A DNA stretch of 64,000 nt from Scenedesmus sp. ARA3 (taxonomy: Eukaryota > Chlorophyta > Chlorophyceae > Sphaeropleales > Scenedesmaceae): assembly GCA_004335835.1 (NCBI GenBank), contig RWJK01001409.1, forward strand, positions 1 to 64,000, written 5' to 3'. The translations under genes and the position numbers were made by a program. Of this stretch, positions 1-64,000 are shown piece after piece. Under the pieces are notes generated by a model. That model saw only the letters and a program-made list of their open reading frames with translations. It did not search any database and was not told where the DNA came from. How positions within the stretch are numbered: position 1 is the first letter of the stretch; each line of letters begins with the position of its first letter.

Positions 1-1357
1 GGACATGACGCTGCAGGAGAAGATGCAGCGCTGGCAGAACGTGAAGCTCACCGCGCGCATCATGGCCAACCCCATGGCCACCTTTGCAGCAGCCGGCTTC
101 GCATACAAGGCGACAGGTGTGCTAGCTTGCGCTGTGTGAGCAACAGCACTATCATCAGCAGCATTGCTGGTGGCAGCGAGCGCATGCTGTCTTTTGAATG
201 CCCCATGGCCACCTTTGCAGCAGCCAGCTTTGCATACAAGGCAACAGGTGCGCTAGCTTGTGGACGTTTGAGCAACAGCACTATCATCAGCAGCAAATGT
301 TGGCCAGCGTGCGCATGCTGTTTTCTGATTGCCCCATGGACAAGCCGCACAGTGGTGGAGGCTAACACCAGATTGTAAATGCCTGGTCCGCAACAGCGGT
401 AGCAGCAGCAATGATGGTAGCAGCAAGCAATTGCTGTCTCCTGAACGCAAGGCATATGCGTGCCTTGCGCTTACTGGCAGCCTTGCAAGCTGCAACACAA
501 CACAAAAGTAAACTACACAGCTTCACGCAGCCCCTTGAAAGAAAGAGGGAGGGAGGCAGGGACAATAATGAAACAAGCAGCTGGCTGTCCGAGGCGTGCC
601 TAATGTCCCACGCTCAACTGCTGCTGCTGCTGCTGCTGCCCTGCAGAGTGCAGCATGCGGCACTACCTGGGCCGTGAGGACAGCCTCAACAGCATGGTGG
701 GCGGAGCAGCGGTGGGTGCCGTGCTGGGCCTGAAGGCCAACAGCGGCGCGGTTGCGCTCAAGTACGGAGCGCTGGTTGCAGGTGAGGCTCTTGCACTGTT
801 ATTGATTCTGCAGAGAGATTCTTGTTATGCCAATGCGGCACACAGTCAGTAGGCGGCGGCACGCATGCATCTTTGTTTTTGTGGTCAGGCTGGCACACAG
901 CCGGGCGGGGTGCCGCATATGTAGGTGAACCAGCAGGGCGCTCTGCAGGTGCAGTGGGGCAGCTGAGTGACTTCGCCGCAGGGGTGGTCAGGGATGCGCT
1001 TTTAGTAGCTTGCACACGCATGGCGTGGTCTTAGTGCTATAGGGTCTGGCTGCCTGTGCTACAGCGCAGGCTGCGTGTGCTGAGCATATTCTTGCCCTGA
1101 CTGCTGCTGTTGCTGCTGCTGCTGCCGCTGCCGCAGGTACCATGCTGATCACCGACTTCTTGACAAGGCGGTGCCTGCGCTCACCTCGGACCTCAAGTCC
1201 ACTACTGGCCAACCTTGCTGCTGCTGCTGCTGCCGCTGCCGCAGGTACCATGCTGATCACCGACTTTTTGACCAAGATGGTGCCTGCGCTGACCTCGGAC
1301 CTCAAGTCCACAGGGCCAATTGAGATCCAGAAGAAGCCCGCAGCAGCCAGCCAGTGA
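1..1357 (+). CDS. Tim17/22/23-family protein, probable mitochondrial complex I subunit B14.7 (NDUFA11-like), 5' partial
   Basis: Three exons join in frame: 1-116 (cut by the window edge; first full codon at base 2), 647-781 and 1245-1357 (TGA). The product has a basic amphipathic stretch (MQRWQNVKLTAR), then a small-residue hydrophobic stretch, then a Gly/Ala-rich segment (NSMVGGAAVGAVLGLKANS) with the glycine spacing of Tim17-family membrane helices, and ends in KKPAAASQ. Order and spacing resemble plant B14.7, an accessory membrane-arm subunit of respiratory complex I in the inner mitochondrial membrane. A TIM22/TIM23-type or OEP16-like protein is the alternative. Introns begin GTGTGC and GTGAGG, and the second exon follows a CTG run. 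The start codon is outside the window. The family is fairly secure from the Gly-rich repeat; the subunit assignment is inference. Confidence 0.6.
200..345 (+). repeat. Partial copies of the end of Tim17-like exon 1
   Basis: Bases 200-260 repeat the last ~50 bases of the exon at 1-116 plus its donor and the first intron bases, with a few substitutions. A weaker echo follows near 328-345. They lie inside the first intron, downstream of the exon end they copy. Confidence 0.75.
1134..1200 (+). pseudogene. Frameshifted copy of the last Tim17-like exon
   Basis: The acceptor and start of the terminal exon (MLITDFLT...) appear first at 1134-1200 and again at 1241-1304. The upstream copy has lost one base after the DFLT codons, so it cannot encode the conserved tail, and it runs into a second acceptor. 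The downstream copy is intact and holds the stop codon. The upstream copy is best read as a decoy pseudo-exon within the intron. Confidence 0.7.
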
Positions 1358-3074
1358 GGCCGCTGCTGGCTGGTTGACGCGAGTCAGTTCGGATGCATTT
1401 TGCGCGCGACAGTAGTAGCAGCAACCGAAGCAGCTGCACACTTGGAGCTGCTGCAGGCGGGAGTGTGGACAGCAACTTGGGTGCTGAAAGCTGCAGTTTG
1501 AAAGGACTTACAGCAGCTGGCGCGCTGGCACAGTCATGCTGGCTGAGTGTGCTGCGGAGACAGTGATGTGGCTGCAAGTGTTGCTGTGCTGGCGACATGC
1601 TATTGCGGGAAGCTGTGTAATGCTGCATGTCCACGGCCGTTCGGACCTTTGGCAGCGGTTGCCATCATAGGCTGTGGCATGGTGTAGGGGCTGCAAGGCA
1701 CCACTCTGACGTGCTCCAGATGCTGCTGCCTGCTTGGGTGCCTGCATGAATATTGCAGAGTATGGCGTTGCACTACACAGGATGAAAAATAGCATGTGCA
1801 GTATTGGATGGGCAGTTGAGCTGAAGGTGTAGCAGCACTGTGCGTGCCCATTGTGCTGAGTGTGATTAGCAACTGTGGCCACAGCGCCTTGCCAGCACTT
1901 TCGCTGTTAGCTGCATTGCAGCAGTAGCAGCTGCTGCAGCACTGTGACACTCTGGCTATGGCTGTGCAGTTGCATATGCATGAAGTGTGTTAACTGCAAG
2001 GTGTTGCGGCGTGTACAGGCTTGACAACATGGGTTGAACTGCTGGTGTTTGTAGTAATAGAGTTGGCTTCTTCAGCACGTACTGCAGAAACAGTGCTGTC
2101 GTGTAACAGCAATCATGCATTGCATCCATCCCAGCAAGATCTCCCTGATTGTAACGATGCTCGCAACTGGGCACCGCCCTCAGCAGCGGCAGTCACTGCG
2201 CCACTGAGTGGCTGCTGCTTTGTGCCGGCTTCAAGTTCTGTCCCAATCTTCCTGCCTTTCATGCCGCACAATAACGACTGGAATGCATTGATGATGCGTG
2301 CTTTCAACTGGTTGCCTGATTTGGTCTTGAGCAGCACAGCTGTTTTAAAAGTGTCCCGTGCAGTCCAGGGTTCTGCTTTCCTCTTTCAAGTGATGCCGAC
2401 AGCGTCTACGACGAAGACTATAGAACCGCACGTGTTAAGTTGTTATTCAATTAGTACTGGCATTTGCAGGCCGGCAGCTCTCGCTTTATTCAGGTCAGAG
2501 ACAGACGACGCCCGTATGAAGGCACACTGTGCTCTTCAATGTATGATATGACCTGCAAGCGTCACATATAAAACACGTAGTTATCATTATCTCGTATGCT
2601 GCGTTTTGTGGTGCCAGCATGGCGAACCGCTGATGAGAGCGGGAGAGCCTGACAGCTGAGCAGTACTATGGCTCGAGCCGATGATAAGCGCGGAGAGTGG
2701 CTGCTACGGAAGGTATGGCGTGCCCGATTACATGTAACATCGCTCCATCACCAGTTCCAGCAGCTGTGTCCTGTGGTGCATGCCGCATGATGAGCCAGTA
2801 CGTTGACAGTGTGTGCTGTCCACTGCTGTTGTGGTGCAGGCAGATGCCATCAGCAGCTTTGTTGCTGCTCAGCGCAACCGCACACAGAGCACAGCCACCA
2901 AGTCAGCGTGGGGCGTTGCTGCAAAGCAGCTGTCTGTTGAGAGGTGAGGATGCTTGCAGTGCTGCAGCAGTGGGGCAAGCTCCTGCACTGACGCTATGCA
3001 GCATCAATGTAACGAAGCAGCATGGGCAGAAAAACCTCACACATCACTCCAGGTTGATAAACGCCTGTTGACAC
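1358..3074. other. Intergenic stretch, no supported gene
   Basis: Short open frames occur on both strands, the longest being 2021-2551 (+), but none shows a recognisable domain, splice structure or coding-like composition. I see no RNA gene or mobile element. A TGTAA motif at 1616-1620 may end the upstream transcript. Confidence 0.5.
1616..1620 (+). terminator. Candidate TGTAA polyadenylation signal
   Basis: Green algae commonly use TGTAA just upstream of the poly(A) site. This is the first such motif after the Tim17-like stop codon, about 260 bases downstream. It rests on a five-base motif only. Confidence 0.35.
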
Positions 3075-5863
3075 ATGTACACCCGCTGCCAACTGCCTTG
3101 CACACGGCACTGCAGCGAGGTGCTAGGGAAGCAGCTGCAGCAGCTGCTGCAGCAAGCCAGCGCCCGCCACCCAGACCTAGCACCTGACATAGCGCAGCTG
3201 CAGGAGCAGCACAGTGCAGCAGCAGCCGAGCAGCAGCTGGAGCGGCTGCAACTGCTGGCGCAGGCAAGTGCTGTAGCAGGCCTGTGTATCCACTTGCAGG
3301 ACTTGCTCAAAAGTATTGTTCTGGTGTACGCCTGCGAGCAGCATTGCAGCAAGCTGTACTTTGACAGAGCAGAAGCAGCATCTTTATGCGGCACAATTCT
3401 GCAAACTCAGCCAGGGCAGCAGTTATTTGCAACTATAGTCTGGTGTTGCTGCCGCGCACCTGTCTGTTCTGTTGCGCAGGTGCAGGACCTATCTCGACTA
3501 GTGCACAGCATCCGCTGCTACGGCCTGCCTGCAGCAGAGCAGCAGCTGCCTTGCGACACACTAACATCACTCAAACAGGAGCTGCGCTGGCTGGGGCAAG
3601 ACATAGACAGTCAGCTGCAGCAGCTGGCAACTGAAGCCGAGCAGCTGGCAGCTGAGGTTGCAGCAGACACAAAGGCAGCAGTGGCAGGCGAGACTGTGAC
3701 AGTCACAGACAGCACATCAGAGGTTGATGGGGTAGCAGATGTGCATGGGACGGGTAGACAGGGTGAAGGCAGCAGCAGCAGCTGTAGCAGAGGACCCAGT
3801 GACAGCAGCAGCGGCAGCTGCTCGGCAACAGAAGCAGAAGAAGCCAAAGCATCTCAGGAACCAGACAGCTCACCAAGCTCTGTGCAGCAGCAGCAGCACC
3901 CTGAGCTGCAGCAGCTGCTGGCTCAGCACCTCCTTGCGCCTGAGCGGCTGAAGCAGCAGGTGCAGGAGGCATATGCTGGCCTGCTGCAGCATCATCAGCA
4001 GCAAGTGCAGCAGCTGGCAGCGCAGCAGGGCGCGGGATCCGCCAACAGCTGTGGTAAGTCATGCAGTGGGTACAGGTGCAGACATGCACAGCTTTGCATC
4101 GCCGGAGTGGCGGCAGATGCTGAGGCAGCCAGCAAAGTCGATTTGGTACAGCATGTTGCGCAGTCTCACCCTTTACCGCCAGCATGCAACAATAACCTCT
4201 TGCCAGGCAACTGCGGCACGTCAGGCACAAACGGCATGTATCTGCTGCCGCAGGTGGCTGGTCTGCAGATGACCATGCGTTGTTCGTGCGGCTGCGGCAG
4301 CTGGCCTACAAGACAGCAGGCGGGGCCGGCGGCGGCAGCAGCAGCAGCAGGGGCTGCAGCAGGTCTGCTGTGCTGGACAGGCTGGGCCTGATGATGCCCG
4401 GCAAGAGCAAGAAGCAGCTGCAGGAGCACGATGCGTGGTGAGGGTTTGTCTGTCTGACGCTTTACAGTGTTGCAAACTCATGCTTGCCGCGCAGGTGGTA
4501 TCCTCAGAAATTCAATGGCCCCTTCATTAATTCCCGGACTTTGGTCATGTTGGTCATCTGCTGCCGAGCAGACACACCTCTTACAATGTGTGGTGAGCGC
4601 AAAGCGCATTGGACAGGTTGCAAGGGTGGTGGTTGCTGCGCAGAGGGTCCCCTGGAAATAAAATTCAGTTATCTTGCAGTCTGCGTGAGTCTCACACGAG
4701 TTATGTCTGTTTTCTTGTGTTGCCGAGCAGGTACACCGCCGCCTGCCTGCACCAGCGCCGCGCAGCAGACCTGGCGGCAGCCTGGCAGCGGCAGCAGGCC
4801 TCCTTCCTGGCAGACTCCTGCAGGATGCTGGCGGAGGCGGCAGCAGCAGCAGCAGCCGGCGCAGAGGCAGCAGCAGCGCGGCTGGCGTGGGAGGCGGCAG
4901 GGGGGCTGCTGGCGGGGCAGCTGGCGGAGCTGCAGCAGGCGAGGCAGCAGGAGCAGCAGGTAGGGTCTGGGGTTGGCTTGCAAGCCGGCGGGGCCTGTCT
5001 ATATGGAGGGTTTGTGGCATTGGACTGCAGGCAGAACAGCAAGGGCGGCATTTGATCTGTACAGAGCTGTGCTGTGTATGCCAACAGCGGCTGCATTGGC
5101 AGCATGGTCAACTTCGGCGCTTCTCCCGTAAATCTGCATGTACAGCACAGCAGGCATCAGCTGTCACTGCAACTGCGTTCCTCAAAGAGTGCTTGACACC
5201 CAGCTGTGTTTCCTGCTCCAGGAGCTTGCAGCACAGCAGGAGGCAGCAGCGGCAGAGGCAGCGCTACAAGCAGCAGCCGCCCAAGCCGCGTGGCAGCAGC
5301 AGCACGAGGCCAAGAAAGCCCACGTGCAGCAATACAAGCAGCAGCTGGCGGAGCAGCTGGCACATGCAAAGGCAGCAGAGAAGCAGGCAGCAGCAGCAGC
5401 AGCAGCTGCCCTGCAAGCAACCATTGCTGCACAGAAGCCAGTTGTAGAGGCAAGGCAGGCAGAGTGTCTGGAGAAGCGGCTGGAGCAGCTGCAGCAGCAT
5501 CAGCAGCGGCAGGAGCAGCTAGCAGAGCGGCAGGCGCGGCTGGATGCAATAGCAGCAGCCCTAGCGCCGCATATACAGAGCGATCCTGCGCGCGTGCTGC
5601 AGCCAACAGCAGCCAGTGCCGCAGCAGCAGATTGCATTGCTGGTGCGGCTGCATTCAAGCCGGTGCATGGTTACACGACTGCCCAGGTTGTTGCTGATCC
5701 GAGGTTTAGGGTTGTTGAGGCGCTGAGCTCAGCTGGGCTGCTGGCTGGTGCTGCCAAGGGCTATGTGCAGCAGGTGGTGGCGGCAGTGCAGCCTGCTACT
5801 GCCAGCCGCATAGACAACTACACCAGCAGCCAGTTGCAGGCAGCCGCCAGGCGGCTGGGGTGA
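3075..5863 (+). CDS. Coiled-coil protein resembling CCDC148/CCDC112
   Basis: The model uses exons 3075-4053, 4254-4437, 4731-4959 and 5222-5863 (TGA), which join in frame (677 codons). The open part 3264-3479 may itself be an in-frame intron with a GC donor, giving about 605 residues. The N-terminal half is Gln/Leu/Ala-rich coil. The middle has a SANT-like block, DDHALFVRLRQLAYK ... GKSKKQLQEHDAWW, followed by a long Gln/Glu/Ala coiled coil. The C-terminus is HGYTTAQVVADPRFRVVEAL and a short helical tail. A DDH...Lxxxx...HxxW block before a coil and a late DPRFR motif recall CCDC148/CCDC112, which are linked to cilia or centrioles; that is a family-level impression. The product would be cytosolic or ciliary, with no membrane segment. 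The start is the first ATG of the open frame and is uncertain. Confidence 0.6.
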
Positions 5864-5936
5864 TTGCGAGGTTGGATTTGGTGGTTACCTAAATGAGCCT
5901 ATCTTCGGCTCAAAGAAAGGGGCTGTGTTCTCATTG

Positions 5937-5941
5937 TGTAA
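5937..5941 (+). terminator. Candidate TGTAA polyadenylation signal of the coiled-coil gene
   Basis: TGTAA lies about 75 bases after the stop codon at 5863, a normal distance for a green-algal polyadenylation signal. Confidence 0.5.
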
Positions 5942-6017
5942 CACACAATTCATGATGCTGGTTGGTACCACTGCAGCACTGCTGCTCGTTCCAGGGCTTG
6001 ATGCCTTGAGGTCGACA

Positions 6018-6137
6018 TAGCCTGCTGCCAAGGGCTATGTGCAGCGGGTGGTGGCAGCTGTGCAGCCTGCTGCTGCCAGCTGGATAGACAACTACACCAG
6101 CAGCCAGCTGCAGGCAGCTGCCAGGCGGCTGGGTGAT
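6018..6137 (+). repeat. Downstream copy of the end of the coiled-coil gene's last exon
   Basis: This segment repeats about 115 bases ending at the stop codon of the upstream gene (original near 5748-5866), including the codons for the final helical tail, with roughly 10 % differences. It has no open upstream frame of its own and lies beyond the candidate poly(A) signal, so it looks like a non-coding tail duplication. Confidence 0.85.
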
Positions 6138-7137
6138 GCGGGCCGGCAGCCCTGCTGCTCGTGCCAGGGCTTGATGCCTCCAGGTTGTTCTGGTGGCACG
6201 GTGATCTACTCATGACTGGCTTATGACACCAGCTGTCGGCATGGAAACCTGTGTAAGCAATGAAGGAGGAACTGGGTACCTGATTGCCAAACCCTCATGA
6301 GCGGTAGATCGGCTTGCTGGGCTTTGACCTGAGGTAGGTCCGTCCTATACTTTGGTATTGGTAATGGTAAGAACCCTGAGCTCCGGGGCTCGCAGGATTG
6401 ATCCAGTGCATCAATGGTGTGGCATGCCATCTGAAAGAGCACAGAAGCAATCAAAGCGAGCTGTTCAACTTAGTAGTACTTGGACTCGGCTCTAGAGATA
6501 ACCCCATCTTGATTAAGGCTAAAGTGACACGCCTTGCTATGTGATGCGTAACAAGGCATGGACTACAGAACACACCAATCATCCTGCACTAATTTGCCAA
6601 CCCAGCCAACAGTATTTGGTGGCCAGCCTAGTCATGACAGTATCAACAGTATCAACACAGCTATGATCTGTCAATTTTACGAAGCAGTTGTCTGCGCAGA
6701 GGCAGGCACTGCAACAGGAAATACTATTGAACTCAATGAGTTCCGAATCTATGCACGGGCCATGCATGCACGCAAGCCTTCCAAGCAGAAGATTGATGAG
6801 ATGGATGCAGCTTCCCGCCACCTGTACAACAGGGCAATGCAACCACTTTGCTTGACAGTGAGCCGCCGGCACCGGCAGCAGGTAACAGCCACAGCCCAGC
6901 TGCTGCTGCTTGCTCAACCAACCCGCCAGCCATGCAGCTGCCTTCATTCCAGACACTGCGCATGAACTGACAGGGACATACTATGCAATGATACTATGTC
7001 AATGACTTCCTCACTTCAAAAACTTCAAAAGCCGCCAAGCAATTATGCTAGCACTAGCGCACACGCAGCGTTAGCGCAATCACACACAAGCATGCACACA
7101 TATGTAAGAGCACTGGTGACCCTCAGGCACATGCACG

Positions 7138-7261
7138 CCTAAGGGGACACACCAGAATGCATACCTAAGGGACACATCAGCATGCATACCTAAGGGACAC
7201 ATCAGCATGCATACCTAAGGGACACATCAGCATGCATATCTAAGGGACACATCAGCATGCA
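7138..7261. repeat. 25-bp minisatellite, five units
   Basis: Five head-to-tail copies of a unit starting CCTAAGGGACACATCAGCAT occur. The three central copies are identical; the first and last have a few changes. There are no spacers between units. Confidence 0.95.
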
Positions 7262-7509
7262 CAGGATGAGCCGCTGCTAGAGGGAGCTGCTGGCCGCCTT
7301 CAACTCACCCAAAGCCGCATTGATACTCCTTGATACTGCTTGCCAAGAACTAATAGCGATCAAGACCATTCCCATCCAAGGCATCGTACGCGATTGAGGT
7401 GCCACACCACTACCTCCTTTGCTGCATGCCGTTACTACACCAGCTGCCGCCACAAGCTGCCCATCATATACATCACACACAAAGCTGTTGTCACTGTGCA
7501 TCATGGTGG

Positions 7510-7712
7510 TGTCATCCGTACAGAAAGGGCTCTAACTGATACTGTGAAAGCCATGGCAGCAAACACCCCACCAACACTACACGCCATGCCTTGATTCTGG
7601 ATACACTGTGCCTACGGGCACGTGTCTTCCGTGCAGAAGGCTCCAAAGGACACTGAGAAAGCCATGGCAGCAAACACTCCACCCAAACTACACGCCATGC
7701 CTTGATTCTGGA
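7510..7712. repeat. Direct duplication of a ~90-bp unit
   Basis: Bases ~7510-7600 and ~7622-7712 are diverged copies. Both end in the same stretch containing CACGCCATGCCTTGATTCTG. Confidence 0.85.
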
Positions 7713-7917
7713 CTTATCATGCATGCCTACTGGCACAAAGCTTCCCATACCCACCTTGCCGTTGACTTGAAAACTGAACTGCAACTGCACAGCTCAGGCT
7801 GCCTACTTGCAAAGTTGCAGCCCACTTGCTAGCACGTACTCCCACTGTCATACGTCACCGCAAAACACCCTAACTCCCTTGCACAAAATGAGGTGGTGTT
7901 GATCACAGCGAGTCCCC

Positions 7918-8150
7918 ACCCCAATCCTTCCTGCTAAGCAGCGCCACTTTGCGCAGTGGTCGTGACCCCAGTCCTTTTTGCTAAGCAGCACCACTTTGTG
8001 CAGTGGCTGTGACCCCAATCCTTTTTGCTAAGCAGCGCCACTTTGTGCAGTGGCTGTGACCCCAATCTATGCCAGCAAAACAGAGCCACTTTGTGCAGTG
8101 GCCGTGACCCCAATCCTTCTTGCTACGCAGCGCCACTTGTGCAGTGGCCG
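7918..8150. repeat. ~47-bp tandem repeat, five diverged units
   Basis: Each unit carries a GCCACTTTGTGCAGTGG-like core followed by CGTGACCCCAATCCTT-like sequence and a TGCTAAGCAGC tail. Units begin near 7943, 7990, 8037, 8085 and 8130. Confidence 0.9.
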
Positions 8151-9499
8151 TGGCTGCAACCCACACACAGCAAGCAGTCTCAGCTCGCATGCTGCCAAGC
8201 AGCACCCAGCATGTATGTTGTGCACACAATCACACACACCACACAAATTCATAGTCAAAAGAAGATGCACAACGGATGTGTGCAAGGCATGTGCCACACA
8301 TCTTGCTCATCTATGTTTTGTCTGCGGCAGCGTGCTTATGACGTATGTAGAATGCGCTAGCCATCTCTCTGCAAACACACAGTGCGGAAAGGCCCGGGAC
8401 AAACAGGGGGCATCTCTGTGCACATCACACGTATGAGAAACACAGGCTCCACATCAATGGGTGGCCGCAGGATGCACAAGAGATTGATGCACCCTGCAAG
8501 GGGCGGGGATTGACCCTGGTTATGGCATGCTGCGGTGGCATGGGTAAAGCGCCTGTCAATGCAATCAATGCAGCAGTGCTGCAATGCGCATGCTTCAATG
8601 CTCCGTGACAACGTGTGCATGCAGAAATGCAGCCATGCTTAATGCAGGCGCCAGCCGTGCGTAGTGCGCGCGATTAACACATGCACAAGTGTGTATGCTA
8701 CATCAGCAGCACAGCTTGCAGCAGCTGCACAAACTCGGGCAGGGCTGCCAATTCTCAATCATACACAGTGAGAAACAGAGCACAAACCGTCATCACTGTT
8801 GTGTGCATAGCCACGTACGCATGAACATGTATTTGTTGACAGCCAAGAGAAACCAGGTCAAACTGAGTCGGGTTGGCATGCAGAAATAACAGAACTCTGA
8901 AGCTGGCATCATGCTCAATGGTAGAGGCCCTGTGCTGAGCCACTAAGCAGAATAGTAGGCACCAATGTCTAACAGAACATTGTGCAGATGCAAACCTGGC
9001 ACACCTGTTCACACACGTAGCTAGCGGTTTAAACATGACACACAGTTAAAGGCCAAACATACACACGTAGTTGGGTATCTGCCTGTGCTACTGGCCGCCA
9101 CAGCAGCGACCTGCCAGCCTGACACAGTCCATGCAGCCATCATTATGCTAGCCACGTCATTCACCAGCCTTAACTGTAAACCGCGCAGACCAAGCAGCAC
9201 AATGATCTTGACGACCGTTGCTGGTGATTCACCACACTCGAAGAGCTGACGGCATCCACAGCAACTAGCCAAGAGCACCGTCCGCCTGCTGCGCCAGCAA
9301 AGGCACAGCAAGCAGACGCCAGCTGGCAGCACTTCAACCAGCAGCAGATTGATCCAAACATTGTCAGAAGGCACGCAATGGCCATCATTATGCACTGCTC
9401 GATGAGATTGTTTGGCAGTTGTGAAGCAGAGTATGCAGTAGTGCAGTGGCAGTGTGCTGCAGTTTGAAGCCTCTGTAGCACAGCAGCAGTGTGCTACCG

Positions 9500-9960
9500 A
9501 AAAATCAGCGGTCAATCAATGTGCCGCCAAGGAATCTCAAGGCGGGAAATCAGTGGTCAAACAATCAACAGCTAGCCAAACACCGGTCAAACATTGGAAG
9601 CCTCGGTGGTCATTGCCAGCCAGTAGCCAGCCCAGCATCTCCACAACCTTATCCAACAATCAGTGGTCGAACATTAGTGGTCAAACACTCGAGCATGTGG
9701 TCAAAGCATCAGTGGTCGTCGCTGAACAGCAGCCGCTGCAGCATCGCTGCAGCATCGATTGCACCTCCACCACCTCTTTCAAAAGCCAACAGTCAAACAT
9801 CCAAGCAGCATCGGTCAAAGCATCAGTGGTCATCGCTGAACAGCAGCCAGCCCAGCATCTCCTGCACAGGTGTTGTCAAACAATCAGCGGTCAAACATCC
9901 AAGCAGTCGGTCAAAGCATTCAGTGGTCGTCGCTGAACAGCAGCCAGCCCAGCATCTCCT
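9500..9960. repeat. Composite tandem repeat next to the kinase gene stop
   Basis: Units combine a GGTCAAACA-type core with longer blocks reading AGTGGTCGTCGCTGAACAGC and AGCCAGCCCAGCATCTCC. The longer block recurs near 9700, 9825 and 9925, and the last copy runs into the final codons of the kinase gene on the minus strand. That suggests the array grew partly from the end of the gene. Confidence 0.8.
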
Positions 9961-10079
9961 GCACTTCAACCACCTCGTCAAACTGCTGACCTGGCAGCAG
10001 CGCCATCAGCTCAAACAGGCTCAGAGGAGAGTCCACCTTCAACTCAACACTGCTGCTGCTGCTGCTGCTGTCGTCACAT

Positions 10080-10111
<32 letters not shown>

Positions 10112-10872
10112 AACTTGATCCGAGCGCTTCTTGCTGCGCTTGGGTTTCTCAGCGCCTTGCGCGAAGTTGGGTACCACCAAATCACACGCCAGCTGCTGGA
10201 TGTCTGCAGGAGGCAGCGCCTTCTGCTGGCCCGTGGCCTGCGCTGAGCTGTCTTTGCTGCTCTGAGCGCTCTTGCCGCTGCTGTCTTTGCTGCTCTTGGA
10301 CTTCGACTTCTTGCTGCTGTCCTTGGCGCTGATAGCGCTACTCTTGCTGCTGCCCTTGATGCTTTTAGTGCTGCAGTTGTCCTTGCTGCTCTCGCTGCTC
10401 TCCTTGCTGCTCTTAGCGCTGCTTTTGCTGCTTTCAGCGCTGTTGCTGCTGCTCTTGCTGCCCTCAGCACTACTGCTGCTGTGCTTGCTGCCTTTTGCAA
10501 CGCTGCTGTCCTTGCTGCGCCTACTGCGCTTGATGGACTTGGAGCAGTAGCTGGAGGTGCGCGCAGCTGCGCGCTTGCTGCACCTGTCATCAGCAGCAGA
10601 GCAGCTGTCACTGCTGGCCTGGCGCAAAGCAGCCTGCTTGGGCGGCCCGCCGGCAGCTGCACCAGCAGCAGGGCCTGCTTCTGGAGCATCAGCAGCTGGC
10701 TTCTCCTTGGATGCAATGCGGTTGTCAGGCTTGTTACCGCCAGCAGCAGCATCTGCCACCGCGTCCACCGTGGCGGCAGCAGCAGCAGCAGCAGCAGCAG
10801 CCTCCGGCTTGCTGCTGTCAAGCAGCGCAGGCGGCAGCTTGCTGCCTGCTGCTGCAGGAGCTGGGATACCTA

Positions 10873-10904
<32 letters not shown>

Positions 10905-13900
10905 TGCTTGGGCACTGTTGCATCTGCCACACCTGCCTCCTCCTCCTGCTGCTGCTGCTCGTTGCTGTCATCGTCCGCTGAGAAGCGTGAGGCATCCACT
11001 CGCACGCATGGCAGCAGCATCACGGTGCACTTCCGCAGGATCTTCTTGAAGCCGCACCACACCGTCTTCTTGATGCGCTGGCGCAGTGATGCCAGCGGCC
11101 GGCGCTGCTGCAGCTGCCGCACCTGCTGCTGCAGCTGCTGCAGCTGGCGCACCTGCTGCTCCAGCTGCTGCACTGCCGCTGCTGCTGCCGCCGGGCATTC
11201 CTGCCCAGCTGCTGCTGCGCCACATCCTGCTGCTGCTGCTGCTGCTGCAATGCAGTCTGTTTCATCCTCCCCTTCCTCCACCTGTCCAATGAGCACCTCA
11301 TCATCATAGTGGCAGAACCTCCCGGACGATAGCAGGCTGCTAATGCTGCTCCAGTTTTGCTTCGCATCCGGCTCACTGCGGCAATCCATGCGTGCTCGCG
11401 CCAGCAGCTGCTGCAGTGCCGCATAGCTACAAGGCCGGCTCTCCATAGGCCCTAGCAGCGCGACTAGAACGTCTAGCAAGCCTTTTGTGGCTCCCGGGTG
11501 ACTGCCTAACAACGCGCGTACACCAGCATAGTGCTGCGGCGCATTGCCGGCGTGGAATGCTGCTGCTGCCATGCACACCACCTTCTGATGTAGCGCCTCA
11601 TTCCCGCGGGCTAGGATGAAGGCCAGCAGCTGACCCAGTGCGTAAAAGTCGTAGGCTGGCAGGTAGCAGCCTTGGGGGTTTGACTTGACCTTGTAGTGCA
11701 GCGCGATCTCGCCGGTGCTGGGGTCCTCTGCGAGCGCTGAGCGCATGAGGGCCTCTGCCTTGAGGTGAGGGTCCTGCGAGGCACCGCAACAAAACATAGC
11801 AAGAAGACGTCAGAAGACAGAAGAGCAGCAAATATTGCATGAAACTGGAGGAGATGGCCTTGGACTTGAGGTGCGGGTCCTGCGAGGCAGGGGGAGATAC
11901 ACAATGAAGTGAATGAATGCTGCAAGGGCAGCTGAGGGCGCTGAACGCACGAGGGCCTTGGACTTGAGGTGGGTCATGCACAGCAGGAGACACAAGAGAT
12001 ACAAAATGACGGAGCAGAGGGTGCGGATTGAGCTGCGGATGTTGTACTGAGCAAGCTATTAAGCGGCGGGCAAGTGATGCACAGTGAGGTCAGATTGGCT
12101 GTTTGTCGCATGCAACTTGCAGATGTCCAAGGTTTGATCAGCTCATGCTGTGTGCGGCAACACAATAAATGAACCTGCGCTCGGCAGCGCAGTGTGGCTG
12201 CTGCCCATCGCAAGTGGCATGGCAGATTATCAGCTGCATCTTAGCATCCAACAGCACATGCCGGCAGCTGCAAGCTTGACAGCTGCAGTTGCACTTGCAC
12301 ACAGCCATGCTCATCACAGCAATTCCTCCTGACACCAAGGTACGTCAAGGTACCCACCATGTAGATGAGCGTGCCTCCAAAGCCGTGATCGATCACAGGC
12401 GTGCCCGGCGCGCACGAGATGCCGTAATCCACCAAGTACACGCCCGGCAGGGGCGCACTGGCCGGCCCGGGAGCCCCCGGCTTCCCGCTTCCGGCAGGTT
12501 CCGACAGCACTTTCCGCGAGAGGCAGACTTGCGCGGGCTTTAAATCGTTGTGCACCATGCCACGGCTGTTGTGCAGGTCGTCGAGTGCTGCTCCGAGCTG
12601 GTCGATGATGTGCAGGATGGTCTCGGTGGGCAGCTCAGGCTGCGAGGCCAGGTAGTCATCCAGGTTCTGCATCAGAAAGGTGAACATTTTCGGCAAGTGA
12701 ATAGTGAGATGAGGCATCCAGCTGAGTGTGAGCGGTTGGGCACAGGGTAGTACAGTATCAGCAGCTGCGGCTGGGAGGCCAGGTAGTCATCCACCAGTGT
12801 ATCCAGGTTCTGCACCAAGGTAGGGCAGGAAAGTGAGGAGTAAGGTAAGGAGGCAGGAAGCGACTGTGCATAGGCAAATGAAGGAAAGACTGGGTACTAT
12901 TACTGTCACCCTGATGAGCAGAGTAGCAGCTCACTGGTCTTGTGCCTGCAGCAGGCTTTAGATCTGAGATGTAGTGCACTGAATATTGCAGTGCATTGGC
13001 TCTCACCATGGGGTCTGGCGTGAGTGCCTCAAACACGAACCAGCTGCAGCTCTCTGTGTGGCTCGCCCACAGCAGCTGCGGCACCCGCAGCACCCTCACA
13101 AGCATGAAATGAGCCGAATATGCAAACGTCAAAACCCCAAACGAAGCAACTGCCTCTCACCATGGGGTCTGGCGTGAGTGCCTCAAACACAAACCAGCTG
13201 CAGCTCTCTGTGTGGCTCGCCCACAGCAGCTGCGGCGCCCAGGGGCAACCATTCACCGCAGTACAGGCGGCCTCCTCCCGCTCACACATCTCCCTGCTCC
13301 ACTCGGGGTCATCGGGGTTGTAATCCACCACCTTGATTACTACCGGCAGCCCGAGCGTCAGCCGGCCGTCAGGGAAGGCGGCTGACACGGCGGCTGCGGT
13401 GGCTGCTGACGGCCACGGCGCGTGAGCCTGGTACACGGTGCCTGCAAGTGCGAAGCAGCATGGTATTTGTGGTTCAGATTGGGTTTAGGGTTTGCAACTG
13501 TACAGTTAGTTACATCTATGGCGGCGGGTGGTGAGGGCCAAGGTGCATGGGCCTGGTACACGGTGCCTGCAAGCATGATGCAGTGCAAGACAGCGCATAA
13601 TTCAACGTTCATGGTTTGAAGATGAAGAGTTGGTTGCATCAGCCGCAGCGGCTGCGGAGGGCCACGGCGCGTGCATCTGTTACATGGTGCCTGTGAGGAA
13701 ATGTCATACATTGCAAGGCAGCGCATCGTTTGGCAAGCGTTTGTACCAACAACGTGATCAAGGTCGAGCAAGCAACAGCTATGTAGGGCTCTGCCTGGCG
13801 GGCAATGCACCGCTGTACAGAAACCTGGCGGCAGGCAGACCTGCTGCATGTGCCTGCCTTTGCTGACGTACATGCAACCAGGCACAGCCGAAACACATAA

Positions 13901-15251
13901 CTTTCAACAACATCAGAGGGCTGCCTGTACACAGTAACCCTAACCATCAACAACTGCAGCAAAGGCTGGCTGTATATAGTAGCCAGTGTTTCCTGATCAT
14001 TCTTACGTACAAGGAGCTTATTGTAGCTGCCGCAGCTCAGCACTGTGCTGCGTGCAGTGTCCTGCACCAGCGCAGGCAGCTGCTCCAGGCAAGCATCCAG
14101 AGCCTCAGCTGCTGCCAACTGTCTTTGCAGGGACCCGGAGGCAGGGACACCAGCTGCAACTGCCTGCCAGCGCTAATGAACAACTGAGCGACTCACCCAG
14201 AACAGTTGATCTCTGTAGTCACAGCTGGCCCATCAATACAGCCAGTAATAGCTAATTCAAATGCAATTCAAATTTCCAATGAGTTGGGCTTACCGTAGCT
14301 ACCGCAGCCCAGGACGGTGCTGCGTGATGTGTCCTGCACCAGCGCAGGCAGCTGCTCCAGGCACGCCTCCAGTGCCTCAGCTGCCAGGGCACCACCTTGC
14401 AGCTGCTTCAGCACAGCCAAGTCCTTGTCACAGAAGCGCGGATGCTGCAGCGGATCGCTGCTGCTGCTGCTGCTGCTGCTGCTTGTGGTGGTGGGGCCGT
14501 CCCTGCTGCTGACAGGGCTGCTGCTGCTGCTGCTGCTGCTGCTGATGCTGTTGGTGGCTACCGTCGCGCTGCCGCGGGCGTGCCAGGTGCTGCTGCTATA
14601 CATGCTGCTGCTGTAGGCGCTGCCCTTTGCTTTGTAGCAACTGCTGCTGCTGCTGATGCTGGCCCTGCTGCTGACTGCGCAGCTGCTGCTGGCAGTGCGG
14701 GCATGCTGAGCTGCGCCTCGCTTACTGATGGGCTCCAGGTCAAAGCTCTTGGCGCTGCTGCTGCAGTGCCGATCTCTGCAGTCAAAACTGACACTGTAGT
14801 GACCTAGCCCTGCAGCACCAGCCTTGCTGTCTTTGCCCTGCATGCTGCTGCGCATGATGCCTTCAAAAGTTGTTATAACAGCTGGCAGCTGCTGGCTTGC
14901 ATCAGTGCAGCCTTTGCTAGCGTTGATGGACCACCTGCGGGGTCCCAAGCTGCCAGCAGCGTCCTGCTGCTGCAGCTGCTGCTGCTTGAGGGCCGATGCG
15001 GCGCCAAAGTCCTGGTCTGCAGCTGCGTGAGCGCTGCTGCTGTCATGTGACATGCGCTGGTTTGCTTGAAGCAAGCTTGACAGCTGGCCTGCAGGGGTGG
15101 GAGGCAGCAGGTGCAGCGAATAAGAGGGCGTAGTGAGAGGCATGCCTGTGCTATAGGACGGTACACATGGATCTGTGATGAGGTGCTGATAGTTTGGTTG
15201 CTGGGATGGTGAATGGCTGCATTGGAACAGATTCTGGGTAGTGACACACAT
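9920..15251 (-). CDS. Atypical serine/threonine protein kinase with Ser-rich tails
   Basis: Minus-strand exons 15251-14294, 13441-13161, 12666-12358 and 11773-9920 join in one frame (1,133 residues). Residues 1 to ~310 are Ser/Gln-rich and disordered. The kinase domain follows: glycine loop GCGSYGTVYQ spanning the first splice junction, VVIK lysine, HNDLKPAQ catalytic loop (~452-459), metal-binding VDYGIS (~492-497), GTLIYMDP activation-loop end, and YDFYALGQLL helix. HRD is changed to HND and the usual Asn five residues after the catalytic Asp is Gln; Lys, both Asp residues and the glycine loop remain, so activity is possible but not certain. The C-terminal ~330 residues are a Lys/Ser-repeat, polyampholyte tail ending in a short hydrophobic segment. 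No signal peptide or membrane span is obvious. Substrate and pathway cannot be told. The start is the first ATG of the 5' exon and may be too far upstream. Confidence 0.8.
11850..11985 (-). repeat. Copies of the start of kinase exon 4
   Basis: Two fragments, near 11856-11885 and 11940-11975, repeat the acceptor and first codons (DPHLK) of the exon beginning at 11773. They lie in the intron just 5' of it on the coding strand. Confidence 0.75.
13008..13092 (-). repeat. Copy of the end of kinase exon 2
   Basis: This repeats the last ~80 bases of the exon ending at 13161, including the codons for ASHTESCSWFVFEALTPDPM and the GTGAGA donor. It is nearly identical to the original and lies in the following intron. 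Confidence 0.9.
13505..13700 (-). repeat. Two copies of the start of kinase exon 2
   Basis: Fragments near 13515-13575 and 13645-13693 repeat the acceptor plus the codons for TVYQAHAPWPS and following residues. They lie upstream of the real exon start at 13441 on the coding strand. Confidence 0.85.
14018..14118 (-). repeat. Copy of the end of kinase exon 1
   Basis: This repeats ~100 bases around the exon 1 donor, reading LEQLPALVQDTARSTVLSCGSYN in place of the functional glycine loop; the key glycine is Ser and the last Gly is Asn. It is an intronic remnant that could not replace the real exon. Confidence 0.85.
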
Positions 15252-17465
15252 ACAATTGGTGGTGGCCGTCCGCTCCCTCAGTCACATTTCAACCTGCAGG
15301 TGCTGCTGCTTCCTGCCAGGCTGATGCCCGCTGAGCAGGTTCAGATGAAATGATATTACACGATGATCTATCGCGTTGGCTGCATATGCATTGCCGCGTG
15401 TGCAGCTCACCACCGCGCTTCTGCGCTGCGCGAACGCCTCCCAGGCTACTGTCGCCTTGCCCGCAGCCCAGCTGCTTCAGCATGTCTGAAGCGGCGGACT
15501 GTGAAGAATTTTGTCTGTGTGGAACCATCCCATAGCTCCAGCAGCTTCGTCCATCGAGCGCGCTGTTTCGAGCGACCATTCCCGCCCACAGCCGAGCGGC
15601 TGCAACGTGATCAACTAGCTGTCCTGATGCGTATATATAATAATTGATCTGCAAGTACGTCTACTTTGTGGGCCTGGCGCTGATGAGCGCCAGACGTTCA
15701 GCAGCGTTCAGCGGAACCAAACAGGTGATCCACCGCAAGTGGCAAAGCGGGAGTGTATAGCACTGAGATATGTAACACGCTTTGCATACGGAATTAAGTG
15801 TAGCCAAGGTAAGCAGACGAGTAGCACGGGCGAGCTGGCTCGCTCACAGCGCAGCGTAATAACCAGCCGGGCAATACTCGGCTCACGCAGCACAGCAGAT
15901 ACGGCGATCATTCCACGCTTACCAATATGCTTGATACGTACATAGCACAGTGTAGGGCGTGCGCTGCTTGCTTGTCATAAGGAGGTCAGTGGCGGGCAGC
16001 TTCAGCCAGGCCCTGAGGGCTCCTGCAGCTGCAGGATCAGCTGACCCGAGAGGTGTCTGGCGTTATCATTAAGGCGTCATCATTAAAATTTATAACGTTA
16101 CGTTAACGTACGCCAACGCCAACTGTACATGCAGTCCGCAGTGGCTGTGCTTGAGCTGGTGCATGTGCTCTGGCAAGTGCAAATGTACCCTCGTGCATAT
16201 GAGCGCGTGCCCCGTGTCATGTCTCCGTTATCATGTTCCGCACTGTGCTGTTGGCAACAGCGCTGCAGGTGGTAAGTGGCAGTCAATTGAACCTCCTTTG
16301 CATGCAGTCACAACACGTGCAGTGCCTGGTGCAGCTGGCATGGCAAAATGCAGCCGTCACATCCAAGACTGCTAGTGTACAGACACACAAACCACAAGAC
16401 CCGATGGATATTGTTGCATATATGCCACGAATGCTTTGATTTGAGCGACCAGAATGATAGATGCGGCCTGCCAACATCCCCCTCGCAATCCTCGCAGTGC
16501 TCTGCTATGCTGGTGAACGCCAACAGTGACCAGCGCATTGTGTCGTGATGTTTGCCTTGCCTTGCCAATAATGCTTTGTTAGGCAAATGCTGCCTGTGTT
16601 TGACAGACAGGTGGATCAACCCAATGCTGCGTGGGTATGCACTGCATGCTGGCAGCAGCTGCTGCAGCAGCTGCTGCTTTGCCGTAGTTCGAAGCTGCTG
16701 GACTCTCTTGTCAAATCCAGTAAGCTCCAGTAAACTCCAGTAAGATGATCGTCGCAAATGGGATTGAAATGGGGCAACTCAATGTACAGGAACACTGCAG
16801 GCAGCTGATGCTGCTGAACACCGAGAGCAGCATGACGAGATGAAGCTCCGAGAGGTCCTCCGGCACCAGCAACGGACCCACAAGCGTATCAACAGCACGG
16901 ATCAGTTCACGAAGCAGGCACCGCAAGGCTCTGCTTGAAACTGCATCCCAAGGAACTGGGCAGTCACTGACAGGGTTTCGAGCGGGGTAGATGCAGGCTG
17001 TTGCGCATATATGGGGCGGTTCATTGACTTGGTAAGCTGTTTAGTCTCCCCAGATCACACACCTGCTCCCTCAGCTGTCAGCAAAAGCGTGCCCGACAGC
17101 AGGAACTCGCGACAACCCATAGCACCTACAGGTGAGTTCAAGAGTAGCTTGAAATATGTTGAACACGTTGGCAGATTGCAATGCATCATTACGAGGTACT
17201 GCTTGGCAATGCTGTGGCGTGTCCGCTGTGAGCTGTATCTCTGCTTCGAAACGAGCAATCTTGCGGGTGTGCCGTCCCTGTGGTGATCAGGCTCCTCATA
17301 CAATTTCTTCAAAACCACTAGATTGCACATTGAAAGCAGCATGGTGTGCATGTGGTGCCTCGAGGCGGGCGGTTGCCGAGTCACCAAGCACGGGCTGGCC
17401 TCTTGTTTTTCAAGCTGTGGCCCCTCACCACCTGCCGTTGCTGCTTTGCTGCAGATCAAACATAT
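15252..17465. other. Intergenic stretch between divergent genes
   Basis: It separates the kinase gene (-) from the EF-hand gene (+), so both promoters should lie here. I find no clear TATA box or recognisable coding exon. A short AT-rich palindromic stretch near 16090-16110 (AACGTTACGTTAACG) is visible. Short frames on both strands look random. Confidence 0.45.
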
Positions 17466-17864
17466 ATGGGTATCATCAGCAACTGGTTCGGCGGCAGCTC
17501 CACGGCCGCAGCTCAGCCGAAGACAAACGGCCCTGCTGCTGCCACATCGTCAAAGCCAAATGTGTGGCGCAGGTACGCAGCTGATCGCAGCAACTGGCCC
17601 CTGACCAACTCATATGTGCAGATCAACGCAGTTTCAGCGGTAGCAGGCATGCATGCATGCCAGCAGCAAGGGTACCATGCTGCTGCCAGGGCCAGGCACA
17701 GCAGTACTTTGCTGTGCAGTAGGAGGGCACCCATATGGCGCATTGCCACTTGCCTCAGCTTGCAGGAAGCCATGCAGGCAGCTGTCACACATATGATCAC
17801 GTTCTTTCGCAGTTCTGCACCTGATAATCAAGTGGACACGCACTTCTGCACATGCTGCGCATTG

Positions 17865-17898
<34 letters not shown>

Positions 17899-19096
17899 TT
17901 CTGCTTCGCTGGTCATATCATGCCCTGCGCTGGCACCTGTGCCGCTGTCTGCGCCTGCAGTGTGTTTGACCCTGGGAGCAACCCCAACATCGATCGCTGC
18001 TGCTCCTGCTGCTTCTGCTCCTGCTGCTGCTGCTCCTGCTGCTGCCGCTGCCTGCTCCTGCAGTGTGTTTGACCCAGGGAGCAACCCCAACATTGACCGC
18101 CAGGGCAGCAACTACTACGACACAGTCAAGGTGAGCGGCAGCAGCAGCGGCAAACATGCGGCAAGCATGTGTGGCAAGCAGCAGACGATAGCAGGGAGAA
18201 TATCACAGCGCAGCGTGTTTGTCGTCTCTGCATCCAGAACACAGCAGTTTTCTCCACGATTGTTGGTCAGCAAGCACCTGTCTCCCTTCCATCGACAATG
18301 CGCACTCAGCATATTCCACTTGACCATTGGGGGTGCATTTGGTGCCTGGGCAGCAGCAAATACCATCCATACCAGCAGGCTTGAACCACCATGGCCCCTT
18401 GCCTGGCTTTATCTCCCTGCATATCTTTTGTTTATGATGGCATCATGAAATCCACAACAAAGGATCAAACACTTGACTATTTGTCACAATGCAATGCTGC
18501 ACTGCCCCGCAGGACCCCAAGTCCTCTCCCTCCACCTGGGAGATGATCCTCAAGGCGGAGGACTTCAGGCGCCGCTCCTTCGGGGACCTGGACAAGAACA
18601 AGGACGGCTACGTGGACGCAGCGGTGAGGCATACATGCCGAGCATCATTTTTTTAATGAACACCAACACTCAGCAGCAGCCCATGACGCTTGACCGTATC
18701 GCCAACTGGCTCAACACCAGCCGTTGCAGCAGTGTTGAATAGCAAACCGGAGGAGGTGCTGGGGCTTGTGACGTCTTCGTCATCTGTCCTCATGTAGTCA
18801 CCCACGGTCTTGGATCAAGACGGTCTTGATCAAGACGGTCTTGATCAAGACCGTAGGTACTACATGGAGACGGATGACGAAGACGTCACAAGCCCCAGCA
18901 CCTCATCCGGTGTGCTACTCAACACTGCTGCACATGCTGGTACAACCTGGACAAGACAAACAGACAGGCCGCTTTGCAAGTCACAAAGCCAACAAGCCAT
19001 TGGCTACGCCTGCTGTGTAGGGTGGGGAGCACTGCTTGGACCCTCTTGCCCTGCGCAGTCCACGCGACTGTTTGTCTGTCCTTCTCAGCGTTTCGC

Positions 19097-19129
<33 letters not shown>

Positions 19130-19272
19130 AGGAGCTCAAGGCCGTGGTGCCTCCATCCATGGCCGACAAGGTGGACACTGCCGCTCTGATCAGCCAGGCT
19201 GGCGCCACCAGCCAGGGCAAGCTGACCCGCAAGGAGTTCAATGAGGTGCTGGACAAGTACTTTCTGGCTTGA
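17466..19272 (+). CDS. Small EF-hand calcium-binding protein
   Basis: Exons 17466-17572, 18064-18130, 18513-18623 and 19132-19272 (TGA) join in frame to 141 residues, starting MGIISNWFGG. One canonical EF-hand loop spans the exon 3/4 junction: DKNKDGYVDAAE has Asp at 1, Asn at 3, Asp at 5, Gly at 6, Val at 8 and Glu at 12. A second C-terminal EF-like helix pair (GKLTRKEFNEVLDKYFLA) has lost most ligands. The N-terminal third is low-complexity, then comes a WRSVFDPGSNPNI block I cannot assign. There is no signal peptide or membrane segment. A Ca2+-binding or structural role is likely; the pathway is unknown. The start is the only ATG that keeps the frame with a good donor after it. Confidence 0.75.
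17955..17998 (+). repeat. Copy of the start of EF-hand gene exon 2
   Basis: The CTGCAG acceptor and the codons for VFDPGSNPNID appear here about 105 bases before the real exon at 18064, with two or three differences. It then runs into CTG/CTC repeats. Confidence 0.85.
18726..18931. repeat. 206-bp near-perfect inverted repeat (hairpin) in an intron
   Basis: The left arm from 18726 and the right arm ending at 18931 are reverse complements over about 90-100 bases each, with only scattered mismatches. The centre is three head-to-tail copies of the palindrome GGTCTTGATCAAGAC. It lies wholly in the last intron of the EF-hand gene. It could be a MITE-like element or a precursor of small RNAs. I see no clear target-site duplication and no coding capacity. 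Confidence 0.92.
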
Positions 19273-19640
19273 GCAGGGCATAGGGCTGTGAAGGGTGCAG
19301 GCCTATGCTCTGCTGTTGGAACGGATAAGGGAGCCAGCCAGGAGCTTGTATGGATGAGGTGCTGGACACCTGCTTTCTGGCTTGAGCAAGGCATGGGGTG
19401 GTGAGCATGCAGCCTTGTGCCCTGGTGCTACAGCAGGAAAGAGTGCTGGCCGCAGCAAGCTGACCTGCAAGGAGTTGAATGAGGTGCTGGACGAGTACTT
19501 TCTGGCTTGAGCAGGGTATAGGGCTGTGAAAGGCAGCGCATGCAGGCGTTCCAGGTACTGTCTCGTGTGAGCGGGGCTGTGAAGGCAGCGGGCCTTGCAA
19601 GTACTTTCTGGCTTGAGCAGGGCATCGGGCTGTGAAGATG
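19273..19640 (+). repeat. Tandem copies of the EF-hand gene's last codons and 3' flank
   Basis: The block encoding EVLDKYFLA-stop plus AGCAGGGCATAGGGCTGTGA recurs near 19345, 19478 and 19598, with a shorter piece near 19550. Copies diverge progressively and include the stop codon and flanking 3' sequence, so they lie in or beyond the 3' UTR. Confidence 0.9.
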
Positions 19641-21222
19641 CAGCCTAGGCAAGCGCGTGACTGTGTTACAGGATGTCTGCCAGCACCCTTCTACGGTGGC
19701 GTGCAATGTACACGTTCATCAAGCTGCAAGTGGCGTATGCTGCAAGCAGGGGGGGTGTAGCGCGGGTGTTGTGGGTTGGGTTGGCTGAGCCTGAGTCTGA
19801 TGGCAGCTGCTGTTCCTCTGCAGCGACTGCCGTCCGCGCAGGGCTCTGCAGGCTGGCAGCTTGAGGAAAGAGCACTCAGGGGCTGTTCAGCAGCCGTTGT
19901 TATGACAGTGTGATGGGTTTCACAGGCGCGTGCCAACCAGCATCATGTTGAAAGCAGCTTGGGCAGCTGCTTGGTCTTTTCTTCAACCGACGTGCGCGTG
20001 CGTCGTGGAGTCACCGCATCTGCTGCTAGTCGAATGGGCCGTATGGCATGCTGGGCGATTTTGGTGGGGCGTTGTGGGCGCAGTACAGTATGATTTTGGC
20101 CCTGATGACACCCTAGGTGTTGCAGCATGCACACATTGATGATGGTTTTTTCTGTGCTTGCTCTGATGGGCTCTGCTCATATGTAGGTCAGGTACACACC
20201 TTCAGTTACTGTTGTACTTTCCAGGCCTCACCAGTATGGCGCTTGCTCTTGTGGTGTGTGGTTTTGGTGGTTGAAACGGCACCTGTGCGCCACACTGCCT
20301 TGACTTGTACTACTGTTACTGCAGCTGTTGGGTTGCGTCGTGTTGTGCATGGTGGTTTTTCCAGAAAGGGGACCCTGGCTGCAAGCTTGCTTGTTGTTCA
20401 ACAAGCTTGCTTGCTGATGTATCATTGTCCCAACCCCGTTGTTGCTGACATTGTGCATTGCCCGGCAATGGTGTTGTTGGATGGGCGAGTGCGGCACAGG
20501 CGACGACTGCTGTGTCTCAGCGTGCTGTGCTGTGCGGGTTGCTGTGCTGTGCGGGTTGCAGCCGCAGCAATGGCTAACGAGTTGGCGCTGTTTGCAGGCG
20601 CTGCGGGCGTGCTGTTTCGTGTAATATATGTACATTACAATGCTTATGCGCTGCGTTCATGAAGACAGCATGGCGTGGCTATGCAGCAATGTCAAGCAAC
20701 TTGGCATGGTTGGCCGCAGTGACAAGCAACAGTAGCAGTTATCTGGTGACCACCAGCAGCAACCGCAGCAGCACTGACGAAAGGCCCGCAATCTCGTACG
20801 AAGTTGATTGAAACAAAGACTTGCGTTTATGAAGCAGCACAGTGCGAATAGTACGCACCCATGATGCGATCGTGTCGTTTCCCTCCGCTTGTCATGAAGC
20901 GAGTTTGAAATGTGCATGGCGATGTCATGACATTACGTATTTTTATGTTGAATTCAATGGATATTGTTCACTTTTCTTAGTGCAAGATGTCGTGACGACT
21001 GTGCCTATCTGCTGAATCACTACGTCAGGTGGCCAGTCTGGGTGTGTTGCTGTTCTGCAATGCTGTCCAGCACAAGTGCCGTAAACATGGTTGACTGTGT
21101 TCTCAACATCTCAGAAACTGTTACCGGTCTATCACGCCGCTGATTAGGAGCAGCAGAAGCTGCAGCAGGAGCTGCACCAGCAGCAGCAGCAGCAGGGGAG
21201 CTGCTGTCCTCTGCACTTCAAC
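19641..21222. other. Intergenic stretch, no supported gene
   Basis: The frame 20117-20662 (+) is the longest here but is Cys/Leu/Val-rich without a domain or splice pattern. Small local duplications occur near 20515-20560. The RTEL1 promoter should lie toward the right end. Confidence 0.45.
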
Positions 21223-22028
21223 ATGCCTATCTACAACATAAGGGGATACGATGTGGACTTTCCACACGAGGCTTACCCCTGCCAGGTCAGCAGCACCAAG
21301 CAGTACATACAGCCTGGCCCCTGCCATGCATGTGCTGCCAGCACACTGCAGGGCAGTAGCAGCCTGACAACCATGCAGCATGCAGAGCTGCTTATTCTGC
21401 GAGGCTGTTGGTGCTGCTGACCCTGCTGTTACTTCTGCTGCTGCCTGCTGCAGATCACTTACATGGAGCAAGTGCTGGGAGCGCTGGAGCAGGTGTGTGC
21501 AGCAGTGATGCAGGCAGCATGCACAGCCGCATGCAGCAGAGATACAGCTGACAGCAAGCGGCAGCAGCAGCAGCAGCCGCCCGAGGCTGTGCCGGTGCAG
21601 CTTGCCAACATAGCATGTGCATGCCACATGGCACGGCTTGCAGCAGCCGTGCCGAGCTGACGCACAGCAGGCACCAGCTACTTCGGTTGCCTGCCCGCCG
21701 CTCCTGCCTAGCGAGGGCATGTGCTCCGAACATTTGCTGTGCATGAAGAGCCACAGGCCGCAGCTGAGCCAAACCCCCTGTTGCACAGACTTCAGGCAGC
21801 AGGCGTGCAGTTGTCGCAGCCCACAGTGATTTGCAGCTGCAGCCAGTAGACAGCAGGGGGCACAGCACGCCCAGCACGCTCCTGCAGGAGCTTCACCACA
21901 ACCGGCTGCCCATAAATTGACCATGCTGTGTCACTCCCCATGCTATTGCTGCGACCATGCCGCAGTCAAGATGGCTCATCCGCACCTTGTGCTGTTCATC
22001 ATGCTGCTGCTGCTGCTGCTGCTGCTGC

Positions 22029-22065
<37 letters not shown>

Positions 22066-25000
22066 GTGAGAACGCGCTGCTGGAGAGCCCCACTGGCACC
22101 GGCAAGACGCTGTGCCTGCTGTGCGCCACGCTGGCCTGGCGAGAGGCCTTTGTAAAGAAGGTGAGGGCGGCATAACTTTTTAGTAACAGCAGCAGTAGCA
22201 GTAGCAGCAGCAGCTGTGTTCTAATCTGGCGTGGTGCAAGGCCTTTGTAAAGAAGGTGAGAGGGGCAGAACTTGTTGGTGACAGCAGCAGCAGCAGCTGC
22301 TGTGTGCCACGCTGGCCTGGCGCGAGGCCTTCGTGAAGCGGGTGGGTGCCTGTTGATACCTTGTACCACAGCTGCCGTTGTGTTGACAAGGTGGTTTAGT
22401 GCAGGCGTGCGCAGTTGCATGCTGCATGGCTGCTGTGCGTCACGCTGCCCTGGCGGCAGGCACGCCTTTGTGAAGCAGCTGTGGCGCTGATCTTATGGCC
22501 TGCCTTTTCCTGCAGCCACACTGCTTCAGAGCCATTGAACAGCAGTGCCTGCAGCAGTGCTCATTGGCAGGGCAGCTGCAGGATGGGGGGCGAATGTCCG
22601 CCAAGCTGACTTGCGTAAAGCTATTCGTGAACAGCCCAACAGCAGCAGCAGCAGCAGCAGCAGCGCTATGACACCGTGGCATGCTGTGTGGCTTAGGATC
22701 AACAGGCAAATGACAGCGCCATTCATTATGCCTGCCATGCATTGTGCCTGCAACAGGGCAAGGATGCCGCCAAGGAAGGCAGCAGCGCCCTCACACTGTT
22801 GGACTACCAGCAGCATCCGCAGAACCCACTGCCTGTTGCTGCCATCCACCTTGCATGCTGCACCAAAAGCTGCCATCAAGCATCTGCACCACCACAGGGC
22901 AAAGATGCAGCTGCCGCAGGCAGCAGCGTTCACTCCTCAAGCACACATATCACTACATGTCTGCCACCATCTACGCTGTGATGGGTTGCGCGCAGGGCGC
23001 AAGGATGCAGCCAAGGAAGGCAGCAGCGCCCTTACGCTGTACCATTGAAACCCCTCTGCCTGTTGCTGCCATCTAGCTTGCATGCTGCACTGATTTCTGC
23101 CATCAACCATCTCTGCAACATTACAGGGCAAGGATGCGGCCAAGGAAGGCAGCAGCGCGCTGACGCTGTATCCATAAACCCTCTGCCTGTTGCTGCCATC
23201 TAGCTTGCATGCTGCACTGATTTCTGCCACCAACCATCTCTGCAACATGGCAGGGCAAGGATGCAGCCAAGGAAGGCAGCAGCGCACTGACGCTGTATGA
23301 CTACCAGCAGCAGCAGGCGGGCATTGGGGCACCTGCAGACCCAGCAGCAGCGCAGCACAAGGGCCCCTCCATCATCTACAGCAGCAGGACGCACAGCCAG
23401 CTGGCGCAAGTGATCAAGGAGCTGCGCAACACCAGCTACAGGTGCGGCCAGCTAGCGCTGCATATGCTAATGGCGTGTTATGCTGACACCAGCAGTGTTT
23501 GGTGGGAGGACCGGCCTGTCAATAGGCAACATCAAGGAGCTGCGCAACACCAGCTACAGCTGCGGCCTGCGTGGCATGCAACCATCCGCTTGCACAGGAT
23601 CTGTGTGAGTACTAAGCGTGAACGCAGCATGTGCACTGCTGTGTTATGGTCATGCCGACGTTGCTCCTTGTCGCACTAGGCAGGGTTGGAAACCGTCACT
23701 GCCCACTGCAGGGTGTTGTGCAGGCAGCAGCCTGCTGTCACATTAGTGAAGGGTGTATCACCCGAGCTTTACAACAACAATGTGTCCACACGAACCTCGT
23801 ACTATGCACTACTCGCCTGCTTGCATGCAGCTGGCTGTAACCTCGGTGTCAACAGCAGCAGCCAGCTACCGTTTGTCAACAACTGCCAGTGCATGCACTG
23901 CAGTCTACACCTGCAATGGTAAGAGCACAGGCAATCTTGCTTGGCGCTGGTCTGCCACAGGCATTGCGTAGCCATTTTCACAGCACTGTGCGAGCTTGCT
24001 GTTTTTTTGCATCTCACACCCACGACAGTATTGGCAACTCAATACGAAGGAACCTATGTGCTGCGTCTGCAGCTGCCTGCAGGGTGCTCACCAGTGTGCT
24101 GGGCTCCCGCAAGCAGCTGCATCTGCACCAAACCAAACTTAACACCGTCTGACCGTTGAACTTCCCCATACTGTGTGTTTTGGCTGCAGGGTGCGCACCA
24201 CGGTGCTTGGCAGCCGCACACAGCTGTGCCTGCACTAAACCTAACACTGTCTAACTGATTTAACTCTGTTGCATCATGCTGCGTCTGCAGGGTGCGCACC
24301 ACGGTGCTGGGCAGCCGTACCCAGCTGTGCCTGCACGACAAGGTGTCTAAGCTTGCGGGGCAGGCCGCCAACTTCACCTGCAGGGCGCTGGTGGCGCACA
24401 AGCAGTGCAGGTGGTGAGTGCGGCTGGTTGTCTGGCTGGCTGCTTGGATGTGTGGTGACGTGCCTTTAAACATCACGATGCGAGGTCCTGGCGGCGCACA
24501 CGCAGTGCAGGTGGTGAGTGCGGCTGGCTGGCTGATGTGGTTTGCCTCACAAATGTGATGCGGGCTCTTGGCGGCGCACAAGCAGTGCAGGTGGTGAGTG
24601 CAGGGGCATTGGCTGGGCTGCTGCTGTTGTGGTGCGTTGGTGGCGCGCAAGCAGTGCCGGTGGTGAGTTTTGTTCTCCGTGCCTGAACGCCTGCTGCTGC
24701 TGGCGGCGGAACCAATTGTGGACCTGCAAGTTGTCGAGCAAGCTGGCTGCACTGCTGCGTCTTCCAAGCACACCCCTGGCGTCCGCTGTGGTCAGTTTGA
24801 TGCATGTTTGTCGCCTTCATTGCTTGCAGGCACACCAAGCACTGCCAGGAGCGTGTGATGAAGGATGCGATGAAGGCGCTGTCTGCTGCTTTTGCAGTGT
24901 GGTGTGGTGTGCTGCATGCTTGACGCCTGCTGATGTGTGTGTTTGGCCTGCTGAAGGCACACCAAGCACCGTCAGCAGCGCTCGATGAAGGAGCTGGCTC

Positions 25001-26592
25001 TGCTGCTGTTGCGGTGTGGTGTGGTGTGGTGTGCTGCATGCTTGACGCCTGCTGTTGTGTTGCTTTGGCCCGCTGCAGGCGCACCCAGCACCGCCAGGTG
25101 AGCGCGCGATAGAGCTGTCTGCTGTTGCAGCTGCTGAGCACGACGCTGGCATATGTTGTGGGTTATGTCATGCGCTTCTCACGCCTGCTGTTGTGTTGCT
25201 TTGGCCTGCTGCAGGCACACCAAGCACCGGCAGGAGCGCGTGATGAAGGAGCTGTCTGCAGCTGCTTTTGCGGTGTGGTGTGCTGCATGCTTGACGCCTG
25301 TTGTTGTGTTGCTTTGGCCGGCTGCAGGCACACCAAGCACCGCCAGGAGCGCGTGATGAAGGAGCTGTCGTCAGCTGTGCCTGCACCGGTTGATATTGAG
25401 GAGCTGGTCAAGATCGGGCGGCATGCAGAGGTGGGATGGGCCGGATCTTATTCAGATCTTTAAATCACCACTGGAGATCTGTTGAATGTATATTGAAAAC
25501 CGTGTGGTGATTGAGAAGCTGGTCAAGATCGGGCGGCATGCAGAGGTGGGGTGGGGCGGATCTTGTTCAGATCGTGAATCACCACTGGAGATCTTTTAAA
25601 CATATCTTGTAAATCAAGTGGTGATTGAGGAGCTGGTCAAGATCGGGCAGCATGCAGAGGTGGGGCTGGGCTGGTGGGGGCATCTGCTGCTGCTGCAGCA
25701 GCAGCACGCTGCAGTCACATCTTACTCTGCATGCGCTGGCACACGCCCCTGCAGCTGCTGTGCTGTTCATCGGCTCTGCAGCTGAGGGATTGCAAGCAGC
25801 AGTGTAGGCAGCGCCCTCCCCCTGATCTGTTGATGAGTTATGGGCCTACACGATGCAGTGTTCTCTTGCCGCTCTGTGTGCATGTGGAGACCACCTTGCA
25901 ATTGCTGCTGTTTGTCGCTGGCCTCCCCCAGGTGTGCCCCTATTTCCTGTCGCGTGACATGGCCAACACTGCTGAGGTCATCTTCATGCCTTACAACTAC
26001 CTGGTGGATAGCCAGGTGTGTTTGGGGGGAATGTTTGCAGCTTGCACCATAATGCCTTGAAATGGACTTGGTGGTGTAGCAATTGAGTGTGCAACACTGC
26101 TGAGGTCATCTTCATGCCACACTATACAACTAATTGGTGGACAGCCAGGTGAGGGTGCTGTTGTTTGCATTACCATCCGGCACTTTAGGGTTGTGCAGAG
26201 GAAGGCTTAGTACTGCTGAGGTCAACTTCATGCGCCCCCTACAACCACCTGCTCGACAGCCAGGTGTGTTCCCTCTTGCTCTTCGTTGTTCAGTTGGTGT
26301 TACTTGGACTTGCATAGGCATGAGAGCGGCTCTGGGGTTGTGCGTCGAGGTTTAGCACTGCTTAACGTTACCTGTGGAGTCTGACATGCAACGTTGCATG
26401 GTGCATGACTAGTGTGCAAACCGCTATATGATTGTGCTCTGCACTGTCATGGTGTACTTGTCGTCAGGCAGCTGCTAGTATGCTGCACATGGCGCGCTCT
26501 CTGCAGCGGCTTTGTGTGCAGCTGCTAGTATGCTGCACAGCAGACTGGCGTGGTGTTGCAGCCGGCTCACTGCTGCTGCTGTCTGCCGCTGC

Positions 26593-26629
<37 letters not shown>

Positions 26630-29600
26630 GCAGTCTCGCAGCCAGCTGTCGGGCATCAACTGGACCAATGCAGTCATCATCGTCGACGAGGCACACAACA
26701 TTCAGGCGAGCACAGCATTGGTAGTTGCGGCACCTTGCGTCCTTTGCGCATCAATGCCAGCAGACCTGATAAGCCAATGTGCAGAGGCCGATGCTGCCCG
26801 CCTGTCGCCACCTGCACCCCCGGGATACCTATCAGCCTTTTGAAAGTCAAATGCCGTTTTGCTTCTGCCGCCGAACATCTTGCGCATGGCCTGCAGGATG
26901 CGTGCAACAGCAACGCCAGCTTTGACTTGAGCGGGGATCAGCTGCTCGCAGCCATACAGGAGATGGAGTCAGCAGCAGGCGTGGTCAAGGTGCGGGGTAA
27001 CCCGCGGGTTAACCCTAGACGTTAAGGGTTGGCTATCCATGGCTATCCATGGTTAACCAGTCGCATCTGTCACCATTTTGCTGGCCATTATCCAAAAGAT
27101 TGCCCCCAGCAAGAGGGCGTCATCAGCGGGCGGGCACCCTGGTGGTAAGGAAGCCTGCTGAGCACTGCGATGCGCCTGCCTGCAATGCTGCTGCCGCTGC
27201 ACGCAAACCTGCAGGAGAAAGTCAGCAGCGAGCCAACACATGGCGGCAACAGCGGCTTGCCAAGCAAAGCAATCCGTCTGCCTGCTGTGTGTCGTCCTGC
27301 CGCTGCACACAGTTCGCAAACGTGCTGATTGCTGCGCTGCGCACTTGCTGTGTTGCTGCGCTGTTGCTGCTGCAGGAGAACATCAGCAGCGGCCGCGCAC
27401 AGGAGGGTCTCACTGTGTATCATGAGGGTGGTCAGCTGATGCCCAGCAGTGACGCCTGCCTGCAGTACTTCTGCCATTGCACTGAAAGTTTCAGGAGAAC
27501 AGTAGCAGCGGGCAAGCGTATGGCGGTCACAGCAGCCTGCTAAGCAACTGAATGCGCGTGCCTGTATTGCCGCTGCATGACCACTCTTGCAGGAGAACAT
27601 CAGCAGCGGCCGCGCACAGGAGGGCCTCACTGTGTATCATGAGGGTGGTCAGCTGATGCCACCCAGTGACGCCTGCCTGCAGTACTTCTGCCATTGCACT
27701 CATAGTTTCAGGAGAACAGTAGCAGCGGGCAAGCGTATGGCCGTCACAGCAGCCTGCTAAGCAACTAAATGCGCGTGCCGGTATTGCCGCTGCATGACCA
27801 CTCTTGCAGGAGAACATCAGCAGCGGCCGCGCGCAGGAGGGGCTGACGGTGTACCACGAGGGTGGACAGCTGATGCCACCCAGTGACGTGCTTGACATCA
27901 GCCTGCCAAGCACCTCAACGCGCTTGGCTGCACTTCCGCTGCCGCTGCACACACCTGCAGGAACACTGAGGCAGCGGGCGCACACATGGCGGTCACAGTG
28001 GCCTGCTAAGCAATGCGACTCACTTGCCTGCTATGCTTCTTCCTGCCGCTACACCCACTCTTGCAGGAGAACATCAGCAGCGGCCGTGCGCAAGAGGGGC
28101 TGACTGTGTACCATGAGGGTGGTCAGCTGATGCCCAGCAGTGACGCGGGGCAGCAGGCGGAGCTGCTAGACAGGCTTGGCCTGGGAGTGAAGCTGCTGAG
28201 CGGTGAGCTGTGTTTGGGGTTTAGGGCTTGGGTTTACGTCTTTCAGGGTTCATGGTTTAGGGTTGAGGCTTAGGGTGTACTGGGGCTGCTGGACAGGCTG
28301 GGCCTGGGAGTGAAGCTGCTGAGCGGTGAGCTGTGGTGTGGGGTCTGGGGTTTATTGTGTGGTTTACTCGTAATTAATTGATTGTGTGGTTTACGGTTTT
28401 GGGTGAGGCTTTGGTTTCGGGACTTTGGTTCATTGGGGCTGCTGGACAGGCTGGGCCTGGGGGTGAAGCTGCTCAGCAGTGAGCCGTGGATTGTGGTTCA
28501 GGGTTTGTGGGTGAGGTTTCTGTTCAGGGATTTTGGTGCAGTGGGGCTTTTGGGGAGGCTGGGTCTGGGAATGACGCTGCTGAGCGGTGAGCTGTCTCTC
28601 CAGGGTTGATGTTTGGGGTTGAAGGTACAGCTCCAAGTGCAGTGTTGGGGTGTAGAGGAGCTGCTGGTCAGGCTGGGCCTGGGCGCCTGGCTTGAAGCTG
28701 CTCAGTGTGAGGCGCAGAGACGTGTGTGTGCCAAGGTATGCCCAGACACTGGCCCCGCCGAAATACCTACAGACACTGGCCCCGCCTAAATGCATACAGA
28801 CACTGGCCCCGCCCGAATGCATACACAGTGGTGCTGATGTGCCCCGCCAACAGCCAGACAGTCTCCCGGAGTGAGTGAGTGAGTGACTACCCAGGCAGCT
28901 CTGCAGCTCCTGGGTAAGTTAAGGCTAAGAGGGTGTGTGTGGCCAGGGGCGGCAGCCCTGGGCTCCACACCCTCTACCCGCATCTATTGCAGTCTCCCGG
29001 CCCCGCGCACACACGCGCTGTGGTGCACACGGTGCTGTCGATCTGCCCCAGGCAGCATTGGGACGCTGCAAGCCGCCATGCAACTCTTTGCAAGCTGACT
29101 ACACACAGTCGCATAAATGCAGCAGCCCAACTGTGATGATTTGACACAGCTCTGTGCGCATGACCGTTCTACTTATCGACTACTCAATTGCTGCAACTGC
29201 ACTGCTGCAATGCACTGCCCGCAGCTCTCTACCAGCGCGTCTGTGAGCTGGACCCAGCAGCAGGGCCAGCAGCAGCAGCAGCAGCAGGCGGCAGCAGCAG
29301 CGGCAGTGCATTAGGTGATGGCGTTGCTCACAAGGGTGAGGCGCTGCTGGCAATGCTTGGGGAGCTGCAGATCACCCCTGAGTCGTACAGCGGGCACCTG
29401 CAGCCGCTGCTGATGGACGTGAGTGGACGGATAGTTCTGCATTTTTGGTTTATTGTTTTGGCTTTTTGTGGATAATTTTTGTACCGATGATTGCAGCAGA
29501 GTGGACTGTGCGTGGCTGATGGAGCTATGCGTTGCAGCTGAGCCTCACTAGCCGGTAGTTTTGGTTAGATTGTGCATCAGCAGCAGCAGTACGGCCGTCC

Positions 29601-31844
29601 TCCTGGCGCTGCTGGCAATGCTTGAGGAGCTGCAGATCACCCCCGAGTCGTACAGCGGGCATCTGCAGCCACTACTGATGGACGTGAGTGGAAGTGCTGC
29701 CTTTTGTTGCTGGATCTGTTNNNNNNNNNNNNNNNNNNNNNNNNNNNNNNNNNNNNNNNNNNNNNNNNNNNNNNNNNNNNNNNNNNNNNNNNNNNNNNNN
29801 NNNNNNNNNNNNNNNNNNNNNNNNNNNNNNNNNNNNNNNNNNNNNNNNNNNNNNNNNNNNNNNNNNNNNNNNNNNNNNNNNNNNNNNNNNNNNNNNNNNN
29901 NNNNNNNNNNNNNNNNNNNNNNNNNNNNNGTGCTGCCTTTTGTTGCTGGATCTGTTTGTAGACAGCTTTGCGTGCTTTATTGTAGCATCACTTCCGAGTC
30001 GTACAGCGGGCACCTGCAGCCGCTGCTGATGGACGTGAGTGGACGTGGCTCGTGTGCGTTCGTGAATAACTTTGCACGTTTCATTGTAGCAGAGTGGACT
30101 GTGCGTGGTTGATGGAGCTGTGCGTTGCAGCTGAGGCTGTGTAGCCGGTAGTTTTGGTTGACATGTGCATCAGTAGCAGCCATATGCCCGTCCTCCTGGC
30201 GCTGCTGGCGATGCTTGGGGAGCTGCAGATCACTCCTGAGTCGTACAGCGGGCACCTGCAGCCGCTGCTATGTACGTGAGAGGACAGACAATGCTGTTTT
30301 GTGGTTTATTGAATTGGCTGTTTGCGGATGATGTTTGTATTGATGATTGGAGCAGAGTCATCTGTGCATGGTTGATGATGCTATGTGCAACTGAGGCCAA
30401 CTAGCTGGCAGGTGACCATTGCAAATGTGCATCAGGATCAGCAGTGCGCACATCATACGTGCTTGCATGCGCTGTGCTGTGCAGCTGCTGCAACAGCCGT
30501 GGCGGCTGCGTGACCGCCCAGCATGTTGGTGAACCCCAAATTCATGTGCTGTTGCCACGCAGGCTGCTGGCGTGCTGTCTGATCATGAGCTGGCCAGCGG
30601 CAGGGCCATGGCCACAGGCTGGTTGATTGCCTCAATATGTTTCATGTAGCCATTTGCTGACATGCATTACGTCTCTCTTACAATTTTTGCTGCTGCGCAG
30701 GCTGCTGGCGTGCTGTCGGACCATGAGCTGGCCAGTGGCAGGGCCATGGCTGCACGATCAGGCGTGGTGGCGGGCGGGTGAGTGCAGCAGCAGAGGGTGC
30801 AGCTATGCTCTGCATCAGCCTTCCCAGCGCGCAGCCAGCTGCATAGTAGGTGTGCATGGCTGCATGTGGGTGCATGTGGGTGCATGGCTGCATGTGGGTG
30901 CATGGCTGCACGATCAGGCGTGGTGGCGGGCGGGTGCGTGGGTGTTGGGCAGGGAAGAGGCTGGCTGTGCTTGCCTTATCGGATGCGGTTAATTGCGTTG
31001 GCCCACAGGAGCAGGAGCAGGCGTGGTGGCGGGCGGGTGAGCAGGTTGTGAGCTGAACATATAACTGCCTGCCCGATGCACTGGCAGCTGCACACAGTAT
31101 ATGCGCCATGTGGTGGCGGGCGGGTGAGTGCAGTGGCACAGGGCGGAGCTATGCACTGCGTCAGCCTCCCCAGCGCAGCAGCAGATACACAGTAGGTGTG
31201 TGCGACGCTATGGCGCCCACCCTCACAAGCTGTGGCTGCTGCTGACTGCGTCCTGATGTGGCTGTTGGTCGGGATGGCAGGCATGCTGAATTGCTTCAGC
31301 TGCACACTGTTGTAGCTATTTATGCGTGCTGACTTGTGTGCACTGCGACCCATCTCTTGTGCAAGCTGTCTCTGCTGCTGGCTCTCTTGTATTTATTGCG
31401 CGCTGAACTGCTTGCGCTGGGCTTCCACATGTTCCGTTGCATCGCAGGCTGTCTGCGCTGCTGGCGGCGCTGGACATTGTGTTTTGCGGCTGCACCTGCT
31501 GCGCCGTCGTCTGAATTGCTGTTGTGTTGCTGTGCATTGCAGGCTGTCTGCGCTGCTGGCGGCGCTCGACATCGTGTTTGCCAGCGCCCTGCCGCTTTGG
31601 ATCGACCCTGTGAGGCGCGTCAACGGGCCACCGGCACACCGCGGCTACCGCATGTTTGTGCACAAGCCTGAAAACAAGCAGGGGGGCGGCAAGGTGAGCA
31701 GGAGTCACAGAGCTCAGTCGGATTGCTGTTTGCAGTGACAGCGCTTGACGATGTGTGCGTAGGCAGCATGTTGTGCCGCAGCTGCTGCAGCGCCAGGGCA
31801 CAAAACACATGCTCTGCTCCTGCTGGTGCCACTGCTGATGATGC

Positions 31845-31876
<32 letters not shown>

Positions 31877-33721
31877 AGAAGGGCCAGGGCACACTGGTGA
31901 TGGGCGGCTCCCCTACGCTGAGCTACTGGTGCTTCATCCCAGGTGGGGTTGAAAGTAAAAAGAATGCAACCTGGATGAAGGAATGCAATGTGTGGGTCAG
32001 CTGCGTGGCGTTACGGCTTACTGACAAACCTATTTACTGTAGGCCTGTCCATGGTCAGCCTGCGGCAACTGCCGCTGCGCAGCGTGCATCCGACCATCAC
32101 TGACTTGTGTGTGGCTGTAGATCCCAACTGTTTATCTGTTTTTGGGGGCCGTGCCACTGCAGGCGTGCCCATAGCCATGTGGCGGCAGCTGTACAGTAAC
32201 CATCGACTTGGCGATTGTGGCTTCATTGTTTACGTGCTTGCTCACTGCGCTCGTGTGTCTGCTCATTCAAACCTTCAAACCGCAGGCGTGTCCATGGTCA
32301 GCCTGCGGCAGCTGCCGCTGCGCAGTGTGCTGCTCACCAGCGGCACGCTTTCACCCCTGGAGTCCTTTGCGCACGAGCTGCAGCTGGGGTTCAAGTACAC
32401 ACTGGAAAACCCGCACGTCATCAACAACGACCAGGTGGGCTTATATCAAGCAGCCAGTTTTAGCAATGTGTTTGCGCACGAGCTGCAGTTGGGGTTCAAG
32501 ACACCCTAGAAAACCCACACGTCATAAACAATGACCAGGTGGGCTGCTGGATTTATATGCAGGTGCTCAATAACCTGAAATCATGTCTACTTGGAGCTCA
32601 TGCGGCTGGCAATGCCTGCTATGTCAGATCGTGCTCTCAATGCACCTGTGCTGCTGACAGGCGTGCTTTGCCATGACCATTGACTGCACAGCCTGCTGTA
32701 AGCAAGCAGCGCTTCTGCAGATGTGTGTTGTAGCCTGCCCATGCTGCTGCCGCTCTTGCCAGCTTTGGGTGCGGCAGGGTTAGGCTGGGCGCCACAGCTG
32801 TAAATGCATGCAGCCACGAGCACACAGATCTGCCTGCTTTGGTGATAACGCCACTGCTGCTGCTGCTGCTGTTGCTGGCAGGTGTGGGTCGGTGTGATTG
32901 GCTCGGGGCCAACTGGCGTTACTCTCAACTCCAGTTTTGCCAACAGGAACAGCGACAGGTGCGGGCGGCGTTCCAAACAATATGCAGTATGTGACGCAGC
33001 ATGTGCAGTACATGCCAGCTCACTTGCAACCATTATTGCCAAGTTACCACAGTCGGGCCGCAGGCCCACCCACTGAAGAGCCAGATGAGGCTCATGGGGT
33101 GCAAATGGTGACGGCTGGCCATAGTGTTCCTGTTGGCGACAGGAACAGCAACAGGTGCGGCTGGGGTTGATGACGCAGCTTATGGTGTGGCTGACGGTGG
33201 TTGATGCAGCTTTTGCAGTATGTGCCAGCCCAATCTGAACGGGGGAAAATCTGGTTGGGCGCTGCGCTTGGGGCTGCGCTAGACACATTGTGTCATGCGG
33301 CAGGGTGAGCGGGGCAACATTTGGATGCATGCAAGCAGGCTAGCCAAACATGTGACTCGCATATGTCTGCTGCACTCTGCTGCACGCTGCAGGTACAAGG
33401 ACGAGCTGGGCCACGCCATCGTCAACATTGCACAAATTGAAAACTTGATCAACACCATGTACATTGCGCCTGTGGTGGTATGATGCCTTGCAGGTACAAG
33501 GATGAGCTGGGGCACGCCATCGTCAACTTTGCACGTGTGGTGCCTGACGGGCTGCTGGTCTTCTTCCCGGCCTACGGCGTCATGCAGAGCTGCCTGGACC
33601 ACTGGAAGGCCAGCAGCGGGCCAGGTGCGGCGCTGCTGCTGCTGTGTGTGTTGTATCGTGCTGGTGCTGTTCTGTGATGCAGGCTCTGACCACTGGAAGG
33701 CCAGCAGCGGGCCAGGTGCGC

Positions 33722-33754
<33 letters not shown>

Positions 33755-34031
33755 GTATGTGTAGGTGTATGTGTTGCATTGAGCTTGTGCTGTTGTGTAC
33801 TGCATGCATGCCTGGACCACTGGAAGGCCAGCAGTGGGCCAGGTACGGCGCTGCTGCTGCAGTGTGTGTTGTATTGTGCCGGTGCTGTTCTGTGATGCAG
33901 GCTCAGACCACTGGAAGGCCAGCAGCGGGCCAGGTGCGGCGCTGCTGCTGCTGTGTGCGTATTGTGCTTGTGCTCTTGTGTACTCCGTGCATGCCTTTAC
34001 CACTGGAAGGCCAGCAGCGGCCCAGGTGCGG

Positions 34032-34064
<33 letters not shown>

Positions 34065-34779
34065 GTATGTGTTGCGTTGGCTTTGGTGACTGTACTGTCG
34101 ATGGTGAAGGGCTGGAGTGTTCACGCGCTCATGCTTGCGCGCCTGATGCCATATTATTGGTGCAATCACACACAAGTGAGGCGCAGGTGGATGCCACAGC
34201 TACACAGCCCGCCCACAACAACCCAAGACAGACCCCTGCAAAGCTATGCATGCTGCCGTGTGCTGTCGTGCGCTTCTGCCGTGACGTCTGGGCTGTCGGT
34301 GCCTGCAGCGGCCCCTCCAGATGCTCTGACCTGTAATGCTGCTGTTATGACCTGTATTGTTTGAGGTTTACATTACTCTGCATTGTTTGTTATTTCAGGC
34401 AGCGGCCCCTCCACTGGGAGCGCATCCTGCGCCACAAAGCGCCCGTGGTGAAGCCATGCGACAGCCATCACCTCACATTGCCTGTAGTTGTTGCCATTTA
34501 AGTTACTCAGCGCCGCAGGTGGCTGGCTTCCTTGCTGGAGAACCGACTCCTTTCTCTGCCTTGTAATCCATATTGTCGACGTCTACTTCACTTTGCGCTG
34601 CTTCTGGTTTCAGGTGGCGGCCCCTCCATATGGGAGCGCATCCTGCGCCACAAGGCGCCCGTGGTGGAGCCACGCGACAGCGGGTCCTTTGGGGCAGCCA
34701 TAGCCGACTACCAGGCCAAGCTGGACGACCCTGCTGGCGGCGGGGCGGTGCTGTTTGCGGTTTGCAGGGGCAAGGTAGG

Positions 34780-34813
<34 letters not shown>

Positions 34814-37800
34814 AGCTGTGTGCGGGAGCTGGTGGTGCTGCTGCCGTTGTGCTGTGCTGCACCCCATATTCAGGGGGCACCGAGGCCAGTACCTGCTGCA
34901 CACTCGCGCCTTCACTACAAGCAACATAATCATCTAACCGCACCACTTTCCTGTCTTTTCCTTTACATGTGCAGGTCTTGGAGGGCATCGACTTCAGCGA
35001 CAAGGCCATCTGAGGCGTGGTCATCACTTGGCTGCGCTTCCCTGCTGCTGCTGACGCCATTGAACGCCTCACACCTTGCTGCTGCCACCGCGCTGTGGGT
35101 TCCTGCACCTTTCGTTTGCGAGGGCATCAACGCCAGTGCCCTGTGCACTTCCCCACCTTCTTTTTCATGCAGCATCATTATCTCATCACACCACTTCTCA
35201 TGACAGCACGCCTCTGCATTCACCGTAGGTCTCTGAAGGCATCGACTTCAGTGATAAGGCTGGCAGGGGCGTGGTCATTACCGGGCTGCCCTTCCCCGCT
35301 GCACACGACCCACACGTGAAGCTACAGCAGCAGCTGCTAGATGAGGAGGCCAGGGCGGGTGCAGCAGGCATCAGCGGCGGGCGGGGGCTGTCGGGGCAGC
35401 AGTGGTGAGTGATTGTTTGTTGGTTCTGGCTGGCTATGATTTGGTGCTGCAGCAGCAGCTGCTAGATGAGGAGGCCAGGGCGGGTGCAGCAGGCATCAGC
35501 GGCGGGCGGGGGCTGTCGGGGCAGCAGTGGTGAGTGATTGTTTGTTGGTTCTGGCTGGCTATGATTTGGTGCTGCAGCAGCAGCTGCTAGATGAGGAGGC
35601 CAGAGCAGGTGCAGCAGGCATTAGCGGCGGGCTGGGGCTGTCGGGGCAGCAGTGGTGAGTGGTTGGGTTGGTTCTGTGTGGCTGGAATGTGAAGCTGCAG
35701 CAGCAGCTGCTTGACAAGAGGCCAGAGCAGGCGCAGCAGGCATCAGCGGCGGGCGGGGGCTGTTGGAGCAGCAGTGGTGAGTGAATGTTTTGTTCGTTCT
35801 GTGTGGGTATGATATGGTGCTGCAGCACCAGCTGCTAGATGAGGAGGCCAGGGCAGGCGCAGCAGGCATCAGTGGCGGACGGGGGCTGTCGGGGCAGCAG
35901 TGGTGAGGGTGGCTTGCGGCTGCGCTGCTGAGCGCGTTGTCGTTCAGCTGCTGATTTGATGCGGGGCCAGCCATGTGTGCTGGGTGATGCACGGCGATGC
36001 AAGACAATAGCCAAACAAAGACCCTTGTGTCGTTGCGAGCAGGTTTGTGCAGCAGGGTCTGCGTGCTGTCAACTAGGCCATGAGGCGTGTCATCCACCAC
36101 CGCTGGGACGAAGGCAACCAGCAACGTGGATGCATAACATGTTACGTCCACCTGGTTGCATGTGGTTTCAATCGTTGTTGCCGCCTCTGGTCCTCCCACC
36201 GCAGGCACACACTGCAGGGCCTGCACACGTGTATGCTCTTGCTGTGATGGCATAAGGCGACACTTGCAACAGAACCTCATGGTGTGGTTGCGTGTGCAGG
36301 TATGTCCAACAAGGCCTGCGTGCTGTCAACCACGCCACGGGCCGCATCGTCCGTCATTGCTGGGACTGCGGCAACCAGCAAACTTGGTGCTGTTGGTACA
36401 TCAATGCTGCGGATTCTTGTCTGCGTGCTGCAGGTACATGCTGCAGGACTGCATGCGTCTGCCCTTGCAGCAATCTGACAAGACAACCTCCTTGTTTAAT
36501 TGTTGCGTGCAGGTATGTTCAACAAGGCCTGCGTGCAGTCAACCAAGCCATGGGGCGCGTCATCCGCCACCGCTGGGACTACGGGGCAGTGCTGCTGGCT
36601 GATGAGCGCTTCGGGTCAGCGCAGAACAAGCGCCACTTGAGCCGCTGGCTGCGCGAGCAAGTGACGTCTCACAGCAGCTTTGGCGGCGCGATTGGCTCAC
36701 TGACAAAGTTCTTCAAGGTGGGAAGCGTGGTGGGAAGTTTTGGAGTTGTGCGAGAAGTGATTTGAGCGGGAGGCTGTTGAACATGAGGTGGTGAAAGCAT
36801 GGCAGAGTGGTGCATCAGATGTGTGTTTGCAGTGGAGGCAGCTGTGCTGCTGGCTGATGAGCACTTCGGGTCCGCTCAGAACAAGCGGCACCTGAGCCGC
36901 TGGCTGCGAGAGCAAGTTACAGCGCACAGCAGCTTTCGGCGGCGCGATCGGATCGCTGACTAAGGTTTTCAAGGTGGGAAGCGTGGTGTGAAGCTGCATG
37001 GGAGGTTTGCTGTTTTGAGCGGGAGGCTGTTCGAACACGAGGTGGTAAAAGCCTGGCACAGTGATGCACCAGAGGCGTGTTGTTAGTGGAGGCAACTGTG
37101 CTGCTGGCTGATGAGCGCTTCGGGTCAGCGCAGAACAAGCGCCACCTCAGCCGCTGGCTGCGGGAGCAAGTGACAGCACATAGCAGCTTTAGCACACGAT
37201 CGGCTCACTCACGAAGTTCTTCAAGGTGGGAAGCGTGGTGGGAAGTTTTGGTTGTGTGGGAAGTGTTATTGAGCGGGCAGCGGTTTAACATGAGGTGGTG
37301 AATGCCCGGCAGAGTGATGCACCAGAGGCGTGTTGTTGGTGGAGGCAGCTGTGCTGCTGGCTGATGAGCGCTTTGGGTCCGCTCAGAACAAGCGCCACCT
37401 CAGCAGGTGGCTGCGGGAGCAGGTCACAGCACACAGCTTCGGGGGAGCCATTGGATCGCTGACTAAGTTCTTCAAGGTGGGAAGCGTGGTGTGAAGTTTT
37501 CGTTGTGTGGGAAGTTTTGAGCGGGAAGCAGGCTAACACATTCAATGTATCGCCTCTTGTGCGGCTAACACATCTGCAGTCAACTCCCTTACAAAGTTTT
37601 GCCACTGCAGTAACTCTCTAGTACATCACTGCCTCTTGCAGGACAAAGGTGACATCGCCGCCTCAGCAGCAGCAGCGCGTGCGGCAGGCCCTGCAGCAGC
37701 TGCAAGCAACGCAGCCTGCCCCTCCGCCTTCCAGCTGATCGGCGGAGCAGAGGGGCAGCCGGGGCAGGGCAGCAGGGCAGCTGCACGCTCAGCAGCGGCA

Positions 37801-40300
37801 GAGCAGCAGCAGCGGCGGCAGCAGCTGATGGCGGTGCCGCGTGCTGTTGATGTGCTGGGGCTGATTGGCAGGGAGGAGGGCAGCAGCAGCGGCGCAGCAG
37901 CAGCAGCAGCAACAGCAGGTGAGCATGGCTATGGGCTTGACCAGTCGTGTGTGCCTGAAGTGTAGCAGCTGCATCGGCCGTCATTTTGCGAACTGCGGTG
38001 TCTGTTATTCGCTGTCTCTTTTGGTATTATGCACTTACCAAACAGGTTGACAGCTGACATCACATGTTGGCGTGTGCAGCAAGGTGCATCCAAGTACAGC
38101 GTGCTGCGTTACCAGCGCACATTATGCACACCAAACACACTGCATCAGACGTTGTCGTGCATGCCTGAATGCAAGGTTTATGCTGCTGCTGCTGCTGCAG
38201 GGCCTGGCTCGCAGCTGGACAGCTTGATTGCTGACATGCGGCCAGCTGAAGAGGCGGCACGCAGCAAGCTGCAGCAGCAGCAGCAGTTGGTTGCAGGGCG
38301 TGCAGCAGGCTCGGGCCGCATCCTGCCCAGCAGCAGCAGCACTGGCGGCAGAATACCTCGCAGCAGCATAGCTTTGAGCTTTGAGGCTGAAGGAGCAGGG
38401 GGCAGGCAATCTGGCAGTGGTTTAGGTCTCAGCAGAGCAGCAGCACCGGCAGCAGCAGCAGCAGTAGCAGCAGCAGAGAATGAAATCATTGGGCCGGCTC
38501 ACTTGGTGCAGAAGCACAAGCAGCGGCAGCTTGCAGCAGCTGGTGACGGCACAGCTGATGCAGCTGCAGATGCGCAGCAGCAGCAGCAGCAGGGCAAGGG
38601 CAAGCCGCCCCTGCGGATGGGTCAGTTCTTGAAGCAGTGGAACAGCACACAGATAGAGCAGCAGAAGCAGCAGGCACAAGAGCTAGAGCAGCAGCAGCAG
38701 CAGCAGCAGCGAGTAGAGAAGCAGCAGCAGCAGAAGCACTCAGCAGAGCACCAGAAACAGCAGGTACCAGACGCAAAGCAGCAGCAGCAGCAGGATCAGC
38801 AGCCCAGAGACCAACAGCAGCAGCAGCAGCAGCAGCAGGAAGTGGCTGCTGCTGCGCCTGCTCCTGCTCTAGATCCCAAATCTTTCTTCAAGCTGCTGCA
38901 CGAGCAGCTGCAGCCGCAGCAGATGGCAGCAGTCAAGGCGCTGCTGACAGCATACAAGTGAGTGGCCAAACAAACACACAAACAAGCATCAGCAGACAGC
39001 CGTGCTGTGGAAGTGTTGCATGATGCTGGCGCAGCTATGCCTGCAGTTGCCGCACCTTCAGCGCTTGTGGTACGAAATCACCCAACTGACAAGCGGCATG
39101 CTCTGTTTGCAAGCTGGCTGATCTGGCATTGTTCCTGCTGATATCTGCCCCTGGCTGCATATTGGCAATGCTGCACTGGCTGCTGTTGTGCAAAACACCG
39201 CTGCACACAATCAGATCTATGCACACACAACAAACAAATTATCTCAGCGCCAGAACCAGCTTACATGTGGTAAAATGAAAACTCTCCCTTTACAAGAAAC
39301 ATCCTTAGCTGTTTCAAATGATTTGTGTGTGTTTTGCTGCCGCAGGGCCAGCCGTGACCTGTCAGCCTTTGTAGATGGCCTCATTGCAGAGCTGGGCGCC
39401 AGCAGCAGCAGCGGCAGCAGCAGCAGCAGCCACCTGCTGGCAGGCTTTGCGGCCTTCATGCCATCCAAGGACCGGGAGTGGTTCAGCAGGCTCGTGGCAG
39501 CACTACCGCAGCAGCAGCCTGCAGCAGCAGCAACAGTACGCCAGCCAGACGGTGCAGCAGCAGCGGCAGCAGCAGCAGCGCGGCAAGTAAAGCAGAGTAG
39601 CAGCAGCGTGCAGCAGCAGGCACAGGCTGGCAAGCCGAGGCAAAACCAAGCTGGCCTGGCAGGAGAGAAGCGGCGCAGCAGCAGCAGCGGGGCACACCAG
39701 CCCGCTGCTGCTGCTGCTGCTGCAGGTGGCAGCAGTGCTGCTCAGGCAGGCAGCAAGCGGCCGAAGGTGCAGCAGCAGCCAGGAGGTAGTGCTGTTGGGG
39801 CTGGCAAGACTGCTGGCAATGCTGCTGCGGGTGCTGGCAGCAAGCAGCAGCAGAAGCTGGCGGTGCAAAAGGCACAAGGTGGAGGGGTTCCTGGTGCCAG
39901 CAGCAGCAAAGGCAGCGGCCAGGCAGCTTATGGATCTGGGCTAGCAGCGATAGCAGCAGCAGCGACGGCTGCCGTAGAAGCCAAGGCACCCGCAGCAGCA
40001 ACAGCAGCAGGGCGCCCTCAGCAGCAGCAGCCGCAGCCAGGCCTAAGGCTCAGCAAGCAGCAGCAGCAGCAGCCAGGCCCCAGCCTTGTAGGCAAGCAGC
40101 CGCTGGGCAAGCTCTCCTGCAAGCCCTGCTGCATGTGCAAGAAAGCACCTATGGCTGCTGCACATAAGGCGGGCTGCGGGCACCTCGGCTGCTACAGCTG
40201 CTGGGTGCAGCTGCTGTCTAAGAACCTGCGGGGCGTGGGCTGCCCAGTGTGCAGCAAGCTGGTGCGGCGGCAGCAGCTGGCGCAGGTGCCGTTTGCATGA
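21223..40300 (+). CDS. RTEL1: RTEL1-type DNA helicase (XPD/FANCJ family, Fe-S, superfamily 2)
   Basis: Twenty-three exons join in frame to 1,456 residues: 21223-21285, 21454-21492, 22065-22160, 23254-23441, 24291-24413, 25328-25430, 25932-26015, 26634-26705, 26897-26989, 28067-28202, 29225-29418, 30701-30777, 31543-31693, 31879-31942, 32286-32434, 32882-32958, 33494-33624, 34614-34774, 35229-35404, 36513-36717, 37642-37918, 38201-38957, 39346-40300. Motifs in order: Q motif YPCQ; Walker A GTGKT (45-49); Fe-S cysteines C142, C159, C168, C206; DEAH (250-253); [34 protein letters not shown]-terminally come Gln-rich linkers, a harmonin-N-like domain (~1113-1190) and a RING, CxxC...CxHxxCxxC...CPVC (~1400-1445). 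In other eukaryotes RTEL1 unwinds D-loops, telomeric T-loops and G-quadruplexes in the nucleus. The exon 8 donor is GC. Individual boundaries, especially exons 9-12, are predictions. Confidence 0.93.
22225..22482 (+). repeat. Three copies of the end of RTEL1 exon 3
   Basis: Fragments near 22230-22260, 22305-22345 and 22436-22482 repeat the codons for [13 protein letters not shown] and the GTGAG-type donor, each more diverged than the last. They lie downstream of the exon in its intron. Confidence 0.9.
22755..23176 (+). repeat. Four copies of the start of RTEL1 exon 4
   Basis: The block CAGGGCAAGGATGC...GGCAGCAGCGC ([14 protein letters not shown]) occurs near 22755, 22897, 22998 and 23126 before the real exon at 23254, spaced about 100-140 bases. 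The first copy extends into the LLDYQQH codons; the second is the most diverged. Confidence 0.92.
23525..23570 (+). repeat. Copy of the end of RTEL1 exon 4
   Basis: It repeats the codons for KELRNTSY and flanking intron about 95 bases after the real donor at 23441/23442. Confidence 0.85.
24080..24236 (+). repeat. Two copies of the start of RTEL1 exon 5
   Basis: Fragments near 24082-24125 and 24186-24236 repeat the acceptor and the codons for [15 protein letters not shown], which include the first Fe-S cysteine. The real exon begins at 24291. Confidence 0.9.
24478..24666 (+). repeat. Three copies of the end of RTEL1 exon 5
   Basis: The block for [10 protein letters not shown] plus the GTGGTGAGTG donor recurs near 24484-24520, 24566-24600 and 24636-24666. 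All are downstream of the real donor at 24413. Confidence 0.92.
24828..25256 (+). repeat. Four copies of the start of RTEL1 exon 6
   Basis: GCAGGCACACCAAGCACC with the codons for [12 protein letters not shown] recurs near 24828, 24953, 25077 and 25213, each preceded by similar intron sequence (TGCTTTGGCCTGCTGCAG). The real exon begins at 25328. The period is about 115-135 bases. Confidence 0.93.
25500..25682 (+). repeat. Two copies of the end of RTEL1 exon 6
   Basis: The codons for [12 protein letters not shown] plus donor and ~70 bases of intron recur near 25508-25560 and 25622-25670 in a ~117-bp tandem pattern. Confidence 0.92.
26090..26265 (+). repeat. Two copies of the end of RTEL1 exon 7
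   Basis: The block for [17 protein letters not shown] recurs near 26093-26150 and 26210-26265 with small insertions that break the frame. Confidence 0.88.
27376..28066 (+). repeat. Three upstream copies of the start of RTEL1 exon 10
   Basis: Acceptor plus codons for [20 protein letters not shown] occurs at 27376, 27593 and 27810, exactly 217 bases apart, before the copy at 28067 that continues into the rest of the exon. All four are open, in the right phase and very similar, so the array is young. Only the last is followed by the [12 protein letters not shown] codons and a good donor. Confidence 0.93.
28289..28830 (+). repeat. Copies of the end of RTEL1 exon 10, then a 29-bp minisatellite
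   Basis: The codons for [13 protein letters not shown] plus GTGAGC recur near 28289, 28436, 28545 and 28657. From 28737 to 28830 a different ~29-bp unit (CAGACACTGGCCCCGCC core) is repeated about three times. TTTAGGG-like words between copies are scattered, not a telomeric array. Confidence 0.88.
29600..30285 (+). repeat. Copies of the end of RTEL1 exon 11 around an assembly gap
   Basis: The block for [20 protein letters not shown] plus the GTGAGT donor recurs near 29607-29685, 29990-30035 and 30197-30280 after the real exon end at 29418. The same ~29-base intron stretch flanks both sides of the N-run, so more copies probably sit inside the gap. Confidence 0.92.
29721..29929. other. Assembly gap (209 N)
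   Basis: This is a run of N within the RTEL1 exon 11 end-copy array. The bases TGCTGCCTTTTGTTGCTGGA occur immediately before and after it, typical of a collapsed tandem repeat. No predicted exon is interrupted. Confidence 0.98.
30555..31490 (+). repeat. Copies of RTEL1 exon 12 start and end and exon 13 start
   Basis: Near 30558-30610 the start of exon 12 ([17 protein letters not shown]) is copied upstream of the real one at 30701. Near 30905-30937, 31018-31040 and 31108-31130 its end (GGCGTGGTGGCGGGCGGGTG) is copied downstream. Near 31446-31490 the start of exon 13 ([12 protein letters not shown]) is copied before 31543. A short TGCATGTGGG tandem lies at ~30860-30905. Confidence 0.88.
32042..32540 (+). 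repeat. Copies flanking RTEL1 exon 15
   Basis: Two copies of the exon start ([13 protein letters not shown]) lie near 32042-32098 and, much diverged, 32158-32195. One copy of the exon end ([10 protein letters not shown]...[10 protein letters not shown]) lies at 32468-32540 with a one-base deletion that breaks the frame. Confidence 0.9.
33385..34035 (+). repeat. Copies flanking RTEL1 exon 17
   Basis: One copy of the exon start ([11 protein letters not shown]) lies at 33391-33430. Four copies of the exon end ([10 protein letters not shown] plus GTGCGG donor and CTG tract) lie near 33685, 33812, 33905 and 33993. The CTG tract after each copy varies in length from about 4 to 11 units. Confidence 0.93.
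34390..34525 (+). repeat. Copies of the start of RTEL1 exon 18
   Basis: A copy near 34398-34450 repeats the codons around [18 protein letters not shown] with a change of TATGGGAG to ACTGGGAG. A weaker acceptor copy lies near 34516. The real exon begins at 34614. Confidence 0.85.
34973..35200 (+). pseudogene. Pseudo-copy of the start of RTEL1 exon 19
   Basis: After a good acceptor the codons for EGIDFSDKA, helicase motif V, are copied, but an in-frame TGA follows and the next residues are scrambled. The real exon, with the intact motif, begins at 35229. Confidence 0.88.
35445..35908 (+). repeat. Four tandem copies of the end of RTEL1 exon 19
   Basis: The block [21 protein letters not shown] plus GTGAGTG donor recurs near 35450, 35573, 35695 and 35818 with a period of about 120 bases. 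The first copy is virtually identical to the real exon end; later copies accumulate changes. Confidence 0.95.
36040..36375 (+). repeat. Two copies of the start of RTEL1 exon 20
   Basis: Copies near 36044-36120 (with an in-frame TAG) and 36299-36370 repeat the codons for [10 protein letters not shown] and the arginine-finger motif region. The real exon begins at 36513. Confidence 0.9.
36838..37478 (+). repeat. Three copies of the second half of RTEL1 exon 20
   Basis: About 140 bases for [20 protein letters not shown] through SLTKFFK and the donor recur near 36840-36973, 37098-37228 and 37352-37477, with a ~255-base period. The first two have small indels. The last is open but is preceded by an acceptor in the wrong phase, so inclusion as an extra exon would shift the frame. 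Confidence 0.93.
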
Positions 40301-40563
40301 ATTTGCAGTGCAGCGGCAGCGGTGTGCAGAGCTATGTAGAGCTGGTGTGTAGTGCTGGTGCTGCGGCAGCAGCTGGCGCAGGTTTGCTTGCGTTATTGCA
40401 GTGCAGCATCAGCGGTGTGCAGAGCTATCATAGCTCTTAAAGTATGTAGAGCTAGTGTACAGGGTTGTACAGTGGGCATGCAGTTTTGACTACCGATGAT
40501 CAAACTGGCAGTGACAGCGTTGCTTTGCTTTGAGCGATGGATGCAAAGTCGCCTCCTAGCGCC

Positions 40564-40568
40564 TGTAA
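40564..40568 (+). terminator. Candidate TGTAA polyadenylation signal of RTEL1
   Basis: This is the first TGTAA after the stop codon at 40300, about 265 bases downstream. A degenerate echo of the last coding bases (CGGCAGCAGCTGGCGCAG) lies between, near 40361-40382. Confidence 0.35.
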
Positions 40569-40647
40569 ACCTTTTGATAGTATTTTGGTGTTACGTAAGG
40601 TAGGTTCTCACACGTGGGTCCATCTGGATCTGACGCTGGTTAGAAGG

Positions 40648-40699
40648 AACGGCTTGAGCTTGGAACTTCCAAGCTTGGAACTTCCAAGCTCAAGCCGTT
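40648..40699. repeat. 52-bp inverted repeat
   Basis: AACGGCTTGAGCTTGGAA and its reverse complement TTCCAAGCTCAAGCCGTT form the outer arms. The centre repeats CTTGGAACTTCCAAG-type words. It would fold into a tight hairpin with almost no loop. Confidence 0.9.
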
Positions 40700-41078
40700 A
40701 CACATTATACATTATGTATGACCTGCTTGCACACGTTGTAACCCTTTTACAACGGCAGTTGCTGGCTTTTGCTGAAGCAATCGAGGGTGCGTGGTGCATG
40801 TGTACACATGTGTTCAAGTTGTGGCGTGCTTACAGCTTCCTGCGAGCAAGAAGTGACCGTTGCCAGTGTGAACCTCGCCTATCAAGACCCTGGCAGTCAG
40901 TAGGGTTCCCTTATATATGCATCTCAGCTTCAACGAGGGTTGACATAAGTATTAAAGTTTCAAGATCGCTGCGCATTTTGCCACTCAGAACAAAGCAGGA
41001 AGCGGGCACTGCTGGTCCCTCTTTACTTCTGTCGGGTGCCGATGCAGCACTTTCTGGGTTGAATCAAAACACGAAAAC

Positions 41079-42554
41079 ATGGCTGGAAACGCCTACAAAC
41101 GAACCGTATTGGAGCTAGAAGTGGTGCTGGAGGAAAAGCTGGCTCAGCTCAAAATTCTGGAAGAAGAAAACACTCGACTCAGGCGGCATGAGGCCGCGCT
41201 ATCTACTGCTGTGGGCAGCGTAGAAGGCAGCGTATCGATGAAAGCGAAGGTGCTGCGCAGCTCTTCGCTGGGCCCTGCTGACTCAGGCAGCAGCAGGGGG
41301 TTGTCACCAGGCGTGGGAGACACGTGCGTGCCAAGCAGTCCGCATGCCATGCTGGAAAAGGTGGGAGAGAAGGAGAAGGAGATCCGGCGAGAAATGCGGC
41401 AGCTTGGAGCCGGTGAGCTACAGAAGCAGGCTGTTATGCTGCTGCTTGGCCCGCTGCTGCTGCTGTCCTGCTCAGCAGTACTGCCCATGTGTCCTCGGAC
41501 AGCGGCCATGTGATGCAACGCTGCTGTCACTTTTCCAAGCGGCAGTACCTGCAGAATTTTGATTGACCAGTACAGTTGCCTGCAACAGGCGAGTTGCTGT
41601 CAACTCTTCAACGTGGCAGCACGCTGGGCTCGAGCCCATTGAGCTGCTTTAGATGGCACAACAGCACGCGCCACGTACACGTGCAAGCAGTTTGCTGATG
41701 CGCAACCCCCTGCTTTGCGCCCACCATAATTTGAAACCCACCATGCAGGCAACTACAGCCAGCTGTACAGCACTCAGCTGCTGCACAAAGCAGCCGCCAG
41801 TCCAGGGCTTGTGGCAGCATGCCTTGCCTGTGATGCAGACACCCGCCGCAGCAACTGGGTAGAATCAGTACGCCAGCTGGCGCTGCTGCTGCCAAAGTAT
41901 GACTACGCGTTTCCTTGCAGCACACCTGGCGACAGATCCGTTACTAACACTGTTGGTAACAGTGTCAGTAACAGCAGCAGCAAGGGCAGTACAGCAAAGC
42001 AGAAGGTGGACAGCCTTGTGGATGAGGCCACCACGCGGGTGCTGGTGTGTGGGCTGCTGCACCCGCCACCTGTGGTGCTGCATGACTTGATGGTGAACCT
42101 GGAGCGGGGCGAGGTGAGCAGCATCAAAATAAGAAGAAGAGATTGATGTGTGTGGGATAGCTGATGTGTATGGGGCAGTTGCTGCACCCGCCGCCTGTGG
42201 TGCTGCACGATCTAATGGTGAACCTGGAGCGGGGCGAGGTGAGCAGCATTTATTGACTGGATACATCTGTATGATAGCATTGGTTCAGGTGCTTCTTTGT
42301 GGCATAAGCCTGGACAGCAGCAACCATCGCATCGGCGCAGAGTGACGGCAAGCAATAACGTGGTTAGAATGGAGAAATATGGAAAGCTTTTGGGCGTCAT
42401 CTTTTGTTCCGGCAGCCTGTGCTGCAGACAGAAGTGTGTGGGTCAGTGTTACTGACGCACAAGCAGCAGCTGCTGTATTTTTAAAGAGGACGGAGGGTAT
42501 TGTTACAACTGGTTACATAGGCAGTGTGAGTTACAACCACTGCTGCTTCTGCTC

Positions 42555-42587
<33 letters not shown>

Positions 42588-42891
42588 AACCCTAGGTGGA
42601 GATGTATCCAGCCAACTACTGGCGCAATGTGGCAGCCGGCCTGCACCTCACCACAGACCAGAAGCACACACTGCAGTTCAGCTGGCAAAAGGTGAAGGCC
42701 ACAAAAGCAGCACACCAGGCGCTGTCGGCACGCCTGACACAGCTGCAGCAGCAGTTCACTGCAGGTTTTGCTGCATTTGAAGCGCGTGCACAGCAGGCAA
42801 TGCAGGACAACAAGTTAGAGGATGTGCAGCAGGTGCAGGCGCAGCTGGCAGCCATATCCCAGCAGCAGCAGCAGCAGCTGGCAGCCATATC

Positions 42892-42927
<36 letters not shown>

Positions 42928-43467
42928 ACAGTGCAGTCCATCGTTTGAGCCTGCTCTTGGCCTGCATGTCTCCTCACAGCAGCAGCAGCAGCAGCAGCAT
43001 GAGCTGTCAGGCTCTGCGCTTGCTGCGATGGTTTCAGCATCGCTAGCTGGCGATATGCCGCCAGCAGCAGCAGCGTCAGCGCCACTAGCAGCAGGTGAAG
43101 GCCCTGGGGCGCTACCTGCGCAACATCAGCAGCATGCTACAGCAGCAGCAGCAGCAGCAGCAGCACCAGGAGCGGTGGCAGCGGAGCACAGCAACTTTGT
43201 AGACCAGCACAGCGAGCATGGGCTAGACCTGCACTTGCAGCTGCCAGGCGGTGGCATGAGCTTCTGTAGCTCACCTCCTTTGATGGAGGACCTGCTAGCA
43301 GACTGGACAAGAGAGGATGTGCTGCTGCAGCACTCCCCACCACACCAGCAGCAGCAGCAGCAGCAGCAGATCCCTAGCCTGCCACACCAGCAGCAGCAGG
43401 AAGCTGCGGCGACACGAGGCGGTCCCGCGACACCTGCAGCTAGTGACAGCTCAGCAGTTGGCGGCTG

Positions 43468-43503
<36 letters not shown>

Positions 43504-44727
43504 TGTCGGGTTGCCACCGCTGCCACATGCAGCGTCGCCGGCAGTGCAGCTGCCAACATCAGAGTGGCAGCAGCAGTGGTGGCAGCAGCAGCACCAGATG
43601 CAACTGCTACAGCAGCAGCAGCAGCAGCAGCAGCAGGCCTGGCTACAGCAGCAGCAGCAACAGGTGCTGCAGCAGCAGGACCCTCCAGGCCCTAGCAACC
43701 CCAAAGAAGAGGTGCTGCTGCAGGTGCGTGGCACTGGTACATGAAGATACCATGAAATCAAGCGATGGCATGCACCTGCCAGCTGACACAGACAGCAGAA
43801 AGCAGGCATGTCAGCGCATCAGCAGCTGTTCTGCCTTCTTGGGACTGTATGGCAACGGCACAACCTGCCGATGCTCTCTCCAAGTCCTTGCTGCTGCTGC
43901 GTCATACTTCTTGCTGCTGCTGTGTGCCCCCTGCAGGTGAGCAGCCCTGAGCAGCGGCAGCTGGAGGTGCAGCTGGATGCCACACGCCAGCTCATCAAGC
44001 TGCAGCACTACTGCCAGGTGCGGCTCAGCAGTGCTTGCTTGCAAATGCAGTTCAGTGGCTGAGTTGGTTCAAGTTCGTATGGCTGTCAGTGAAGTGGCGT
44101 TGATGCTATGGCTTGATGGGCAACATGATAAAGTGGGACAGCGCTGCTCAAGCAGAAGCAGGACAGATTGTCACTAGGCGCATGTGCTGGCGACGTGTGT
44201 ATTCGGCTGCTGGTGTCACTGCCAGCCACACCAGCTGCACTTGCAGCAGCTGCTGGCAGCAGGGCTTTGAGCGGGTTTTATCAAACCTAGAGCTTTGGCT
44301 ACTCACAGGCATCACCAGTAACTCAGCGGCTGTACATGGTCGCATCCTGCAAGTGGATGCGACCAATTCGCCTGCAGCTGCTTGCCATTGACACCCCTGG
44401 TTGCTGAGATGGTTCATCTGTGATTCGCCTAGCTGCCAGTGCTGCAGCTGGTCAACAAGCTGAGCAGGCGGTAGCTGCTGTTCATTGAACCATTTGTTTG
44501 GCCTACTTGCCCTGCCTGGCTGCAGGTGCTGCAGCTGGTCACCACGCTCAGCAGGCGGCAGCTGCTGTTCACTGAACCCTCCTGCTGCTGCTTGCTGGCT
44601 GCAGGTGCTGCAGCTGGTCAACACGCTGAGCAGGCGGCAGCTGGCCACGCTGTACGTTCTGGCCTTTCCTTACATGCCTGATGCCTTCATGCGTGAGTGG
44701 CGCCTGGTAGATTTGCTGCCTGTATGA
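41079..44727 (+). CDS. Leucine-zipper, Gln-rich protein resembling algal bZIP factors but lacking a basic region
   Basis: Exons 41079-41412, 41749-42113, 42596-43723, 43937-44017 and 44605-44727 join in frame to 676 residues. The N-terminus is a coiled coil with heptad Leu/Val/Ile (LEVVLEEKLAQLKILEEENT). Central conserved-looking blocks are WVESVRQLALLLPKYDY, LLHPPPVVLHDLMVNLERGE and YPANYWRNVAAGLHLTTDQK. A long poly-Gln region (~330-600) follows, then LEVQLDATRQLIKLQHYCQ and a tail LSRRQLATLYVLAFPYMPD. This order (zipper, W...L.LT..Q block, terminal SRRQLA...YP..PD block) resembles proteins I associate with chlorophyte bZIP transcription factors, but no Arg/Lys basic region precedes the zipper. 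It may heterodimerise with a DNA-binding partner or have an unseen 5' exon. The ATG lies in ACGAAAACATGG. Confidence 0.65.
42160..42250 (+). repeat. Copy of the end of zipper-gene exon 2
   Basis: Bases ~42178-42250 repeat the codons for LLHPPPVVLHDLMVNLERGE and the GTGAGC donor about 130 bases after the original, with few changes. Confidence 0.93.
44428..44604 (+). repeat. Two copies of the start of the zipper gene's last exon
   Basis: GTGCTGCAGCTGGTCAACAC and the following SRRQL codons occur near 44433 (with an in-frame TAG) and 44526 before the real exon at 44605. Spacing is about 80-95 bases. Confidence 0.92.
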
Positions 44728-46604
44728 CAGCTGCGGCTGCCGGCATTGTTTGATATGAGGGCCAGCTGGTGATATGTTGTTGATGATGCTGTTGTTGATG
44801 ACCCAGCATATTGCTTAGCGTAGAAGGAAGTCAGTAGAGGTGCTGGATTCGTGTTATGAAGAACCTGTCAGTAGAGGTGCAGATGACAACTGTGAGCAGC
44901 CAGGGTGCAATATTGGCCTTATGAACATTCGGCATGTGGAACAGCACACACAAATTGACTTGCCTGGAGCCATGTACATCACATGCTGTGCTGCGTGGCC
45001 GCTTTGACTTGAGGTGCCAGCCGTCTGCATGCACCTCAACTTGATTGCATGTAAAACAGCCGCTACTGCTGCTTTTGTGAGTGCTGTCAGCCACGTCATG
45101 CTGCATTACTGTTGATTAACGTTTGTTTTGCTGCAGATGAAAGATGCCAATAGTGTCTGCAAACATGCCTTGTTCGGTGCCGCACTCAAGAGAGTGAGCA
45201 TCCTGCAAGCGCTGTCATCCACCAAATTCACCCACCTCAGCTTGGCTATTGCTGCCGCTGCTGATTTGCTGCATCACCCTGCTGTTTCTCATTGCTGCAG
45301 TCTGTGAAGAGCTGGAGGCTGAGGCAGCAGCAGTAGATGTGGCAGCAACAGCGAAGCAATGAAAGATGGCATAGTTCTGTGACCATTGGGACAGCGACCT
45401 GCAGTGGTTAGCCCAGCAGGTCAACATGTAATGACTGCAGCGACTTGCAGTTGATGGCGCTTCGCTTGTGCTGGATGGCAAGCTTGCTGCGGTCATCAAC
45501 TTGAACATGTGCAGCGTGCCCAGCTGCATGCAGCGCAATGTCCATGGTCAGGCCATGTCTGCAGCAGTGCTGCATGTGCAGCTCAACGCAGGTTGGTAAT
45601 CGCAATGCAGGATCGCACCGCTTGTGCTATGCGTACAGTTTTGTTTTTACGGTTCGCCAGCACGTGCACCTTGAGTGACACAATAATATCATTGGCAAAA
45701 CCCCTCGCAAGAGTTATGGTTCGCTTGGCGGTGCTAAACATTGCGTTGGTTACTTGATGTTTGCCGCCGACGTATCTAGTCCATTGTTGCCGCAAAAACA
45801 ACGTATTGCAAGGCAACAGTGGTTGCGACACGCAGAGGCGGGAAATGCGTCCGTTCAACGGACTCAACGGTTGAGTCGGTTGCAGTGCAGCGCATCCCTG
45901 TAAGAGCTGTGACAAGAATTACATATAACGTAGTTCTACCTGGTGGGTAGCATGCCGAGGCGCCTGGCACATGAGCTGATGCAGCTGTTCAAATACGCAG
46001 AGCAGCTGCACTGCTTTGCTTGAGCCGACGTGCTTCTGGCTTTGGAACCGTTGAAACCAGCTGAACCTCATGCACTGCATTTCTGCCGCAATTCCCTAGC
46101 AGCCCCACCACCTTCAGCTGCTGCACACGCTGCGTCTTGCGGTACTCTATCAGGCCACCAGCACTGCAGCAAACCCAAAGTCTTGCGGCTTTGTAAACAG
46201 CGGGGCCTCATCTTCTGCTGACAGGTGTAGCGCTAGCAGTCGCCTTCTGCCTATTGTGATGCTTCCTGATCCCATCATCACTGCCATGGCCGCGCCACAT
46301 GAACATGTGGTCCATTTCTGCTGCAAGCTGTGCGCTGCAAACCAACAACAGGTTGTGTTTGTTGGCTTGACCGCGCTGTAACTCTGGATGCACAGCATGC
46401 AAGTGGCCCGCAACTGGACAGCAGCAGGCAGCTGCCTGCTGTATAATGCACACTGCAACATGCCGTCACTGCCAGTCCAATCTGCAGTACAACAAAACAA
46501 CCACTGCTGCTGCTGCTGAGCTGCCGGTGACGGGGTGGCCCAGCTGTAGCAGCGCCGCTGTTGCTGCTACACTCGACCTTCAAATCCGCATAATGTTGCA
46601 GCCG

Positions 46605-46800
46605 CGTTCTTCGCAGGCCGCCTGCCCTTGAATTTGGATCCGGAGCAAGTTACTGCGGATCTGCAGCTGCGTTCAACGCAGGCCGCCTGCCCTTGACTTT
46701 GGAATCCTGAGTAAGTTACTCCGGATAAAGTCACTTTCAGCACTGACATCCAACATATGTCAGTGAATTTCAAACATTGGTCAACAACTCCCTGTTGAAG
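46605..46800. repeat. Dispersed repeat, copy 1
   Basis: It contains an internal near-duplicate (CGCAGGCCGCCTGCCCTTGA, twice, ~60 bases apart), then TTACTTTCAGCACTG-like sequence, a short ATATGT-centred palindrome and ACATTGGTCAACAAC. The same order recurs at 52960-53075. It is probably a transposon remnant; no coding sequence is visible. Confidence 0.75.
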
Positions 46801-47024
46801 AAGATTGTTGCTACTAGATCATCATGAACCGTTGATGACTTGAAAAGTGGCCTACATTCCCAAACTAGTGGAAGCAAACAAATCTAGTTGCTGCAGACGT
46901 CTGTGCACGGACACACCATTGACAACTAGTGCAACCCCAAGCAAATAAAGTGAACTGCTGCATGTGTTGCATGTAGACAGTGCCCTGCAGGTGAGAAAAG
47001 CCTGCAGGTCAAAAACGCAGCCAC

Positions 47025-47350
47025 CCCGTCTAGACGGCAGAAGCAGCACATCAACCCGCCACCCCGCCTAGACGGCGGAAGCAGCATACCCACCCGCCAC
47101 CCCGCCTCCACGGGCGAAAGCAGCGCACTCACCTGATGCCCCACCGCCTATGGGTGAAAGCATGCCTTGTCTTGGCGCTGCCCCGCCGCCTATCGGCGTA
47201 AGCAGCGCACTCACCTGATGCCCCACCGCCTGTGGGTGTGAGCATGCGGCCGCCCCGCCGCCTATGGGCGTAAGCAGCATTCATCTGATGCCCCGCCGCC
47301 TATGGCCGTAAGCATGTGGCCGCCCCGCCGCCTATGGGCGTAAGCAGATG
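47025..47350. repeat. GC-rich minisatellite
   Basis: About eleven units of 25-45 bases occur, built on CCCCGCCGCCTATGGGCGTAAGCAG, with variants (CCTAGACGGCGGAAGCAGC at the left end). Two longer units share GCGCACTCACCTGATGCCCC. It shows no open frame conserved between units. Confidence 0.92.
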
Positions 47351-48713
47351 GATGTCCTGGCTGTGTTTAATGTTGAATGACGGTTGAAAACTCTATCTTG
47401 TTCTTGTACCTGGTGTAGACTTCTGCTGGACGTCCTGATATACCCCCTCCCCAGGCCCATTGCCAACTACGACGAGGCTGAGGGTGCCACATCAGCATAT
47501 GTGGCAGCAAGAATGCCTGTGTGCGCAGCTGTGCATGCTTGTAAACAACGCATTGAGTCTATTATAGTAAAATTTGAGGCTGGAACCAGTGGGGAGGGCA
47601 GCACTAGGGAATGCCCTGGAGTAGTTACTATATAAAGCAGTGCTGCTGCTTTGCTCAAGGCCCTTCCCCGGTGCTGCCATACCGAGATTTTACAGCATTA
47701 AATTATACATTTCAGGCCTTTATACATTGTGTATCTGCATTCAAAACTTTGGGCACAATTTGGCGGCAAGCTCTGCGCAAAGCGCGACGGGTTACCCACG
47801 ACTTTTGAGACCTCAATAGTGCTATCACACATTTCAGTTTATAATGCAATATCTTTTTTAGCAATTCTATGAGTATTGTCATGCCCGAATTGGCGAGAAT
47901 TGGCCTGTCAGCGACATGGTGCTAGTCTCGCAGCAACTCGCCGATAATGTATCTGCTGTTTCTCTGCAGCAAGACATCCGCAAGTTGTTCACGCTTTGAA
48001 CTCTCTAAAATAGGTGGGGAAAACATCTTCCTGTGCCAGCTGCAGGGCGTGCCACGGTCACGATACACATGCTGCTGTTGTACATTGACAGCTTGCAGGC
48101 TGGATGATCCAGTCCAGTTGTAGTCACATCTTCATGTGCGCAGCGAGGACCAGACAACAGCACGCATCATGCGTCTTCCTGCTGTCAGCTGCACACCCAA
48201 CTCCAGGCTGCACCATGCTGCCACTGTCAGTCCATCTCGCACCTGCAGTGCAGCCCATCCAACAGTGCTGCAACCCAGCCAGTAGCCGTGCATTGCATAT
48301 CGTGCCACACCGGTTTCTTGGTCACCAAGCAAACTGCAACGATATCTATCTTCTGGCGAGCAGACCAGTGCAGCTCCACGCATGCCTAGGCCTGCTGGTG
48401 GCGTTGACATCATGTGTTTGTTGCACAGCACAGTGCTCACTACAAGCGCAGCACAACAGGCAATGCATGTAGTGCAGCTCATGCAGCCATAAGTACACAT
48501 CAGCCGCACATGTCTTGAACACAGCCACCGGCAAGGCCCATCATGCATGATGTAGCGCATCTAGTCAGCTTCCTGCAAGCTGCAATGCATGCACACACCA
48601 TGACCATCACGTGCTGCGCTTCACCCGCATTGCATCATGTTTCAGACACACATGAGCGGTCTCTTGGGCTGCAGCTGCAGGCGAATCCTGGCCTCGGCGT
48701 CAGCAACCTTTGG

Positions 48714-51435
48714 CTACTGCTGGTTTGCTGCTGCGGCTGCTGCTGCCCCTGCTGCTGCAGGATTGCTCCGCCCCCTGCACAGCTTCTTGTGCCACTTCCA
48801 GTGCTCCACCTGGCAAGCCTTGCAGCAGTACCTGGCGGCAGCAGCAGCAGCAGTGACGACAGCAGCAGGCATAAGCAAAGCACTGCAGTTGGCGGGCCAC
48901 ACAACTCTGTCAACCCGCAAGAAGCAGAAGCGAGACCAGCTGCCCGATTGTACGGGTTTTGCATGTTACGCCTGCAGCCATTGATTGGCAATCGTGTTTG
49001 GCACGTGAATAGCACTTGAAGGCAGAAAGAGCATGACGCCCCGATGGAATGCCACCTGCACATGACTCTCACCTGCTACCACAGTACAGAGTGCTGTACA
49101 GACTGGCTTTCCAACAAAGCACTCATCAACGTTCATCTCGCAATGACTCACCTCGCAGCCTTGCAGCGGCTACACACGGAGCGCTTGCCCCCCACCAGCA
49201 GCAGCTCGCTGCGCTGCGCCAGGCTCACGCAGCCGGGGTTGTTGCAGGCGCTGCTGAGCGGGATTCGGCCTGCCACTGCCTGCGCAAAGGCGCGCAGCTG
49301 CTGCGGCAGGCCTGCCTCCTGCATGCCTGCCAGCAGCTGCTGTGCTGTGCTGCGGTCTGTGGCAGCCGCTGTATTCGTAGGCAGGCTGCGCAGCAGCGCT
49401 GCTGCTGCTGCCTGCTGGTCCAACAGCTGCAGCACAACGTTGAAGGGTGCACCAGTCACAGTTATGAAGCCTGTAAACCCATCTACAGACCGCTTGCACC
49501 AGTCTAGCGCATCACAGATTGTGGATGCCGCGACTTGCCGAGTGCCGGCGTCTCCACCACCTGCTGCACAGCTGCCAAGTGCTGGGGGCTGCTGAGCCCC
49601 GCACGCAGCCTCCAGTGCACTGGCCACAACAAACAAGCAGCGGCTCAGCAGCGCCACCCACTGCACTGCAGCCCCACCACATGCTGCTGCGGCGGCGGCG
49701 CCCAGCTCAGCACGAGGGACTGCCAGTGTGGGCTCCTGGCTGCCTGTCGCTGCTTTTGCACTGTTGCTGCTGCTGCTGCTGCTGCTGGGGCTGCTGCTTA
49801 TGCTGCTGCTGCTAGTGTTGAAGGCGCCTGTGCTGCTGCTGCTTGTGGTGCAAGCTTGCCGGTGCTGCGCCATTACTGCCTGAATCACTGTGCCGCAGGT
49901 GCCGCTTATGGCGGCCGCGACACCGTGCACCAATGCAAACGCCCGTGGCATGTGTGCGGCATTCAATGCGTACTTCAGGCAGCTCACTTCCAGCGCAAAC
50001 AGCTGGTGCAGCAGCTGTGGCGCATTGCGCTGCATGTGAAAGGTGCTGCTGACAAGCTGCTGCAGGGATCCCTCCTGCTCACACATCACGCAGGCTATGT
50101 GCAGCGCCCAGGGGGCCCACGGGAAACGCTTCAGCAGCTCTGCAGCTGTGGCTGGCTTGCTGCCGAGCCTCAGCGCTGCCTCGAGAATGACAGCAGTATG
50201 CCTGGCTTGCTGCTGCTGCTGCTGCCGCTGCTGCTGCTGCTGCTACTGCTGCCGCTGTTGCAGATCATGGCAAAGCGGGCCGCCATGTAATCATCATCTG
50301 CAGGGCAGAAGGTGAGCACCACAGTGATCAATGATGTGATAGGTAGTTGCTGCAGCATGACTGCAGCATGGCAACCTGTGGCACCTGCGTGTGATGACTG
50401 AGTGCAATCGTTGATGGCACACTGACAACACAGACGAGCCAGCAAACTGTGCATGCGCTGCTGCCGCTGATAGGCCGCACCTCCCTCTGCCAGCAGCTGC
50501 AGCAGGCTGCTAAAAAGATCGTCAAGGGCAAAGCTGCTGTTGGCGATGCCAGCATCTCCTGTGCTGTTGGCTGGGTCAGCCAGCACCTGCTGCAGGTGGG
50601 GCAGCAGCTGCAGCAGCAGGCTGTGCTTCACTGGGGTTGGCAGTCCACGCTTCGTGTTTGGTATCCTCACCAGCAGTAGGTGCGCTGTCTGTAGGCCCAC
50701 AAACTTGCAGGAATTGCTCTCAGCAAGCAGCGCAGACTGCAGCAGGGCCAGAGCCCAAGGGTGCAGCAGGCCTTGCAGGACCTGCTGCTGCTGCTGCTGC
50801 TGCTGTGCCAAGGGGCAGCTGCCTGCTGGCTCAGGGCGGTCAGCATGTGCACTGCTATCGCCACTGCTGCAGCTGCTGTCGGCACTGCCTGGCATGGAGA
50901 AAAGCAAGTTATTGCACACGTCCTGCAGCAAATGGCTTGTTCCATTCAGAATGTCTGCGTTGAAGAATGCCCTGGGAATGGCAGCAGCCAGAGCAGCTGA
51001 AGATGCCAACACATGCTGCAGCTGGCCAAATCCAGCTGTCTGCAGCAGCGCTGCTGCTGCGCTGCTGCCAGCATGCCTGCCAGACCAAGCTCCTCCTGCT
51101 GCTGCTGCTGCCGCTGCTGCTGCTGCACCGCCCCTGCTGAAGGTCAGATGCTGTATGTGCAGAGCATGTACAGCAGCAAGCAGATGCAGCAGCTCTGCGG
51201 ACTGCAGCAGCTGCTGCCTCGGAAGTGGGCTGCCCACAATACTGGTCGCCGCTGCACTCTGCGCTGCGGATTCATCGTGCTGCGTGATGTGCAGGCCGGT
51301 GCAAAGCTGCAGCACCACGTCCAATGCCGCATGCACGTCTTGTTGACCTGCTGCAGTAGCCAGCACTGCTACTGCCAACTTGGCAGCAGGCAGGGCAGCG
51401 TTGCTCAGCGTGCTGCTGTTGAGCCAGCATTGAAG

Positions 51436-51492
<57 letters not shown>

Positions 51493-51587
51493 GCCGCTGC
51501 TTGATGGCCAATTGATCACCAAGGTCGTCATCAGCTTGAGCAGCGTCACTGCTAGCTGCATCACAGGGCTGACAGGGTGTGGTGCTG

Positions 51588-51642
<55 letters not shown>

Positions 51643-52108
51643 AAGCATGCCTGCTGCTGAGACGCAGACAGCAGGCAGGACTGCCAGCAGCCCTGCAGAC
51701 CATGGTTACAACCACACATCTTCGAGTTGATGAACCACGACTGCCGTCTGGGGTTGAAAGGCCCGACCCTCACACTGCCATTGCACATGTTGCCAGCACA
51801 GCTCTGCACGCTGCACCACATGCAGCGGCAGGCACGGCTGTTTGTAAGCAGTACTGTATTGATCAAGCTGAGCAGCTGCATGTCGTTCATACTAGGTTCA
51901 GTCTGCCCAATTTGTCCCTGACTTTTACAGCTTTCAATCCTGCTGTGACAATCCTTGTTACGCACCTGCTGACTGTACCCCTACAGCAACTTCCACCTTC
52001 GCAGGACTGCGGATGGCAATGGGTGTGCTTTTTATCTGGCAGCGTACAATGACTTCCAATACCTCACAGCTTCGTGCTACAATCCGCAGCTCCGGGATGT
52101 CTGTCGTA

Positions 52109-52142
<34 letters not shown>

Positions 52143-52159
52143 TGCTGCTGCTTTGGCTG

Positions 52160-52218
<59 letters not shown>

Positions 52219-52268
52219 NNNNNNNNNNNNNNNNNNNNNNNNNNNNNNNNNNNNNNNNNNNNNNNNNN

Positions 52269-52327
<59 letters not shown>

Positions 52328-52631
52328 GTTGGCTGCTGCTGCCACCCAAAAGAGGTGGGTCACTGCTACTGCTGCTGCTGCTGGTACCCTGTGCAACCAA
52401 AGCTAAGCCTCTGCTAGCTGCTATAGCATAAAGCTTTAGCAGTGTTAACCTATCGCCTGAGCGTGTGACATCTATGCCTATCGTGGGCGGGTCTCCAGCC
52501 TGCTGCCGGACCAGTGGCAAGGCATGGAGCAGCCTCGGCATAAGCGTGCAGAAGACATCGAGGTCGCCCTCGGTAATTTGCTGCAGTAAAAAGCGTATCT
52601 CTGTCAGAGGAATCAGACTGAGGTGCTGCAT
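48714..52631 (-). CDS. MYND-type zinc-finger protein with poly-Gln/Ser tracts
   Basis: The N-terminus on the minus strand starts at 52631 with MQHLSLIPLTEIRFLLQQIT and runs to the CAG tract and N-gap. The central part is open from 51648 to 50170 (-), Ala/Leu-rich and apparently helical. After a frame change near 50190-50215 it continues to 49152. The last exon is 48831-48714 (TAG). Joining 49152 to 48831 creates a complete MYND finger: CNNPGC ... CSRCKAARYCCKACQ ... HWKWHKKLC, with all eight or so Cys/His ligands present. MYND fingers bind Pro-rich partner proteins; chlorophyte genomes encode many large proteins with a C-terminal MYND and helical N-terminal part. Partner and role are unknown. 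The segment between 52100 and 51650 and the 50200 frame change leave the model incomplete. Full product would be roughly 1,000 residues. Confidence 0.72.
51435..51645. repeat. Two (CTG)n/(CAG)n tracts in the MYND gene
   Basis: Runs at about 51439-51492 and 51590-51642 of ~17 units each encode poly-Ser and poly-Gln in the minus-strand frame that continues into recognisable helical protein. Confidence 0.95.
52100..52340. repeat. (CTG)n/(CAG)n tract with 50-base N-gap
   Basis: A nearly pure CTG run with a few CTC/TTG interruptions spans both sides of N 52219-52268. On the minus strand it reads as poly-Ser, poly-Ala or poly-Gln depending on frame, so its exact length decides whether the MYND gene's first two segments are in phase. 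Confidence 0.97.
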
Positions 52632-53486
52632 GCTGCTGTGCGACTGTCAAGTGCTCGGCTTGTTCGTCTACACTAGTGCACTCGCAGCAAGGTGATTGCG
52701 CTTTGAAATGAAGATGCATACGTGTGACCGCGACGTGGTGTGCTTTTCAGAGCTTCATCCTCTGTTTGAACCATTTTGGATTCAAAACCAGCGCGTCAGC
52801 TGACAACCTTGGACGTGTTACTCCTGGGCGTGACATCATTTGATTAGCGCAAACAGCGTTCAATAGTATTATCAGCTTGGTGTAGGAGCTGACAACCATG
52901 CAAGCACAGCCGGCAGGTAGTGCTTTCCACACACTGCATGCTGCTGGCTTCCTAATGCTGCAGCTGCGCTCAACGCGGCATCCCTTGACTTTGAAATTAG
53001 GTTACTTTCAGCACTGCCATCCACCATATGGCAGGTGAAAATCAGACATTGGTCAACAACGCCCTGCTGAGGTGCTTATGGCTCGCTAGCATCCAGGAAT
53101 AAGTCACTGCACAGCCCACCAGCCAGAAATTTTTGGAATGTCTAGTTGAAGGATGATTACTGTCACTGGCCAACCTGCGGCATGCATGCCACAGGCACAG
53201 TGAGCAACAACATGTGCAACCACACTACTGGTAGCAGCATTACATATTCCTGCATGTCTAAACCTTGGCCTAGTTAGCCATAGCCTGGCGGCAGCGCTGG
53301 AACACATCTAGCCTTAGCCAGTTGACTGCCTGCTGCTGGGACGGCATATGCGCTGGCAGTGCATCCGTTAACTTTACGTGATGGCAGAAGCAGCTCGTGT
53401 GCAGCTTGCTCGTGCCTCAGCGTGGACTAGGGGCCGGCTCTGCGTTGATTGCACCATGTGCCAGGCACCAGACACATTGATGGAAG

Positions 53487-53541
<55 letters not shown>

Positions 53542-54525
53542 AGCAACAGCATATACCGCATCTGCAGCCAGTGTGCAGCCACAGCTGGCGAGTAGGTTCA
53601 TGGCATTGGGCAGTGGGCAGCGGGCACCTGCTGTTCCTGCATGCAGCTGTCATGAGGTACTGTCCTGCCGCATTGCAGAGCACATCTTGCCGTACAATAG
53701 CGGAGGTGGCAGCTCGCAGGACTATCAGCCTGCTCACAGCTTGCAGAATAGACAAGCAGAGCATGCACATGACACATGCACCATAGTTGGGGACAGCGCT
53801 GCACTAGGGATGTTCGACGATGCGACCAACACATGCACCTTGCACAGCAAAAGTTATTTTGACGACTTAATTCACGCCCATTTCGCTCTTACGCTTCCAT
53901 GCAAACAGCAAACTCTTTCTTCACAACAGCGCGCTGGCGTCAACGGGTGGTAATCTTTCACTGCACCTGACATGGTGCCACCATGCTAGGCTAGCACTGC
54001 CAGCGCTGCCATGTGCCTTCTACACCAGCAGCAGTTGCATATATGCCCCTTACCTCATAGACCATTCAGTAACACCTCAACGATCGAAGCATACCTGGGT
54101 CGAAGCTTGAGCAGGCATGGGTCTGCTTGCTGCAGCAAGCCGGTAGTGCTGCGGTAGACTGTGTTGGTGACGTCACTGAACTTCAGTGAAGGAGTCGCTG
54201 TGCGGCAGCTGTGACCAGGTGCAATTGTGCAAGGGAGTGACGCAGGTTTAGTAGCGGCGTGGTCGAGCAGCTGTTATGTTGGAGCTTCTGCACTTGGGTA
54301 GGTGGAGCAGCTGCACTTGGATGAGACTGTCAGTTTGTCACTGGCATTGAAGTGCCCTGTACCCAAGCAGTTACCCCAACCCCTTCCACCAGCAATACGA
54401 CAGCATGAGGTAGCACCATGTGTGCTGTGTTTGTCGTAAATCTATATTAAGCCTTTGATCAGTCGTAGTTGCTCTTGAACAGAAGCAAACAAAAGCGAAC
54501 ACGACACAGCAGTGCAGCATCAACC
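52632..54525. other. Intergenic stretch between divergent genes
   Basis: It separates the MYND gene (-) and the Yip1-domain gene (+). It contains the second dispersed-repeat copy and a (CTG)n run at 53489-53541. The frame 53378-53953 (+) is built around that run and has no domain. Confidence 0.45.
52960..53075. repeat. Dispersed repeat, copy 2
   Basis: GCTGCAGCTGCGCTCAACGC, CCCTTGACTTTG, GTTACTTTCAGCACTG, CCATATGG and ACATTGGTCAACAAC appear in the same order and orientation as at 46660-46795, with about 15-20 % differences and small indels. Confidence 0.8.
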
Positions 54526-56067
54526 ATGGGCTCGCCGTACGCCAGAACACGAGTGCGTAGCAATGTATAAATTAGTGCATACCAGCTGTGTTGTTCACCA
54601 CCGTCCTCAGGCAGCTGGTATAGAAGCCAGGAACTGGATAGCAGCAGTTGCCTCTGACCAGCTTCTGTTGTGGGTTGCAGGACAACCCGTTCGCAGACTC
54701 CACGCTCTATGACGTGAACACAACATACGTGCCACCTGATTTAAGCGAAACAGTAGATGCTGTGGTGCCAGCAGTGGTGCCTGTGGCTGGTGCTGGCGCA
54801 GCTGCACACACTCCTGCAGCAGTACCTTTCCCAGCACCAGCACCACAAGCAGCTGCAGCCACACCAGCGCCTCCACTGCAGTTCACAGGTATGTGGTTTG
54901 ACGCAGCTGCAATCACAGGCTGCATCCTGCATGCTGCAGCAAGGTACAGCTGTAATGATGGCGCCAGCAGCTGGCGCTGTTTGCGCAGTACAGTCGGCAA
55001 AGCTTGCAACGTCAAGCATTGGTGTCCTGCTGGCTGCCATGCCGCTGTTGCTGCCAAACAACTTCCTATGTGCTGTTCCTCTTCGCAGAGTCAAACCTTA
55101 ACACCAGTGCAGTAACAGGGCAGATAGGGCGGCCAGGTGGGCGGAATCAGCACAGCAGCAGGCAGCAACAGACGCACACGCATGATGCAGCCTAATAAGC
55201 ACAGCAGCAGGCAGAAACAGACGCACCTGCATGATGCAGCCTATGAAGCTCTGCCAGCCCTTGGCTCTGCTATAGCAGCAGGTGTTGGAGCAGCTGCAGC
55301 TGCGTGGCAGGTCAGTGATGTCATGTGTGGTGCTGCTGTCGTCTCCAACAGTAGTGTCTGGCAGTCAAGTGCCAGTGCCATGCACCGCAACATCACGCAG
55401 CACACGCTGAGTCAAAGACTGCATGCCCTTGTGCTAGCATGCACTCCTGCAAGTTGACTTGGTATGGCGTTGGCATCGACCCTTCGTCCCGCAGGCACAG
55501 CACCTGCAGCAGGTGGCAGCGTGCCAGCAGCAGGCAGCAGGCCAGCCACATCACCTCCTGCAAACACATCACTGCCGGGGGACCCAGATGACCCCAGCCA
55601 GTACCCCTTCTGGAATGTGCGGCGCTACAGGCCGCTGTTTAACGTGGACACAAAGGTGCGGTGCAGCAGCAGCAGCAGCAAGTAGCAGCAGACCTAGCCA
55701 GAGCAGTACCAGCAGCAGTGCGCGCTAGGTTGTCTTTAGGTGCAGCGACTGCAGCAGGCCAGTCCACGTCGCAGAGAACTGTTATTGGCACAGCAGCAGC
55801 AGCAGCAGCAGCAGGAACAAAGCAGCACCAGCAGCCGCAAGGCTACCTGCAGTGGGCAGCTGCAGGTAGTTCACCAGCGGCTGTACAGCTTGCAGGACGA
55901 ATAAGTTAGGACAGGCTGCAACGGTGCTGGGAGCGGCAGCGGCTGTGGCAGCAGCAACATGCAGCGCCTATTGCAAGCTGGGATAGCCTGCGTTCAAGAT
56001 AATGCAGCGCACACCCGGCACCAGCACCAGCAGGTGCATTGGTGAGGGCAGGTGCAGGACATGCTAC

Positions 56068-56102
<35 letters not shown>

Positions 56103-56180
56103 GGGACGTTGTGTGGCGCGTGGGCAGCAGCTTTCTGGGCCCGCTCAAGCCTGACTCAATGCAATGGTCCTCTCCAATCA

Positions 56181-56275
<95 letters not shown>

Positions 56276-56570
56276 AGGATGTGGTGTGGCGCGTGGGCAG
56301 CAGCTTGCTGGGCCCGCTCAAGCTTGACTTCATGCAGTTACATGCTCTTATGCTGCTGCTGCTGGCGCTGCTGCTGCTGCAGGACGTGGTGTGGCGGGTG
56401 GGCAGCAGCTTCCTGGGCCCCCGGACTTCATGCAGTGGTCTGCTCTGAATTATGCTGCTGCCGCCGCCCGTGCTGCTGCTGCTGCTGCTGCAGGACGTGG
56501 TGTGGCGTGTGGGCAGCAGCTTCCTGGGCCCGCTCAAGCCCGAATTCATGAAATGGTCTGCTCTGATGTC

Positions 56571-56602
<32 letters not shown>

Positions 56603-56735
56603 CTGGATGTGGTATGGCGTGTGGGCAGCAGGTACCTGGATCCCCTGGAACCCGACTTCATGCTATGGCCCTCTCCAATGATCTGCTGCTTCTGCTGCTG
56701 CCACTGCTACTGCTGCCATCGCTGCTGCTGCTGCC

Positions 56736-56777
<42 letters not shown>

Positions 56778-59278
56778 CTGCAGGATGTGGTGTGGCGTGT
56801 GGGCAGCAGCTTCCTGGGCCCACTGAAGCCCGACTTCATGGCAGTCACGCTGTCCAGCCCAGACCTGTACGGGCCCTTCTGGGTGGCCACCACACTCATC
56901 TTCGTGACCGCAGGTGGGTGGGGCTGCGCTGTGCTGTTACACTGTATGTACTTGAGTGTGTGTACTGTGCCTTTGTGGCCCTTCTGGGTGGCCATCAGAC
57001 TCATCTTTGTGACTGCAGGTGAGGGGTGCGCTGCTACATGTGACAAGAGGGGCTGGCTGCATTGTTTTGTACTTGGAAGAGGGGTGCTGTGGGGTTGTGG
57101 CCTTTCTGGCCACCACGCTCATCTTCATGACCGCAGGTGCGTAGCAGTACATAGAAGGGTGCTATGATTGTACATGTTGATGATACTGCTGAGGAGGTGG
57201 TCCCCCATGGTCATCTCTGTGGCGGCAGGTGTAGCCGCAAGGTGGTGCTGCATGTGTGGCTACTGTTGCTGCAGCTGAACATGGCCCCTTGAGTGTGTGC
57301 TGCGCGCGGCGCCTGCTGGCAGCTTGCAGCAACTGCAGTAGCTGAAGTGTTTGTGCTGAGCTCATTTGTGTGGAACCATTTTGCGCTGAGCATGTGCGTG
57401 TGTGTGCCTGTTCCTGCCCTGCAGTGGCTGGCAACTACGCGGACTTCATCGCGTTCAGGTCGCAGCAGAAGGCAGCAGCAGCTGGCGGCGATGCAGGTGG
57501 GGAGGCAGCTCAGCTGCAGCTGCAGCAGCAGCAGCAGCTACGCAAGCTAGCCATACACAGGGCCAGCACCAGCACGCACATGTACTGCCGTCCATCCTTG
57601 CGCACAAAGTGCAGTAGGTTTCAGCTGGCGGCTGCTGCTAGCTGTGCGTGCATGCTGCGTAGTAAGGTGCTGCGCCGGACGGCTGCATGTGCCAGGCAGT
57701 GCATGCATTGCTGCAAGACTTCGACATATTCGCAAGCGCAGAGTTCATCTGCTTGGCAAATAGCGCAAGTGTCCTGTGGCGGGCCTGCTGAGCAGGGTGT
57801 GCCTTGCTCGCCCGTGCCTTGCTTCCTTGTGCCTCCCCGCCCTCCGCAGGCAACATCGGCGAGCGGCAGTGCTTCACGTACCTTCTGCTGATGATTGCTG
57901 CCTGCTGCCTTGCTGTCTGCTGTGCTGCCTCATGCCTTGCTGCTGTGAAACCCGCAGGCAGCATCGGTGAGCGGCAGTGGTACACGGACTACGCCAAGAT
58001 GAGCTTCAGCGCGCTGCTCTTCTACGGCTACGTGTTCGGGCTGGGCCTGGCGCTGTACTTCGCGCTGCGCTGGTTCAAGTGAGTTTCATGTTGCGATGTG
58101 CCAGTAACCAGGTGTCAGTCCTACAAGTGTAGTGTATGTGTTCGGGCTATGTGTGCGTGTTTGGGCTGGGCCTGGCGCTGTACTTCGCGCTGCGCTGGTT
58201 CAAGTGAGTGCATTCGTATGAACTATAACTTGATTGTGTTGGCGCTGCCTGGTCCAGTGAGTAGTTGATCTTGCTTGTGAGGCGTTGCTTGCGGCGCTGT
58301 ACTTTGTGCTGCGCTGGTTGAAGTGAGCATGATCTGACTTGTGAGGCCTTACTTTTGCGGCTGTGCTTTGCTGCGCTGGCTCAAGTAAGTATGTCCTTGC
58401 TTGTGGCCGGCAATCATCCGGCCGTGCTGCAGCTGAGGACATTGATGCTGTTCTTTGCGCTGCGCTGGTTCAAGTCGTAGGCGGGGCTTATCTGGATTAA
58501 ACAGGCCCGGGCCCATGGGCCTGGAGAGGAGTCGCCGCCTGCTGGACTAGTGCCTGGGCTGGCAGTTTGGTTCTGAACATGTGTTGAATGCATGTGCCTG
58601 CGCCGCAGGTCTGAGATCAAGCTGTCCAACGTGTGGTGCATCTACGGCTACAGCCTGACCATCTTCATCCCCATGGCCTTCGTGTGCATCGTGCCCATAG
58701 GATGGGTGCGCTGGCTGGTGGTGGGCCTCGCCACAGGTGCGACATGTGGTGACGGCAGCAGCAGTGGAAGCAGCAGCAGCAGCAGCTGCTGCAGCAGCAG
58801 CAGCAGAAGCATAGGATGGGTGCGCTGGCTGGTGGTGGGACTGGCAACAGGTGCGACGCCGCCGCTGCTGCTGCTGCTGCTGCTGCTACTTTGCTGCAGC
58901 GCATGGAGAACACGACACATTTGCTGTGAAAGCCGTCCTGCAGCAGCCACAGAGCACATCAAAAAGCGCACATGCACAGCCTGCGCCATGCGCTAGCAGC
59001 ATGCTGCGTATGGTGCCGCTGCATTTCCTTGCACATAGCTTCCAACGGCTGCTGCCACATCCTCATCCTGCTGCCTCACTTCTTTCTGTTTGCTGCCTGC
59101 AGGCATGTCGGGGCTGTTCATCGTGTCCAACCTCAAGCAGACGATATACGACGCAGCGCCGGCGCGCGCGGTGATGCTGCTGGGCATCATTGCTGGGCTG
59201 CATGCAGCAGTGGGGCTGCTGCTACGGCTGTACTTCTTCCACTATCGCGGCGCGCCGGAGGTCACGGGCTCCGGCTGA
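54526..59278 (+). CDS. Yip1-domain membrane protein, YIPF1/YIPF2 type
   Basis: Eight exons join in frame to 340 residues: 54526-54552, 54681-54888, 55495-55655, 56784-56913, 57425-57496, 57958-58078, 58609-58736, 59103-59278 (TGA). The N-terminal half is cytosolic, Pro/Ala-rich, with DNPFADSTLYDV and YPFWNVRRYRPLFNVDTKDV. The C-terminal half has the Yip1 hallmark DLYGPFW and about five membrane segments: WVATTLIFVTAVAGNY; FSALLFYGYVFGLGLALYF; YGYSLTIFIPMAFVCIVP; WLVVGLATGMSGLFIV; and VMLLGIIAGLHAAVGLLLRL. YIPF1/2 proteins sit in Golgi and trans-Golgi membranes, bind Rab GTPases and other YIPFs, and act in vesicle traffic and glycan processing. Length (human ~306) and order fit. Exon 1 is small; its ATG lies in an excellent context (CAACCATGGG) but the first exon is the least certain. 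Confidence 0.87.
55148..55245 (+). repeat. ~50-bp direct duplication in a YIPF intron
   Basis: CACAGCAGCAGGCAGCAACA...CATGATGCAGCCTA is repeated twice head to tail with three differences, in the intron between exons 2 and 3. Confidence 0.88.
56070..56783 (+). repeat. Five upstream copies of YIPF exon 4 start, each with a CTG tract
   Basis: GATGTGGTGTGGCG and the codons VVWRVGSSFLGPLKPDFM occur near 56102, 56277, 56382, 56492 and 56606 before the real exon at 56784. Each copy follows a CTG run; the run at 56179-56274 is about 32 units long. Copies carry substitutions or small deletions, and none continues into the DLYGP codons, so only the last is a full exon. Confidence 0.96.
56945..57235 (+). 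repeat. Copies of the end of YIPF exon 4
   Basis: The codons for PFWVATTLIFVTA plus CAGGTG donor recur near 56975-57022 and 57095-57140, with a faint third near 57195-57230. Divergence grows with distance from the real exon end at 56913. Confidence 0.88.
57845..57890 (+). repeat. Copy of the start of YIPF exon 6
   Basis: The acceptor and codons for IGERQCFTY appear here about 110 bases before the real exon at 57958. Confidence 0.88.
58135..58480 (+). repeat. Copies of the end of YIPF exon 6
   Basis: GTGTTTGGGCTGGGCCTGGC through the WFK codons and GTGAGT donor is copied almost exactly near 58155-58210. Increasingly decayed copies (GCGCTGTACTTTGTGCTGCG and shorter) follow near 58293, 58365 and 58453. 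Confidence 0.9.
58740..58880 (+). repeat. Copy of the end of YIPF exon 7 between CAG and CTG runs
   Basis: The codons for IGWVRWLVVGLAT with donor recur at about 58808-58855, after an AGC/CAG-rich stretch and before a CTG run. Confidence 0.92.
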
Positions 59279-60570
59279 TTGCTGGGATGAGTAGTGTGTT
59301 TGGTGTTATATGAAACGTGTTGCGACAGCTGGCATGGGTGGTGCCTTTATGCAGCTGCAGCAGATGGGTGCAGTGAGGGATGAAGACAGCTGCAGGGGTG
59401 CGGCTGCTGGTGCGTGTTTGTTGAGTGCTGTGCAGCGTCCTGCCTGGCGCCGGCTGGTTTGTTGAGCTTCAGCTGCCTTGGGTCTGGCGCATTGCGCCTT
59501 GCAGATTGTGCCTACATATCTGGATGTGCAACAGGTTGACGCAAGGAGCGCGCAGTGTGTGGCATCATGCACATTGCGTTTGCATGACGGCAGAAGCAGC
59601 TGAGCTTTCCAGGTCGCAGTGTTGACATATCTGCTATACGGCTACCCCATAGCATTGGTTGCGCGTGTTGCATTGAGCTGTGCTTACTTCGTGGCCTGCC
59701 TCCTGGGACTGTGGCTGCCATTGCTACATCTGGGTATGTGTCTAGACAGGTCTGTGCACAAATCTGTGCAAGGCACGGCCAGCACAGGCAGCACTGCATG
59801 CCGTGCGTCATGCGATTGATTGTATGCGGTGTGTTACATGTAAAATCTGCTCTTGGAACCTTGACGTGGAATCCAGCGTAGGTGAGGTGATGTCAGACCA
59901 TTGCTATGTAGGCAAGTGACGCCCAGTGGTCGCACCAATGACAGTTACATGTCACGACACATTAGTCCTGTTGCTTACACCCTCCTAGTCCTGTTGGTCA
60001 GGAGAACGGCTACCGCCCAGCAACAATGGCATCATTATGCCACAGCTGTGGCACTGCAGTGCAAGCAGCTTGCACAGCCGCGCTAGCAGAAAGCAATAAA
60101 CGCGCACGCTGACAAAGCAGTCACAGCCCGAGCGCTGCTGCTTGCAGGTATGCAGCGGCTGCCGCAGCTGCATGCTGTGCAAGTAAAGCTGATGTGGTCC
60201 ACTAACACCTGTTGTGACAACACACACATATCTTGATGCGTCAAAAGCTGTGCGTTACAGCACACATCCGTGGCAGTGGGCGCCGCCTGACTGGTGAGGC
60301 TGACACAGCTGCCGCCACTGAACACCGGCCGTGCCGCACACCGCCGCGACGCATGCTGCGATACAAGGGCACGGACTGGCTGTTGCGACTGCTGCTCACA
60401 GGAGCAGCCTTTGCCGCCGCCGCCGCTGCTGCTGCTTTGAAATCACACCCTAAAGCACGCCGCTGTCGAGGATGATGATCGCCTTCAGCGGCTTGCCGCT
60501 GGTATAGCACCGCCAAGCTGCTGCTGCTGCTGCTGCTGTAAGCAGCAGCCGTTGCAGCTGCTGCTGCTAC
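59279..60570. other. Intergenic stretch between convergent genes
   Basis: It holds the 3' flanks of the YIPF gene (+) and the cyclophilin gene (-). I see no gene. A copy of the cyclophilin gene's last codons lies at ~60452-60500. Confidence 0.5.
60452..60500 (-). repeat. Copy of the cyclophilin gene's last codons beyond its stop
   Basis: On the minus strand it repeats the codons for GKPLKAIIIL(D/N)SGVL and the stop region, about 120 bases past the real stop at 60571-60573, with a TAG in place of the TGA. Confidence 0.9.
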
Positions 60571-62153
60571 TCAAAGCACGCCGCTGTCCAGGATGATGAT
60601 CGCCTTCAGCGGCTTCCCGTACTGCCGCCGCACATTGTTTGCGCGGTCATCGCCTATGAACGCTGCGAAGCGGTTCAGCTGCTGGGAGCGGATGTCTGGC
60701 TGGAAAGACGGCACCTGGCAGCAGCAGCAGCATTGATGAGGCATAGAAAGAACGCAGCAGATTGTGGGTGATGGTGGCGCAAGCAGCAGCAGTTGCAGCA
60801 CATGCCTGCATGCATTGAGCTTGTTCCCTGCAAGCTGGCGCCGCCACATGGCATGGCATGCTGTGCGCATAGCCACACCACTCAAAACACACCAACACGG
60901 CACCTAGTGCTGGTCTGCACCCTGCACCCTGCACCCTGCACCAGCAGTTTGACTGTTGCTACACCTGCCTGCCTCCACATGCCCGATTACCTCACACGCA
61001 CACCACACAGGCAAGTAGTCACAATGCGGGCGTCTGCTGTGTAAGCCGAATTCGCCTGCGCCACCGTGTTCATGCCACGCCCCGTGCGGCCCACTAACCC
61101 ATGCGCACACCACCCAGGCAAGTCGAGGAACAAAGCACAAATGATGCTGGCCTCTAGTGCTTCCCCAACTGTCGCACCTGCGCCAGCAGCCGCACAGTGT
61201 CCATGCCTTCCTCCACGCGCCCGATGACCATCAGCACATTCCACATGCATACCACATAAGCAACCAACTGAACTTGGTCCAAGTGTACGCACCTGCGCCA
61301 GCAGCCGCACGGTGTCCATGCCCTCCTCCACGTGCCCAATGACCCATTACCATCACACCGCAAAGGCACCCAACACAATGAACATATGTGCAATCTGAAA
61401 CCACGCCCACCTGTGCCAGCAGCCGCACGGTGTCCATGCCCTCCTCCACGCGCCCGATGACCCATTACCATCACACCGCAAAGGCACCCAACACAATGAA
61501 CATATGTGCAATCTGAAACCACGCCCACCTGTGCCAGCAGCCGCACGGTGTCCATGCCCTCCTCCACGCGCCCGATGACCGCGTTGAGCCCGTCCAGGCG
61601 CGGCACAGGCCCGGGGCCCGTGGTGATGAGGAACTGCAGCGCCCTGCGGAGACACCACGCAAGACAGATGTGTGTGAAGCTTGGCCCGTGGTGACAAGGA
61701 ACTGCAGCGACCTGGTACAAGGACATCAGGTAGAATTGCAGGATGGTAATGCAAGCCAATGTAAGCGCGAGCACATGGTGGCCACGGACGGCAGCGCCCT
61801 GGTTGGGCGGGCGCAGACATGCAGATGGTCGCCTTAAACAAGAACAAATGAGAAAGAACACGGAGGTGACCGGGAGCTGCAGTGCCGTGGGATCTTCAAC
61901 AGCCCTTGACTGTGAGGTCTGCGCCGCCCACCATTAATCTGGCCGCTCCTCGACCCCCTCCTTTCGTGGCTGTACCAGCGCTCGGCGGCACCCTCATGCA
62001 TATACCTGTTTCTTCTACTTGTCTCACCTGTAGTCTGACCGCTCCTTGATTGCCGGGTCCTCATCATTCTCGCTCAGGCTCAGGCTGACAGTGCCCGGCC
62101 GCGAGTGGCTCAGCTTAAAGGGGCCCGGAGAGGCCAGGTCGGTGTTGACCTGC

Positions 62154-62196
<43 letters not shown>

Positions 62197-62878
62197 GCGG
62201 CAGCAGCAGTGTGAGTCAGCCTTGTTGTGTCAAACTCTGCTGAAAGCCATATACGTCAATCTCCCTCCTCAGACCGCCCACACACTCCTGACACCACTTC
62301 AACCCAGCATGTTCCGATTGACACGGCTGCAACATGATGGTTCACACTTGTACCCTCCCACTCACGTAATCCTGTCGTTGGTTGCACAGTTCAACCACGT
62401 TGCTACTGCCAGCCGCACCTCACAGCCGCACTCACCGCCAGCCCTGGCACCTTCGCAATGTCTCCCAGCCGCCTGCTGCCCCGCCGTCCCGCCGCCCCGC
62501 CTGGATGTACTCCCCGGGGCTGATGCGGCCTCATTGCACCACGCTCATAACAAAAATGCCGCGATATCATACATCCGCTCTCACGCGCTGCAGCTCCACC
62601 AAACCACAGTATCGTTGGTAGCGCCACCCGCTCGCACCAATACCGCCAGTCCCAGTCTTTACTAGCCAGCCCCAGATCCACACTCACCGCCAGGCCTGGC
62701 ACTTCTGCGATGTCTCCCAGCCGCCTGCTGCCCCGCCGCCCCGCTTGAATGTACTCCCCGGGGCTGATGCGGCTGAAGGCCGACTGCGTGAAGGCGCCGG
62801 CCTTGACTGCAGCCACCATGTTGGCAGCGCTGACAGGCGCCAGCTTGCCATACAGGCCTGCGGGAGTGAAATTGGCGG

Positions 62879-62925
<47 letters not shown>

Positions 62926-63001
62926 TAACAAACAAAAGCAGCCACCATGTTGGCGGTGCTGACAGGCGCCAGCTTGCCGTACAGGCCTGCAAGAGCAAAA
63001 T

Positions 63002-63052
<51 letters not shown>

Positions 63053-64000
63053 AAAAATCAACCAAACAGCCACCATGTTGGCAGTGCTGACAGGAGCCAG
63101 CTTGCCATTTACGGGCTGCCACAAGCAGTAGTGGAAACAGCAGTGTGGTGTGAGTATAGGAGTATGAAGCATTGGCAGTCGCAGCCAGGCACAGGCAGGA
63201 GCGCAACACAGGATGAAACAGTCATTTGGTAGCAGCTTATAAACAAATCTGCTGCTGTGCCTGTGCAGGGATACACAGGGCAACGCGAATTTGAACAAAG
63301 CAGACGTTATGCAGGCTGCTGCAGTTGGGCCCCCTGTAGCTGATGTACTGTGCGGCTCTGGATGACTGGCACAGGCGGCAAGCTGGTGGCCAGCTGTAGA
63401 AGTGATAGCGTCATGCAAGTAAGCATGCTGCAATGTTGATTAACGCTGCTGCAGGCACAGCACCTCGAGTACTGCTTTGATGCTGCAGTTTGTAAGCGCA
63501 CCAGCCTACGCTGCTGTGACGCGCTTGTGTGTTCTGGCCAGCTCGTAATGCTGGTGCTGCTGGTGCTGTGCTCACAGTGCTCACCAATGACGATGCGCCC
63601 TGCTGGTTCTGTCTCTGTCGGCAGCACGTTCTTGTCACCCAGCAGGCGGTCATTTGCAGACTTGAATGCAGAGGCGGCAATGCCGATATCAAAATACACC
63701 TGCAAGGAACATCAGCAGTACAAATGCTGGCCTTGCTGACAAGCATTGAGTAGTACTGCCACAGAGTGACTGCTTGGCGCAGTGACGGACGGTGGTAATG
63801 CTTTGCTTCTTGACAGGCTGGCATCGCATGCCAAGACAAGTGCGTGCCTGCTGCTTACAGCACATGTCCAGCACTGCACCCCTGATCGAAGGATAAAAAC
63901 TCAGTGCAGATTGCGATCACACACGCTTCAGCATACCATGCTCACCCTGTCTGTGATCGTCAGGTCCAACTCCTCTGCTGCTGCTGCAGGGCTGCTGCTG
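60571..64000 (-). CDS. Thylakoid-type cyclophilin (peptidyl-prolyl isomerase), CYP26-2/CYP28-like, 5' partial
   Basis: Minus-strand exons: 64000-63946 (cut by the edge), 63699-63585, 62857-62688, 62149-62028, 61643-61529 and 60714-60571 (TGA), all in frame. The product reads EELDLTITDRVYFDIGI, GRIVIGLYGKLAPVSAANM, AGAFTQSAFSRISPGEYIQA, SRPGTVSLSLSENDEDPAIK, LQFLITTGPGPVPRLDGLNA and IGRVEEGMDTVRLLAQ, the order of a cyclophilin beta-barrel. The divergent active site, the SLSENDED insertion and the FAAFIGDDRANNVRRQYGK tail match plant CYP26-2/CYP28 proteins, which are predicted thylakoid-lumen isomerases. The usual catalytic Arg/Phe residues of cyclophilin A appear replaced (SAFSRISPGEYIQAG), so isomerase activity may be weak. 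The targeting peptide would lie beyond the window. Confidence 0.85.
61160..61530 (-). repeat. Three copies of the end of cyclophilin exon 5
   Basis: The codons for GRVEEGMDTVRLLAQ plus donor recur at about 61177-61230, 61288-61343 and 61409-61463, downstream of the real exon end (61529) on the coding strand. The two nearest the exon, with their ~65 bases of intron, form an almost exact 120-bp tandem repeat. Confidence 0.96.
62157..62215. repeat. (CAG)n tract at a 3' splice site
   Basis: About 13 CAG units plus interrupted CGG/CAG lie just 5' of the cyclophilin exon beginning at 62149 on the minus strand, where they read as a CTG run leading into the acceptor. Confidence 0.95.
62435..62530 (-). 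repeat. Copy of the end of cyclophilin exon 3
   Basis: It repeats the codons for ISPGEYIQAGRRGSRRLGDI...VPGLA and the donor, about 200 bases past the real exon end at 62688, with a few substitutions and a short insertion of GGC units. Confidence 0.92.
62878..63120 (-). repeat. Two copies of cyclophilin exon 3 start with (CAG)n tracts
   Basis: GLYGKLAPVSTANMVA-coding fragments lie near 62940-62998 and 63068-63118, upstream of the real exon (62857) on the coding strand. CAG runs of about 15 units at 62878-62922 and 63005-63050 separate the three. Confidence 0.95.

What the first reader, a model, noticed from the sequence alone, without database searches (positions are those of the whole stretch)
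1..64000. Exon edges are tandemly copied into the adjoining introns in nearly every gene
More than 50 partial copies can be matched by eye. Copies of an exon's first 20-80 bases always lie upstream with the acceptor attached. Copies of an exon's last bases always lie downstream with the donor attached. RTEL1 shows this for most of its exons; the Tim17-like, kinase, EF-hand, zipper, YIPF and cyclophilin genes show it too. Copies are diverged, so they are not simple assembly duplication, and divergence often rises with distance from the real exon. The arrangement fits repeated local tandem duplication across splice junctions. It creates arrays of decoy splice sites, and I know of no named system described this way.
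Basis: partly seen in the sequence, partly recalled or inferred. Interest (0 to 1): 0.88.

Follow-up and report, generated by a model that had tools for sequence, protein, structure and literature searches.

The report
Exon edges duplicated into neighbouring introns
In this green alga, short pieces from the ends of exons have been copied again and again into the introns beside them; the copies look like harmless, slowly decaying repair scars that record what the exon looked like in the past, and at one site they differ between related sequences.

Summary
The observation largely holds. The window is Tetradesmus obliquus or a very near relative. In three genes with exons mapped by homologous proteins (RTEL1, a kinase, a YIPF-like gene), all 74 repeat pairs that include a real exon touch an exon edge: acceptor-edge copies lie upstream (33), donor or stop-edge copies downstream (41), no exceptions. 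32 of 33 repeat clusters touch an exon; random placement gives 8-22. RTEL1 has copies at 24 of 36 junctions. 'Nearly every gene' is not shown: a 200-kb sample has about one sixth the density.
Decoys do not look conserved. Changes unique to one decoy fall 32/20/50 on codon positions 1/2/3; sites where several decoys disagree with the exon fall 3/4/40. Each decoy is a snapshot of the exon, decaying nearly neutrally. An independent ORF lacks one decoy (empty site); another carries two with other fillers, so that array is real and recent.
Best reading: repeated local repair-type duplication, about half tandem-like, half copy-filler-copy. Geometry plus selection explains the direction rule. It does not fully explain the edge preference or the abrupt stop within about 14 nt of the splice site (21 of 23 pairs).

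The parts
21223..37962 (+). RTEL1 gene, 20 exons (exons 2-20 at 22065-37962)
   Evidence: spliced alignment of T. obliquus OEZ86_014079 (P0001); exon 1; no second RTEL1 among the 42 matches
22113..22484 (+). RTEL1 exon 2 donor-edge array (real end 22160, decoys 22255, 22341, 22478)
22753..23312 (+). RTEL1 exon 3 acceptor-edge array (real start 23254)
23413..23570 (+). RTEL1 exon 3 donor-edge copy (95%, copy-filler-copy)
24072..24336 (+). RTEL1 exon 4 acceptor-edge array
24385..24668 (+). RTEL1 exon 4 donor-edge array, 3 decoys
24825..25377 (+). RTEL1 exon 5 acceptor-edge array, 4 decoys
25395..25674 (+). RTEL1 exon 5 donor-edge array, period 115
   Evidence: filler found only in its own array
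25964..26270 (+). RTEL1 exon 6 donor-edge array, three different intron flanks
27124..28146 (+). RTEL1 exon 9 acceptor-edge array, period 217
28159..28714 (+). RTEL1 exon 9 donor-edge array
29340..30448 (+). RTEL1 exon 10 donor-edge array
30550..30750 (+). RTEL1 exon 11 acceptor-edge copy
30745..31200 (+). RTEL1 exon 11 donor-edge array
31430..31579 (+). RTEL1 exon 12 acceptor-edge copy
32025..32330 (+). RTEL1 exon 14 acceptor-edge copy
32366..32545 (+). RTEL1 exon 14 donor-edge copy
32937..33168 (+). RTEL1 exon 15 donor-edge copy
33388..33534 (+). RTEL1 exon 16 acceptor-edge copy (93%)
33591..34072 (+). RTEL1 exon 16 donor-edge array, 4 decoys
34355..34681 (+). RTEL1 exon 17 acceptor-edge copy
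34973..35302 (+). RTEL1 exon 18 acceptor-edge copy
35316..35907 (+). RTEL1 exon 18 donor-edge array, 4 decoys, period 125; outermost decoy differs from the exon only at third codon positions (6 of 6)
36027..36584 (+). RTEL1 exon 19 acceptor-edge array
36586..37538 (+). RTEL1 exon 19 donor-edge array, period 255
9598..9964 (-). kinase gene, copies of the CDS 3' end (stop-codon edge) downstream of the gene
   Evidence: exons from P0152
11728..11979 (-). kinase exon 4 acceptor-edge copies
12630..12793 (-). kinase exon 3 acceptor-edge copy (block starts 4 nt inside the exon)
12997..13240 (-). kinase exon 2 donor-edge copy, 80 nt of exon + 10 nt of intron, 97%, filler with no other match
13393..13726 (-). 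kinase exon 2 acceptor-edge copies
56062..56848 (+). YIPF-like gene, acceptor-edge array upstream of exon 56784-56913
56872..57142 (+). YIPF-like gene, donor-edge array of exon 56784-56913
57844..57989 (+). YIPF-like gene, acceptor-edge copy of exon 57958-58079
58031..58475 (+). YIPF-like gene, donor-edge array of exon 57958-58079; first decoy 98% over 54 nt, filler with no other match
58696..58857 (+). YIPF-like gene, donor-edge copy of exon 58609-58736; absent in P0143 (empty site), two decoys in P0141
70..342 (+).
   Evidence: junction by eye only
1108..1311 (+). Tim17-like gene, acceptor-edge tandem copy, 94%
   Evidence: junction by eye only
5749..6185 (+). CDS end with stop codon (by eye) copied downstream; second shared block beyond an indel of about 100 nt
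   Evidence: junction by motif only

Best explanation
The arrays are scars of a very active local duplication process of the DNA-break-repair or template-switching kind. It copies about 30-255 bp of DNA in direct orientation close to itself, sometimes as a head-to-tail unit that includes intron, sometimes with about 30-165 bp of unrelated filler between the copies. Events inside exons are lost to selection. Events that straddle the border between coding and non-coding sequence survive because the gene keeps its first donor and last acceptor and the spare copy falls into the intron, or behind the stop codon. The spare copy is then a useless decoy that decays nearly neutrally while the real exon keeps evolving, so an array is a series of past snapshots of the exon. 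Shown: the arrays, their direction, edge preference, copy-filler-copy structure, the snapshot pattern (RTEL1), and presence/absence at one site in independent sequences. Inferred: the repair mechanism, selection as the filter, and lack of function of the decoys.
For: The intron flank is homologous in 26 of 51 RTEL1 decoys (rank p<=0.05 in 25 or 26 of 26, by scoring scheme). Plain tandem arrays also occur without splice signals at the proper ends (e.g. 7509-7736, 7918-8152, C869:82706-82979). The stop-codon edge of the kinase CDS is copied like splice edges, as a filter at coding borders predicts and a splicing-driven process does not. Codon-position test: unique decoy changes 32/20/50, changes separating the exon from several decoys 3/4/40; 36 of 37 decoy indels shift the frame. 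Three fillers searched in the 87-Mb genome have no match outside their own array (the tool warns that no match is no proof of rarity). Empty site: P0143 lacks the decoy unit at 58696-58857 and continues with the intron that follows the decoy here; P0141 has two decoys with other fillers at the same edge. Human repair-mediated duplications are likewise short, proximal and can carry 1-68 nt fillers (PMC2671141).
Against: The edge preference exceeds what geometry allows: 32 of 33 clusters touch an exon; even with all introns set to <=190 nt about 22 are expected. Of 23 exon-decoy pairs with >=90% identity and aligned length under 0.75 of the spacing in the three mapped genes, 21 end between 4 nt inside the exon and 14 nt into the intron (the others reach 20 and 130 nt), while they take in 25-89 nt of exon; random breakpoints should reach equally far both ways. 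Copies without intron homology are not older than those with it (positions 1+2 mismatches 30 of 699 against 44 of 916), so erosion of the intron half does not explain it. The exon interior is not seen in the filler of these copies (1 of 20 or 0 of 20 at p<=0.05, Fisher p 0.62-0.89). In humans only 4 of 824 donors were partial exon/intron.
Confidence: 0.6

Rival explanations
1. The mutational process itself is guided to exon edges: breaks arise inside introns and repair copies back to a barrier at the exon border (for example an exon-positioned nucleosome, or a co-transcriptional RNA-DNA hybrid ending where U1 or U2AF sits), giving copies that stop just past the splice signal.
For: Edge preference; short intron reach in 21 of 23 young partial pairs; match excess at donor +4, +6, +7 then background (14 donors); distances often near 90-140 and 200-265 nt, partly multiples within arrays; recurrence at the same edge with similar step in P0141 (41 and 44 codons).
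Against: Half of the decoys share long intron flanks; a stop-codon edge is copied too; no chromatin or RNA data here.
Confidence: 0.22
2. Decoys are kept by selection, as spare or regulatory splice sites.
For: 31 of 33 decoy donors keep GT and 19 of 19 decoy acceptors keep AG (placement by best match favours this).
Against: That retention is near the neutral expectation at about 4-5% divergence; 18 of 51 decoys carry frameshifts; unique changes spread over all codon positions; distances modulo 3 are 18/19/17 of 54; decoy number at one edge is 0 in P0143, 1 here, 2 in P0141.
Confidence: 0.07
3. Old tandem duplications whose exon part is kept alike by gene conversion from the real exon.
For: Exon-part mismatch is similar in copies with and without intron homology (127 of 1371 against 86 of 1048) and identity falls little with distance.
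Against: Sites where several decoys disagree with the exon mark past states of the exon rather than recent copying over; intron-only repeats should be homogenised too, but no RTEL1 cluster lacks an exon.
Confidence: 0.06
4. Assembly artefact: two diverged haplotypes or strains laid end to end.
For: Third-codon-position excess between exon and decoy is what two coding haplotypes would show.
Against: No second RTEL1 among the matches in the assembly; many decoys are broken by frameshifts; up to four decoys per edge; intron flanks repeat too; an independent contig carries its own array at the same edge (P0141).
Confidence: 0.05

Closest known systems
Repair-mediated duplication by capture of proximal chromosomal DNA (human and other vertebrates, PMC2671141; abstract, outline, sections 7 and 10 read)
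   Same: Short copies of nearby DNA, filler of 1-68 nt at some breakpoints, polymorphic between lineages, splice sites sometimes copied.
   Different: There only 4 of 824 donors were partial exon/intron and 2+2 held full exons, and a copy can be inverted. Here copies are direct and nearly all at exon edges, often in arrays.
Tandem duplication crossing an intron-exon boundary (potato RdRp gene, PMC4974935, abstract read)
   Same: A duplication that spans a splice junction.
   Different: That case created a new intron; here no new intron is seen in the mapped genes, the old intron grows.
[quoted passage not shown]
   Same: Local tandem duplication, splice consensus copied.
   Different: The model would put a copy of the downstream exon part after the donor and of the upstream part before the acceptor; here the arrangement is the reverse.
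Introners (PMC9860276, search listing and start of abstract only)
   Same: Introns changed by insertion.
   Different: Introners are elements that copy themselves through the genome; here the fillers searched have no dispersed copies and the copies come from the adjacent exon.

Membership tests
Repair-mediated duplication (RD) | copy lies close (<5 kb) to its donor | tested here: met
Repair-mediated duplication (RD) | breakpoints with filler, microhomology or deletion | tested here: inconclusive
   filler seen in about half of RTEL1 decoys; microhomology and deletion need the empty-site DNA, only an ORF translation was available
Repair-mediated duplication (RD) | empty site in a relative | tested here: met
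   one case, P0143 against 58696-58857; other sites not tested
Plain tandem duplication | whole unit repeated, intron half included | tested here: inconclusive
   intron flank homologous in 26 of 51 RTEL1 decoys, not in 23, two between the cuts
Introner / mobile intron element | similar copies dispersed in the genome | tested here: not met
   three fillers searched, no match outside their own array in 87 Mb; the search can miss repeats
Intron gain by AGGT tandem duplication | intron ends that copy the opposite exons | tested here: not met
   0 of 74 exon-touching pairs in that arrangement
Functional decoy exons or alternative splice sites | conservation of the decoy by selection | tested here: not met
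   near-neutral spread of unique changes and frameshifts in RTEL1
Functional decoy exons or alternative splice sites | use in transcripts | not testable with these tools
   no RNA reads available

The most novel reading that the evidence does not exclude
A duplication process that reads the exon-intron border at the DNA level: breaks inside introns are repaired by copying the neighbouring exon up to a barrier within about 14 nt of the splice site, so that introns grow by accumulating dated copies of their own exon edges. Such arrays would be a fossil record of synonymous evolution and a marker of where chromatin or co-transcriptional structure limits repair synthesis.
Probability: 0.25. Interest if true: 0.88.

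Novelty: new variant of a known kind. Interest (0 to 1): 0.66.

Why it matters
It offers a route by which introns lengthen and fill with decoy splice sites, without mobile elements. Because decoys are snapshots of an exon at different times, they let one order synonymous changes inside a single genome, and they test how a spliceosome picks the first donor and last acceptor among near-identical ones. The edge preference makes the link between repair and gene structure directly testable. Practically, gene finders and short-read aligners may misread such genes (my own gene finder did).

Tried and rejected
An own gene finder failed twice (crash; collapse into tiny introns); a third version over-predicted exons and was used only to help draft protein queries. 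Mobile filler element: no support. Second haplotype contig: none found. Exon interior as source of the filler: no signal in copies without intron homology; in those with it, 3 of 26 (one array, exon 19) gave a signal. Selection or coding use of decoys: not supported. My early reading of 12997-13240 as a whole-exon copy was wrong: one search shows the last 80 nt of a 281-nt exon. Gene-model-free splice-signal test (window families outside RTEL1, and C869): donors at block 3' ends 15 against 6.3 random in the window but only 11 against 6.0 in C869; acceptors at 5' ends 14 against 10.3 in the window, and in C869 raised at both ends alike (22 and 22 against 12.1 and 12.8). This is weak support only. 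Residual intron homology in copy-filler-copy pairs: Fisher p 1e-4 to 2e-4, carried by 5-6 of 23, at least three of them in multi-copy arrays whose flanks include other decoys. Young partial pairs without a mapped exon edge (in C869 and unmapped window genes) are listed and were not used in the 23; three C869 pairs with a splice motif (2415, 68208, 146368) reach 5-6 nt into the intron, the other four C869 pairs of that list were not resolved.

Literature: among the papers listed by searches none was seen to describe exon-edge arrays of this kind; only the top of each list is shown and most subscription journals are not held. Papers: PMC2671141 outline, abstract and sections 7 and 10; PMC4974935 outline and abstract; PMC3443670 passages; the rest search listings only. 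Staggered-nick tandem duplications in plants are recalled, not read.

Dropped or added rows: decoys whose 16-nt junction context matched under 11 (3 of 54) were left out from then on; three further copies, placed by hand (22998, 27593, 27810), were added. YIPF exons rest on proteins of other algae (P0121, P0149) with some ends set by hand; one of them (57425-57512) lacks a canonical donor.


Full report
What the window is. A protein drafted by hand from RTEL1 exons matched 'hypothetical protein OEZ86_014079 [Tetradesmus obliquus]' at 99% over its whole length; a kinase in the window matched OEZ86_014077, on a contig of the same 5.9-Mb length. The genome is T. obliquus or a very near relative, 87.3 Mb in 1567 contigs. 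These proteins also tell which of several exon copies is the real one.

The observation. Self-comparison gives 125 direct repeat pairs with spacing under 1 kb in the window and no inverted pair under 2 kb; 200 kb of contig C869 give 62 direct and 1 inverted under 1 kb. Spacing is often about 90-140 nt and again 200-265 nt, partly as multiples within arrays. With exons set by spliced alignment of P0001, every RTEL1 repeat pair that includes an exon touches its edge; none lies wholly inside an exon, and no RTEL1 cluster lies only in an intron. The kinase (minus strand) and the YIPF-like gene behave alike, with one intron-only cluster in the kinase. Totals: 33 acceptor-edge copies, all upstream; 41 donor- or stop-edge copies, all downstream; 21 further pairs of the 95 contain no exon. 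Twenty of those 21 lie in clusters that also hold an exon-edge pair.

Is it more than chance? Placing units at random, with events wholly inside exons excluded, gives 8-13 of 33 clusters touching an exon for present or shrunken introns and about 22 when every intron is cut to 190 nt; 32 are seen. By hand calculation, even a four-fold better chance of detecting exon-edge copies leaves P near 2e-4 (shrunken introns). So direction is forced by geometry, but the edge preference is not fully so.

Two kinds of copy. In 26 of 51 RTEL1 decoys the intron flank is homologous too; in 23 it is not, apart from the first bases (two decoys fall between the cuts). In the second kind, match to the real donor flank is raised at +4, +6 and +7 and then falls to background (14 donors). 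In the three mapped genes, 23 exon-decoy pairs have at least 90% identity but an aligned length under 0.75 of the spacing; 21 of them end between 4 nt inside the exon and 14 nt into the intron, two reach 20 and 130 nt, and all take in 25-89 nt of exon. Nine of these are nearest-neighbour pairs (12630, 12997, 23413, 30550, 30745, 32366, 33388, 58031, 58696), with spacers of 29-116 nt. Three fillers searched have no match in the genome outside their own array. Copies of the second kind are no older than the first: mismatches at codon positions 1 and 2 are 30 of 699 against 44 of 916. The truncation therefore probably dates from the copying itself.

What the decoys are. Exon-decoy mismatches fall 51/37/155 on codon positions 1/2/3 (885/880/880 sites, 51 decoys). 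Splitting them in RTEL1 arrays with two or more decoys: changes private to one decoy fall 32/20/50, those that set the exon apart from several decoys or show several states fall 3/4/40. The first set is close to neutral, though not even (third positions are richer in G and C, same call); the second is the synonymous evolution of the real exon between copying events. Decoys are thus snapshots. 18 of 51 carry frameshifts. GT is kept in 31 of 33 and AG in 19 of 19, about what neutral decay at 4-5% allows, and the way junctions were placed favours it.

Independent evidence. P0143 aligns over 58583-59035 except for a gap of 39 residues where the window has filler plus decoy (114 bp), and continues with the intron that follows the decoy in the window: an empty site. 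Its intron part differs from the window at 5 of about 58 residues, so it comes from another strain or allele. P0141 has the same exon followed by two decoys at steps of 41 and 44 codons (123 and 132 nt) with other fillers. So this array is real, recent, and recurs at the same edge with a similar step. The other arrays could not be checked in this way.

How it most likely works. Shown: local, direct, edge-bound, partly filler-containing copies that appear and decay. Inferred: break repair or template switching with nearby DNA as template, followed by selection that keeps only events at coding borders. The stop-codon edge of the kinase copied the same way, and by eye two more (5749-6137, 19217-19655), favour this over a splicing-driven process. 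The surplus of edges and the short intron reach suggest in addition that the copying is limited by something at the exon border; chromatin or co-transcriptional structure are candidates without data here.

Known kinds. The nearest is repair-mediated duplication by capture of proximal DNA (PMC2671141): short, proximal, with fillers. But exon edges are rare there (4 of 824). A potato gene has one tandem duplication across an intron-exon boundary, which made a new intron (PMC4974935, abstract). The AGGT model of intron gain predicts the reverse arrangement (PMC3443670, passages). I file this as a new variant of a known kind: known type of event, unusual rate, placement and array form.

Limits. 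Three genes carry the exon-based counts and one (RTEL1) the decoy-decay tests; C869 is one contig, chosen for length; no RNA, no raw reads and no second algal genome were available; only one empty site was found.

Noticed in passing
window 7130-7261, 7918-8152, 47020-47347, 55145-55243: Tandem arrays (units 25, 47, 38-70 and 49 bp) in stretches where I mapped no exon; probably ordinary intergenic or intronic repeats.
   Followed up: no
C869 positions 1-172 (locus L009): Repeat resembling a subtelomeric or telomere-like array (CTAACCC mixed with GCACTAACCC units) at the contig start.
   Followed up: no
window 26706: RTEL1 intron 7 appears to start with GC (GC-AG intron); this junction has no copies.
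   Followed up: no
C869 about 2.4-14.8 kb (loci L009, L010): A second dense cluster of repeats that look like exon-edge copies; one exon reads like part of an ATR-type kinase (by eye, recalled resemblance).
   Followed up: no
window 14016-14384: A 97-nt pair (89%, spacing 272) in an intron of the annotated kinase that looks like an exon edge missed by the annotation; the one cluster of 33 without an exon.
   Followed up: partly
C869 188811-190005 (loci L027, L028): A long direct repeat (475 nt, 79%, spacing 744) that may be the ends of a mobile element.
   Followed up: no
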